Part shown: in pieces, positions 1 through 64,000 of the stretch
Layout: every line of letters begins with the position of its first letter
How positions within the stretch are numbered: the first letter of the stretch is position 1
Source: Closterium sp. NIES-65
Taxonomy: Eukaryota; Streptophyta; Zygnematophyceae; Desmidiales; Closteriaceae
DNA: 64,000 nucleotides
NCBI GenBank assembly: GCA_948144175.1
Contig: CANXME010002463.1
Location: forward strand, 946,001-1,010,000
Reading direction: 5' to 3'
The notes under the pieces: model-generated
Database searches by the model: none
Seen by the model: the letters and a program-made list of their open reading frames with translations, nothing else
Told to the model about the DNA's origin: nothing
Made by a program: the position numbers and the translations under genes

Positions 1-3000
1 GGGTAAGCAGTACGGACAAGAGATGCGGTGAAGCGGCTGCCAGGCACTGGAACTCCTCCTACCTGTCCTCGAGGACGTCTGTGCCAAGGGCACACTCACC
101 CCCGACGGGCGGAGGACAGACAGACTCAGACTCATCGACAAGACTAGCAGCGTAGTCTAAGCGAAAGCGAGCAGCAAAGTCGACGAGCTCAGTAACAAGG
201 GCAGACGCAGCAGAAGACTCGAAAGAAGGGTCAGTGACGACAGTAGCAAGGAAACGCGTGACAGTAGGAGTGGCAGCACGAAGAGAGTCCGACTCCGGGT
301 CGGCAAGAGCAGGAAGAGAGGACTCAGGAGGAGAAGGCAAACGGGCACGCAGAGGAGCAGTAGACGGACGCAGTGACATCCGGTGCGTGCCAGGGACAGG
401 AGGAGGACGCTGACGCGAACTGCGACCACTAGCGCGTGCAGTACGAACAGGCGACACAGGACGAGACGCAGGCTCACGACGCTCAGTAAGACCTTTAGTA
501 GGACCAGCGTAGGGAGAAGGAGCAGGTAAGGGGGAGGCAAGCTGTAGCTGTGACTGCGATGGGACAGTCTGTGGAACCTCTAAGGGAGGAGGAGGACGAG
601 TAGAAGGTGGAAGACCAAGAACCTGCTGCAGGAGTGGAACGAAGTACGGTCGAGGCTGCGCGGCGACGCCAGACACAGTAGGGACAGCACGAGTACCCCC
701 AGCAGGAGTATCCGCTCCAGCAGCACCTCCAGCAGCTCCAAAACCTCCAGCAGCACCAGGAGCACCCCCAGCAGGACCGCCAGTGGTAGTCTCAGCGCCA
801 ACACCCTCAGTAGTACCTGCTCCAGTCGAACCCGCAGGCCCAGCAGCTCCAGTACTCCCAGTACGAGCACCTCCGGGACCCGCGATAGCAGCACCCTCAG
901 CAGTCGAAGAGCCTCCAGCACCAGCAGCACGCCTCTAGCGCCGGGCAAACCACTCACGCAGCTCCTGTTGGGAGAGTGGCTCTCGGCGAGACGAAGCACC
1001 CGGAGGACCTCCAGGCGAAGAACCCCCAGGCTCAGAACCCCCAGGCAAAGCACCTCTAGACGTAGCACCTCCAGTCTCAGCACCCCCAAGCTCAGCACCC
1101 CGAGGCTCAGAACCCCCAGGCTCAGCACCCCCAGGCTCCGCACCCCCAGGCTCCGCACCCCCAGGCTCAGCACCCCCAGTCTCAGCACCCCTAGGCTCAG
1201 CACCCCCAGTCTCAGCACCCCTAGGCTCAGCACCAGAGTCACCAGTGACCTCGACGGGCTCGACCGCGTCTACCTGGGACACACCTGAAGGGGCAGGACC
1301 CTGAGGGGGAAGGGGGTCTATCGGGGGGGGACCTGGTACCAAGAAGAGCGGGGTTGGGGGGAGGGACGGAGTGCGGTAGGGGAAGAGGCGGTAGTAGGGT
1401 ACCGACTCGTCGAACGTGACGTCCTGGGAGGACAGAACACGGCGAGAGGTGGGGTGGTAGAACTGCCACCCAGGGGCGTCAGGGGGGAACCCCAGGAAGA
1501 CGCAGGGAGCAGCGCGAGGGGACAGCTTGTCCGCAGACAAGTCGCGGAAAAACGCCCGAGATCCCCAGACCCGGAACGCCGACGCATCGCCAACCTTCCC
1601 CGTCCACACCAGGGCTGGGGAGGTCTCCGGCCTGGAGACCTTGGGGTGAAGGTTGATCTGGTGCGCCGCGTACCTCACTGCAAACGGCCACAGAAAATGG
1701 GGGGCAGCCGCATGCATCATAGACGTACGAGCGACGTCCATGACCATGCCAATGCGGCGCTCTGCAATCCCATTTTGCTGCGATGAGTCCGGAAGCGTGA
1801 AGGTCTGACGGATGCCTCGCCCACGACAGTAGGCTCGCGGAAGGCCAGAGGAGAACTCCCTGCCTCTGTCCGAGTGCAGACGCAGAACAGGAAAGTCCGA
1901 GCCAAAGCTCTGCCTGAGCTGGAGACGAGCTGCGCGGATCCAGTCGATCAGCACCTCAGTGACATCACCCTTGCTACGCAAGGGGAAGACTGTGGTGTAA
2001 CGCGAGTAGTCGTCAACAACAAGCAGGAAGTAGCGCTCGTGACCCTGTCCACGGACGCGGGCTAGTCCCCACACGTCCATGTGAAGCGTCTGCAACGGGG
2101 CCTTAGTCGGATTAAACTGGGAGGAGTGAGGGGCAGCACGCTGGCGCCCCTCAACACAGGGGACACAGGAAGGGCCAGGGCCCTGAGGAAGGGGAGGGAG
2201 GGACTGGGGGAGACCAGACACAAGAAGACGGGAGGCCATGCCTCTGAGCCGAAGCAGAGAGGGGTGACCAAGGCGGTGGTGCCAGAGGAGAGTCTCATGA
2301 GACAGGAGACGACACGAACAGGGGGCAGACTCAGGACCAGACCTGGACGCTGCAGCAAACACCTGAGCAGACGCAGGGACCCTACCAGACTCAGTAACGG
2401 GAGGAGACGCAGTGGTCAGTGTGTACAGGCTCGACCCTCGCTGACGGGTAAACGTAGCCAGGTGTCGACCTCTGCTAGCCTCTGTGCAGTGCGTCACCCG
2501 CTGACGTGCATGGGTAAATTGGTGGACTCCCGCATCCTGTAGGTCAGCACCACTCACCAAGTTCGTAGAGAACGAGGGGAGGTAGAGACCAGACAAGGTG
2601 CCAGAGGGAGCCGCCGGACACGGGAGGACAGTGGAGAAGCGAGACAGGACAGGACCCCCTGAGGGGTCAGCCAGGGAAACCGCAACCGGCCGACTAAGCG
2701 GCGTGAGTGTGGTGCGATCCCGAAAGAAGGAGCGAGACGCCCTAGAGTCAAGGGTGAAGGTGTGGGAGGCCGATGCCGACGTAGTACCTGAGAGCGCAGA
2801 CTCACCAGTACCTGAGGACGCAGACACACTAGCACCTAGAGCAGCAGCGTCGCAAGCACCTTGGGCAGCAGCCTCACCAGTACCTAGAGCAGCAGACTCA
2901 ATGCCCGGATCGGGCGGGAAACACCGGTAACAGTCACCCTCATCACTAATAGACACAGCATACATGGCAGAGAGAATAGCATCAAAGTCAAGATCAAAGA

Positions 3001-4290
3001 TGGCAACACCCGCCCTAGATAGCTCGCCCCAGCGAGGGATCTCTGAGGCCTCCTGGAACTGGTGACGCCACGCGTCCGTCAGGCAGCCAAAGCAGCGCTG
3101 GGAGGGGTGCGCACCCCCACACTGCTCACCCACACGGTCGCCGGTGCGCAGGACGTAGGTGCACGGACCAAAACCCCCACCCCGCTGGCGTGCAGTGTAC
3201 CACTCCCGGAGCTGCTGAGGGGACAGGGACTCACGACCGCACTGCTGCTGCTGGCGTGAGCCACCACTCGAGCCACTCCTCTGCGAAGACCCGCGACCAG
3301 CTCCACCGCCACCCCCACCGCCTCCACCGCCACCGCTGCCTCCACTACTGCCGCCGCCGCCTCCACCGCCGCCTCTTCCGCCACCTCCGCTCCCACCGCC
3401 ACCGCCGCCGCCGCCTCCGCCTCCACTGGCGCCACCGACCCCCTCACCCCCACCTCCACTCCCACCGCCACCCCCACTCCCCCCACCGCCTCCACCTCCA
3501 CCTCCACCGCCCGCTCCTCCAGCTCCCCTGCCCCCCTTGCCCTTGCCAGGGCGGCGTCTCCCGCTAGGGGCAGACGCCGCACCGACCGACTCAAGACCAA
3601 GGAGGTCGGCCGCAGCAGCAGAGGCAACAGAGGGCAGCAGGGGGGAGGGGGAACACCCCTCAAAGATGGGGGTGCGTGGGTCACCTCGAGAGGCTCCTAC
3701 AGCGACTATACTCTTCTCCTCTGCTAAGAGGGCCTTCTCGAGGAGGTCGACAGTGAGTGTGGTGGGACAGACTGAGAGAAAGTGGTCCCTGACTACGCGA
3801 AGGTGACTAGGAAGTACAGAGTGATGTACATGGGGGGGGGGGTTCTTGGCGCAGAAGTGAGCAGGAAGTGCAGCGCGGTAGTGCGGAGGTGCGTAATGAG
3901 GTCAGCTACGGTGGGAAAGGCAGCAAGGTCAGGGAAGAGGTACAGTAGCATGAGACGGCTCAGTGCAGCAGTGGCAGGGGAGGAGTAGCGCGCGACTACA
4001 GCGTCGTACAAGGTCTGAGCACTCTTGTACTGACTAAAGTGCGCACGCTCGGAGGTAGGGAGGTGGCGACGCACAGCAAGACGTGCAGCAGCGTCGCGTG
4101 TGGCCCACTGGGAGCGAACAGTGGCGTCACCATCAGCAGCAGGGGCAGGGGAAGCGCTAGAGGTAAGGTCAAAGAGAGAGAGGCCGTCCGCCCTATCACA
4201 CTGTAAAAACAGCTGCAGGTCATCTACCCAGACCTCAAAGTCAATGGCCCGACCCTCAGCGTCAAAAGCGAGGACACTAGGGGTAGCCTT
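1..4290 (-). pseudogene. Element A gag-pol (gag, protease, integrase), broken
   Basis: The start-codon position (4290-4288) reads AAG instead of the ATG found in element C. The gag region (about 4290-3700) has a deletion with frameshift near 3880-3900. A glycine-rich stretch (about 3560-3290) and the stretched Cys/His motif (about 3165-3090) follow. The protease motif DSRAS (canonical DSGAS) is near 2750, the integrase zinc-binding HHCC region near 2310-2150, and the catalytic region with LHSDRGREF near 1870 and QNGIAERR near 1780. Two further in-frame stops, both TAG, lie at 935-937 (Trp in C) and 56-58 (Gln in C). A Gly/Glu/Pro pentapeptide repeat (about 1230-1020) links integrase to RT. 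The copy cannot be autonomous. Confidence 0.85.
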
Positions 4291-4329
4291 GACGACAGAC
4301 GCCTAGCATTGCAAACAGTAGGGTGAGGG

Positions 4330-5230
4330 CAGTGCAGTGAAAAAGGCTCTGTGCTCACCAAACTGGGCAGATCGGGCGGTCTGGAAGTAGGGCAGCTCAA
4401 CGGCCGGCGGCTCGGCTGCTGGGCGGCTCGGCTGCTCGGCGGCTCGGCTGCTGGGCGGCTCGGCGGCTCGGCTGCTCGGCTGCTCGGCGGCTCGGCGGCT
4501 CGGCTGCTGGGCGGCTCGGCGGCTCAGCGGCTCGGCTGCTGGGCGGCTCGGCGGCTCGGCTGCTGGGCGACCCGGCGGTCGAGCGGCTCGGTGGCGCTGG
4601 TTCAGGGCGGCGCGGCGGTCGTGGGTAGCGCGGCGGGTTGGCCGCAGGTAGGGCGGTGATAGGGCCGCAGGTAGGGCGGCGGGTGGGCCGCAGGTAGAGC
4701 TGCGGGAGGGCAGCAGGTAGGGCGGCTGGCGGGCCGCAAAGTAGGTCGGCGGGGCCGCGGGAGTAGGGCGGCGGGGCCGTCAAGAAGGGCGACTGGGCCG
4801 CTGAGGAGGGCGGCGGGGCCGTGACGTAGGACGGCGGGGCCGTCGAGAAAGGCGGCGGGGCCGCGACGTAGGGCGGCGGGGCCGTCGAAAGGTAGGGCGG
4901 CGGGGCCGTCGGCGTAGGGCGGCGGGGCCGCGACGTAGGGCCGCGGGGCCGTCGAAAGGTAGGGCGGCGGGGCCGCGATGTAGGGCGGCGGGGCCGCAGG
5001 AGTAGGGTGGCGGGGCCGCGTGAGTAGGGCGGCGGGGCCGTCGGCGTAGGGCGGCGGGGCCGTGATGTAGGGCGGCGGGGCCGCAGGAGTAGGGCGGCGA
5101 GGCCGCGCGATGGGGCGGCGGGGCCGCGAGTTAGGGCGGCGCGACAGGCCGCTGCAAGGGCGGCGCGACGGGCCGCTAGGGGCGACACGACGGGTCGCTA
5201 AAAAAAAAAAAAAAAAAAAAAAAGGAGAGC
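4330..5230 (-). repeat. GC-rich leader repeats of element A and a 23-bp poly-A tract
   Basis: Between primer binding site and gag lie many imperfect tandem units of about 20 bp built on GGCGGGGCCGYRACGTAGGGC (plus strand), then a CGGCTGCTGGGCGG-type array. Reading frames here are by-products of composition. An A tract fills about 5201-5223; the same spot in element C is a short T run, so the tract has expanded in A. No gene is seen. Confidence 0.75.
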
Positions 5231-5284
5231 GCGACTCGAGGCGCGCTTCGGTGGGCCCTAGGAACAGTCCCTAGGAGGGGACCT

Positions 5285-5296
5285 GCTCTGTTTCCA
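5285..5296 (-). promoter_or_regulatory. Primer binding site of element A
   Basis: Minus-strand TGGAAACAGAGC lies directly downstream of the LTR. Most copia elements prime reverse transcription from initiator tRNA-Met here; two bases differ from the usual TGGTATCAGAGC. Confidence 0.7.
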
Positions 5297-5427
5297 TGTG
5301 AGAATGAGAACGAGAATGAATGAACTATGAATGAAGTGAGTACAAATATGAAACCCTAATTGGTTGTACCCCCTATGGGATACCCCACTATAGCCTACAC
5401 AACAGCATAAGCTATAATGTTCTGACA
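5297..5427 (-). repeat. 5' LTR of element A
   Basis: On the minus strand it begins TGTCAGAACAT and ends CTCACA. It is 131 bp, the same length as the element C LTRs and clearly similar to them. It is followed at 5296-5285 by TGGAAACAGAGC, a variant of the initiator-tRNA-Met primer binding site TGGTATCAGAGC. Confidence 0.85.
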
Positions 5428-8400
5428 CTGTGGGGTCCCGATCTTCTTCCAGGTTCGCAAGGTACGTCGGAAGGGTGAGTCGTTCGTAGAAAATGACATC
5501 ATGTGCTGCTACTCTTTCCTTGGAGTGGACGTCGAAAATCTTCCACGCGTTGTAATTTCTTTCGATGCCCAGGTGTAGTCCCCACTGTGCGCGTCGGGAA
5601 AAACGGCCGGCTCGTGCAGATGGGGGTCGGTACTGTACCATGCAGCCGAAAACTCTTAACATTTTTGTGCTGCCCTGTTTTCCTGTCCACAGCAGGTGCG
5701 GTGATGTGTTGTTTGGGAGCGATGATGACGAGAGCAAGTTGTGCAGCATGACAGCGTGGTCCATTGCTTCAGGCCACTGGTGGTTGGGCAGTCGCATGCC
5801 TCGTAGCAGCTTGCGCATGGAGTTCTGAAGAGTTCTGTTCATTCTTTCTGCTACGCCTTGCTGCTGGTGAGCGTAGGGAAGAGAGATTATCCTCTTGATC
5901 CCTCTTTCTGACAGGTACTTCTTGAACCTCTGTGAGATATATTCTCCTCCTCCGTCTGACTGGAAGCTTTTTAGCTTCACGCCCGATTCTCATTCTGCTA
6001 CTGGGAGCCAAGCGACGAAGGCCTCGAAAGCCTTGTCCTTGCTCGGAAGGTTTATGTGCCAAACGTAACGCGTGGCGGCATCGATGAACGTAGTGGTGTA
6101 GCTGTATGCTCGTTGCCCAGGTTCGCGGTTATACAGGTTGTCGCTGTACACTTTCTCAATTGGTGCGTAAGCTGGTGCGTTGGGGTTGTGGTGAGAAGCG
6201 AACGGCCGATGTGGTAAGTAAGCTTCGGGGTAGGTAAAGCACGTTTCACGAGCTTGTCGAAGTTCGCTTCCGTCGGTTAGGAGCAGTGAGTCCTTGTCGA
6301 GCACTCCTGCTCTGATTGTGTTATTTAACACTGTGTTGCTTGGATGTCCCATTCGTGTGTGCCAGATGTATTCGCCAGCTCGATGTCCGGGTGAGCGACG
6401 GTACAAGTCGGAGTTGGAGTAGAAGCTTGCGGTGAAGTTTGTGCTTCGATGTACTTCTCGTGGTGTTGGGTTCAATTGCTGCGCAGGAGTCGGTGGAGTG
6501 TCGTCGTCGATTGGAGCCGATGCAGTTGAAGGACCAGCGATTGGTGTCGATGTTGCCGCTGCTGCTGCCGTTGTTTCTGCAGCTGTCGATGTTGTCTCTG
6601 CTGCTGCCGATGTTGTCTCTGCTATTGCTGGTGTTGTCTCTGCTGCTGCCAATGTTGTCTATGCTGCTGCCGATGTTGTCTTTGCTGCTGCCGGTGTTTT
6701 CTCTGCTGCTGCCGATGTTGTCTCTGTTGCTGCCGATGTTGTCTCTGCTGTTGTCGGGTGTTGAATCGTTGCTAATGTTCTTGTTCGTTCTGCCTCAGGG
6801 ATGGTGTGCGAGTACCAGAAGCCTTGGGGACTGAATTTGGGGTCGAGATCCGGTGGATATGTCCAGGAGGTGAAGGTGACGATCCCGTCGCTGTCAGCGG
6901 TGCCAAGATCTGGGACGAAGTCAAGGACGAAGACGTTATTTTTCAGGACCGCCTTCCCGATGTAGAGTCCGCCCTTCCCGTGGTATAACTTGAACTTCTT
7001 TCTTGTGCTGTCTGCTTCGAGGTGGATGCCTTTCGCCATCAGCTGACTGACACTCAGTAAGTTGTAGCCGAGTCCCTCTGCAATTAACACTTTTGACATC
7101 TGCAATATGACATTTGTCTCTCGTGACTGAAGTTGCACCACACCTTGTCGTCGTGTGCGCAGGTTCTGGTTGTTGGCGACGGTGATGATGACTTCCCGCT
7201 GAAGTTGGTATTCCCGTTGAACGAAGCGACCTGAAGAGCACATGTGTTGTCCGCAAAAACTGTCCAAGAACCAGGTATCCTTCCTAGACGGTTCACTTTG
7301 GGCGATGGCTGCGTACGTTGGGTTCGGTTGCAGTGACTCGCGACGTGAGGTCCTTTCGTCGAGTTGTTCTTCTGGTGAGTAGTGCGGCGGCGATTCGGTG
7401 ATGCAGGAGTCGGTCAATCTTGCCATGCGACTGACGATGTTCCTTGTTCCTTGTGCAGGTTGTCCCGTCGACGTTGTTGACGTTTGCACTTGAGTGGTGG
7501 GATTTACTTGCATTGAGGCGACTTGACTGCTTGAAGGTCGAAGCTACCGCTGCGTTGGTGCTGACTGCTGCCGTTTAGGGCAGTGTGTGCGGGGATGACC
7601 TGACGTCTTGCAGAGATGACAAAACGGAGGTACGGGTTGCTGTCCTTTGTACTTGTTTTGCCGATGGTTGTTGTTGTTGTAGCGCCGTTGAGTGTGGAAA
7701 GCGAACTCAGGCACTGACGTCTTCCTCTTGTGTTTTTCTTCTTGTAGATCCATGTCTTGCTGTTAAGCGTGAATTTTGGCGCATAGTGTTGCTTCGGAGA
7801 TCTTCTCGTGAGCTCGGAGTATGGCGCGAGTGGAGCGCCAATGAGGACCAAGACCGCCAATGACGACTGTGACGAAGGCGTCTTCTGATTTCGACCCTCC
7901 GCATCGAAGAAGTTTGTCGCGCAATTCGCGACAGCGGCTGATATACGCCATCCCTTTTTCGCCCGGTTTCATTTCCACTGTTGTCAGTGGTGCCATTAAC
8001 CGACTCTGATTGACGCTGTCTGTTGCCTGATACAGGTTCTTCAGGTGGTTGTACGCGAGCTCGGCTGAGTTCCCGTATCCTCGGTAAGACGGAATGTTCT
8101 GCTGCTTGTTCGGTGTGACGCTGTGTACTAGGATTGTGTACGCCATCATGGAATGATATGTATACTGCTGCTTGTCGTATTGCGTCCCGTGTGTTGGGTA
8201 TGGCAGGGACCCGTCGAAGAAGCCAAGAATCTGCGCGCCTTCCATCATCAGCTCGAATTCGAATGACTGGGTAAAAAAGTCATTTCCATCGAACGGTCTT
8301 GACGACGTGTGCAAACTGCGACTGAACTTGAAGTGCATCTAATGTCTTCTCTTGCTCAGGTGAAGGCTGCTGGCGCGGCATGAAGCTGACGGAACCGCGC

Positions 8401-8549
8401 TGAGGTTCATACGGGGCGAAGGTAGGTTGTTGTTGCTGATTTCCTCGTACGTAGGATGAACCGTCGAGGCTCATCGGTGTTGCGTTGTTGTTGTTGCTGT
8501 TGTTTGACTGTGCAGGTGCCCCTTGCTGGTGTTGTTCGTAGAAGGACAT
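5428..8549 (-). pseudogene. Element B gag-pol, decayed
   Basis: A Gln/Asn-rich N-terminus starts at 8549. The gag domain (FDGNDFFTQSFEFEL near 8290) is entered through a frameshift at about 8290. A canonical CCHC knuckle, CHLCKTSGHPRTHC, lies near 7610. Protease has LDSFCGQHM near 7240 in place of D-S/T-G. An Ala/Glu/Thr repeat (about 6770-6540) precedes the integrase HHCC region (WHTRMGHPS near 6360) and catalytic core (QSDGGGEY near 5960, QGVAERMNR near 5860). In-frame stops are TAA (about 7765), TAG (about 7544), TAG (6656-6658) and TGA (about 5989). The frame ends where element A begins. Confidence 0.85.
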
Positions 8550-8785
8550 GAAGGAGAAGAATTTCTAAATCATGTCTGGGTCGAAGGCCGCGGCTTGATT
8601 TGCAGAAGTTTCGGTAGACCCAGCTGCCGGTCTTGTTGTTGTGCCCTCCTCTGTCTGTAGGCCAGAGGCAGGAGGTGGAGTAGGAGTAGTGCCGGGAGAG
8701 CCGTTAGAGGAGCTTCTCTTCTTCTGCGTTGCCATTGCCTTGTGATGTTGTAGGTGTCTTGATTGTAGTTGAATTTGTCATGATA

Positions 8786-8797
8786 GCTCTCATACCA
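8786..8797 (-). promoter_or_regulatory. Primer binding site of element B
   Basis: TGGTATGAGAGC on the minus strand next to the LTR end, identical to the element D site and one base from the plant initiator-Met site. Confidence 0.75.
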
Positions 8798-9296
8798 TGT
8801 TGGGCTGAGAAAAGCCCTTAAGATCTTTGCAGGACTAAATTCTGAGTAGGACAATGTAATAGCGGAAGCGTTTAATGAAAGGTTCGTGAACCACCTTGCG
8901 CTGGTATGTGAGGGCAAAGTAGATTGATTAAAACAAAGAGATACAAGCTTTTATAACAGTACAAGGGAATATGAAGGGTTATAACTAATAGCTGTTTTGC
9001 CGTTGCTGTTGCGGTTCGATACAGTGACGACTCGGGCAACTGCTCAATAGCGAGTCAGTTGTTTGTCCTTGCTGTCGCGCTGTACTTGTCAGGTCAAAGG
9101 TCGCTGACCTTTGACTTTCGCGTAACCTCCAGCAGTTGTTCAACCTACGAGGGTTGACTCGCAAATGCTTCGATATGTTTCGCTTCGCTTCTGACTTGGT
9201 GTTTCGACATGACAGAGGCGCTAAATCAATTGTTTCCAACAAGTACTTGTCCCCACAATTCATTCAATGCAATCATTCATGCTTGTTATCTTGACA
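8798..9296 (-). repeat. 5' LTR of element B (start inferred)
   Basis: The inner end is fixed by the primer binding site: minus-strand LTR sequence ends GCCCAACA, then TGGTATGAGAGC at 8797-8786. The outer end is placed at minus-strand TGTCAAGATAACAAGC (9296) because copia LTRs begin TG; no second LTR is in the window to confirm it. About 499 bp, much longer than the LTRs of A, C, E and F. The 22 bases 9297-9318 between this LTR and element C are C-rich and hold nothing recognisable. Confidence 0.6.
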
Positions 9297-9318
9297 TTCC
9301 CCACCCACCCCAACCCCT

Positions 9319-9449
9319 TGTCAGAACATATAGCTTACTTATTTGTGTAGGCTATAGTGGGGTATCCCATAGGGGGTACAACCCAATTAGGGTTTCCTAT
9401 TTGTACTCACTTCGTTCATAGTCATTTCATTCTCGTTCACTTCTTCTCA
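9319..9449 (+). repeat. 5' LTR of element C
   Basis: TGTCAGAACATATAGC to CTTCTTCTCA, 131 bp, followed at once by the primer binding site. Matches 16641-16771 except for about two bases near 9388-9395. Confidence 0.92.
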
Positions 9450-9461
9450 TGGAATCAGAGC
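9450..9461 (+). promoter_or_regulatory. Primer binding site of element C
   Basis: TGGAATCAGAGC directly after the 5' LTR; one mismatch from the initiator-tRNA-Met site. Confidence 0.8.
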
Positions 9462-10412
9462 AGGTCCCCTCCTAGGGACTGTTCATAGGGCCCACCGAAG
9501 CGCGCCCCGAGGCGCGCTTTCTTTTTTTTAGCGACCCTTCGTGTCGCCCCTAGCGGCCCGTTACGCCGCCCTTACCTACGCGACCCCGCCGCCCTTACGT
9601 CACGGCCCCGCCGCCCTTCCCTACGCGGCGCCGCCGCCCTTACGTCGCGGCCCCGCCGCCCTTACGTCGCGGCCCCGCCGCCCTTACGTCGCGGCCCCGC
9701 CGCCCTTACGTCGCGGCCCCGCCGCCTTACCTTCGCGGCCCCATCACCCTTACCTACGCGGCCCCGTCGCCCTCACGTCGCGGCCCCGCCGCCCTCACGT
9801 CGCGGCCCCGCCGCCCTCACGTCGCGGCCCCGCCGCCCTCACGTCGCGGCCCCGCCGCCCTCACGTCGCGGCCCCGCTGCCCTCACGTCGCGGCCCCGCC
9901 GCCCTCACGTCGCGGCCCCGCCGCCTCACCTACGCGGTCCCGCCGCCCTTACCTCCGCGGCGCAGCCGCCCTCACCTTCGCGGCCCCGCCGCCCTCACCT
10001 TCGCGGCCCCACCGCCCTTACCTTCGCGGCCCCGCCGCCCTCACCTTCGCGGCCCCGCCGCCCTTACCTTCGCGACCCCGCCGCCCTCACCTTCTCTGCT
10101 ACGCCGCCCGATACCGGAGCAGCCGACCCGCCCAGCAGCAGCCGCCGAGCCGCAGTCCAGCCAAGCCGCCCAGCAGCAGCCGCCGAGCCGCCGGGCCGCC
10201 GAGCTGCAGTACAGCCGAGCCGCCCAGCAGCGGCCGCCGAGCCGCCCAGTAGCAGCCGCCGAGCCGCCGGGCCGCCGAGCCGCAGTACCGCCGAGCCGCC
10301 CCGCAGCCGAGCCGCACTGCTGCCGAGCCGCCCGACCTACCCTGTCTGGTGAGCACAGCCCCACTACTACTCCGTGCCCTTCCCTCACTGCTTGCACTGC
10401 TAGTCTGTCGTC
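9462..10412 (+). repeat. Leader of element C: tandem GC-rich repeats
   Basis: About 20-bp units (core CTCACGTCGCGGCCCCGCCG) repeat from 9590 to 10090, followed by a CAGCAGCCGCCGAGCCGCC array to 10340. They lie between primer binding site and gag start, matching the leader of A in reverse orientation. A 297-codon open frame (9541-10434) is a composition effect and runs into gag out of frame. Confidence 0.8.
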
Positions 10413-13400
10413 ATGGCTACCCCTAGTGTCCTAGCTTTTGACGCTGAGGGTCGCGCCATTGACTTTGAGGTCTAGGTAGACGACCTGCAGCTGTTCTTAC
10501 AGTGCGATAGGGCAGACGATCTTTCTCTCTTTGACCTCACCTCTAGCGCCGTCCCTGCCCCTGCTGCTGATGCTGACCCCACTGTCCGCTCCTAGTGGGC
10601 CACACGCGACGCTGCTGCACATCTTGCTGTGCGTCGCCATCTGCCTACCGCTGAGCGCGCGCACTTTAGTCAGTACAAGAGTGCCCAGACCTTGTACGAC
10701 GCTGTAGTTGCGCGCTACTCCTCCCCTGCCACTGCTGCACTGAGCCGCCTCATGCTCCCCTTCCTCTTCCCTGACCTTGCCGCCTTTCCCACTGTCGCTG
10801 ATCTCATTACGCACCTCCGCACTAGTGACACCCGCTACCGCACTGCGCTTCTTGCTGACTTCTGCGCCAAGAACCCCCCCCCCCCATGTACATCACTCTC
10901 TACTTTCTAGTCACTCGCCTCCCTGACTCCCTTCGTGTAGTCCGGGACCACTTCCTCGCGGTCTGTCCCACCACTCTCACAGTCGACAGCCTCGAGAAGG
11001 CCCTCCTAGCGGCGGAGAAGAGCACAGTCGCTGTAGGAGCCTCTCGAGGTGACCCCCGCGCCCCCATCTTTGAGGGGTGCTCTCCTTCCCCTCTCTTGCC
11101 CTCTATCGCCTCTGCCGCTGCGGCCGACCTCGTTGGTCTTGAGTCGGTCGGTGCGGCGTCTGCCCCTAGCGGGAGACGCCGCCCTAGCAAGGGCAAGGGG
11201 GGCAAGGGAGCGGGTGGGGCCAGCGGGGGCGGTGGAGGTGGAGGTGGAGGCGGCGGAGGGAGTGGGGGTGGCGGTGGAGGTGGTGGCGGGGGTGGGGGTG
11301 CTAGTGGCGGCAGTGGAGGCGGGGGTGGCGGCTGCGGTGGCGGTGGGAGCGGAGGTGGCGGAGGCGGCGGCGGTGGAGGGGCGGCGGTGGAGGCGGAGGC
11401 GGGGGTGGCGGTGGTGGAGGTGGTCGGAGTGGCGCTTCGCAGCGGAGCAGCACTGGGGGTGGTCAGCGCCAGCAGCAGCAGCAGCAGCAGCGTTCTCGCG
11501 ACATCCCCACCCCTCAGCAGCTCCGTGAGTGGTACACGCAGCGTCAGCGTGGTGGGGGTTTGGTCCCTGCACCTACGTTCTCCGCACTGGCGACCGCGCT
11601 GGAGAGCAGTGTGGGGGTACCCACACCGCCCAGCGCTGCTTTGGCCGCCTGACGGACGCTTGGCGCCAGCAGTTCCCGGAGGCCGCGGAGATCCCCCGCT
11701 GGGGAGAGCTGTCTAGGGCTGGTGTAGCTATCTTTGATCTTGACTTTGATGCTATCCTTGCAGCCATGTATGCTGTGACCATTTGTGATGAGGGTGACTG
11801 TTACTAGTGTTTCCCGCCCGACCCGGGCATTGGTACTGCTGCTCTAGGTGCCAGCGAGGCTTCTGCTCTAGGTGCCAGTGCGTCTGTGCTCTCAGGTACT
11901 GGTGAGGCTGCTCTCTCAGGTACTAGTGAGTCTGCGCTCTCAGGTACTGCGTCGGCTTCGGCCTCCCACACCTTCACCCTTGACTCTGGAGCGTCTCGCT
12001 CCTTCTTTCGGGACCGCACCACACTCACGCCGCTTAGTCGGCCGGTTGCGGTGTCCCTGGCTGACCCCTCTGGGGGTCCTGTCCTGTCTCGCTTCTCCAC
12101 AGTCCTCCCGTGTCCGGCGGCTCCCTCTGGCACCCTGTCTGGTCTCTACCTCCCCTCGTTCTCTACGAACTTGGTGAGTGGTGCTGACCTACAGGATGCG
12201 GGAGTCCACCAGTTCACCCCTGCTCGTCAGCGAGTGACGCACTGCACGGAGGCTAGCACAGGTCGTCACCTGGCTACGTTTACACGTCAGCCAGGGTCGA
12301 GCCTGTACACACTGGCCACTGCTTCTCCTCCAGTTCCTCAGTCTGGTAGGGTCCCTTCGTCAGGTCAGGTGTTTGCTGCAGCGTCCAGGTCTGGTCCTGA
12401 GTCTGCCCCCTGTTCGTGTCGTCGCCTGTCTCACGAGACTCTCCTCTGGCACCACCGCCTTGGTCACCCCTCTCTGCTTCGGCTCAGAGGCATGGCCTCC
12501 CGTCTTCTTGTGTCTGGTCTCCCCCGGTCCCTCCCTCCCCTTCCTCAGGGCCCTGGCCCTGCCTGTGTCCCCTGTGTCGAGGGGCGCCAGCGTGCTGCCC
12601 CTCACTCCTCCCAGTTTCCTCCGACAGAGGCTCCGTTGCAGACGCTTCACATGGACGTGTGGGGCCCTGCCCGCGTCCGTGGACTCGGTCACGAGCGCTA
12701 CTTCCTGCTGGTGGTTGACGACTACTCGCGTTACACCACAGTCTTCCCCTTGCGCAGCAAGGGGGATGTCACTGAGGTGCTGATCGACTGGATCCGCGCA
12801 GCTCGTCTCCAGCTCAGGCAGAGCTTTGGCTCGGACTTTCCTGTGTTGCGTCTGCACACGGACAGAGGCGGAGAGTTCTCCTCTGGCCTTTTGCGTGCCT
12901 ACTGTCGTGCGCGAGGCATCCGTCAGACCTTCACGCTTCCGGACTCACCACAGCAAAATGGGATTGCAGAGCGCCGCATTGGTATGGTCATGGACGTCGC
13001 TCGTACGTGTATGATCCATGCGGCTGCCCCCCATTTCTTGTGGCCGTTTGCGGTCAGGTACGCGGCGCATCAGATCAACCTCCACCCCAGGGTCTCCAGG
13101 CCGGAGACCTCCCCAGCCCTGCTGTGGACGGGGAAGGTTGGCGATGCGTCGGCGTTCCGGGTCTGGGGATCTCGGGCGTTTGTCCGCGACTTGTCTGCGG
13201 ACAAGCTGTCCCCTCGTGCTGCTCCCTGCGTCTTCCTGGGGTTCCCCCCCGACGCCCCTGGGTGGCAGTTCTACCACCCCACCTCTCGCCGTGTTCTGTC
13301 CTCCCAGGACGTCACGTTCGACGAGTCGGTACCCTACTACCGCCTCTTCCCCTACCGCACTCCGTCCCTCCCCCCACCCCCGCTCTTCTTGGTACCAGGT

Positions 13401-16400
13401 CCCCCCCCGGTAGACCCCCTTCCCCCTCAGGGTCCTGCCCCTTCAGGTGTGTCCCAGGTAGACGCGGTCGAGCCTGTCGAGGTCACTGGTGACTCTGGTG
13501 CTGCTGTGGGTGCTGAGCCTAGGGGTGCTGTGACTGGGGGTGCTGTGCCTGGGGGTGCTGAGCCTGGGGGTGCGGAGCCTGGGGGTGCGGAGCCTGGGGG
13601 TGCTGAGCCTGGGGGTGCTCAGCCTGGGGGTGCTGAGCCTTAGGGTGCTGAGCCTGGGGGTGCTGAGCCCGGAGGTGTTGAGCCTGGGGGTGCTGGGCCT
13701 GGGGGTGCCGAGACTGGAGGTGCTACGCCTGGAGGTGCTTTGCCTAGGGGTGCTGAGCCTGGAGGTTCTTCGCCTGGAGGTTCTCTAGGTGCTTCGTCTC
13801 GCCGAGAGCCAGTCTCCTCACAGGAGCTGCATGAGTGGTTTGCCCGGCGCTGGAGGCGTGCTGCTGGTGCTGGAGGTTCTTCGGCTGCTGAGGGTGCTGC
13901 TGCCACGGGTCCCATAGGTGCTCGTACTGGGAGTCCTGGAGCTGCTGGGCCTGCGGGTTCGCCTGGAGCTGGTGCTGCTCAGGGTGTTGGCGCTGAGACT
14001 ACCACTGGCGGTCCGATTGGTGGTGCTCTTGGTGCAACTGGAGGTTCTTCTGCTGCTGGGGGCTCCGGAGCTACTGGAGGTGCTGCTGGAGGTGCTGCTG
14101 GAGCTGGTACTCCTGGTGGAGGTACTGGTACTGTCCTTGCTGTTTCTGGCGTCGCCACGCGGCCCCGACCGTACTTCGTTCCACTCCTGCAGCAGGTTCT
14201 TGGTCTTCCACCTTCTCCTGGTCCTCCTCCTCCTCCCTTAGAGGGTTCACAGCCTGTCAATTCACAGTCACAGCTACAGCCTACCTCCCCTTTGCTTGCT
14301 CCTTCTCCCTACGCTGGTCCGACTGGAGGTCTTACTGAGCGTCGTGAGCCTGCGTCTCGTCCTGCGTCGCCTGTTCGTGCTGCGCGCACTAGTGGTCGCG
14401 GTTCGCGTCAGCGTCCTCCTCCTGTCCCTGGCACGCACCGGATGTCTCTGCGTCCGTCTACTGCTCCTCTGCGTGCCCCTTTGCCTTCTCCTCCTGCTTC
14501 CTCTCTTCCTGCTCTTGCCGACCCGGAGTCGGACTCTCTTCGTGCTGCTAGTCCTACTGTCATGCGTCTCCTTACTACTGCCGTCACTGACCCTTCTTTC
14601 GAGTCTTCTGCTGCGTCTGCCCTTGTTACTGAGCTCGTCGACTTTGCTGCTCGCTGTCGTCTAGACTACGCTGCTAGTCTTGTCGCTGAGTCTGAGTCTG
14701 CCTGTCCTCCGTCCGTCGGGGGTGAGTGTGCCCTTGGCACCGACGTCCTTGAGGACAGGCAGGAGGAGTTCCAGTGTCTGGCCGCTGCTTCACCTCATCT
14801 CCTGTCCGTACTGCTTACCCCTAAGGGAGACCAGGATGCACTTGACATCCCGACTCCGCGCTCTTACGCGGAGGCGATAGAGGGTCCCTACTCCTCTCAG
14901 TGGCAGGCAGCTATGGATGCAGAGATGGCTTCCTGGAAGTCCACAGGCACCTACGTTGACGCTGTTCCCCCTCCTGGGGCGAACATCGTCAGTGGCATGT
15001 GGATCTTCAGGGTGAAGCGGCCGCCGGGTTCTCCGCCTGTCTTCAAGGCGCGTTACGTGGCTCGTGGCTTCAGTCAGCGGCAGGGAGTTGACTACTTTCA
15101 GACCTTCTCCCCCACCCCGAAGATGACCACTCTTCGGGTATTGCTGCACGTTGCTGCTCACCGTGACTACGAGCTGCACTCTCTCGACTTCAGCACTGTT
15201 TTCTTGCACGGCAGCCTGCACGAGGAGATCTGGCTGCGCCGCCCACCTGGCTTCACTGGGTCTTTCCCTCCTGGTACCCAGTGGAGTCTCCGGCGTCCAG
15301 TCTACGGTCTCCGCCAGGCGCCGCGTGAGTGGCACGACACACTGAGGTCTACGCTGGCGGCACTTGGGTTTGCTCCTTCCACTGCAGACCCGTCGCTGTT
15401 TCTGCGCACCGACACCTCTCTGCCGCCGTTCTACATCCTCGTGTACGTCGACGACTTGGTCTTTGCCACAGCTGACACTGCTGGACTCGCCTACGTGAAG
15501 TCCGAGCTGCGGAAGAGACACACGTGCACTGACCTGGGTGAACTGCGCAGCTACCTTGGCTTGCAGATCACCCGGGACAGAGCACGCCGCACCATTACCT
15601 TGACTCAGTCACACATGGTGCAGCAGGTCCTTCAGCGCTTCGGCTTCACGTACTCCTCGCCTCAGGCCACTCCTCTGCCTACTCGCCACTCGCTCTCAGC
15701 TCTGCCTTCGGATGAGTCCGTAGAGTCGAGTGGCCCATATCCATAGCTTGTTGGCTGCCTCATGTACCTGATGACCTGCACTCGACCTGACCTTGCATAC
15801 CCTCTTAGCATTCTCGCACGCTATGTTGCTCCTGGGAGACACCGACCAGAGCACATGGCTGCAGCGAAGAGGGTGTTGCGCTACTTGTGCAGTACGTCGG
15901 GCATGGGGCTGGTGCTTGGAGGGCGGAGTCCAGTGGTCCTCACTGGGCATGCGGACGCTTCTTGGGCTAACGACCAGGCTACGCAGCGGTCGTCACACGG
16001 TTACACCTTCAGTCTTGGTTCCGGCTCTGTTTCGTGGCGGGCTACCCGCTCGTCTTCTGTTCTCGGCTCCAGTTGTGAGTCTGAGATCTACGCCGGGGCT
16101 ATGGCTGCCCAGGAGCTTCGCTGGCTCACCTACCTGCTGACCGACCTTGGAGAGCCGCCTCGTTCTCCTCCAGTCCTGTACATAGACAACAAGGCCATGC
16201 TGGCCTTGTGTCGAGAGTAGCGACTGGAGCACAGGACAAAGCACATTGCTCTCCGCTACTTTCTTGCTCGTGAGCTACAGCAGCGTGGACAGTTGCGACT
16301 TGCGTACGTGGCCTCTGAGGCCAACAATGCTGATGTCTTCACCAAGGCACTTGCGCCTTGTGATCATCAGCGCTCCTGCACGCAGCTGGGTCTTGTGCCT

Positions 16401-16427
16401 GTCTTGCCTCACTTGCTCACTTCTTGA
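10413..16427 (+). pseudogene. Element C gag-pol polyprotein with six TAG stops and frameshifts
   Basis: It starts MATPSVLAFDAEG and ends PHLLTS with TGA at 16425-16427. Order: gag (10413-11150), poly-Gly (11215-11450), Cys/His motif C-x13-C-x3-H-x4-C (about 11566-11640), protease DSGAS (about 11984), integrase HHCC (about 12448-12575), catalytic core (MDVWG 12652, LHTDRGGEF 12850, QNGIAERR 12953), acidic/Gly linker (13500-13800), RT with YVDD near 15444, and RNase H (15950-16300). In-frame stops are TAG at 10473, 10593, 11805, 13641, 15744 and 16218. Frameshifts occur near 10880 (C run), 11400 and 11555. Intact relative E identifies most of the displaced residues. Not autonomous as sequenced. 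Confidence 0.9.
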
Positions 16428-16630
16428 CCTTACTTGTACTTTCACATATATATACTCTTGCTCTTGCTTGCTTAGACTCTTGTATATCTATATATGTGAT
16501 CTTGCATGTGAACTGGCCTTCTGGCCTTTGAACTTGTGCTCGGAATGTGTGGTGACTTTGTGATCCACCCTGAGCTTTGCTTTGCTTTGCTTGACTGGTC
16601 TTGTGACCCCTTGTTCTCCCCCACTGTGCC

Positions 16631-16640
16631 TATGGGGGTG
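16631..16640 (+). promoter_or_regulatory. Polypurine tract of element C
   Basis: TATGGGGGTG abuts the 3' LTR. The identical 10-mer abuts the 3' LTRs of elements E and F, so plus-strand priming signals are shared across these families. Confidence 0.8.
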
Positions 16641-16771
16641 TGTCAGAACATATAGCTTACTTATTTGTGTAGGCTATAGTGGGGTATCCCATAGGGGGTA
16701 CAACTCAATAAGGGTTTCCTATTTGTACTCACTTCGTTCATAGTCATTTCATTCTCGTTCACTTCTTCTCA
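16641..16771 (+). repeat. 3' LTR of element C
   Basis: 131 bp, near-identical to 9319-9449; followed by a run of about 17 C (16772-16788). Confidence 0.92.
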
Positions 16772-17783
16772 CCCCCCCCCCCCCCCCTCTTTACCCTTGT
16801 TCTCGGATTGTCAGATGGAGCAGTTATCTCCAAGACCAAAACACATACAACAACTCATGGACATTCGCTGAGCTCGCAAAAATGATGCCTAATAGATCGT
16901 TATCCGCTTCCAGAGAGGAAATCTTCCACAACCTTCACGCTGTTAGACGTTGGCAACAGCATTCTAAAACGCGGAGTGTTGAATCTCCATTTGTGCAGTA
17001 GCTCCAAGCGGGAGATAGGATGGCAGTTGTGTTGAGAGCTGGCCCCCAGAAGTCAGAGAAATTTCTCTGATTTGCATGAAAAACACTGAGAATTCAGATT
17101 TTTTTTTAAGTGAGGTCTGTTAAAATCAGAGATTTTTGGGCCCCAACTCTGTAATTTTCAGAGAAATTTTAGAGCTAACTCTGACGTTTCAGAGTTTCCC
17201 GGGAGTGTGCTCTGATCACTCAGAGTACGAACGCGTACCGATTCTATTTTCTGCGTGTGTTCTTGACTGGTGAGTCGGTTCAAACTTCACAGGTCAATGC
17301 AAAATCGGCTTGAAACTGCATAACCGCGCCTTACAGCACAAGATTTTCGCCCAATCACATCCAAATCGCTCTGACACATCGGATTTGCGCTGTCAAAGCA
17401 CAATGATTTCGACCAATCACCAAGAAATTTCACCTGACATTGCAAATTCGCCCTTTCACACCACAAGATTCGCCCTGACACAGAAATTCGCCCTGTCAGA
17501 GCATGTCTCCCGAAAATCCCCTTAGTCTAGTATGTTTCAGTATCAGATGAAGCATTGAATACATTTCTGATGAAACATTAGATGCATTGATGTTTCCGAC
17601 TTTTTTATTAAGGCACTCTGAAATTTCAGCCTTTTTTTTATACCAAATCTGCGGGTTTCAGGCTAAAATTGTGTACTATTCTGATGAATCAGACAGGCAA
17701 AACACGAATCTGAGGGCTTGGTTGAGAGCGCAATTTCCAGGGTGGGTTCATTATGTGAAGTGGGCAAGGATAGACATTATGTA
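16772..17783. other. Non-coding stretch between elements C and D
   Basis: No convincing gene. After the C run it is AT-richer than its neighbours. From 17049 to 17225 variants of TCAGAG(A/T) recur, with the local inverted pair CAGAGAAATTTCTCTG near 17057. From about 17326 to 17505 a degenerate unit of about 20-25 bp built on AAATTCGCCCTGTCA repeats some eight times. This may be the original host sequence on the left flank of D. Confidence 0.5.
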
Positions 17784-18225
17784 TGTTACGAATAGTAATA
17801 CTTGATACTACTAAGCACTCCTCACCGTAGCAAAGCACGCGCAATATCGGGAACGAACGCGAAGCGTCAGACAGTTGGAATCGAGTCAAAGAGTCGGACG
17901 GTTACAGCACATCTGAACCATCGAAAACAAACGGCATCGAGCAACTGCAAGAAGGATGGTTTTGGCGGGAACAGCTTCAAAACCGTACGCGCCGAACGGT
18001 TGAGATGCACGTGAATAAGGGAATGTACCCCTTATAGTACATGGCTAGTTAGGTCGTTTCGAATTCCCTTGTACTCATATATATATCGCTGTATTTGCAT
18101 GGTCTTATTATCTCAAGCATTTTATATTCACTCTGCTATTGAGATCACGGGCCCACCAACACTACCCACTGTGTGCGATCCTACCAGAGCAGATCCTGGG
18201 TTACGATCAACTTCTGATCGCAACA
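17784..18225 (+). repeat. 5' LTR of element D
   Basis: Begins TGTTACGAATAGTAATAC and ends CGCAACA next to the primer binding site; 442 bp. It contains an AT run ATATATATAT near 18078 that may be the promoter TATA region. The matching 3' LTR stops matching after TTACGATCA, about 16 bases before this LTR's end, so one end is altered. Confidence 0.85.
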
Positions 18226-18237
18226 TGGTATGAGAGC
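18226..18237 (+). promoter_or_regulatory. Primer binding site of element D
   Basis: TGGTATGAGAGC immediately after the 5' LTR. Confidence 0.8.
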
Positions 18238-18318
18238 GACTCTGGAATCCTTCGCACCATCACTACCGAAAATTGCGACATCTGAAAAGTGGCGACCGGC
18301 GCACGATCTCGCACGAGG

Positions 18319-21300
18319 ATGGCTGGAGGATCTGGTGGTCAGACTAATCTGACGCCTGAAGCACAACCCAACCCGGTTGGGCCAAGCGGGAACACGACGA
18401 CAATCGACTCCGAAGTTCTCGCACAACTTCTTCAGCGACTCACCAGCTTGGAGCAGGGACTTCAAACATTGCGGAATGGCGATGCGGAAACTTCCTCGCA
18501 ACCCTCTCAACCGGCCCCGACTGGCCAAAACACCGCCCCGCAAACATTCTCCCTCGACACCAATGGCTCAACCCCTAAGACTCCCCGTCCCAGTGAAGAA
18601 GCAATTCTCTCCGCTCAATCAAGGTTTCTCAGCATATCAAAAATAAAGACAAGTACATGTTTCGACGGCAGAGACTTCTATACCTGGAGCTTTGAATTGG
18701 AGCTCCTGCTGCAGAACGCCCAAATCTTCCACTACTTCGACGGGAGCTACGCGGAGCCTGCTGAAGACACCGACGACGCCAAAACGAGGTACTACAACGA
18801 ATTATTGATGGCGTACAGAGTGCTCCTGCGGAACATGTCGGCGGCGGAGCAGCTCAACATTGTTCTTACAAAACAACAGCCGCTCCAGCACTCAACGCCT
18901 GGCGGCACCTGACGGGCGTGTATCAGCCCAAGGACTCCGTGTCTTCGAGCCGACTACTCCAGGAACTACTGTAGACCAAGATGACCTCAGGGGAGAAGGT
19001 CAACAACTACCTCAACCGCTGTCGCAGTCTTCGCGACCAAATCGTGAAGTTGGGAAGCACGATATCGGAAGAAATCTTCGTCAACATCGTGCTTCAAGGG
19101 CTCGGCCCAGAGTGGCGGCCCTGCAAGGCGCTTCTCCGACAGCAGGGGGTCATCTCGGAGGCCTCCCTTTGCGCCGCCCTTCTCGTCGAACAAAGGGATA
19201 TGGACCAGCAGCGACCAGCGCCACGACGAGAACGCGAACGGCTCGCCTTCTACGCCGACAACAACGAAGAGCGACGACCGAGGCGCCTCTAGTGCAAAAA
19301 TTGCAGAAAGTTCGGGCACCTGGCGGATCGATGCAAGTTCCGATCTCGCCCTCGCCAGTCCAATCCGAGCACTTGGACCGGCCGACAAGACGCACGAGGC
19401 GACGTGCGTCCAGCCCAGGGACAACAACTCCCACCTGCGCGCAACCTGAACCCAGCGGTTCAGCACCAGCAGCAGCAGTCGTCATCGACTGCACCAGTTC
19501 GCAATGTCATGAGCAACATGACCATGACAAGCAAGTCGCATCGTCGCCGCATGCGCTCACCCTCTCCCGAGCCAGCACCACACCCCATCGGCGCGTATAC
19601 CAACAACAACCCCTTTAGCTCGCGCCGCGACTACACCGACGACGACGACCAAGACTGGAATCTCCCAGTCCCGCTGCTCGAAAGTCCCCCGCACGTTCCG
19701 GATATGCAGGTGGCGCCACTTGATTGGCTCACGCGCGAACAATTTCTCAAGTTCGACACCCCGCACATCGTCACGCCGCGACTGGCGCTGCTCGCACGTG
19801 ACGATAATAAGCGCTACAACACTTGGTACCTGGACAGTTGCTGCGGCCAACATATGGTGGGCTCCGAGCGTTACATATCCAACGCCGTCCCCACCCCTAC
19901 CGTCACCTATGTCACCGTGGCTAACAATACACGCCTGCGCGCAAGCGCGCAAGGCATCGTCGTGCTCAAAGCACACGAAAGCCGCACCCACATTACACTC
20001 AACGACGTGTTGATCGTCCAGATCCTGCGCTTCAACCTACTGTCCGCCGCCCAGCTTATGGAATGCGGCGTCGACCTCAGCACGGACCACGCGACGCGTG
20101 ACATCCTGCTGCACTACGAAGCTCGGAACTTCCCCCGCAGGCAGATCGGACGAGCGCGCTCCGAAAATGGAGTTTACGTCCTTGATTTTGATATCCCCGA
20201 CTGCAGCGGCGACTCGCACGAATTAATCGACCTCGTGCCACTACGCTTCGAACACATCCACCGCAGGGATTGGAAGCCCCCTGACGGCAGACCGTGGGTC
20301 CCACACCATCCCCACCCACGCGAAACGGCACTTCACAATCCCGATCCAGACGGAATATGCAGGGATTGTCACACACCGACGACTTCGTCGACCGCTATCG
20401 CCGGCAGAGGACTCGCCGCCATCGCTGAGGCAGAACGCCACATGCCCCCAAGTGAAGGGATGTCGCAGCTCGAGCTCGAAGTCGCTACCTTCGGCGTCTT
20501 CGGCACGCCAGAACATCCCCTCACCAGCTCCCCCTTGCAACACCTTCAGGGAATGCTGCGCGGAACTGGCGTCGGCACCTTCGATGCCCGAGGCGAGCCG
20601 CGACCCTACACTTACGAAAAAATCTTGGAGATCTACCCTCATCAACGCGATTCGACGAAACTCACCGTGGAACAAGAGGAAAACTTGGCGCGTCACGAAG
20701 CTGAAGAGCTTCGCCAACTAAGCCTCGCGGAAGCCCGCGGCACCCTTGCTTGTGCTGCCTGGGGAGGTGAAGCGGCAGAAAATGACTCCAACGAAGGAGG
20801 ATGGGGGACGAGCAACGCTAGCGGCTAGGGAGACAGCGGCGGATGGGGCGCCGCAACTGGCGCCGACAACAGCGCCTGGGGTACTCTCCGCGAAGAACGA
20901 AGGGGGGGAGAAGACGAAGTTGAGGAAAGTGAGGCAACACCCACAATCGTTCCTCTCGGTCGTCCCCCGCGCCACGCTCGACTCGCACTACCTCCTCCTG
21001 ACAACCCCCCGAGCCGCGATCCATGGGACACCATCGACTGGGGCAACGAACCATCAACACCGCGTCGTACCGCCTACGGACCTGCCCCTGAACACCGTGA
21101 ACCCACTTTCGTCCCTGGAACTATCCCTGGGACCAACATCCCACTCTCCGAAATTCGGGATAGGGAATTTCTGGCGTTGATGCTGACCACTGCAACAGAA
21201 GAAGAAACGGAGGAAGCGGCAACACAACCAACTCCCGTACCTGACGAAGGCCCCGAGGAAGCACGCGCACGCTACATGCGCACTTCCGGCTTTCGCGGTG

Positions 21301-23376
21301 ACGACACACTCTGGCACCAGCGGCTCGTCCACCCTTCCCGCGCAACGCTGAAAAACTGCATCGACGCAGGCGTCTTCACTCCCGGCGCACTCCTGCGCCC
21401 CGATGGCTCCGAAGTAAGCGGCACAACACACCCACGCAGATGTACCGTCTGCCCTGAAGCTGCGCTGAGCCACCAACCGTTCCCGCTACTCGAACCCGGA
21501 ACGAATCGCTACCCCAAGCTGCACAAGGTGTACAGCGATTTCCTGAACGTGGGGCACTGCGGAGTCGAAGACGAAATGTACACACTCACCTTCATCGATG
21601 CCGGCACGCGCTATGTGTGAATCGTGAATGTGGAGACGCGCGACAGAGCATACGAAGTATTTCAGCTTTGGCTGGTGCATGCGGAGAGGCAATCCGCGAA
21701 GAAACTCAAAATCTGGCAATCTGACGGCGCGGCAGAATTCAGGAGCAACCAGATGCAGACCTTCCTGGCACAGAAGGGGATCGAGCACCACATCTCTCTC
21801 CCCTATGCGCACCAACAACATGGCGTAGCCGAACGGACCAATCGCACAATGATGACGAAGGTGCGCGCGCTGATGAAGCAGTCGAAATTGCCGCCGATCT
21901 ACTGGACCTACGCGATGCACCACGCCGTACGGGTGCACAACCTACTTTCAACCACCGCAATCACTGGCAACCTGTCCCCGCTCGTCAAATGGAGCGGAAC
22001 TAAGGGAGACACCTCCATGCTCCGAGTATGAGGGTGCATGGTTCAATACCGCCCGCCGACCTCAACCATTGGCAAGTTCGCCAGCCGTGCACGCTGGGGA
22101 ATCCACCTCGGCATCAGTCACGAGCACAAAGCGTGGATCGTGCTGGACCTCCCCAGCCAGAAAACAACCCACGCCCGCGACGTCATCTTCTACGAGCGCC
22201 TCTTCCTCGACCAGTTCCGCCACGACGAGCAGACGAATGCCAATCGGGTCTACGCCAACGACGGTCACAGTTACGCAACACCCGAAGACGAAGCCGCTGC
22301 AGCAATCCTGGAGCAAGACACAAGGGGGGACTCCGCATGGGAGAACCGGCGCAGCGACGACGACGACGACAATGATTCCTCAGGAAGAGGAACAGGGGGA
22401 GCAGGCGGAACAGGCGGAACAGGCGGAAGTAACGGAGGCCCAACACCGCCAACACCTGAACCGGAGAACGACGATGACGATGTGCAGGAAGTCATCCCGC
22501 AACGTCGCCACGACAGCACCATCTCAGGGCTGCAGCTGCTCGGACTTCACACCGCAACCTCACAGGCACCACGCATCGTCGAGCTCCGAAACCCGTGCGA
22601 AGCACTCTCTGGACCACACAGCAGGGAATGGCGCGAGGCGATGGACATGGAAATTAAGGCGCTAGAATCACGCGATACCTGGGTGCTCGTCGACCGCGCA
22701 GCAATCAAACGCGCAAGAGTTCTCTCAGGGAAATGGGTCTTCCGCGTGAAAACCGCAGCAGATGGGACAATCGAGCGCTTCAAGGCGCGATGGGTGGTTC
22801 GCGGCTATGACCAGAGGCATGGGATCGACTTCGACCAAACATTCGCCCCAGTCAGCCGCCACACCTCCGTCCGCATTCTGCTCGCCATCGCAGCTGCACG
22901 GCACCTGCCACTCCGACAAATCGACGTGAAGAACGCGTTCCTATACGCGTTAGTAGACGCCGTGATTTACGTAGAGCAGCCACACACCTACGGGGAAGGA
23001 GACTCGCGCGTATGTCAGCTGCGTAAATCGCTCTACGGGATCAAGCAGGCCCCAAGGCTGTGGCAACAGTACCTGCACAACATCCTGCTTGAAATCGGGT
23101 TCAAGCAAATGCCGCACGATCCAGGGATGTATCGCCGTGACTTTCGCGGCGAATACATCCTCCTGACTGTGTACGTCGACGACCTGCTTTACACGGGCTC
23201 AAACAACGAACTCCTCCAGCAGTTCGAAAAGGCTCTGGCGGGACGCGTCGACATCACATGCAACTACGAGGTGAAGCAGTTCCTAGGCCTCAACATCACC
23301 TACGCGCCCGAAGCCATTCACCTCTCAGCGACTAAGTACGCAGAGGAGTTAGGGAAGCGGTTCAACATTTCACCTG
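18319..23376 (+). pseudogene. Element D gag-pol, part 1 (gag to RT), decayed
   Basis: The first ATG in frame is 18319 (MAGGSGGQTNLTPE). Gag carries FDGRDFYTWSFELEL near 18660. A frameshift lies near 18885. TAG stops are at about 18971, 19290 (directly before the knuckle CKNCRKFGHLADRC) and 20826; TGA stops are at 21618 (Trp expected) and 22029 (Phe expected). Protease reads LDSCCGQHM near 19830. Integrase HHCC starts WHQRLVHPS near 21312; its catalytic core has YSDFL, QSDGAAEF and HGVAERTNR. An acidic linker (22270-22500) leads to RT with YVDDLLY near 23175. The frame is cut after NISP by element E at 23377 and resumes at 30715. Confidence 0.88.
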
Positions 23377-23514
23377 TGTCAGAATGAGAAACGAGAATGA
23401 ATGACTAGGAAATGAGGGTTGGGTACAAATATGTCAAACCTAACCCTAGAAATATGTACCCACTATAGGCTAGCCCACTGTAGCCTAAACAAGCACAACA
23501 TACAATGTTTGACA
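23377..23514 (-). repeat. 3' LTR of element E
   Basis: 138 bp; on the minus strand begins TGTCAAACATTG and ends ATTCTGACA. Inverted termini TGTCA/TGACA. Confidence 0.93.
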
Positions 23515-23524
23515 CACCCCCATA
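23515..23524 (-). promoter_or_regulatory. Polypurine tract of element E
   Basis: Minus-strand TATGGGGGTG next to the 3' LTR, identical to the tracts of C and F. Confidence 0.8.
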
Positions 23525-23740
23525 GGCAAAGTGGGGGAGAACAAGGGGTCACAAGACCAGTCAAAGCAAAGCAAAGCTCAGGGTGGATCTCAAGGATACC
23601 ACACAAGTTCCGAGCACAAGCAAGTGGTCACAAGACCAGTTCACATGCAGATTTATAAGAGAACAAGAGATACAGTGATCACAACCTAGCAAGAGTAAGC
23701 ATGAAGGTATATATATATAGAGATCACTGTACAAGCAAAG

Positions 23741-26700
23741 TCAAGAAGTGAGCAAGTGAGGGACAATAGGCACAAGGCCTAGAACAGTACAGAAGCGCTG
23801 ATGGTCACAAGGCTGAAGCGCCTTGGTGAACACGTCAGCAGTGTTGGCCCGAGTGGCCACGTAACGCAGACAAAGCTGACCTCGCTGCTGCAGCTCTCGA
23901 GCAAGGAAGTAGCGCAGAGCAATGTGCTTCGTCCTGTGCTCCAGTCTGTGCTCCTCACACAAGGCAATGGTGGCCTTGTTGTCGACGTACAGCACTGGAG
24001 GAGAACGAGGCTGCTCTCCAAGGTCAGTCAGCAGGTAGGTGAGCCAGCGAAGCTCCTGGGCAGCCATGGCCGTGGCGTAGATCTCAGCCTCACAGCTGGA
24101 GCTGAGAACAGAAGAGGAGCGAGTAGAACGCCAAGAGACAGAGCCAGAGCCAAGGCTGAAGGTGTAACCCTGAGACGACCGCTGAGTAGCCTGGTCGTCT
24201 GCCCAAGAAGCGTCTGAGTGCCCAGTGAGAACAGGCCGGTCTCGCCCTCCAAGCACTAGCCCCATGCCCGACGTACTGCACAAGTAGCGCAACACCCTCT
24301 TAGCTGCATCCATGTGCTCCTTCCGGTGACGGCCGGGAGCGACATAGCGTGCTAAGATGCTGAGAGGGTATGCAAGATCAGGTCGAGTGCAGGTCATCAG
24401 GTACATGAGGCAGCCCACAAGCTCTGGATACGGACCACTCGGCTCTACAGACTCATCCGAAGGCAGAGCTGAGAGCGAGTGTCCCGTAGGCGGAGGAGTG
24501 GACTGAGGCGAGGAGTACGTGAAGCCGAAGCGCTGAAGGACCTGCTGCACCATGTGTGACTGAGTCAGGGTAATGGTGCGGCGTGCTCTGTCCCGGGTGA
24601 TCCGCAAGCCAAGATAGCTTGTCAGTTCACCCAGGTCTGTGCACGTGTGTCTCTTCTGCAGCTCGGACTTCACGTGAGCGAGACCAGCTGTGTCAGAAGT
24701 GGCAAAGACCAAGTCGTCGACGTACACGAGGATGTAGAACGGCGGCAGTGAGGTGTCGGTGCGTAGAAACAGCGACAGGTCAGCAGTAGAAGGAGCGAAC
24801 CCAAGAGCCGCAAGTGTAGTCCTCAGTGTGTCGTGCCACTCACGTGGCGCCTGGCGGAGACCGTAGACTGGCCGCCGGAGGCTCCACTGGGTACCAGGAG
24901 GGAACGACCCAGTGAAGCCAGGTGGGCGACGCAGCCAGATCTCCTCGTGCAGGCTGCCCTGCAAGAAAGCTGTGCTGAAGTCAAGAGAGTGGAGCTCGTA
25001 GTCACGCTGAGCGGCGACGTGTAGCAGAACCCGAAGAGTGGTCATCTTCAGGGTCGGGGAGAAGGTTTGGAAGAAGTCAACTCCCTCTCGCTGACTGAAG
25101 CCTCGCGCAACGTAACGCGCCTTGAAGAGAGGCGGAGAACCTGGCGGCCGCTTCACCCTGAAAATCCACATGCCACTGATGATGTTCGCCCCAGGTGGGG
25201 GAACCTCGTCGACGTAGGTGCCTATGGACTTCCAGGAAGCCATCTCTGTGTCCATGGCTGTCTGCCACTGAGAGGAGTAGGGACTGGCCATCGCCTCTGC
25301 GTAAGAGCGTGGGGTCGGGATGTCTGGTGCATCCGGGTCTCCCTCAGGGGCAACAAGCATGGACACGAGATGGGGCAAAGCAGCGGCAAGGCAACCAAAC
25401 TCCTCCTGCCTGTCCTCAAGAACGTCCGTCCCAAGAGCACACTCACCCCCGACGGACGGAGGACAGACAGACTCAGACTCAGCAACAAGACTCGCAGCGT
25501 AGTCTAGACAACACGCAGCTGCAAAGTCGACAAGCTCAGCGACTAAGGCAGACGCAGCAGCGGACTCAAAGGAAGGGTCAGTGACAACCGTAGCCAGGAG
25601 ACGTGTGACAGTAGGACTGGCAGCGCGAAGGGTGTCTGACTTCGGGTCAGCAAGAGCAGGAAGAGAGGACGCAGGAGGCGACGGGAGAGCGACACGCTGC
25701 GGAGCAGTGGACTGACGAAGCGCCATCTGGTGAGTGCCTGGGACAGCAGGAGGACGCTGACGCTGGACACGTCGACCAGTGGTAGCAGCATGAACAGGTG
25801 ACGCTCGACGAGACGCAAGTGACACAGGACGTGACGCAGGCTCACGTCTCTCAGCAAGACCTCCAGTCGGACCAGTGTAAGGAGCAGGCACAGGGAGTGG
25901 GGAGGCAGGCGGTAACTGTGGCTGTGACTGGACAGACGGCGGACACTCTAAGGCAAGAGGAGGACAAGGAGGAGGAGGCTGACCAAGAACCTGCTGAAGG
26001 AGCGGAACGAAGTACGGCCGTGGCCGTGCAGCAACTCCCGAACCAGCAGAGACACCAGCGGCAGGGTCCTCAGTACCAGCAGAAGCTCCAACCTCCGGGT
26101 CCTCCACTCCAGCAGCACCAGCAGCACCTCCAGCAGCAGCAGTACCTCCAGCACCAGGGTCCGCAGCACCCGCAGCAGCTCCAACGCCCGGGTCCTCAGT
26201 ACGAGCAGCACCTCCGGCAGCACCGCCAGCAGCAGCAGCACCTCCAGCACCAGGGTCCGCAGCACCCGCAGCAGCGTCAACTCCGGGGACCCCAGCACCA
26301 GCAGCTCCACTCCGAAGACTAATGTGTCGAGCGTACCACTCCCGAAGCTGTGGGGAAGAGGGCGGCTCCCGCCGTGGCGGGGAAACACGAGTACCACCTC
26401 CAGTAGCCCCACGAGCCTGAGACGCACCCCGCCGGAGGCTGCAGTACCGTGAGTACCACTCACGTAGCTGCTGCGAAGAGGGAGGTCCTCCAGGCGCCTC
26501 ACAGTCAACTGCAACACCACCAGGCTCAGCACCCCCAGACTCAGCAACTCCAGGCGCAGCACCCCCAGACTCAGCAACGCCAGGCTCAGTACCCCCAGAC
26601 TCAGCACCCACAGGCTCAGCACCCCCAGTCTCAGCACCCCCAGACTCAGCACCCCCACTCTCCGCCCGCTCAGGCTCCGCACGCTCAGGCTCCGCACGCT

Positions 26701-29700
26701 CAGGCTCAGCACCTCTAGCCGGACGCGAGTCGACAGCTACCTCGGCAGGCTCAACCGGGTCTACCTGAGAGACACCTGAGGGAGCGGCACCCTGAGGGGG
26801 AAGGGGGTCTACCACTGCAGCACCTGGCGCGAGGAAGAGAGGCGGGGGAGGGAGCAGGGCAGTGCGGTAGGGGAAGAGGCGGTAGAAGGGCACGGACTCG
26901 TCAAAAGTGACGTCCTGAGAGGGGAAGACGCGGTGCGAGGCGGGGTGGTAAAACTGCCAGCCAGACGCATCCGGGACAAAGGCAAGAAAGACACACGGAG
27001 CAGTGCGGGAGGAGAGCTTGTTCGCAGACGTGTCGCGAACAAAAGCTCGGGATCCCCAGACACGGAAGCGTGACGCATCGCCAACCTCCCCCGTCCACAG
27101 CAGTGTGGGCGAGGTCTCCGGAGCGGAGACACGGGGCCAGAGGTTGAGCTGATGCGCAGCGTACCGGACCGCAAACGGCCACAGAAAGTGGGGGGCAGCC
27201 GCGTGGACTAAGGAGGTACGAGCGACCACCATGACCAAGCCAATGCGGCGCTCAGCAACCCCATTCTGCTGTGGAGAGGCCGGAAGCGTGAACGACTGGC
27301 GAATGCTGTGCTCAGCACAGTAGGCTGCCAAGAGGTCGGAGGAGAACTCACCACCTCTGTCAGAGTGCAAGCGCAGGACAGGAAACTCCGAGCGAAACCG
27401 CTCTCGCAGCTGAAGACGTGCTCTGCTGATCCAAGGGATCAGAACATCAGGGACTTCACCCTTGGTGCGCAAGGGGAAGACCGTGGTGTAGCGCGAGTAG
27501 TCGTCAACGACGATCAAGAAGTACCTCTCCTGGCCCTGACCACGGACGCGGGCTGGGCCCCACACGTCCATGTGGAGCGTCTGCAAAGGAGCAGTCGTCG
27601 GGGGGAACGAGGAGGAGTGAGGGGCAGCGCGCTGCCGCCCCTCGACACAGGGAAGACAAGGAGGAGCAAGGGAGGGTGGGAGGGGAGGGAGTACCCGAGG
27701 AAGACCAGAGACAAGGTACCGGGAGTGCATGCCCCGAAGGCGCTGCACTGACGGGTGACCAAGTCGGTGGTGCCAGAGGACAGTCTTGTGCGCTAGAGAG
27801 CGACACGAGCAGGGGGCAGACAGCTGACCTGACGCAGACGCAGACGCAGACGCCGCTACCTGAGGGGACTCAGTGGTCAGTGTGTACAGGTCCGACCCCG
27901 GCTGCCGAGTGAAGGTAGCCAGGTGACGGCCCGTCCGAGCACACGTGCAGTGTGTCACGCGCTCGTAGGCAGGGGTGAACTGGTGAACACCCCCATCCTG
28001 AAGCGCACAACCCGCCACCAAGTTCGTAGAGAACGAGGGGAGGTGGAGACCTGACAGTGTGCCCGACGGGACAGCAGGACAAGGAAGGACAGTGGAGGAG
28101 GTCGCAATGACCGGACCCCCAGAGGGGTCAGCGAGCGAGACAGCGACTGGTCGAGCAAGGGGCTCAAGAGCAGTGCGGTCACGAAAGAAACAGCGTGAAG
28201 CACCTGAGTCTAGAGTGAAGGTGTGCAGTGCCTTAGTGGACTCAGTAGTACCTGGGGTGGCGGACACACAAGCACCTAGAGCAGGAGCCTCACCAGCACC
28301 TGGGGCAGCAGACACGCAAGCACCTAGGGCGGCAGCCTCACTCGTGCGGATGCCTGGGTCAGGCGGAACATACAGGTACTGGTCCTCCTCTCCACTAATA
28401 GTCAATGCATACATGGCTTTGAGAATAACATCAAAATCAAGAGCATAGATATCGATATCCTTCTTGAGGAGATCAGCCCACTGAGGGAGCTCAGGAGCGT
28501 CAGGAAACTGAGCACGCCAAGCGTCATCTAGGCGAGAGAAGCAGGGCTGCGCAGTGTGCGCCCTCCCGCACGTCTGTCCCTTGCGGCGACCAGTGCTGAT
28601 GACGTACGTGCAGCTAAGGCTACCCCCCCCACCCCCGTGCTGTAAGTACCACTCACGAAGCTCCTGGGAGGACTGAGGGTGCTGCGCGCTCTGTCCAGTG
28701 CTAGAGCCTCCACGACCACCACCGCCGCCTCCTCCACGACCACCACCGCCCCTGCCGCCGCCACGTCCACTGCCGCCACCACCACCGCCCCCACCCCAGC
28801 CACCGCCGCCGCCGCTGCCTCCACCACCCCCACCGCTGCCACTAGCCCCTCCAGCCCCGCCACCGCCCCCACCGCCGCCACTACCCCCACCACCGCCTCC
28901 CCCGCCGTCACCCCCACCGCCCTTGCCTCCCCTGCCCTTGCCGCTGCGGCGCCCGCTGGGAGCGGACGCAGAGCCGACCTGCTCAGCACCAAGGAGGTCG
29001 ACAGCAGCAGCAGAGGGGACAGAGGGGAGCAGGGGGGAGGGGGGACACCCCTCGAAGAAAGGGGTGCGGGGGTCGCCACGAGAGGCACCTACAGCTACAA
29101 TACTCTTCTCAGCTGCAAGTAGTTCCTTCTCTAGGGCGGCAATGGTGAGCTCAGTGGGGCAGTGAGCTAGGAAGTGGTCCCTGACTGTACGCAGAGTGTC
29201 AGGGAGGCGGGTGACTAGGTGGTAGAGAGTGAGCCAGAGCGGGGGAGGGTTGGAGGCAAGAAACTCAGCGGGCATGGCTGCACGGAAGCGGGCATCACTA
29301 GTGCGGAGGTGAGTGATGAGGTCAGCGACTGTCTGGAAGGCGGACAGGTCGGGGAACAGGTAGGGAAGCGAGAGGCGGCCTAGTGCAGCTGAGGCCGGGG
29401 AGGAGTAGCGCGCAACTACTGCAGTGTACAGGGCCTGCGCAGTCTGATGCTGGCCAAAGTGCTCGCGTTCGTCGACTGGCAGGGAGTTGCGAATAGCAAA
29501 GCGGGCGTGGGCATCGCGAGTCTGCCACTGTGAGCGAGCAGTAGCAGCAGCAGTAGTAGCAGGAGTAGGGACTGTGCCTAGTGCGTGATCGTACAGCGAG
29601 ATATCCTCTCTGGCAGTGAGCTGGAGGAACAGGTGCAGATCATCGAGCCAGGTCTCAAACTTAATCGGGCGGCCCTCAGCATCGAACGAGAGAGCTGGAG

Positions 29701-29710
29701 GGCTAGCCAT
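23741..29710 (-). CDS. Element E gag-pol polyprotein, intact
   Basis: A 1989-residue copia polyprotein that should supply capsid, protease, integrase and RT/RNase H for retrotransposition. It starts MASPPALSFDAEG, the only ATG upstream of the family gag. Order: gag 1-245; Gly-rich and RGG-rich tract about 250-345; Cys/His motif C-x13-C-x3-H-x4-C about 366-389; protease DSGAS near 500; integrase zinc region about 635-690 (WHHRLGHPS to CLPCVEG); catalytic Asp/Asp/Glu in MDVWG (717), HSDRGGEF (787) and QNGVAERR (815); Glu/Ala/Gly repeat linker about 990-1080; RT with YVDD near 1662; RNase H about 1830-1930 ending SPPVLYVDNKATIALCEE and RTKHIALRYFLARE. No frameshift or stop breaks it. Gag and pol are one frame, as in most plant copia elements. 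Confidence 0.93.
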   Translation of the reverse strand: MASPPALSFDAEGRPIKFETWLDDLHLFLQLTAREDISLYDHALGTVPTPATTAAATARSQWQTRDAHARFAIRNSLPVDEREHFGQHQTAQALYTAVVARYSSPASAALGRLSLPYLFPDLSAFQTVADLITHLRTSDARFRAAMPAEFLASNPPPLWLTLYHLVTRLPDTLRTVRDHFLAHCPTELTIAALEKELLAAEKSIVAVGASRGDPRTPFFEGCPPSPLLPSVPSAAAVDLLGAEQVGSASAPSGRRSGKGRGGKGGGGDGGGGGGGGSGGGGGGGGAGGASGSGGGGGGSGGGGGWGGGGGGGGSGRGGGRGGGGRGGGGGGGRGGSSTGQSAQHPQSSQELREWYLQHGGGGGSLSCTYVISTGRRKGQTCGRAHTAQPCFSRLDDAWRAQFPDAPELPQWADLLKKDIDIYALDFDVILKAMYALTISGEEDQYLYVPPDPGIRTSEAAALGACVSAAPGAGEAPALGACVSATPGTTESTKALHTFTLDSGASRCFFRDRTALEPLARPVAVSLADPSGGPVIATSSTVLPCPAVPSGTLSGLHLPSFSTNLVAGCALQDGGVHQFTPAYERVTHCTCARTGRHLATFTRQPGSDLYTLTTESPQVAASASASASGQLSAPCSCRSLAHKTVLWHHRLGHPSVQRLRGMHSRYLVSGLPRVLPPLPPSLAPPCLPCVEGRQRAAPHSSSFPPTTAPLQTLHMDVWGPARVRGQGQERYFLIVVDDYSRYTTVFPLRTKGEVPDVLIPWISRARLQLRERFRSEFPVLRLHSDRGGEFSSDLLAAYCAEHSIRQSFTLPASPQQNGVAERRIGLVMVVARTSLVHAAAPHFLWPFAVRYAAHQLNLWPRVSAPETSPTLLWTGEVGDASRFRVWGSRAFVRDTSANKLSSRTAPCVFLAFVPDASGWQFYHPASHRVFPSQDVTFDESVPFYRLFPYRTALLPPPPLFLAPGAAVVDPLPPQGAAPSGVSQVDPVEPAEVAVDSRPARGAEPERAEPERAEPERAESGGAESGGAETGGAEPVGAESGGTEPGVAESGGAAPGVAESGGAEPGGVAVDCEAPGGPPSSQQLREWYSRYCSLRRGASQARGATGGGTRVSPPRREPPSSPQLREWYARHISLRSGAAGAGVPGVDAAAGAADPGAGGAAAAGGAAGGAARTEDPGVGAAAGAADPGAGGTAAAGGAAGAAGVEDPEVGASAGTEDPAAGVSAGSGVAARPRPYFVPLLQQVLGQPPPPCPPLALECPPSVQSQPQLPPASPLPVPAPYTGPTGGLAERREPASRPVSLASRRASPVHAATTGRRVQRQRPPAVPGTHQMALRQSTAPQRVALPSPPASSLPALADPKSDTLRAASPTVTRLLATVVTDPSFESAAASALVAELVDFAAACCLDYAASLVAESESVCPPSVGGECALGTDVLEDRQEEFGCLAAALPHLVSMLVAPEGDPDAPDIPTPRSYAEAMASPYSSQWQTAMDTEMASWKSIGTYVDEVPPPGANIISGMWIFRVKRPPGSPPLFKARYVARGFSQREGVDFFQTFSPTLKMTTLRVLLHVAAQRDYELHSLDFSTAFLQGSLHEEIWLRRPPGFTGSFPPGTQWSLRRPVYGLRQAPREWHDTLRTTLAALGFAPSTADLSLFLRTDTSLPPFYILVYVDDLVFATSDTAGLAHVKSELQKRHTCTDLGELTSYLGLRITRDRARRTITLTQSHMVQQVLQRFGFTYSSPQSTPPPTGHSLSALPSDESVEPSGPYPELVGCLMYLMTCTRPDLAYPLSILARYVAPGRHRKEHMDAAKRVLRYLCSTSGMGLVLGGRDRPVLTGHSDASWADDQATQRSSQGYTFSLGSGSVSWRSTRSSSVLSSSCEAEIYATAMAAQELRWLTYLLTDLGEQPRSPPVLYVDNKATIALCEEHRLEHRTKHIALRYFLARELQQRGQLCLRYVATRANTADVFTKALQPCDHQRFCTVLGLVPIVPHLLTS

Positions 29711-30557
29711 AGCTGAAGTAGCAGTAGCAGAAGTAGCAGTAGCAGTAGCAGTAGCAGCAGCAGCAGCAGTAGCAGCAGCAGTAGCAGTAGCAGTAGCAGT
29801 AGCAGTAGTAGTAGCAGTTCAGGACTGGTGCTGCTGCTCAGGTAAGGAGGGCGCGGCTCGGCTAGGGCGGCGCGGTTCGGCTAGGGTGGCGCGGCTCGGC
29901 TAGGGCGGCGCGGCTCGGCTGGGTCGCGCGGTTCGGCTCGGGTCGCGCGGTTCAGCTGGGGTCGCGCTGTGCGGCTCGGCCGTAGAGGGGCGAGCGCGGG
30001 AGGGGCCGTGAGAGGCAAGCGCGGGGGGTGGGGGGCCGTTCGGGGGCCGGTCGGGGCTAGCGCGGGGCCATTCGGGGGCCGTGAGAGGCTAGAGCGGGGT
30101 CGATCCGGGGCCGTAGGAGGCTAGAGCAGGGCCTTAAGGGGCCGTGGGGGGCTAGCGCGGGGCCTTAAGGGGTCGTGGGAGGCTAGCGCGGGGCCTTAAG
30201 GGGCCGTGGGAGGTTAGCGCGGGGGCCGCACGGGGCCGTTCGAGGCTAGCGCGGGGCCAATCGGGGCCGTAGGAGGCTAGCGCGGGGCCGTAGGTGGGCC
30301 GTGGGAGGCTAGCGCGGGGCTGCACGGGGCCGTTCGGGGCTAGCGCGGGGCCGTAGGGGGCCGTGAGAGGCTAGCGCGGGGCCGACGCGGGGCCTTAAGG
30401 GGCTAGCGCGGGGTCGTAAGACGGGGCCGTGAGAGGCCTTAAGGGGCGACGCGAGGGGCCGTGAGGGGCCTGAAGGGGCGACGCTAGGAACGAGGCGCAC
30501 GAGGGCGCTACTAGCGGAAACGGTGGGCCCTAATGTTCCGGTCCTAGGTGGAACCTA
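29711..30557 (-). repeat. Leader of element E: AGC/AGT microsatellite and GC-rich repeats
   Basis: 29716-29820 is a CAGTAG/CAGCAG microsatellite; 29850-29960 and 30000-30500 are imperfect repeats around GGGGCCGTGAGAGGCTAGCGCGG. No gene is seen. The position between LTR and gag and the GC-rich repeat character match the leaders of A, C and F. Confidence 0.75.
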
Positions 30558-30571
30558 GGCTCGTAATACCA

Positions 30572-30709
30572 TGTCAGAATGAGAAACGAGAATGAATGAC
30601 TAGGAAATGAGGGTTGGGTACAAATATGTCAAACCTAACCCTAGAATTGTGTACCCACTATAGGCTAGCCCACTGTAGCCTAAACAAGCACAACATACAA
30701 TGTTTGACA
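30572..30709 (-). repeat. 5' LTR of element E
   Basis: 138 bp, two differences from the other E LTR (near 30647). Followed on the minus strand by TGGTATTACGAGCC (30571-30558), the likely primer binding site, which departs from the initiator-Met site after the first six bases. Confidence 0.92.
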
Positions 30710-30714
30710 ACCTG

Positions 30715-31493
30715 CACCCCTCTCAACTCCCTACCGAAACCCCGGACCGAACCACAAACCCGACGCCAAAGCCCTACCCCCCGCTGGGATTCAAACTTAT
30801 CAGCAGCAGTTGGGATGCCTCCTCTTCGCCTCTGTCACCTGCAGGCCAGACCTCTCCTACATTGCAAGTCAGTTAGCGCAATACTCACGCAAATCAACGG
30901 CTGAAAATCTTCTGGACCTACAGCGCGCCCTCCATTATTTCGTCTCAACGCCTAAGATTGGGCTACGCTACTCCACTGCACCAACCCCATCCTTCAATCT
31001 CACCGGCTATGTGGATGCCGATCACGCAGCAGATCCCGATAATCGACGGTCCAGGACCGGGTTCCGGTTCCGACTCGAGCCTACGGGACCAATCTCCTGG
31101 AACTCGCAGAAGCAGGAGTTGGTTGCCCTGTCATCAGCAGAAGCGGAATTCATCGCAGCAACAGCAGCAGTTCGCGAAGGCCTCTATCTGCAGGAACTCC
31201 TGCAAGAGGCAAAAATTCCTGCCTCGCCGACATTTCGTCTCCACTGCGACAACCAGAGCGCGATTCGCATCGCGAACAAACCTGGCTTCGTTAACCGTAC
31301 CAAGCACATTGCGCTGAAGTACTTCTTCGTGAAGGACGAAATAGACAAAGGCAAGGTCAACCTGACCTACTGCCCAACAGGTGACATGGCAGCAGATTTC
31401 CTCACGAAGCGACTGCCACGCCAGCAGTATCAGCACTGCTCCGAACTCAGCGGCGTGGTCAGGCAGGTCAAGCTAAGCTACGTCCAGGAGTGA
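30715..31493 (+). pseudogene. Element D gag-pol, part 2 (end of RT, RNase H)
   Basis: The clear stretch begins GCLLFASVTCRPDLSYIA near 30813 and ends VKLSYVQE with TGA at 31491-31493. RNase H landmarks are DADHAADPDNRRS, SSAEAEFIAA and the DNQSAIRIA to RTKHIALKYFF region. Residues just after the E insertion (30715-30810) are in a poorly matching frame, so another indel is likely there. Alone it cannot be a gene; it is the 3' end of element D. Confidence 0.88.
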
Positions 31494-31500
31494 AGGGGGG

Positions 31501-31825
31501 TGTTACGAATAGTAATACTTGATATTACTAAGCACTCCTCACCGTAGCAAAGCACGCGCAATATCGGGAACGAACGCGAAGCGTCAGACAGTTGGAATCG
31601 AGTCAAAGAGTCAGACGGTTACAGCACATCTGAACCATCGAAAACAAACGGCATCGAGCAACTGCAAGAAGGATGGTTTTGGCGGGAACAGCTTCAAAAC
31701 CGTACGCGCCGAACGGTTGAGATGCACGTGAATAAGGGAATGTACCCCTTAGAGTACATGGCTAGTTAGGTCGTTTCGAATTCCCTTGTACTCATATATA
31801 TATCGCTGTATTTGCATGGTCTTAT
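31501..31825 (+). repeat. 3' LTR of element D, first part
   Basis: Same start as 17784 (TGTTACGAATAG), preceded by the purine tract GAAGGGGGG (31492-31500). It is interrupted at 31826 by element F after target sequence CTTAT. Confidence 0.9.
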
Positions 31826-31935
31826 TGTCAAATGTTGTAGCCTGTAGTGAGGTTTGTCTTAGGGGGTACAGAAGTTAGGGTTTGTCATATGTACCCCAAC
31901 CAACATCAATGCAACACTCATTCCTCATTCTGACA
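31826..31935 (+). repeat. 5' LTR of element F
   Basis: 110 bp, TGTCAAATGTTGTAGCC to CATTCTGACA; identical to 38981-39090. Followed by TGGTATCAGCTA (31936-31947), the primer binding site. Confidence 0.95.
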
Positions 31936-31947
31936 TGGTATCAGCTA
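31936..31947 (+). promoter_or_regulatory. Primer binding site of element F
   Basis: TGGTATCAGCTA after the LTR; the first nine bases equal the initiator-Met site. Confidence 0.75.
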
Positions 31948-32742
31948 GGTTAGGATCCTGTGGGATCCCGTTCCTCCGTTCTCCGTTCGTACCTCCCGAG
32001 CCTGATCCTACCTCTCGTTCGTACCAGTTTCGTAGTTACCGCGCCTAGTACCGAGCCTAGCGCCATCTCCCCCGTCGCGTCACGCCTGTTCCCCCCCGTC
32101 GCGTCGCGCCCGTTCCCCCCGTCGCGTCGCGCCCGTTCCCCCCGTCGCGTCACGCCCGTTCCCCCCCGTCGCGTCGCGCCCGTTCCCCCCCGTCGCGTCG
32201 CGCCCGTTCCCCCCGTCGCGTCGCGCCCGCCTGTTACCCCCCCCCGTCCCGTCGCCCTGTCCCGTCGCGTCGCCCTGTCCCGTCGCCCTGTCCCGTCGCG
32301 TCGCCCTGTCCCGTCGCGTCGCCCTGCCCTGTCCCGTCGCGTCGCCCTGCCCTGTCCCGTCGCCCTGTCCCGTCGCGTCGCCCTACCCCGTCGCGTCGCC
32401 CTGCCCTGTCCCGTCGCCCTGCTCCGTCGCGCCGCCCTGCCCCGTCGCGTCGCCCTGTCCCGTCGCGTCGCCCTGCCCCGTCGCGTCGCTCCCGCCCTTT
32501 CCCCCGTCGCGTCGCCCTCCCTAGGCCCTGGCCCGTCGCCCTTCCTAGGCCCTGGCCCGTCGCCCTCCCTAGGCCCTGGCCCGTCGCCCTCCCTAGGCTC
32601 TGGCCCGTCGCCCTACCCTAGGCCCTGGCCCGTTGCCCTACCCTACGTCTTGGCCCGTCGCCCTAGCCCGCTCTTCCGCTGCGACTGAGTCCTCTTCCCC
32701 CCCCGGTTGTTACTCGCCTGTTCGTTCGCGTTGGTTCTCACT
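31948..32742 (+). repeat. Leader of element F: CCGTCGCGTCGCCCTGTCC repeats
   Basis: From 32060 to 32670 the sequence is an imperfect GC-rich tandem array. No gene; open frames here reflect composition. Confidence 0.75.
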
Positions 32743-34673
32743 ATGGCGACTCCGCGAGTTCTTCGTTTTGACGCCGACGGTAGACCCCTTGACTTTTCCG
32801 TCTGGCTTCTTCGCGCTCGTCGTCTGTTAGAGAGTCAGGTCCAGGGGGGCGAGACCCTCTGGTCACACGCTACTGGTGACCTCCCCGAGCCCCCCGAGCC
32901 TACAGCTTTAGGCCCTGCTCCTGACGACGCTGCTACGGCTCGCTTTGCCCGTCAGCGCGCTGACCGGACGGCTTGGACGTCGCGTGACGCTGCGGCCTGC
33001 ATCGCACTCAGCAGCCTCCTCCCTGAGTCCGAGGAGGTCCACTTTACTCAGGTTCGCACCGCTGCTGCGTACCTCACTGCGATTAAGGCCCGCTACTCTA
33101 CTCCCGCTACTGTCTCTCTCGGCCGTCTTTTCCTCCCGTTCCTGTTTCCTGATCTTGCCTCATTTGAGCGCTCTGCTGACTTGATCGCTCACCTCCGCTC
33201 GCTCGACGCTAGTTACCGCGCTGCTTGCACTGAGGCACAGCTTGCACTGCTTCCTCCCCCCATGGCGATTACTGTCTATTTCATCGCCACTAGCCTCCCT
33301 GACCGCCTTGCCTCCGTTCGTGACGCGCTTCTGCTGAAGCACCCTAGTGAGCTGACTATCGAGGTCCTTGAGTCTGCACTCAAGGACGTCGAGAGCAACC
33401 TTCGTTCGGTAGCTGCCGCCTCTGGTACTGTGTCCCCCCCACTCTTCCACGGGTGCACAGTCCCGCAGTTACCCACCTTCACTGCCTCTCTTGCCACTGC
33501 CGCTACTGACGCGACTACGGCTGCTGTTACGACTGCGTCGCGGTCCCGCGGCAGGGGGGGCAAGAAAGGTGGTTCTGGTGGAGGTGGAGGCGGAGGTAGC
33601 GGAGGTAGTGGGGGTGCTGTTGCGACTGGCGGTGGTGGGAGTGCAGCGTCTGGAGAGACCCCTCGTGCAGCGGCTGGTGACACCACTGCACCTGCTGGTG
33701 GCGGCGACCCCCGAGCTCGTCAGTCGCCTCCTGTACTGCCGGCCCCGCTAGGTGGAGCAGCGGCGTGGTACCAGGCTCAGCGTCAGCAGCACCTTCAGCA
33801 GCAGCAGCAGCCCCTTTCCTCCCAGCAGCCTCAGCAGCAGCAGCGTCAGCAGCTGGCTCCGGGGTCGGGGCTGCGTCAGCCCCAGCGCGGTGCTGCTTAC
33901 CCTCCCTGCCCCTACCAGGTTCAGACAGGTCCTCGTCGGGGCCACCCTTGTGGCCGCTTTCACCCCCCTGGTCAGTGCTTTGCTCAGCTCACTGACACGG
34001 TCCGGTTGACCTACGGGGTTGGCGGTCCTGCTCCTGACTGGCTTCCTCTGGTTCAGCGCTTCGGCTCCGCTCTGTGGGGCATGTCTGCTGAGCAGTTAGT
34101 TGATCTGATTAGTGCTCCTCATGCTATGTATGCTGTTGTTGACTCTAGTGTTTCTGACTCTGTTTACTCTGGTGTTGTTAGCTTAGGTGCTAGTCTTGCT
34201 CAGTTGCCTGTTGCTAGTGTAGGTACTTGTGTAGACTCTAGACCAGCGACTACCTCAGAGGACGCTTCGCTGTCGTTCACACTGGACTCTGGAGCCTCCC
34301 ACTGCTTCTTTCGGGACAGCACGACACTTACACCACTTCCTGCGCCTGTTTCTGTAGCGTTGGCTGATCCCACTACGGGACCAGTCACTGCACGTCACAC
34401 TACCACTTTACCGTGTCCTGCTGCTCCCTCCGCGTCTCTCACTGGGTTTCACGTCCCCTCGTTCTCCCGGAACTTGGTGGGCGTGCGACCCCTCGTGAGC
34501 CAGCACGTGGGTGTGTGGTTTGAGCCTTCTGGAGAGACTGCGGTGTGTGTTGACGGAGACTCTTACCAGCCTCTTGCTACCTTTACTGCTGAGCCGGGCT
34601 CGGGTCTCTACACTCTTCACACTGGCCCGCGTGCGCCGCAGCAGCAGCCGCAGCAGCAGCAGCAGCCGCAGCC

Positions 34674-34712
<39 letters not shown>

Positions 34713-37700
34713 CCAGCGGCCGCACCAGCAGCCCCCCCTACTGCCACTGCCCCCGGTTCCCCCCCCCGTTCGGGTCCCCGCGTCTCACCAGGTTGCTACG
34801 TCCCCCCAGGTGTCTGTGTCGTGTCAGGTTCCTACGTCTGTTCCAGTCGCTGCGTCGTGCTCCTGCCGGTCGCTTGCCCACCCCACCGTTCTGTGGCACC
34901 ACCGGATGGGGCACCCGTCCCTTCCACGTCTGCGCGCTATGTCTAGTCAGCGTCTTGTCCTAGGCCTCCCTCGTGTCTTGCCGTCGCTGCCGCCTTCGCC
35001 TGCGCCGCCGTGTCGTCCCTGCGTCGAGGGTAGGCTGCGCGCCACCCCTCACTCCTCCTCCCTTCGTCCGGCCACCGAGCCTTTTGAGACGCTTCACTTG
35101 GACGTCTGGGGCCCCGCCCCTCGTCTAGGCCCTGAGCGTGAGCGTTACTTTCTGGTGGTCGTTGACGACTTCTCCCGCTACACCACAGTGTTCCCTCTGG
35201 CGAAGAAGTCTGAGGTGACTTCTACGCTGATCAGGTGGTTGCTCACCACTGAGGACACTCGTGGTCGTCGTGTCAGCTGTCTCCACTCCGACCGTGGGGG
35301 TGAGTTTCGCTCCGGCATTCTCGCTGGATTCTGTCGCGAGCAGGGCATTCGTCAGTCCTGGACGCTTCCAGAGTCCCCACAGCAGAATGGGGTTGCTGAG
35401 CGCCGCATAGGCCTGGTCATGGAGATCGCCCGCACCTCCCTGACTCACGCCTGTGCCCCCCATTTTCTGTGGCCCTACGCGGTCAGGTACGCCGCGCACC
35501 AGCTGAACCTCTGGCCACGTGTCTCTCGACCAGAGGTTTCACCGACCAGTCTTTGGACAGGGTCCCCTGGTGTTGCGTCGCGGTTTCGTGTCTGGGGGTG
35601 CTTGGCTCTTGTCCGCGACACCTCCGCGGACAAGCTCTCGCCTCGTGCCGTCCCCTGTGTCTTCCTTGGTTTCCCTGAGGACTCCTCTGACTTCACCTTT
35701 TACCACCCTCCCTCTCACCGGTTCTTTGACTCCCGTGACGTTCGTTTCGAGGAGTCCACTCCGTACTACGTCAGGTACCCCAGTCAAGGTCTCCCGGTTC
35801 CTCCCCCCCCCCTCTTCCTGACTGCCGTTCCCCCTCCTGCTCCCCCGGTACAGCCTCCCCCCCCCTGGTCCAGCCCCGTCAGGTGTGTCCCAGGCTACCC
35901 CTCCTCCTTCGGTAGCCCCTCCGGTACAGCCTCCCTCCCCACAGTCCTCCTCGCAGCGTGCCGCTGGTGCTAGCTCTCGAGAGGTTGGTACGGCGCCTGT
36001 TCCTGTACCGGTTTCTGGTTCTGGGGGTGCTGGAGTTGGAGCTGGAGTTGGAGCTGGAGTTGGCACTGGAGTTTCTGGTTCTGGGGGTGCTGGAGTTGGA
36101 GCTGGGGTTGGAGCTGGAGTTTCTGGTTCTGGAGTTGGAGCTGACCCGGTGGGTGCAGAGGACTCTTGTCGTCCGGGAGCTGGTGCTGGTCGCGCGGACA
36201 CTGGGGGTGAGAGTGCGCCTCCTTTGGGTTCTGGTGAGCCTGGGTCTGGAGCTGGTGTTAGTGCTGCCTCTGGGGGTGGTGCGCCTGGTTCTTCGGGGGT
36301 GGACTCTGTAGCTACCGCTGCTTCGGACACTACTCCGCCCCCCCACCCCTACCCGACTAGGCACCAGGCTCGTGTTCGCCGTGCCCGTGACGAGCAGCTG
36401 GCGTTGGAGAGAGAGGAGAGGGAGTTACAGCGCCTGGAGGAGCAGCAGCAGCAGCTGGAGCCGCAGGAGCAGCAGCAGCAGCAGCAGCAGCTGGACCCGC
36501 AGGAGCAGCAGTCCCAGCAGCAGCCGCGTCCGCAGCAGCAGCAGTCGCAGCCGCAGCAGCAGCAGCCACTTCCTCCTCCTGTCTCGGGTCTTCGGATCCT
36601 TGGTCTCCCCTCCCCTTCTCCTCCCTCCTCCGCCTCTCCTCCTGTCTACGGTCCCACGTTTCCTCCTCCTGACTCCTCCCCCGCTGTTTTCCCCAGTTCT
36701 CCGCCCTTGTCCTCTTCTCCTCCGTCTCGTTCTTGGGCTACTCGTCGCTCCCCTCGTGCTCGTCCCTCGTCTCCTGTTCCCTTCACTGACCTTCGTACTG
36801 CCTTCCTTCTTTCTAGTCCACCTCGTCCGTCTCAGTCTGTGCTTCCGTCTCCTCCTGAGTCGGCCCTCACTGTGTCGCTCCCTACTCCTGTCACTGACTA
36901 CTACCGCACGTACCGTCTTGTTCTCTCTCGTGTTCTCGCCTCTCTTGTTACTCACCCTCGTGCCTCTGTGTCCTCTGTGTCCGCTCTTACTGCCGCAGTT
37001 ACTGACTTTGCCTCTACCCGCCGCCTTGACTACGCCACCACGCTTGTGGCTGCTCCTCCTACCAGTCCTCTGGCCGTCGGGGGTGTGTCTGCCCTTGGCT
37101 GTGACGCCCTAGAGGACAGGCAGTTTGAGCTAGAGTTCCTGGCGGCCGCTTCCCCTCATCTCTGTGCCATGCTCCTCGCCCCTGAGGGTGACCCCGACGC
37201 CCTTGACATTCCGACTCCTCGCACTTACGCTGAGGCAGTGTCAGGGCCTTGGGCCTCTCAGTGGAGAGCTGCCATGGACGCAGAGATGGCCTCCTACAGA
37301 TCCACAGGCACCTACGTCGATGAGGTTCCCCCCCCTGGGGCGAACGTAGTCGACGGCATGTGGATCTACAGGGTGAAGCGGCCACCGGGATCTCCCCCGG
37401 TCTTCAAGGCGCGCTACGTGGCTAGAGGTTTCAGTCAGCGCGAGGGAGTTGACTTCTTTCAGACCTTCGCACCTACCCCGAAGATGACCACTCTTCGGGT
37501 GTTACTACACGTAGCAGCACAGAGAGACTACGAGTTACAGTCTCTTGACTTCTCCACTGCTTTCCTTCAGGGCAGCCTACACGAGGAGGTCTGGTTGCGT
37601 CGTCCCTCGGCCTTCACTGGCACTTTCCCTCCTGGGACCCAGTGGAGGCTGAGGCGACCTGTTTACGGTCTTCGCCAGGCCCCTCGTGAGTGGCACGACA

Positions 37701-38776
37701 CTCTGCGTTCTACCCTCTCTGACCTTGGGTTCCAGCCGTCTTCTGCCGACCCGTCGCTGTTCGTTCGTCGTGGCTCCACACCGTTCTTTGTTCTGGTTTA
37801 CGTCGACGACCTCGTTTTCGCCACTCCGGACAGGGTTGCTTTGGCAGACGTGAAGTCCGAACTGCAGAAGAGACACACGTGCACTGATCTTGGTGAGCTG
37901 CGCCACTACCTTGGCCTGCAGATCACCAGGGACAGAGCCGCTCGCACCATTACACTCTCACAATCACACATGGTGCAGCAGGTCCTTCAGCGGTTCGGGC
38001 TTCAGCACTCCACCGTACAGCGCACACCTCTAGCTGTTGACCACAGACTCACTAGTCCCTTTCCTGACGAGCCGTTTGAGCCTAGTGGTCCCTACGCAGA
38101 GCTTGTGGGTTGCCTCATGTACCTGATGACTTGTACTCGCCCGGACCTCGCCTTCCCTCTCAGCATCCTTGCGCGCTTTGTTGCGCCAGGGAGACACCGT
38201 CCTGTTCACTGGACGGCAGCTGTGAGGGTGGCGAAGTACCTAGCGACTACATCAGGCGTGGGGCTAGTTCTTGGAGGGCAGCAGTCTGTCGTACTCACTG
38301 GTCACTGTGACTCCTCTTACGCTGACGACGCTGAGACTCACAGGTCTACTCAGGGGTACTGTTTCAGTCTGGGTTCTGGAGTTGTTTCCTGGCGTTCCAC
38401 GCGCTCCTCTTCTGTCTCGACCTCTACAGCTGAGGCTGAGATTTACGCTGGTGCCATGGCGGCACAGGAGTTGCGGTGGTTGACCTTCTTGCTCGCCGAC
38501 CTTGGTGAGCGGCCGAGCTCTGCACCGACCTTGTTTACTGACAACAAGGCGTCGATCCTCCTCTGTCGTGAGCCGCGACTGGAGAGCAGAGTGAAGCACA
38601 TTCACGTCAGGTACTTTCTTCTGCGAGAGTTGCAGAGGCGTGGACAGGCTCGCTTCGAGTTTGTAGAGTCCGAGGCCAACACTGCAGACATCTTCACCAA
38701 GGCGCTTCCGCCTTGTGACCACCAGAGGTGTTGTGTGCAGTTAGGCCTTGTTGACACAGGTTCTAGTCATGCGTAG
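32743..38776 (+). CDS. Element F gag-pol polyprotein, one frameshift
   Basis: The start is ATG 32743 (MATPRVLRFDADG), aligned with the gag starts of C and E; an in-frame ATG at 32707 is less likely. Order: gag to about 33530, Gly-rich tract, Gln-rich tract, Cys/His motif C-x13-C-x3-H-x4-C near 33910-33980, protease DSGAS near 34285, poly-Gln (34639-34710), integrase HHCC (34889-35035) and catalytic core (LDVWG 35098, HSDRGGEF 35285, QNGVAERR 35385), Pro/Gly/Gln linker (35800-36600), RT with YVDD near 37800, RNase H to the TAG at 38774-38776. A C9 tract at 35857-35865 puts the two halves in different frames; with one C fewer they would be continuous. It could be a sequencing error, a fresh mutation or a regulated shift. 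Confidence 0.9.
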
Positions 38777-38970
38777 ACTTGAGTTTATTGCCTGCTTCGT
38801 CTGTACATTTACTATATATACTTGTGATCTCTTGGACTGGCCTTGTGGCCACTGTTGCTTGTGCTCAGAGTGTGTGGTGACGTTGTGATCCACCCTGAGC
38901 TTTGTTTTCTTTTGGACTGGTCTTGTGACCGTACTCTTTTTTGTTTTTGCTAGACACCCCTCACTTAGGC

Positions 38971-38980
38971 TATGGGGGTG
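38971..38980 (+). promoter_or_regulatory. Polypurine tract of element F
   Basis: TATGGGGGTG directly before the 3' LTR. Confidence 0.8.
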
Positions 38981-39090
38981 TGTCAAATGTTGTAGCCTGT
39001 AGTGAGGTTTGTCTTAGGGGGTACAGAAGTTAGGGTTTGTCATATGTACCCCAACCAACATCAATGCAACACTCATTCCTCATTCTGACA
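38981..39090 (+). repeat. 3' LTR of element F
   Basis: 110 bp, identical to the 5' LTR; followed by target copy CTTAT. Confidence 0.95.
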
Positions 39091-39196
39091 CTTATTATCT
39101 CAAGCATTTTATATTCACTCTGCTATTGAGGTCACGGGCCCACCAACACTACCCACTGTGTGCGAACCTACCAGAGCAGATCCTGGGTTACGATCA
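39091..39196 (+). repeat. 3' LTR of element D, second part
   Basis: Continues the D LTR from CTTATTATCTCAAGC to TTACGATCA, matching 18104-18210 with about two differences. The first five bases repeat the target site at 31821-31825. Confidence 0.9.
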
Positions 39197-39743
39197 TACA
39201 TTATGAACGCTCTAGGTTATTATAGCACTTGATGTGAATTTAGAACGATAGGGAATCTGGACTCTGGAATGAACTGGAGTGCCAGAGCAGGTTAACAAAA
39301 TGTCTTGTTTTTGTGTGCAGTCAAATTTAAATTATCAGCAGCACACTCCCAAAATCATTCTGAGCTGGAACGAAGTGTGTTTCAAAGACTCGGTATTTAA
39401 TGAGGCCGCGAAGCTTGCTAGGAATCAGTCAGCTGCACTAGTCGCTAGGATTGCGCCACGCAAGTGCGACCGCCGTCTCCTCTCGTCGTGACGAAGCCAA
39501 CCCTAATATGAAATCGACGGGTCCCTTGACCTCTCTCCTCATCCCGCTCTCCCATCCTCCCATCACCTCATCTCTCCCATCCTTGCTTTTCAACCTTTCG
39601 GGCACTAAGGTATCAGAATTTAGCGGGTAAGTGAAATATATGGCAAGTGGCTTTTGAGGCGCCTCAAAAGTCAGGATTTAGCGGGTAAGGGAAAGATATA
39701 ACACGCAGCAGCGACCAATCTTAAGTTCGTCCGCACAACCGCA
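39197..39743 (+). promoter_or_regulatory. Upstream region of the TTL gene
   Basis: No gene seen. 39520-39600 is a pyrimidine-rich patch (CTCTCCTCATCCC type), as often found in plant promoters and 5' leaders. A diverged direct repeat (TTTAGCGGGTAAG at 39619 and 39677) flanks a perfect palindrome at 39652-39669. Confidence 0.4.
39652..39669. repeat. Palindrome TTTTGAGGCGCCTCAAAA, copy 1
   Basis: Perfect 18-bp self-complementary site (20 bp with flanking C and G). The bases on both sides are a short direct duplication (CAGAATTTAGCGGGTAAG / CAGGATTTAGCGGGTAAG). Confidence 0.95.
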
Positions 39744-41719
39744 ATGGATGAATCGGATCGGTATGAGCAAGGGAGAGAAACGCGGCTCGAGTCGGGATTG
39801 CGATGGCTCAACGCGCTTCCCGAAGCCGAGGCGATCGAGGCGTTGATTCGCTGCTGCGGTTCCAAGAGATTTGCGTCTAGCCTCGCAGCGCGCCGCTCGT
39901 TTGGAAGCCTCGAAGATCTACAAAGGGCTGCGAGCGACGTGTGGTGGAATCAGGCAAGAAAGACCCCGCCTTCTTGTTTTGAGTCTGCTTTTGAGGCGCC
40001 TCAAAAACAGGATCTACAAAGGGCTGCTAGCGACATGTGGTGGAATCAGGCAAGCCCAGGCGGTTTTCATTCACACCCTGTATTGCACGCACTCTTTTAC
40101 ATAAGTGTGATATCTTTTCTCAGACGCCGGGTGTTGTAGGATTAGTGTTCTTATACGGGGGTAACGAGGGTCCTTGCTGCGTTTTGGTCGCTTGTAACGA
40201 GGGTTGAAAGAGCTTATGTTGTGGTTGCTATTTTTATTTCGCATAGTGCGATGCCGTGGCACCTAAACGCGATTTGCTTATCGTTTACTGCCTAAACACA
40301 TAGTAGTCGTTCATAGGTGAAGACATAGCTGTGTGTGGTGGCCTGATGGATTGTATCCTGTGCCAGGTGGACATCTCTGGTTGGCTGGAGGCCTTCGGTG
40401 CGCATCCCAGGATTGGTGACGTGGCATCGCTAAAGCGAAAGTTCTCCACACAACAGTGTGTGACGTGTTCATTCACGTTTGGAAGAATTTGTTGCTGTGT
40501 TGTGTTCACAAGCATGCACATGCATTCTCAGCATTCGTTCAATACATGCGCTCATGCACGCACATGTGCTCTTGCACATATGTATTCGTTTCTTACATGT
40601 ATTCTTAACGTGGATTACATGGTTACATGTATTCTTAACGTGGATTACATGGTTAACCTGAGTCAATGCACGTGTCTCTATTCTGCACCCAGATGGTCCC
40701 AAGGGGAGCAAGCAGCGGCCCTGCAATCATCCGATGACTCATTCTTCCAGGCAAGTTGATGGTACTCAAAAGCAAGTCCGCTTTCTGAGGCGCCTCAGAA
40801 CATTTTGAGGATGCTCGAAGCAAGCAGTAGCCCGGCAATCATTTGACGACTCATTCTTCCAGGCAATCACATGGTTGTTAAAATCAAGTTCGGTTTTTGA
40901 GGCGCCTCAGAATGATTTTGAGGCGCATCAAAGCAAGTAGCGGCGCTGCAATCATCCAATGACTCTTTTTTCCATTCAAGCACATCTCACTATAGGATTT
41001 TATATAGGACAGAAAACGTGTTAAGTGTGCTCCTTGTAATCGTAAGTTACACTGAGTGTGCTTCCAACATGACTCCCAATAAGTTAAGGCATCTGACAAC
41101 GCATCCTTCCAGGAAAGCACCACTCATTCCAGACCAGAGCGTGAAACGAAACGAAACAAAATCAAACGCCTTTCCACTTGCCTGCCTCCCTACCTGTCTA
41201 CCCGCCTGCCCACCCGCGTGCCGGCCTGCTTTTTGGCCTGCCTGCCTGCTTTTTGGCCTGCCTGATTTTTTGCCTGCCTTACTGCATGCCCAACACCCAT
41301 TCAGGAGATGGCGGAGTGCAATGGCCGCTACGAGCAGCGCTTTGGCCACATCTTCATCATCTGCGCCCAGGGCAAGCCTGCTTCGGAAATACTCTCCGCG
41401 CTTAAGGTATTTGTCAAACATGGAATTATGTCATTTACGTATGCCCAGGGCAAGCCTGCGCCGGAGTTACTCTCTCAACTCTCATGGTGATTGACACATA
41501 GTGTGTTTTTAATATGGAAATGCCTGATTGAAATCCCTTTCTTTTTCCCTCTGAATCAGACCTGCACAAACTCTCAAGTTCATTGGAAGGAAAGTAGCGC
41601 TTTTGCAACCAGGAAATGGCCTAGAGGTGCTTGGTGGGGGTTTGACCTCAAGGCTAAGAGTGGATTCCGCATTATGAGCAACATGCAGCCTGGAGGTCAA
41701 GCCCGCACCTTTATATATC

Positions 41720-41750
<31 letters not shown>

Positions 41751-43807
41751 ATATAGTTCAAGGGACTGCTCCTTCGTTTTCCACACGCACGAATCTCTAT
41801 ATTTCAAGGGGACAGCTTTCACTCTGTGCAGACGTATAATACGGCGAATTATGCCTGTGGAAAACGAAGGAGCAGTGCACAGCCTTCGTTTTGTGTAGAC
41901 GTATAACCATGTCAAGGGTCCAATTATTCCCCATTGTTTTAGGAGCGCTTGGGGAATCAAACAATTTACGAGGTGCAACTCGCAGCGAAGGAGCAAGAGA
42001 AGATCACCCAGCTGAGGCTGGCGAAGCAAGATGCTTGCAGGTGCTCATTTATCCCATGTGACTGCCCGTCTATTGCAGGAGCGCTTGGCAAATCAACCAA
42101 TCTATGAGGTGCAGCTAGCAGCCAAGGAGCAAGAGATGATCACCCAGCTGAGGCTGGAGAAGCTGCTGCTGGATGCTCCTACGGATGGCCTTGACGCTGC
42201 AGGTGTGTGTGCGTGTATGTGCGGATGGATGTGTTGTGCGTGCTGTGTGCATGTGTTTTGTCCTTCAAGTTGACGGGAAAAGCAGCTGAGGCTGGAGAGG
42301 CTGCTGCTGGCTGGGAAGTTGGCTTTTAGACATTCCCACAAACCGACCTGCTACTCTCCTCAGTCCTGCTCTAATTTCTCTCCAACCTTAGCACCTTCCA
42401 TTAAATTACTCTATACTCCAATTAGCCGCAATTAACCTTGTAATTTCCCTTCTTTTCCTCTCTTTATGTTCCTCTCCCGGCCGTGCATTTCTTTCCTGGT
42501 GGATATATCTTCCCTCAACAAGTCTCCTGCCCTGCAACCCACCGCCTGGCTAGACTCGCAGCACATATCGCACCATCAGGTGCGTGTGTGTGTGGTAGTG
42601 CGTTACGCTTCGCTACAGTCACACCAGCTACAGTCACACCCGCTACACACTCCCACTACAAGCATCAAACTCCCGTTCATCTCAACACGTGGACTCCTAA
42701 CCTTGAACCAACCTCAAGGCCCCTGCTGCTGATTCCCCTCCTTTATAATCCCCTCCTTTTCCTGCTTCCCTGTTGTCACTACCTCTTCCAGTCACAGCTG
42801 TACCCGCTACAGCCACACCCGCTACAAGCGCCAAGCATCCGTCCATATCCACTCACGTGCTGGATGTTGCGTTGGGCAGACCCGCTGCCGGCATCAAAAT
42901 GTTGCTGGAGCGACAGATAGAAGCAGGAGGGTCAGCAGAGAGGGAGGGGGGAGACAGGGGGGGCAGAGTGACGTGGCTCTGGGCAAACCCGCTGCCGGCA
43001 TCACAGTGGTGCAGGAGCGACCCCCTTGAGAGCCATCCTTTTGAGGCGCCTCAAAAGCCTTCTGAGGCGCCTCAAAAGTCGGCTCTGGGCAGACCCCCTG
43101 TCGGCATCACAGCGGTGCAGGGGCGACCCCCTTGAGCCATCCTTCACTCATCCCTGAGCCAGCCCTGAGTTATCTACTCTTCCTGATTCCCCCCTTTGTC
43201 CTGCTTCCCCATGCTTACCCCAGGTGCTCCAGCCACAGCTGCACCCGCTATAACCCCACCCGCCACAGTCACACCCGCTACAAGCACCAAGCCTCCATCC
43301 ATCTCCACACACGTGCTGGATGTGGCTCTGGGCAGACCCGCTGCTGGCATCAGAGTGCTGCTGGAGCGACAGATAGAAGCCCGAGGGGAGAGTGAGAGTG
43401 GTGATGTGGGGTTCGGATGGGAGCGAGTGGGCGGGGGAGTGACAAATGCTGATGGCAGGGCTGCTGGGCTGCTTGCCAGGGGTGGAGATGGGGGAGGAGT
43501 GGTGGGAAGCGGTGGGGTAGGAGGTGGAGGGATGGGAGGTGGGGGGGTGGGAGCTGGGATATACCGGCTGAGCTTTGCAACAGGGGAGTATCTTGGTCGG
43601 ATGCAAGGAGCAAGAGGGACAGGGGACTCACAAGCCGGCACAGGGAGAGGCAGTGGCAGTGGTGGTGGCAGTGGTGGTGGTAGTGGTGGTGGGTTCTTCC
43701 CGAGTGTGTCGATAGTGTTCCAAGTGCTGCCAGAGCAAGAGAGGGAGCACTTCCATGTGCCGCTGCTGCTCTCCCCCTTCTCCTACTCCACTTACCGAGG
43801 CAGCTGA
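39744..43807 (+). CDS. TTL: TTL / allantoin synthase (OHCU decarboxylase + HIU hydrolase)
   Basis: Bifunctional urate-breakdown enzyme converting hydroxyisourate via OHCU to S-allantoin, peroxisomal in plants. Exons that join in phase: 39744-39953, 40367-40455, 40693-40750, 41305-41406, 42079-42202, 43224-43807; 388 residues. The N-terminal OHCU decarboxylase domain shows CCGSKRFA, VWWNQ, WLEAFGAHPRIGD (catalytic His), SQGEQAA (Glu) and FGHIFIICAQGK, then EVQLAAKEQ. The C-terminal transthyretin-like domain shows THVLDVALGRPAAG, YRLSFATGEY, FFPSVSIVFQV, EHFHVPLLLSPFS and the terminal YRGS of HIU hydrolases, with two Gly-rich insertions. Introns 1 and 3 use CAG|GCAAG donors. The end of exon 2 could instead be 40440. 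Nearly every exon has partial copies nearby. The internal PTS2 of seed-plant TTL is not seen; residues 14-22 (RLESGLRWL) nearly fit one. Confidence 0.9.
39989..40049 (+). repeat. Palindrome plus copy of TTL exon 1 end and donor
   Basis: A perfect TTTTGAGGCGCCTCAAAA at 39989-40006 is followed by 40011-40049, a second copy of the last 39 bases of exon 1 (two mismatches) with the same CAG|GCAAG donor. It has no visible acceptor, so exon 1 at 39953 joins exon 2 directly. Confidence 0.9.
40596..40655 (+). repeat. Two-copy 30-bp direct repeat in TTL intron 2
   Basis: TTACATGTATTCTTAACGTG and the following ten bases occur twice in tandem, identical. Confidence 0.85.
40783..40980 (+). repeat. Two extra copies of TTL exon 3, each after palindromes
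   Basis: TTCTGAGGCGCCTCAGAA (40783-40800), a near-palindrome at 40895-40912 and a degenerate one at 40916-40933 separate diverged copies of exon 3 (40818-40862 and about 40931-40975). The first copy keeps CAG followed by GCAA; both have drifted in reading frame. Confidence 0.85.
41437..41490 (+). repeat. Copy of TTL exon 4 end
   Basis: CAGGGCAAGCCTG(C) and the following serine/leucine codons of exon 4 recur 75 bases downstream of the real donor, followed by ATGGTGA instead of a good donor. Confidence 0.8.
41717..41757. repeat. TA microsatellite in TTL intron 4
   Basis: Runs of TATATATATA then GTATGTATGTA. Confidence 0.9.
41766..41875. repeat. Inverted repeat, 20-bp arms
   Basis: CTGCTCCTTCGTTTTCCACA (41766-41785) is perfectly complementary to 41856-41875, giving a possible hairpin with a 70-base loop inside TTL intron 4. 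Confidence 0.85.
41943..42040 (+). repeat. Alternative copy of TTL exon 5
   Basis: It has its own acceptor (TTTTAG) and encodes ERLGNQTIYEVQLAAKEQEK and onward, highly similar to the real exon 5 (42079-42202). Its donor (CAG|GTGCTC at 42040) leaves phase 2 while exon 6 needs phase 1, so use of this copy would shift the frame. A third fragment (QLRLERLLL) lies near 42289-42322. Confidence 0.85.
42846..43134 (+). repeat. Three copies of the start of the TTL transthyretin exon
   Basis: 42846-42930, 42972-43026 and 43081-43134 each repeat the LGRPAAGI(K/T) segment that is used at 43320-43375. The first reads THVLDVALGRPAAG in an open frame. Between copies two and three sit palindromes at 43040-43057 (perfect) and 43061-43078 (one mismatch). 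Confidence 0.88.
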
Positions 43808-43867
43808 ACTATTTGCTTGCTATGTCTGGGAGATCAATTTCTTTCTTAAGTTTCAAACATCTTGTGC

Positions 43868-43924
43868 ATGAGCCACTCCTAGTACTCTCCCCGTTCTCTT
43901 ACTGCACCTACAGAGTTTGCTGAA
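43868..43924 (+). repeat. Copy of TTL last-exon end
   Basis: Downstream of the TTL stop (43805-43807) a diverged copy reads LLVLSPFSYCTYR and then VC and TGA, where the gene has LLLSPFSYSTYRGS. Confidence 0.8.
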
Positions 43925-44355
43925 CGGCTTTCTGTGCATACTTGTGCTACGCTAATGCTGTGTTACTGTATATACGTATATCTTGGGTTACAATTCACAC
44001 GATACTGCAGACGCACATCTTTGTTACGATTTTTATGTTTTTTTTGTTGTGCAGCCAATACAATTTCCTGACAGAATGGGCCACAATACTAGTAATATGC
44101 TGTGGGAACATTCACGAAACAATCACTTCCATACTTGCACTGTAATGTAAGGGTACATTCCGCTCTTGACACAAATGTCTCAATCGCGTCATACAACCTC
44201 TGTACCAATCTGCACCGCATTGCACCTAAGTGTCAAACATTTCCACCGCACTGCAACTCTTCGATTGAGACGCGAGGCCTTTGTGACACGCTTCAGAAAT
44301 ACACCCTAACACACTGTAAAAACCCTGTACAATTTGTGCTAAGCGAGATAATCCC
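43925..44355. other. Intergenic stretch between TTL and SDHAF2 3' ends
   Basis: AT-richer sequence with no supported gene. The two genes converge here, so both 3' untranslated regions probably lie in it. No clear polyadenylation signal was pinned down. Confidence 0.4.
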
Positions 44356-44670
44356 TTCACTGCAGGGTGCATGAACCCATCCCTGAGTTGGGTAATACAC
44401 AAGCGTCTACTGATTGCCAGCAGGGGGCGTGCCTGGTTGTCTCTGAATGTCCTCCCACCCCCGCACCCACGGCAAGCTAGGCGTGGCGTCCCCTCACACA
44501 CGAACAAAGTACACTCATCCATCACACAGAAAGCATAGCCTTTCGTTGCTCCTGTCAAGCCTCTACTGGTTGCCGGCAGGGGGCGTGCCCGGTTGCCTCT
44601 GCATGTCCTCCCATCCTCTCACCCACGGCAGGCCAGGAGTAATTTCCCCTCAACTGCTGGGTGCATGAAG
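44356..44670 (-). repeat. Downstream copies of the SDHAF2 terminal exon
   Basis: On the minus strand 44670-44560 and about 44480-44396 repeat the PWVRGWED(M/I)QRQPGTPP end including the stop, and 44374-44356 repeats the MHPAVK segment. They lie 3' of the terminal exon used in the model. Confidence 0.87.
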
Positions 44671-44700
44671 CAACCTCTGAGCTGCGTTTTGCACAAGCAA

Positions 44701-46996
44701 TTACTGGTTACCAGCAGGGGGTGTGCCCGGTTGCCTCTGCATGTCCTCCCACCCCCTCACCCACGGCAGGCCAGGCGCTGCCTTCACTGCTGGGTGCATA
44801 CGGTGCAGCCTTTCATCTACCTTGCTGCGGATTGAGAGGTACACCTGGGAGGGGGAAGGGGAGAGGGGGGATCAAAGGGCAGTGAGAAAACGTTTCCTCC
44901 CATTTCCTCTCACCCACAGCAGCCCAGGCTCGGCCTTCACTGCAGGGTGCATGCGATGCAGCCTCTCCTCTACCTTGCTGCGAATGGAGAGATACACCTG
45001 GGATGAGGGAGGGGTTGGGTGGTGTTGGGTGCTGGTTGGGTACTGCTGGGTGCATGCGATGCAGCCTCTGCTAAAAAAAAAACTCCAGGATAGTGAGACA
45101 TGCTGCAGGACTTGTTTTTTAGACACATGGAACATGCTTCAGAAACATACTCTCAGAACTTTCAGGCATGTGGTGCCAGCCCGCTTATGGGGCTTGCTTG
45201 CTCCTGCCCCGTGAAGCACTTGTGCGGATTTGAAAACATTCTACACACAGAAATTTGAACCAAGTGTTGCAGCAGGGTTTTTTTTTCGAGGTGCTCAAGA
45301 AAAGAGTCACAGGATTCTGATTTTTGGGGTCGACAAAAAAATCGCCCGAGATCGAGTCACAGGATTCTGAGCGGCATGCCGTGATGTGAAGCTTGCTGCT
45401 GCCCCGTGGACCACTTGAGTGAAAGTTCCCAAGAATACAAACGGATTTCTGAACCACGTGCTGCAGGGCTTGTATTCGAAGAACTCACAGGATTCTGAAG
45501 CACGTGCTCTGGCGCCTGCTCCTGTCCCGTGAACCACTTGAAGAGATCCGGACTCTCCTGTGTGTGCACGGGCGAGGGAGGACGGGGGGACAGGGGAATG
45601 GAAGAGGGAGTGAAAGGGGAAGTTTCAGAGGTATGCATGCAGAGGGTGACTATACCACTTGAAAAGATCCGAACCCTCGTGGTTGTGCACGTAGGGGAGG
45701 ATGGGGAGGGAGGGGAGTGGTGGGGGAGGGAGGTAAGCAGCAGAGCAGAGCCTGAGGTATAGGAACACAGCGGCGGGTGCACAGGCGTATCCGGTACGCC
45801 AGACAGGTGCGGTGATAGAGGAATGATCAAACAGGTATGGTCAAACGGGTACGGTCAAACAGGTACGGTAAGAAAAAGGTACGGTCAAAACATGTACGGT
45901 CAAACAGGTACGGTCAAAACAGGTACAATCAAAACAGGTACAGTCAAACAGGTACAGTCAAACAGGTACCTCGACGCACCCTCACCTCGACGCACCCTCA
46001 CCTCGACGCACCCTCACCTCCAAACGCCCACCACCCAAGAGCTCTCACCTCGTTTACAAGCCAAGAGATCTCTCTCACCTCGTCCAAGAGGCGTGCGAGA
46101 GCAGACAAGTGAGGCGGGTCCAGGGACGGCAGGTGCTGCTCCACCCACTTGCCCAGCAGCAGATGCAGCTCCAGGAAGCCCCTCTGTCTGCTCCTCAATT
46201 AACCTCGTCCAACAGCAGAGAGAGGTCAGACTCACCTCGTCCATGAGGCGTGCAAGTGCTGTCAAGTGAGGCGGGTCCAGAGAGGGCAGGTGCTGCTCCA
46301 CCCACTTGCCCAGCAGCAGATCCAGTTCTAAGAACCCCCTCTGCCTGCTGCGGTAGCGCAGCCTGCGAGGAGTGGGAGAGGCATGAGGGGCGGAAAAGGC
46401 TCATGCTGACCTGACTGGTACAAAAGCCCACCCACCATCCAGCATCCTGAAATGGGAAGCGCAGAAAGGGGGAGAGAAGCAGAGAGAGAAAGAGAGCAAT
46501 CACAAAGCGAGCCCTCTTGCTGCAACCATGGATGGCAGGTTGCGTGCAAGTATAGGAGGAGGTTTTTGAGAATTCTCAGAGAGCAGAAGAGAGAGAAAGA
46601 GAGCAATCACAAAGAATAGCCCTCTTGCTATCGTGCAACCATTGATGGCAGGTTGCGTGCAAGTATAGGAGGATTACGGCTAAAAATACGCCTCATAAAT
46701 TCCTTAGAAGAAGCCATTGCGTGCCTTTTTCGCCTGACTGTATTTTGCCCGCACAAGCCATCCAAGCACATTACATCCTTGCCTGTTCAGATTCTGTCTG
46801 ACTGCCTCTGCTGCTGCTGTTGATCCTGCAGCCGCTCCCGCTGCTGACACTGCCGTTCCTGCTCCTGCTGCTGGTGCCGAACCTGGTGTTGCTGCCGAGC
46901 CTGCTGCCGAACCAGCTGCAGCTGCCAAGCCTGCCCCTTGGCTCTGGCGTTCCTCAGCCATGCATGGGAACACGTGGACAGATGCATGGTAGGAAG
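44701..46996 (-). CDS. SDHAF2: SDHAF2, succinate dehydrogenase assembly factor 2 (5' end unresolved)
   Basis: Mitochondrial matrix factor that promotes covalent FAD attachment to the succinate dehydrogenase flavoprotein (complex II). Minus-strand exons that join in phase: 46996-46783, 46362-46236, 45557-45489, 44844-44701. Landmarks: RLRYRSRQRGFLELDLLLG, the family hallmark; WVEQHLPSLDPP; ESPDLFKWFTGQEQAPE; VYLSIRSKVDERL; PWVRGWEDMQ near the C-terminus, ending GNQ and TAA (44703-44701). The first listed exon is Ala-rich and ends VRQNLN with a CAG|GCAAG donor. The mitochondrial presequence exon is not settled; 47348-47296 (MQHLRSRGASFADTLAAR) is presequence-like but its phase does not fit. Several exons have tandem partial copies, including the stop-bearing last exon. 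Confidence 0.87.
44890..45071 (-). repeat. Upstream copies of the SDHAF2 terminal exon
   Basis: 44997-44890 has a good acceptor and an open copy (VYLSIRSKVEERLHRMHPAV onward) that diverges after WVRG, losing the normal C-terminus. 45071-45041 holds only the RLHRMHPAV segment. Confidence 0.87.
45185..45690 (-). repeat. Copies of the SDHAF2 DLFKWFTGQEQ exon
   Basis: Around the exon used (45557-45489) lie diverged copies at about 45690-45660 (GSDLFKW), 45425-45385 (KWSTGQQQAS) and 45216-45185 (CFTGQEQAS). The HVLQNP|GTGAGT end is also repeated near 45460, 45360 and 45320. Confidence 0.82.
45830..46020. repeat. Minisatellites in an SDHAF2 intron
   Basis: About nine imperfect 14-15-bp units built on CAGGTACGGTCAAA (45830-45966) are followed by about three 16-bp CTCGACGCACCCTCAC units (45968-46015). 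On the minus strand the latter reads GAG|GTGAGG, like the donor of the neighbouring exon. Confidence 0.85.
46043..46205 (-). repeat. Copies of the SDHAF2 RQRGFLELD exon
   Basis: 46193-46079 repeats most of the exon used at 46362-46236 (RQRGFLELHLLLGKWVEQHL and onward) with its own donor GAG|GTGAGA. Smaller remnants of the exon end (LDE, VNE) precede and follow it. Confidence 0.87.
46485..46678. repeat. Two-copy direct repeat of about 85 bp in an SDHAF2 intron
   Basis: AAAGAGAGCAATCACAAAG through GCGTGCAAGTATAGGAGGA occurs at about 46489-46563 and 46594-46673 with small differences. Confidence 0.85.
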
Positions 46997-49158
46997 CTGC
47001 GGGGAAAGTGCGGGAGAGGAGAGGAGAGAGGCTGGGCAAACGGAAGGGAGGGAGCGAGGAAGGGAGGGTGAGGGCGGGGAAGAAAGACGAGAACTTAACG
47101 AGTGATGCAGAACAGATCCTTCTTTGAGAATAAAAAAATACAGCAATTAACACGAATCTGTAGTCCCATTGAATGAAAAAATACATTGAATTAACACGAA
47201 AAAGGATGAGGATATTATTTCGTGGATCTTCCACTGGTTTACTCGGATGGGAGCCCTCCGGTTTACTCCGAATAGGCGCATGTTCCAAGGTTTACCGAGC
47301 AGCGAGAGTATCGGCGAAAGAGGCGCCGCGTGATCGTAGGTGCTGCATGGTGACTGGCAGATCCCCGGAATCCGGAAACCGGAACTCCTGGAATTTGAAA
47401 AGCGGGACGCGGAACGCCGAGCGCGGAAAGGCGGAACGCGGGAGGAGGAGCGCGGAGAATCTGTGACAAATGCAGGCGACGGATTGGAATGCGAAACTGG
47501 AATCAACGCGAGGAGGCGAATCGTTAAAGGTGGTAACTGGGAGATGAAGTAGTGGGAGGCTGTGGATACAGGGGTCTGAGGATTGAATAATCTCCTCCAA
47601 ATCACTCTTTCACAAGAGGAACGTACTGCCGTGATGCGATACTGTGCTGCGCTGCGCGTAGAGTCGTTTCTTGCTTGAAAATAGGCCACGTCACCGTCTG
47701 ACACAACCGTGACGTAAGTGGAGTGGAAGCACCGAGGAAGAGGAGCTACCAATCCGCGCTACAATGCGTTTGGAACTGAGGCTATTATGAGGATAGAAAA
47801 CAGTGCCACTATAGCCACTTAAACCTAAAAAAACATAATTTCTAAATGCCTAGTCTGACTGAAAAAACCTATCATCGTTCAATAGCGAACGAAGTTTTTC
47901 ACGCACCCCGTGGCCAAAACTGATATGGAGGCGGCGTCTGAAAAACGTTTTTCTTGTTGCTCCACCTGCTGTGGTGATACATTGTCGATCAGTCAACTGG
48001 CCTGAGGATCGTTATTTTGAGAGGTTAGAGTAGGTTTCGTAAGTTGTAGATTCAACAAGCGGGATTACAGTGCGATGTAACCATTTTGCACTTGACTGTT
48101 TTTTTCGAACGGACGATAAACGAACGGTAATCGAACCGTTTCATATCGCCTGTGTTTTCCAAGAGAGTTCCATCCGGTTAAGTTTTGTGTGCGACGTCGC
48201 ACGCTTAAATCGCACGAGCGGTTCGTTAACGAACCGAAACCGTCAAAATGGTTACGCGCCCTAAGCATCATTGATCAACCTGAGACGATGTTCACGTTCT
48301 CCGAGCAGCTCCGTACAGAATAGAGATGACGTCAACCGTAGATTTCTTCAGGAACGTAGGCTGACCGTCGAATCAGAAGCGGAACGCTGACATTCCTGTT
48401 TCTTCACCGTCCGCATCGCTCCCAGCTTTTACATTCCTCCCGTAGCAACGTTACCGCGATTTGCATTCACATACTCTTTAATTGCGACCTCCTTACTCAG
48501 ACTTCAGACTTGCTCAGAGCTGCTCGGTGCGGTTGAAGGTTTCCCCCCGCACGCTGCTGCAGAAACTCCGTATCAACTTCCGTCGTAACCCAGTTGTTCC
48601 TCCCATGAGTACTCTGATTGGCCAGAACCGTGTCACGAGTAGTCGTCAGTTGTAACAGGGAGCCATCGAGAAAAGCACGGAATGGCCGAATTTTGAGGCG
48701 ACTCAAAGAGCAGCAGCTATCGAAAAAAACAGCAGGCGATGGCTGGGAAGGAGGGGGATAAGGAGAGGGGGCGAGAAAAGGGTAGGGAGAGGGGTAGCAA
48801 GGAAAGAGGGAAAGAGGATAAGGAGAAGGGAAGGGGGAGAGCGAAAGAGGAGAGGGAGAAGGGAAGGGGGAGAGAGAAAGAGAAGAGCAAGGGGATGCAC
48901 AGGAGAGCAGGGAGTCCCGGAAGTGGCGTGAGTAGCGGAAACGGTCTAGCTGCTTCACCGTCGGCATCTGAAGGCGAAAGTTCCAGGCACCAGCACGGCC
49001 ATCAGGACCATCGGCATTCTGGACACCACTTAGGGCATCCGGGAAATCAGGAGTATCAAGGGAATCAGGGGAATCACAACGAGCATAGGGTGCAGCAGGA
49101 GCGACTCGTGGGTTACAATCAGGGAAATCAGGGGAACTGGGAACATCAGCCTCTGCTT

Positions 49159-49200
<42 letters not shown>

Positions 49201-49283
49201 CAGCAGCAGCCAGTGACGTCAGCGTCCGCTTCCCACGGAGGGGGATGGCAGGCTCTGATGACGTCAGCGGCATCCGCGTCCAT
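46997..49283. promoter_or_regulatory. Region between divergent SDHAF2 and GT92 genes
   Basis: No firm gene. Possible regulatory sites with ACGT cores: palindrome GTGCGACGTCGCAC (48189-48202) and TGACGTCA at 48327, 49214 and 49259, all bZIP-type. CGGTTCGTTAACGAACCG (48219-48236) is a perfect 18-bp palindrome. A degenerate TTTTGAGGCGACTCAAAG lies at 48691-48708. 48760-48900 is purine-rich and 49159-49210 is a CAG microsatellite; long open frames here on both strands are low-complexity. The SDHAF2 presequence exon probably lies within 47.0-47.8 kb. Confidence 0.35.
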
Positions 49284-49480
49284 CATGCAGCAATGTCACG
49301 CTCTCATTCAACGCCGGGAGGTGCGGTGCTTCTCTGACTTAGCCGCAAGTGGTGTGTGAGGGGAGCGATTTTTGAGTCTACTCAAAACACGACTCATTCA
49401 ACGCTGGGAGGTGCAGTGCTTCTCTGACTTAGCCGCCTGTGTGTGAGGGGAGGAGTGGCGTTTCTCTGCCTTAGCCGCCC
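49284..49480 (+). repeat. Three copies of an exon-like segment around a near-palindrome
   Basis: CATTCAACGC(C/T)GGGAGGTGC through CTGACTTAGCCGC occurs at 49299-49347 and 49393-49437; a third, partial copy lies near 49455-49480. TTTTGAGTCTACTCAAAA (49370-49387, one mismatch) separates the first two. In one frame it reads ALIQRREVRCFSDLAA and could be an early exon of the GT92 gene, but its phase could not be matched to 49805. Confidence 0.7.
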
Positions 49481-49804
49481 CGCGTCCGAGGGAAGGTATT
49501 TGGTTTTGTCTTTTATCCCCGCGTGTGCTGTGCTTCGATGCAGATTACCACCCTGTGAGAAATTTGTTCGATTTTTCAAAATATCTTGCAAGGCAAGCGA
49601 TATGCTTTTTCCTTATTCCCCCCATCCATCCACCCACCCCCCACCCCAACCCCCTTTCCCAGCACCCCTCTTTCGTTCTTTTCAATTCTCCTCCAATTTC
49701 ATTCTCCCCAATCCCATCCTCCTTCATTCAAATTCTCCCCACTCCGTTGCTCCTCATTCTATTCCTCCTCATTCTATTCCTCCTCGGTCCACACCCCCCC
49801 ACAG

Positions 49805-52800
49805 CTGCCCAAGGGTTCCACGCCTTACATTCTTCTGGCAGTCTGCCTTTTACTGGTGAGGGGGCGTGCGTGTGTGAGGCTCAACTCAAGTGGTGAGAGA
49901 GAAGTGGTTTTTGTGTGAGGCTCAGTGGTGAGGGGGAGGGCGTGTGTGTGAGGCTCAGTGGTGAGAGGGAGGGCGTGTGTGTGAGGCTCAGTGGTGAGAG
50001 GGAGGGCGTGTGTGTGAGGCTCAGTGGTGAGAGGGAGGGCGTGTGTGTGAGGCTCAGTGGTGAGGGCGTGTGTGTGAGGCTCAGTGGTGAGAGGGAGGGC
50101 GTGTGTGTGAGGCTCAGTGGTGAGAGGGAGGGCGTGTGTGTGAGGCTCAGTGGTGAGAGGGAGGGCGCGTGTGTGAGGCTCAGCGGTGAGAGGGAGGGCG
50201 TGTGTGTGAGGCTCAGTGGTGAGAGGGAGGGCGTGTGTGTGAGGCTCAGTGGTGAGAGGGAGGGCGTGTGTGTGAGGCTCAGTGGTGAGAGGGAGGGCGT
50301 GTGTGTGAGGCTCAGTGGTGAGAGGGAGGGCGTGTGTGTGAGGCTCATCTGGGAGATTCTCAAGGCGCCTAAAAAATCATCTGGGAGATTTTCCAACAGT
50401 TTTCCTCCAAGCGCTCATTCTCTTTTGTTATAGGTCTTCTCAATCTCTGAGGCAGACTTAGAAGAAGCACACACATCGCAAGCAGGAGGACGAGGAGCAA
50501 GCAAGGCAGTTGCCTGCTGCCTGCCCAATGAACCCACCTTTCCCCCTCCCCTTAACCTCCCTCCCCGCCTCCCCTTCCCCCTTCCCAGGTGTTCGTCTTC
50601 TGGTTTGACATCATCTCAATCTTCCAGGACGAGGAGCAAGCACTCATCCGTGCCTCCTCTTCCATACCCCCGCAATTTGCTCAATCAGTAAGCGGCGCCA
50701 CTCGTACAGAAACATTGACCTTGCGTTTGAGTTGAGTCGACTTAAAAGCAGACTCATTCGTGCCTCCTCTTCCATACCCCCGCAGTTCGCTCGATCAGTA
50801 AGCATCACTCGCTAGTTTTGAGGTGCCTCAAAACTAGACTTCAATCTTCCAGGACGAGGAGCAAGCACTCATCTGTGCCTCCTCTTCCATACCCCCGCAG
50901 TTTGCTCAATCAGTAAGCATCACTCGCTAGTTTTGAGGTGCCTCAAAACTAGACTTCAATTTTGCAGGACGAGGAGCAAGCACTCATCCGTGCCTCCTCT
51001 TCCATACCCCCGCAATTTGCCCAATCAGTAAGCAGCGTCACTCGTACAGAAACATTGAATTTTGCTGAAGATATCCGTGGGTTTCTATGAAATAAAACAA
51101 GCATAATGTGTTTCCTGCAAACACAAGCTTTCAGAGGCGCACAGAAAGAAGCTACTGTAAGCTATCATGGCTTTCATGGTCTTTGTTCAAGCTGCCCTTC
51201 TTGCTTGCCCTTTTTCTTGAGTCGCCTCGAATAAAATATCGTTCCAACCTGCCCTGCCTGCTTGCTTATGCCCTTTCTCCTTCTACCTCTGCTTCTTACC
51301 ATTCAACCCCTCAGTCCCTCACCCAGAACGATTCACCACCATCATCGCCAGCAGCAGCCGCAGCAGCAGCAGCCGCAGCAGCAGCAGCAGCAGCAGCCGC
51401 AGCAGGAGAGTCAGCAAAACAACCTACTGACACCACTCCTGCCTCCTCTCCTGCCAATGCCACCGCCAACACTCCTTCGGACGGCTCCGAACCAAGCGCC
51501 GAACCAAGCTCCGAACCTGCAGCTCCTGACAGCAGCAGCGGGGGTGCTGGACACAGCGGTCTATCTAACGAGCCTGAGGGGGGGGATATCGCGCACATGT
51601 TTCGGCCGGCGCAGTGGCGGCAGCACACGTTCAGGCGTGTGGGGCTGGTGTCGTTTGCTCAGTTCTCCGGGTATCGCGTGTCGCCCACCGAGTTTGCTGC
51701 TGTTGGTCTGGCCGCCCGCGCTCTGGATGAAGGCAGGAAGGTGAGGCGGGGGATGGGGAGTGGAGGGAGGGGTGAGGAAGGGGGGAGGACAGGGCAGGGA
51801 AGGGGAGAAGGTGAGTGTGAGCACGGGGAATGAATGATTGAGTGAGGAAGGAAGGTGAGGTAGAAACGTGGGGATAGCATACATCCGTTTCGCCCGGCGG
51901 AGTGGCGGCAGCACACGTTCAGGCGTGTGGGGCTGGTGTCGTTCGCCCAGTTCTCCGGGTATCGAATTTCCCCTACTCAGTTTGCCGCTGTTGAGCTGGC
52001 TGCCCTGCCCGCGCCCTGGATGAAGGCAGGAAGGTGAGGAGAGGAGTGGGATGACGAGAGGGAAGGGAAAGGAAGGAACGTGAGGGGATGGATGGGGGAA
52101 AGCTTCTCCACGACTCAAAAGTCACACACACTCACCTTCTCCTCCAGCTTCTCCACACCTGCTGCTGAAGTGTTCGTGAGTGAAATCAGTGATTCGTTTG
52201 TAAGTGCACTGGTGCAGGATTGATGATATTTGACTGATTCCTGTCTTATGTTACTCTTGCTTTTCTGGATTGTTTGTTACGTAACATTCATCGCACGTTG
52301 TAACTGTGAGTGATTTCGTGTGTAAGGTGGGCAAATGCACGTGGGAACCAGGGGACCTTTTGAGACGTCTCAAAACCTTTACCAGGGAACCAGGGAATCA
52401 GGGAAACCAGGTGGGAGAGGGCGGCTGACTTTTGAGGCGCCTAAAAAAACATTCAATGCATGCACGTTGTAACCAACCTGTACCTGGTGATGTGTGTGTA
52501 ATCTGTGCAATTCTGTGTGTAAGGTGGGCAAATGCGCGTGGGAACCAGGGAAACAAGCTGGACACGATGCAAAGAGAGGAACTTCAGAGGGAGGGAAGAG
52601 GAGGAGGAGGCTGATGGTGAGGGAAACTGGAGGAGGAAAAGGGCTGGAGGGAGGAGGGAAGGGGGAGAGGCGCAGAGGCGGAAAGAGGACGGGTGAGAGA
52701 AGGAACGTGGTGCGCACGAAGGGGAGGAGGGGAGAGGGGAAAACGGAGGCTCGGAGGGAGGAGGAGGGGAGGAGAGCGCTGAGGAGAGGAAAAGAGGGCA

Positions 52801-55800
52801 AGATTATGGTTCAGGAGTCGACTGGGGGGAATGCTGCTGAGAGATTTGAGGTGCCTCAGAAAAGGAGGCAACTAGAGGAGGGAGGAGGGGACGCCACAGC
52901 AGCACAGGAAAGTGGGGAAAAGGCGGGAGGAGGGGAAGGGGGAGGAGAAGGTGCGGGAGGGAATGGCTCATCTGCTGACTCACCTGGTGAATCACCTGAG
53001 AGTGATCCCTCTGTGAATGGGGAGAAACCGGGGGAGTCGAGGGAGGAGGAGGAGGAGAGGAGGGAGGAGGCGGAGGAGGAGAAGAGGGGGTGGATCCATG
53101 GCAGTGTGGAGGTTCTACACGTGGGAGAACACCATTGGTGGAAATATGCCGGGCTCATTCTGCTCTGCACACTCAAGAGGTGAGTGAGTGGGTGAGGCGT
53201 GGGTTTTATTGATCCTGCCCTGCACACTCAAGTCAAAACAACACCACAGGCTCATTCTGCTCTGCACGCTCAAGAGGTGAGTAAGTGGGTGAATGGGTTG
53301 AGTGGATGAGGCGTGGGATCTATTATTCCTCAAGAAGTCAAATCAACACCACAGGCTCATTCTGCTCTGCATGCTCAAGAGGTGAGTAAGTGGGTGAAAC
53401 GAGGTGTGGGGGACTTTGATCTACTTTGAGACGTCTCAAAACACTCCTTCTTTTTCGTGTGGGGGACTTTGATCTACTTCAGAGCTGACTTTTGAGTCGA
53501 CTCAAAAGTCTGATCTACTTCAGAAATAGTAATTTGGATCGGATGTGCACGCTTACAAGGTAAGACGGGGTTCTTTTCTTCTCTCTGCCCTGCCCATGCC
53601 CCATATCCCATGCCCCATGATGACCCATACACTGCAACTTTATACCAACGAGGCATATGCCCTGCCCTTGTGCCCTGCCTTGTGCCCCATGCTCCACTGC
53701 AGGGAGGCATATGTAGCAGATGGGGGGTGGCTGCACATGCGCATAGACGGGGAGGACGTGGGTGGTGTATGAGGAGGAGGCGGGGGAGGTGGTCTCAGTA
53801 TGGTGCCCTGAGTGCCCTCCCTGCCCTACCCTGCCCGTGTGCCCTGTGTACCCTGCACAGGGAAGCATATGTAGCAGAGGGAGGATGGCTGCACATGCGC
53901 ATAGACGGGGAGGACGTGGTGGTGTATGAGGAGCAGGCGGGGGAGGTGGTGAACGCCGTGCCGCATGCCCCCTTCCTGCACAACATCACGCACTGCTCGC
54001 CCCCCATCCACCACCAGGTGAGTTTTTTATTTTCCTGTTCACCATGTAGCACGTGGTAGGCTCTCTTCCGTTCACAACCGATTCTCTCTCTTTCCTCACC
54101 AGGTAAGCTCTCTCTTCTATCCCCCTCTCCTGCACAACATCACGCACTGCTCGCCCCCCATCCACCACCAGGTGAATCCTCTTTCTACCATGAGACATGG
54201 CTCGGTGGAGAGAAAAGAACACCAATCGGGTGCACCGTGTATCAGAGCATCAGTCGCTGCCGTGCCAAGGCACGGCACCTAATTCGTGCTCAATCAAACC
54301 AAAAGAGTTGCCTGGTGCCCATGGGACGTGGCTGGGTGGAGAGAGCACCATACAGGTGAACCATATATCAGAGCATCAGTTGCTGCCGTGCAAAGGCATG
54401 GGCATCCAAAGGGTGTTCTCACTCAAACCAAAAGAGTTTCCTGGTGCCCATGGGGCATGACTGGGTGGAGAGAAGACCATCCAGGTGCATCATGTGTCAG
54501 AGCCAAGTCACTGCCATGCCATGCAAATTCATGTGGCATATGACATGTTCCATGTGGCATATGACATGTTCCATGTGGCATGCCTGCAGGTCAGAGCGGA
54601 GCGTGTCCGCCAGTGGATGGATCTGCACATCCGCATGGGAGTGGACCATTATGTTCTCTACGATGTGGGCGGGGTGGACCTGCAACTGCGCTCCGTGCTC
54701 CAGGTATGGGTTTGCATACTCTTATGTTAGTGACATGACATGTTGATAGATGGATCTGCACATCCGCATGGGAGTGGGCCATTATGTGCCCTACCATGTC
54801 GGCAGCATGGACATGCATCTGCGCTCCATGCTGCAGGTGAGACACGTGACAGTACGTGCCTCCTTTCATCTGCACATTCGCATGGGCGTGGGCCATTATG
54901 TCCTGTACGATGTTAGCGGTGTGGACCTGCAGCTGGGTTCTGTTCTTCAGGTGAGTCTTTTTTTCTTCTTCTTTTTTCCCTCCCTGTATGTCATTCTGCT
55001 TCCGCTTTCGTCTAACCGTTATAACTCTTCTCCCCCAACCGTTCTCTTGCTTTCCATCTTCTGCAGCCGTTTCTGGACGGAGGGATCCTGGAAGTCACTG
55101 ATTTTCCAATGTTATGTCATGTTGCTTCCATTTCTTTATGACCACTCGCTTGGTTACCCTCTCCCCGCAGCCGTTTCTGGATGGAGGGATCGTGGAAGTC
55201 ACCGACTTTCGTGACGTGGTGAACTATGAGTCATGGTATTATGGACAGGTGAGCTGGCATGCTCTGGTGACTTGGCATGCAATGGTGGCATGTAATGCAA
55301 TGGTGACATGCATTGATGCCGAGTGCATGTCTTGCCATGTATTGAAAGGTCTCAGAATGTAGCGTGCCAAATGAAATAAACCTGCTTCTAAGTACTTTAA
55401 CGACACAATCATAACCACCAGAATGCAATGGTTAAAGACTCTGTGTGTGAATTGGTCAACCCCTCCAACCCTCCATCCCTTAACCTCATTAGCTCTCCAT
55501 CCCGCCATCCCTCAACCTCACCGGCTCGCCATCCCTCAACCTCACCGGCTCGCCATCCCTCAACCTCACCGGCTCGCCATCCCTCAACCTCACCGGCTCG
55601 CCATCCCTCAACCTCACCGGCTCGCCATCCCTCAACCTCACCGGCTCGCCATCCCTCAACCTCACCGGCTCGCCATCCCTCAACCTCACCGGCTCGCCAT
55701 CCCTCAACCTCACCGGCTCGCCATCCCTCAACCTCACCGGCTCGCCATCCCTCAACCTCACCGGCTCGCCATCCCTCAACCTCACCGGCTCGCCATCCCT

Positions 55801-58800
55801 CCATCCGTCCTGTCTTTGTTCCGCACCACCTCACCAAGTGATGATAGTGAACGATTGTGTGTATCGGTCGCTTAATGCCACCCCGTCCATCATTTCTATC
55901 GTCTACACCCGTCCCCATTCCTTCTTGTCTCCTCTCCGCCCCACCAGGTGATGATAGTGAACGATTGTGTGTATCGCTTCCGCCGCCTTTCCAAGTGGCT
56001 CATGTACCTTGACTTTGACGAGTTCATCTTTATGGATGGGCAGGTGAGCACGCAAGGCCGCACTCACTCCCTTGGATGATTCTCAAAAGTGATTCCAACG
56101 CAGTTCGCCTTCATCAACGACCAGATGGTCAGGTCCGCTATGTCGAAATCTCTATTGAGGATTCTCGAAAGTGATTTTCCCACCGGCCAGGTGGCTGTTA
56201 GAAGACCCGCACGAGGGATCTCCGATTGATCCTAGAGAAGGGTTATAGGCACGCTTGCCTGGGAGGTTATGGACGGATTTACCCGCTACTTTTAAAGCCC
56301 TTTTATCCCAGTGATTAGTGGTTGAGATTCTGATATGACATCAGAGCGAAGGCTTCAGGTTCGAATGTCCATGTGCGCACATGCTGGCGTCCATGTGTTG
56401 CTGCCGTTGTGCCGTGTCCTAGGGCATCCCAGTGAAGGGAGGTGTCAGAAGATGTGCATTGGGGACCCTCAAGTTAATCCTAGGAAAGAGTTACAGACAC
56501 GCTTGTCTGGAGGGTTATAGGCGCACTCACCCACTACTTAAAAACCATTTTATCCCAGCAGTTAGTGATTGGGATTCTGACAATGGCAAGGTCCACATGC
56601 AAGCATCCCGACCTCCCCATCCGCACACTCCTCATCTCGCTTTCTCTCTCCGCATGAGGGTTTGCTTGCACACTTGGGTGTCCTTGCTCCTGCTTCACAC
56701 TTGGGTGTCCTTGCTCCTGCTTCACACTTGGGTGTCCTTGCTCCTGCTTCACACTTGGGTGTCCTTGCTCCTGCTTCACACTTGGGTGTCCTTGCTCCTG
56801 CTTCACACTTGGGTGTCCTTGCTCCTGCTTCACACTTGGGTGTCCTTGCTCCTGCTTCACACTTGGGTGTCCTTGCTCCTGCTTCACACTTGGGTGTCCT
56901 TGCTCCTGCTTCACACTTGGGTGTCCTTGCTCCTGCTTCACACTTGGGTGTCCTTGCTCCTGCTTCACACTTGGGTGTCCTTGCTCCTGCTTCACACTTG
57001 GGTGTCCTTGCTCCTGCTTCACACTTGGGTGTCCTTGCTCCTGCTTCACACTTGGGTGTCCTTGCTCCTGCTTCACACTTGGGTGTCCTTGCTCCTGCTT
57101 CACACTTGGGTGTCCTTGCTCCTGCTTCACACTTGGGTGTCCTTGCTCCTGCTTCACACTTGGGTGTCCTTGCTCCTGCTTCACACTTGGGTGTCCTTGC
57201 TCTTGCTTCACACTTGGGTGTCCTTGCTCCTGCTTCACACTTGGGTGTCCTTGCTCCTGCTTCACACTTGGGTGTCCTTGCTCCTGCTTCACACTTGGGT
57301 GTCCTTGCTCCTGCTTCACACTTGGGTGTCCTTGCTCCTGCTTCACACTTGGGTGTCCTTGCTCCTGCTTCACACTTGGGTGTCCTTGCTCCTGCTTCAC
57401 ACTTGGGTGTCCTTGCTCCTGCTTCACACTTGGGTGTCCTTGCTCCTGCTTCACACTTGGGTGTCCTTGCTCCTGCTTCACACTTGGGTGTCCTTGCTCC
57501 TGCTTCACACTTGGGTGTCCTTGCTCCTGCTTCACACTTGGGTTGGGTGTCCTTGCTCCTGCTTCACACTTGGGTGTCCTTGCTCCTGCTTCACACTTGG
57601 GTGTCCTTGCTCCTGCTTCACACTTGGGTGTCCTTGCTCCTGCTTCACACTTGGGTGTCCTTGCTCCTGCTTCACACTTGGGTGTCCTTGCTCCTGCTTC
57701 ACACTTGGGTGTCCTTGCTCCTGCTTCACACTTGGGTGTCCTTGCTCCTGCTTCACACTTGGGTGTCCTTGCTCCTGCTTCACACTTGGGTGTCCTTGCT
57801 CCTGCTTCACACTTGGGTGTCCTTGCTCCTGCTTCACACTTGGGTGTCCTTGCTCCTGCTTCACACTTGGGTGTCCTTGCTCCTGCTTCACACTTGGGTG
57901 TCCTTGCTCCTGCTTCACACTTGGGTGTCCTTGCTCCTGCTTCACACTTGGGTGTCCTTGCTCCTGCTTCACACTTGGGTGTCCTTGCTCCTTGCTTCAC
58001 CTCACCCTACTGAGCCACTACTCCCGAATCCCGCTGTCTCTTTACCCACAGGAGCGAGTACCCAACCCAATGAGCGTGCACGACTTTCTCGCCCCTCACG
58101 AGGGACTGCCCTATGTGAGCCACGGGTGCCTGTGGTGGGACCACGAGCGCTGCCTTCCTGCCCAAGGCGACAACGGTACGCACACTTGCTTGGTTGTGCA
58201 GTTTTGGCAGTGCAGCTTGGTAGGGCCTGCTTCTGATCGCCCCTCATGAGGGAGGGTCTGACTGCCCTGTGTGAGCCACGGCTGCCTCTGGTGGGACCAC
58301 GAGCGCTGCCTTCCTGCCCAGGGCGATAACGGTGCGAGGTGACTTGATTGCTCCGCGGAGAAGCAGGCAGTACTGACTATGTGGTTGGCCCTGTTCCTGA
58401 CTGCCCTATTTGAGCCATGGGCGCCTGTGGTGGGAGGGACCACAGGCGCTGCCTCCCCTCTCAAGGTGACAACGAAATGGTACGCACTCTTGCTTGTCTG
58501 TGCAGTCTAGTGCTGGCATGGACTTGCTTGGTTGTGCGGGCCGCACATGCGTGGCGTTGCCTGGTCCTGACTGCCCTATACGAGCCATGGGCGCTTGTGG
58601 TGGGACCACAGGCGTTGCCTGCCCTGCCAAGGGGCCAATCGTGTGTGGTGTCTTGGTTGGTAGCACAGAGGCACGCCAAGGGGCCAATCGTGTGTGGTGT
58701 CTTGGTTGGTAGCACAGAGGCACGCCAAGGGGCCAATCGTGTGTGGTGTCTTGGTTGGTAGCACAGAGGCACGCCAAGGGGCCAATCGTGTGTGGTGTCT

Positions 58801-61800
58801 TGGTTGGTAGCACAGAGGCACGCCAAGGGGCCAATCGTGTGTGGTGTCTTGGTTGGTAGCACAGAGGCACGCCAAGGGGCCAATCGTGTGTGGTGTCTTG
58901 GTTGGTAGCACAGAGGCACGCCAAGGGGCCAATCGTGTGTGGTGTCTTGGTTGGTAGCACAGAGGCACGCCAAGGGGCCAATCGTGTGTGGTGTCTTGGT
59001 TGGTAGCACAGAGGCACGCCAAGGGGCCAATCGTGTGTGGTGTCATGGTTGGTAGCACAGAGGCACGCCAAGGGGCCAATCGTGTGTGGTGTCTTGGTTG
59101 GTAGCACAGAGGCACGCCAAGGGGCCAATCGTGTGTGGTGTCTTGGTTGGTAGCACAGAGGCACGCCAAGGGGCCAATCGTGTGTGGTGTCTTGGTTGGT
59201 AGCACAGAGGCACGCCAAGGGGCCAATCGTGTGTGGTGTCTTGGTTGGTAGCACAGAGGCACGCCAAGGGGCCAATCGTGTGTGGTGTCTTGGTTGGTAG
59301 CACAGAGGCACGCCAAGGGGCCAATCGTGTGTGGTGTCTTGGTTGGTAGCACAGAGGCACGCCAAGGGGCCAATCGTGTGTGGTGTCTTGGTTGGTAGCA
59401 CAGAGGCACGCCAAGGGGCCAATCGTGTGTGGTGTCTTGGTTGGTAGCACAGAGGCACGCCAAGGGGCCAATCGTGTGTGGTGTCTTGGTTGGTAGCACA
59501 GAGGCACGCCAAGGGGCCAATCGTGTGTGGTGTCTTGGTTGGTAGCACAGAGGCACGCCAAGGGGCCAATCGTGTGTGGTGTCTTGGTTGGTAGCACAGA
59601 GGCACGCCAAGGGGCCAATCGTGTGTGGTGTCTTGGTTGGTAGCACAGAGGCACGCCAAGGGGCCAATCGTGTGTGGTGTCTTGGTTGGTAGCACAGAGG
59701 CACGCCAAGGGGCCAATCGTGTGTGGTGTCTTGGTTGGTAGCACAGAGGCACGCCAAGGGGCCAATCGTGTGTGGTGTCTTGGTTGGTAGCTCAGAGGCA
59801 CGCCAAGGGGCCAATCGTGTGTGGTGTCTTGGTTGGTAGCACAGAGGCACGCCAAGGGGCCAATCGTGTGTGGTGTCTTGGTTGGTAGCACAGAGGCACG
59901 CCAAGGGGCCAATCGTGTGTGGTGTCTTGGTTGGTAGCACAGAGGCACGCCAAGGGGCCAATCGTGTGTGGTGTCTTGGTTGGTAGCACAGAGGCACGCC
60001 AAGGGGCCAATCGTGTGTGGTGTCTTGGTTGGTAGCACAGAGGCACGCCAAGGGGCCAATCGTGTGTGGTGTCTTGGTTGGTAGCACAGAGGCACGCCAA
60101 GGGGCCAATCGTGTGTGGTGTCTTGGTTGGTAGCACAGAGGCACGCCAAGGGGCCAATCGTGTGTGGTGTCTTGGTTGGTAGCACAGAGGCACGCCAAGG
60201 GGCCAATCGTGTGTGGTGTCTTGGTTGGTAGCACAGAGGCACGCCAAGGGGCCAATCGTGTGTGGTGTCTTGGTTGGTAGCACAGAGGCACGCCAAGGGG
60301 CCAATCGTGTGTGGTGTCTTGGTTGGTAGCACAGAGGCACGCCAAGGGGCCAATCGTGTGTGGTGTCTTGGTTGGTAGCACAGAGGCACGCCAAGGGGCC
60401 AATCGTGTGTGGTGTCTTGGTTGGTAGCACAGAGGCACGCCAAGGGGCCAATCGTGTGTGGTGTCTTGGTTGGTAGCACAGAGGCACGCCAAGGGGCCAA
60501 TCGTGTGTGGTGTCTTGGTTGGTAGCACAGAGGCACGCCAAGGGGCCAATCGTGTGTGGTGTCTTGGTTGGTAGCACAGAGGCACGCCAAGGGGCCAATC
60601 GTGTGTGGTGTCTTGGTTGGTAGCACAGAGGCACGCCAAGGGGCCAATCGTGTGTGGTGTCTTGGTTGGTAGCACAGAGGCACGCCAAGGGGCCAATCGT
60701 GTGTGGTGTCTTGGTTGGTAGCACAGAGGCACGCCAAGGGGCCAATCGTGTGTGGTGTCTTGGTTGGTAGCTCAGAGGCACGCCAAGGGGCCAATCGTGT
60801 GTGGTGTCTTGGTTGGTAGCACAGAGGCACGCCAAGGGGCCAATCGTGTGTGGTGTCTTGGTTGGTAGCACAGAGGCACGCCAAGGGGCCAATCGTGTGT
60901 GGTGTCTTGGTTGGTAGCACAGAGGCACGCCAAGGGGCCAATCGTGTGTGGTGTCTTGGTTGGTAGCACAGAGGCACGCCAAGGGGCCAATCGTGTGTGG
61001 TGTCTTGGTTGGTAGCACAGAGGCACGCCAAGGGGCCAATCGTGTGTGGTGTCTTGGTTGGTAGCACAGAGGCACGCCAAGGGGCCAATCGTGTGTGGTG
61101 TCTTGGTTGGTAGCACAGAGGCACGCCAAGGGGCCGATCGTGTGTGGTGTCTTGGTTGGTAGCACAGAGGCACGCCAAGGGGCCAATCGTGTGTGGTGTC
61201 TTGGTTGGTAGCACAGAGGCACGCCAAGGGGCCAATCGTGTGTGGTGTCTTGGTTGGTAGCACAGAGGCACGCCAAGGGGCCAATCGTGTGTGGTGTCTT
61301 GGTTGGTAGCACAGAGGCACGCCAAGGGGCCAATCGTGTGTGGTGTCTTGGTTGGTAGCACAGAGGCACGCCAAGGGGCCAATCGTGTGTGGTGTCTTGG
61401 TTGGTAGCACAGAGGCACGCCAAGGGGCCAATCGTGTGTGGTGTCTTGGTTGGTAGCACAGAGGCACGCCAAGGGGCCAATCGTGTGTGGTGTCTTGGTT
61501 GGTAGCACAGAGGCACGCCAAGGGGCCAATCGTGTGTGGTGTCTTGGTTGGTAGCACAGAGGCACGCCAAGGGGCCAATCGTGTGTGGTGTCTTGGTTGG
61601 TAGCACAGAGGCACGCCAAGGGGCCAATCGTGTGTGGTGTCTTGGTTGGTAGCACAGAGGCACGCCAAGGGGCCAATCGTGTGTGGTGTCTTGGTTGGTA
61701 GCACAGAGGCACGCCAAGGGGCCAATCGTGTGTGGTGTCTTGGTTGGTAGCACAGAGGCACGCCAAGGGGCCAATCGTGTGTGGTGTCTTGGTTGGTAGC

Positions 61801-63090
61801 ACAGAGGCACGCCAAGGGGCCAATCGTGTGTGGTGTCTTGGTTGGTAGCACAGAGGCACGCCAAGGGGCCAATCGTGTGTGGTGTCTTGGTTGGTAGCAC
61901 AGAGGCACGCCAAGGGGCCAATCGTGTGTGGTGTCTTGGTTGGTAGCACAGAGGCACGCCGCACGCTGTATGTCTGTCTTTCCTCTCCTCGCCCCTTTTG
62001 AGTCGACTCAAAAGTCGCACGCTGTATGTCCGTCTTTCCTCTCCTCGCCCCTTCTCTCCCTCCTCTCTCCATCCATCCTCTCTTCATCCCCTCTTCCCTG
62101 CTGTGCCACTCCCCGCTGTGCCACTCCCTGCTGTGCCTGTTAACCCGTCATCTGCTCCCCTCCTCTTTTCATCTCCTCTCTTCCATTCCATTCACAGACC
62201 CCAGGTGGCCATTGGAGCGAATGTTGTGGCACTGGCCGTTCATCTACTGCCAGGCCAAGGACAACACCACCGACCCTAAACTGTGCCTCAACCACTGGGG
62301 CCACCGCAAGCTGTTTGTCGATCCCAGGAAGGTGTGAATCAACTAGGATGTTTGCTGGTCCCAGAGTGGTGTGGATTGGGTTTTAAGAACCGTGTGTGCC
62401 TGTCATGGGTCCCAACCTATGCCTCAACCACTGGGGCCACCGCAAGCTGTTTGTTGATCCCAGGAAGGTGTGTGTGCTTTGTGTGCTGTTGCATTCTGAA
62501 ACGTTCGGAGGCGTGCTAAGTATTTTCTTGGCCTTCTGTCCTCTCCCTGTCCTCCAAGGCTTTTCATTCGCCCTCACCCTCCTCTCAGCCTTTTATCCTC
62601 CTTTCTCCGTGTCATAGGTGCGAGGCGAGTGGTGGAGAACCACGTGGTGGAGAACCCCAGCGGGGGAGGCACCTTGTGTTGTTTCGTCAATCTCGACTCC
62701 TCTCAACCTCCTGTCACCGCTCTCTAACCCTTTTAGCCCCCTCCGTTCCCCTCTCCCTCAGGTGCGAGTGGTGGAGAATCACGTGGTTGCAGACCCCAGC
62801 GGGGGAGGCCACCCTGTGTTGTCTCTTCAAGCTCAACCTCCTCCCAACATTTATGACCCATTTAACCCCCTCGCCCCCCATTCTCCCACAGGTGTGAGCG
62901 GTGGAGAACCATATCGTTGCAGACCCCATTGAGGGAGGCACGTTCTGTCCTATCTCGTCATGCGCTCTCACTCTCCCCCTCGCCCCCCCTTCTCCCTCAG
63001 GTACGAGTGGTGGAGAACCATGTCGTTGCAGACCCAAGCGGGGGAGGGAATGACCTGCCCACAGACGCACTCAGGCACCACCACTTCCGC
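49805..63090 (+). CDS. GT92-family glycosyltransferase, plant galactan-synthase-like (incomplete)
   Basis: Eleven exons join in phase: 49805-49855, 50589-50687, 51315-51740, 52524-53179, 53861-54017, 54590-54703, 55171-55248, 55948-56043, 58052-58175, 62198-62331, 63001-63090; more lie beyond the window, and the start codon is not identified. The first two exons form a signal anchor (ILLAVCLLLVFVFWFDIISI), so a type II Golgi protein is likely. A poly-Ala/Pro/Ser stem follows, then a globular start (FAQFSGYRVSPTEFAAVGLA) and an Arg/Glu/Gly-rich insert (about 52570-53090). The catalytic part has HNITHCSPP, MGVDHYVLYDVGGVD, VMIVNDCVYRFR and LDFDEFIF, the DxD-like metal/nucleotide site of GT92. 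Order and motifs recall beta-1,4-galactan synthases (GALS), but the acceptor cannot be read from sequence. Introns hold large satellites. Confidence 0.85.
49856..50345 (+). repeat. 33-bp minisatellite grown from a GT92 splice donor
   Basis: About 14 units of GTGAGAGGGAGGGCGTGTGT plus 13 bases follow exon 49805-49855. The first unit is the true donor region (ACTG|GTGAGGGGGCGTGCGTG), so the array repeats the exon/intron junction. One unit near 50062 is shortened. Open frames in both directions are by-products. Confidence 0.9.
50748..51027 (+). repeat. Three extra copies of GT92 exon DEEQALIRASSSIPPQFAQS
   Basis: 50751-50797 (partial), 50842-50911 and 50954-51027 repeat the end of exon 50589-50687 with donor (A)TCA|GTAAGC; the last two also carry a CAG acceptor and are phase 0 at both ends. 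TTTTGAGGTGCCTCAAAA lies at 50816-50833 and 50931-50948 between them, and a degenerate TTGAGTCGACTTAAAA before the first. Confidence 0.9.
51885..52033 (+). repeat. Copy of GT92 exon FRRVGLVSFAQFSGYR
   Basis: Repeats the last ~150 bases of exon 51315-51740, including GAAGGCAGGAAG|GTGAGG, with a frameshift near 52005. Confidence 0.88.
52325..52450 (+). repeat. Copy of GT92 exon start VGKC(T/A)WEPG, with palindromes
   Basis: 52327-52355 copies the start of the exon used at 52524, including the AAG acceptor. It is followed by a perfect TTTTGAGACGTCTCAAAA (52358-52375) and a truncated palindrome TTTTGAGGCGCCTAAAA near 52431. Confidence 0.87.
53249..53382 (+). repeat. Two copies of GT92 exon end LILLCTLKR and donor
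   Basis: 53249-53276 and 53355-53382 repeat GGCTCATTCTGCTCTGCAYG and CTCAAGAG|GTGAGTAAG; the functional copy ends at 53179. Confidence 0.9.
53424..53507. repeat. Palindromes with ACGT and TCGA centres
   Basis: CTTTGAGACGTCTCAAAA at 53424-53441 (one mismatch) and perfect TTTTGAGTCGACTCAAAA at 53490-53507. The flanks repeat ACTTTGATCTACTTCAG-like sequence three times. Confidence 0.92.
53703..53790 (+). repeat. Upstream copy of GT92 exon EAYVADGGWLHMRIDGED
   Basis: It has a good acceptor in the right phase but loses the frame after GEDV. The complete exon is 53861-54017. A third, partial copy (HNITHCSPPIHHQ and donor) is at 54127-54171. Confidence 0.88.
54750..54950 (+). repeat. Two open-frame copies of GT92 exon MDLHIRMGVDHYVLYD
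   Basis: 54750-54836 and 54869-54950 encode variants HIRMGVGHYVPYHVGSMD and HIRMGVGHYVLYDVSGVD, both ending CAG|GTGAG in phase 0 and free of stops. The first also has a TAG acceptor in phase 0, so it could act as a cassette or exclusive exon. Confidence 0.88.
55064..55106 (+). repeat. Copy of GT92 exon PFLDGGIVEVTDF
   Basis: It has a CTGCAG acceptor and PFLDGGILEVTDF, then diverges with no donor. The used copy is 55171-55248. Confidence 0.87.
55495..55802. repeat. 24-bp minisatellite
   Basis: About 12-13 near-identical units of CATCCCTCAACCTCACCGGC plus four bases in the intron before exon 55948. The unit is pyrimidine-rich like the 3' splice site region, and a copy of the exon start (TGATGATAGTGAACGATTGT) sits just after the array at about 55839. 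Confidence 0.93.
56044..56670. other. GT92 intron, unique part
   Basis: No exon recognised. 56230-56330 and 56465-56585 are diverged copies of one another (AGGTTATGG / GGGTTATAGG ... ACTTTTAAAGCCCTTTTATC / ACTTAAAAACCATTTTATCC ... CAGTGATTAGTG). Confidence 0.5.
56671..57990. repeat. 27-bp satellite, about 49 units
   Basis: Unit CACTTGGGTGTCCTTGCTCC plus TGCTTCA is almost perfectly homogeneous. One C-to-T variant lies near 57202 and a 5-base insertion at about 57541 shifts the register. As 27 is divisible by three, all frames give long artificial ORFs; the array is intronic. Confidence 0.95.
58176..58640 (+). repeat. Three degenerating copies of GT92 exon YVSHGCLWWDHERCLPAQGDN
   Basis: 58239-58337, 58390-58475 and 58556-58640 repeat the end of exon 58052-58175 with its donor. 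The last copy has drifted to CTGCCAAGGGGCCAATCG|TGTGTG and runs directly into the 49-bp satellite. Confidence 0.88.
58626..61960. repeat. 49-bp satellite, 68 units, seeded by an exon/donor copy
   Basis: Units of GCCAAGGGGCCAATCGTGTG plus 29 bases repeat for 3335 bp. Few variants are seen: CATGG for CTTGG near 59044, AGCTCAG for AGCACAG near 59790 and again near 60770 (980 bp = 20 units apart), and GCCGATCG near 61135. The leftmost unit is continuous with a copy of the GT92 exon end. Minus-strand ORFs up to 1014 codons are artefacts. Confidence 0.96.
61961..62060. repeat. Palindrome TTTTGAGTCGACTCAAAA between direct repeats
   Basis: The perfect palindrome at 61996-62013 is flanked on each side by GCACGCTGTATGTC(T/C)GTCTT and CCTCTCCTCGCCCC, a 35-bp duplication with one difference. 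Confidence 0.95.
62402..62470 (+). repeat. Copy of GT92 exon end CLNHWGHRKLFVDPRK and donor
   Basis: Near-identical to the end of exon 62198-62331, with donor AAG|GTGTGT. Confidence 0.9.
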
Positions 63091-63310
63091 GTGAGTGCCT
63101 TTCTGGCCGGGCGGGTTTGTTTTCGAATAGCAACCTATTTTGTCAGCAGCTCCCTGCCCCACAGACGCACTCAGGCATCACCACTTCCGTGTGAGTGTGT
63201 CTTTCGAGGCGCCTCAAAAGGTGCGAGTGGTGGAGAATCATATCGTTGCATACCCCAGAGGGGGAGGGAAAGACCTTCCTACAGAAGCACTCAGACATCA
63301 CCACTTTTTT
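62619..63310 (+). repeat. Five copies of GT92 exon VVENHVVADPSGGG
   Basis: Starts near 62622, 62764, 62893, 63001 and 63222. Only 63001-63090 is complete with an open frame, acceptor and donor; that at 63222-63311 is also full length but has HTPE(G) changes and a frame reading IVAYP. A palindrome-like CTTTCGAGGCGCCTCAAAAG lies at 63201-63220 before the last copy. Confidence 0.88.
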
Positions 63311-63990
63311 GTGAGTGCCTTTTGCATTCCATCACCACATCTGCGTGAGTGCTTTTGCATGTAAGTGCCATCACCACTTCTGCGTGCGTGCTTTTGCATG
63401 TAAGTGCCATCACCACTTCTGCGTGAGTGCTTTTGCATGTAAGTGCCATCACCACTTCCGTTTGAGTGCCTTTTGCATGCCATCACCACATCTGCGTGAG
63501 TGCTTTTGCATGTAAGTGCCATCACCACTTCCGCGTGAGTGCCTTTTGCATGCCATCACCACATCTGCGTGAGTGCTTTTGCATGTAAGTGCCATCACCA
63601 CTTCCGCGTGAGTGCCTTTTGCATGCCATCACCACTTCTGCGTGAGTGCTTTTTGCAAGTAAGTGCCATCACCACTTCCGCGTGAGTGCCTTATGCATTT
63701 TCGTGGCACCACTACTTCCGTGTGAGTGCCTTTTGCATTTAAACCCCGCAGGCCAAGCTATTCAAGCTTAGGAAGGCTGGTTGGGAGTGAGGACAATATT
63801 TGGACGCGAGCCAATAAGAGTGTCGAAAATGTTGGCCTAGGTCTCAGAGATCGGGAATGAGCACATTCAACCAACATTAGGAAGGATGAACCAAATTTGG
63901 CCTTCTTGACCCACGGGTTTGAAGTGGCACCACCACTTCCGTGTGAGTGCCCTTTGCATGGCATCACCACTTCTGCGCGAGTGCAGGTTG
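63310..63990 (+). repeat. Minisatellite of exon end CACCACTTCCGC|GTGAGTGCC
   Basis: About 14 units of 34-39 bp, each carrying ATCACCACTTCYGCGTGAGT and TTTTGCATG, continue from the end of the last GT92 exon copies. Interrupted by unrelated sequence at about 63745-63920, within which no gene is recognised. Confidence 0.9.
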
Positions 63991-64000
63991 AACATGAAGG

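Follow-up and report, generated by a model that had tools for sequence, protein, structure and literature searches.

Diverged partial exon copies and a short dispersed palindrome in the nuclear genome of Closterium sp. NIES-65

Why should so many exons of three unrelated genes lie beside diverged tandem copies of parts of themselves? The question is raised by a stretch of 64,000 nucleotides from Closterium sp. NIES-65 (contig CANXME010002463.1, positions 946,001 to 1,010,000; hereafter the window), the last 24 kb of which hold the three host genes. The initial annotation, made from the letters alone, proposed a genome-wide process that copies exon/intron junctions, and we have followed this up in the assembly (874 Mb, precisely 874.08 Mb, in 2,400 contigs). 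The genome report for this strain gives an 876 Mb assembly, with over half of shared gene groups duplicated and a mean intron length of 485 bp (PMC10407611).

Three genes with partial exon copies

The first of these genes, annotated as TTL, is one that we take to be the plant-type allantoin synthase, a transthyretin-like protein. Its six exons join into a 388-residue protein without internal stop, which carries OHCU decarboxylase and HIUase/transthyretin domains, and it is the one gene of the three for which exon joining is complete. Tubulin-tyrosine ligase, another possible meaning of the name, was rejected, the search with that Pfam family having matched other contigs. The other two genes are SDHAF2, whose pieces lie on the minus strand at about 44.4-47 kb, and a GT92 gene whose exons run from about 49 kb to near the window end. 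Direct repeats and domain-supported joined exons bear out the initial observation that all three contain diverged tandem partial exon copies; among the direct-repeat families listed (20 of 43), five of the six TTL exons have such copies and exon 2 has none. What had been missed is an 18-bp palindrome, TTTTGAG-N4-CTCAAAA, that stands at many of the copy junctions. The features are as follows, percentages being identities between copies.

39744..43807, plus strand: allantoin synthase (TTL) gene; PF09349 and PF00576 lie in the single open frame of the joined exons
39744-39953, 40367-40455, 40693-40750, 41305-41406, 42079-42202, 43224-43807: TTL exons
39613..39699, plus strand: 29-bp duplication (90%) upstream of the start codon, surrounding palindrome 39652-39669
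39915..40054, plus strand: 3' end of TTL exon 1 with donor, 44 bp, 95% (39915-39958 / 40011-40054), palindrome 39989-40006 between
40707..40980, plus strand: TTL exon 3 end in three copies, 86% (40707-40755 / 40819-40867 / 40932-40980), with palindromes 40783-40800, 40803-40820, 40895-40912 and 40916-40933 between them
41365-41396 / 41443-41474: internal piece of TTL exon 4, copied, 88%
41941-42027 / 42077-42163: start of TTL exon 5, copied, 89%
42802-42931 / 43258-43387: TTL exon 6, copied, 88%
42975..43144, plus strand: TTL exon 6 piece, 66 bp, 89% (42975 / 43081), palindromes 43039-43056 and 43060-43077 inside
44353..47200 (limits approximate), minus strand: SDHAF2 (Sdh5) gene region with repeated exon pieces; PF03937 on joined pieces
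46074-46192 / 46231-46349: SDHAF2 copies, 89%
46472..46673, plus strand: duplication of about 90 bp in which no exon was recognised, palindrome 46564-46581 in the middle
48895..63990 (limits approximate, start by eye), plus strand: GT92 gene with many partial exon copies; PF01697 on joined exons
49303/49393, 50616/50841/50956, 51582/51870, 53133/53230/53335: GT92 copies
53660/53819, 54621/54754/54868, 55043/55146, 63054/63153: further GT92 copies
49303..49452, plus strand: end of first GT92 exon, 63 bp, 89%, flanking palindrome 49370-49387
50616..51044, plus strand: tandem copies of a GT92 exon, together with palindromes 50816-50833 and 50931-50948
52358..52447, plus strand: two palindromes (52358-52375, 52430-52447), flanked only remotely by a 36-bp duplication, whose copies lie 76 bp ahead of the second palindrome and 67 bp beyond it
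53424..53507, plus strand: two palindromes (53424-53441, 53490-53507) with short, weak duplications of 20 and 14 bp
61960..62051, plus strand: 36-bp duplication adjoining palindrome 61996-62013, in an intron beside a satellite
63202..63219, plus strand: one-mismatch palindrome amid copies of the final GT92 exons, without an anchored duplication

The surroundings of these genes deserve a few observations in their own right. Two of the five TTL introns (at positions 39954 and 40751) apparently start with GC instead of GT, and additional TTL-like genes, whole or fragmentary, with 66-93% identity to that of the window, lie at 865-918 kb of contig C2165, 530-565 kb of C1668 and 69-70 kb of C453. 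The GT92 region includes two tandem arrays with 98-99% matches, made of a 27-bp unit repeated about 49 times (56663-58000) and a 49-bp unit repeated about 68 times (58626-61960). Positions 1-39600 contain Copia-type LTR domains (RVT_2, rve, gag_pre-integrs) in both orientations, plus long inverted pairs; six of the seven long open reading frames tested in the first 39 kb have Copia-type rve (four) or RVT_2 (three) domains, and the seventh has Pol_BBD.

With up to three mismatches, the palindrome has 27 matches in the window, where 1.78 (SD 1.37) were expected, and none lies before position 39,309. Flanking copies were sought at 21 of the 27. At ten, no more than 30 bp separate the end of the left copy from the palindrome, and no more than 5 bp the palindrome from the start of the right copy (at 53490, among the ten, on the strength of only 14 bp); at five (40783, 40916, 43039, 50816 and 53424) this placement is one-sided, often because a second palindrome intervenes; and at six (48691, 50730, 52358, 52430, 52844 and 63202) it is absent. 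An unanchored test reached a score of at least 60 at 12 of the 21, compared with 16% of 1,000 random positions.

Abundance and anatomy of the palindrome

Genome-wide, there are 30,327 exact copies of the core, whereas a control pattern made by reading the core backwards (same letters, likewise a palindrome) has 4; with one mismatch the counts are 55,077 and 102. When the centre was replaced by spacers of 5 to 34 bases, the sum was 3,103 (control, 172). Among 50 sites listed, several of which are array members and hence not independent, the centre N4 is TCGA (22), ACGT (12), GCGC (10) or AATT (2) in 46, and in the other four it is one substitution away from one of these tetramers. The arms outside the core vary by family and are sometimes found on one side only: GGTGAC/GTCACC is found at many of the TCGA sites, one ACGT site has GAAAGAAGGAGTG and other ACGT sites have parts of it, while four of eight distinct AATT-centred sites have palindromic arms of 8-11 bp, each different.

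GTGACTTTTGAG was counted 4,414 times on one strand and 4,569 times on the other (control, 18 and 23). The TCGA family is strongly biased to heads-inward joints: the heads-inward joint GTGACTTTTGAGTCGA occurs 6,380 times, 4,614 of which continue into CTCAAAA, head-to-tail joints number 63, some in runs at exact 17-bp steps, and the tail-to-tail (outward) joint GTCACCTCGAGGTGAC occurs nowhere in the genome. The absence of this last joint led us to reject ligation of small monomers in random orientation, for the TCGA family, in which alone it was tested. Repeat addition was likewise rejected for the ACGT family, whose head-to-tail joint was absent with the one arm tested.

Two more general possibilities were set aside. 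General palindrome abundance fails on the make-up of the perfect palindromes of at least 16 bp in the loci read, 30 of which are of the core type and 18 of other types (eight are TA runs and three share another centre in locus L022). As for a viral origin, each stretch of viral contig among the matches listed (about 80 of at least 120) has a single core site, which is the chance level. The three palindromes in L022, which measure 16 to 46 bp and have the centre GAACATGTTC, lie close together at L022:1070-1237, about 11 kb past the window.

Duplications around the palindrome

The company of palindrome and duplication is not peculiar to the window. Outside it, we examined 18 of the 50 listed sites, taken in listing order but leaving aside those on C6 and the first pair on C9, together with one neighbouring exact core, in 13 stretches (L160-L172). 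Of these 19 exact cores, 16 are flanked on either side by direct duplicates whose anchors are no more than 20 bp away, with lengths of 16-92 bp (array members included). The corresponding figure was 6 of 155 for control positions within those loci and 22 of 240 for positions drawn at random from L009-L028. The three failures are a gapped duplication (L169), the last member of an array (L171) and a core for which no clear cause was seen (L161). Without anchoring, the tests discriminate less sharply, owing to the many local duplications present here: a score of at least 30 was obtained at 17 of the 19 cores and at 226 of 520 control positions.

Taken from the side of the duplications, the picture is more mixed. 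Sequence not chosen for the palindrome (the window, itself chosen for its exon copies, L009-L014 and L021-L028) yielded 54 close tandem pairs, and the core, with at most two mismatches, lies inside 12 of them, so that other or decayed duplications contribute too. In a wider set that includes core-chosen sites, the core is found in 30 of 94 pairs versus 3.2 by chance. The identity of duplicate pairs extends from 68%, the lower limit of the search, to near identity, and a loss of the core with pair age was not significant (present in 3 of 8 pairs of at least 90% identity and in 9 of 46 below, p 0.36).

A homeologous counterpart exists for many of the stretches, with an identity of mostly 96-99% in the aligned portions and far lower in some parts, and it offers a view of the sites with and without palindrome. 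The comparison covers co-linear stretches and leaves out 44-48 kb of the window, which aligns poorly with C1668, along with the cores in it. Two positions are empty in the window relative to C1668:

42191..42260, plus strand: 70-bp stretch (exon 5 end with donor), single in the window
51139..51143, plus strand: GCACA, single in the window

C1668 has three copies of the first stretch, separated by two palindromes, and each insert has the sequence GAC-core-GTC. At the second position, which lay between the aligned segments of the comparison, it has a perfect 38-bp palindrome plus GATA, flanked by the 5-bp duplication GCACA. The array at 50616..51044 is built of palindrome-bearing 115-bp units, and C1668 has one unit fewer. 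In 53,061 aligned columns, the core is present in 2 of 35 differences of at least 12 bp, many of the others being changes of repeat number, and an extra copy of exon 4 private to C1668 is without the core. In co-linear homeologous stretches, both copies carry 15 cores (at most one mismatch) along with the flanks. Another six are listed as private, although for two of the six (48691 and 49370) the other copy shows a decayed core in the corresponding position. With 15 cores and flanks common to both copies and six listed as private, an assembly artefact, which the initial annotation had named as a possible refutation, is unlikely.

It thus seems that palindrome and duplication arise jointly, in sequence of many kinds, and that the exon-end copies are their recognisable subset.

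Origin of the copies

The exon copying is probably, in part, a by-product of insertion-plus-duplication events untied to exons, in which staggered breaks are repaired via a conserved palindromic patch. Such an event would proceed as follows: (i) a double-strand break would form through widely staggered nicks, tens of bases apart, (ii) fill-in on both sides would leave the stretch X between the nicks on both ends, (iii) the ends would be joined via a short palindromic patch with the core TTTTGAG-N4-CTCAAAA, giving X-palindrome-X, and (iv) some of these structures would later grow into arrays, by slippage or unequal exchange. Where a duplication spans an exon end, the extra copy would land in the intron, be tolerated and survive as a partial exon copy. 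An origin in staggered breaks is our inference, and so is the view that a single event yields both patch and duplication; duplications of up to about 100 bp at the break, which staggered-break repair would leave, are seen at 16 of the 19 sites and at the empty sites. The 42 of 54 close pairs without the core speak against the patch, local duplications being mostly patch-free or having lost it, and these palindrome-free copies may date from further back or stem from plain repair.

As to the source of the patch, we would favour a version in which one and the same templated extension, short and terminating in TTTTGAG-N4, is put on each filled-in 3' end, after which annealing of the self-complementary N4 would unite the two ends. 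A close alternative would be the capture of ready-made palindromic DNA with trimmed ends. A self-complementary 4-base centre, a constant inner part and shortened outer parts fit both versions, while the differing arms at four of the eight AATT sites are not explained by one template. An enzyme or template gene for the patch was not found in these analyses, which included no family-directed search. It is possible, although we would put it forward only tentatively, that a reverse transcriptase/polymerase complex with short RNA templates extends both ends of a staggered break by one short sequence with a self-complementary tetramer at its tip, and that the ends would then close into the palindrome.

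Several known systems share features with this proposal. Patch-mediated insertions are known from rice, and to our knowledge the patches inserted during staggered-break repair are of arbitrary origin rather than one conserved sequence, in contrast to the single core that we find at 30,327 places. Fill-in at the ends of staggered breaks is documented to produce small tandem duplications (PMC8355091), and those described there resemble ours in being short direct duplications, under 100 bp, from break repair, but here one conserved palindrome stands between the copies, in very many places. Very short palindromes dispersed in non-coding DNA are described for yeast mitochondrial GC clusters and Volvox organelle repeats (PMC4478555, PMC2670323), and the Volvox nuclear genome has some copies that the authors consider inert. 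The Closterium palindrome is abundant in nuclear DNA, its window copies lying in or between genes with spliceosomal introns, and its flanking duplications are long and variable, whereas those of the yeast clusters are given as AG or ACT (PMC4478555, PMC2670323). Intron gain in Daphnia, attributed to staggered breaks, also involves direct repeats at exon ends, but these are 4-12 bp long and the portion of the report consulted describes no shared palindrome (PMC4202315). A published account of palindrome-tagged duplication was not found in our literature search, the scope of which lay outside most preprints and subscription journals.

The alternative that fares best, which we nevertheless find doubtful, is that the palindrome is an ultra-short mobile element made of inverted repeats only, with a transposase or reverse transcriptase supplied in trans and a long, variable target-site duplication. 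High copy number, a conserved core, arms that form sequence families and one private insertion with a 5-bp duplication would all suit such an element. The duplications vary from 5 to 92 bp across sites, so there is no target-site duplication of fixed length as in TIR DNA transposons and MITEs. As for internal sequence between the inverted repeats, which such elements would have, spacers of 5-34 bases (the range searched) are together ten times rarer than those of 4, with the whole core present in all three of the spacer-search sites whose letters were shown. Variable duplications are a trait of LINE/SINE-type insertions that is found here too, but the 3' tail or simple repeat and the 5' truncation of such insertions are not apparent, with no poly-A-like tail seen by eye in the listed sites.

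It is improbable that the tandem copies come from ordinary slippage, unequal exchange or plain staggered-break repair, with the palindrome as a bystander or as a fragile site that attracts breaks. A region full of tandem arrays, and 42 of 54 close pairs without the core in sequence not chosen for it, are what this explanation has to offer; the position of the palindrome between the copies is against it, and so is the single-copy version of the two private insertions, which has no palindrome although a pre-existing fragile site would be present there. Dedicated copying of exon/intron junctions, as first proposed, is very improbable, since many exons of the three genes do have copies that include the 5' splice site but palindrome-linked duplications also lie away from recognised exons in the window (39613-39699, before the start codon; 46472-46673; intron 61960-62051) and on other contigs, at sites taken regardless of genes.

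What stands of the original proposal is local partial copying on a genome-wide scale, which is supported by the spread of the palindrome through the genome, the two private insertions and the wide range of pair identities; a role of junctions as such finds no support. A simple reading is that duplications within coding exons are selected against and those in introns go unnoticed, whereas those at exon ends are tolerated and easily spotted.

The odd look of three genes thereby leads to a countable genome-wide mutation process, every event of which is self-tagged by the palindrome. A comparison of strains would measure break-repair duplication, together with what it contributes to new introns, alternative exons and the growth of the genome. 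If the reading with a reverse transcriptase/polymerase complex were true, it would amount to a previously undescribed genome parasite or repair system, which keeps writing X-palindrome-X and, at exon ends, supplies spare exon pieces and splice sites.
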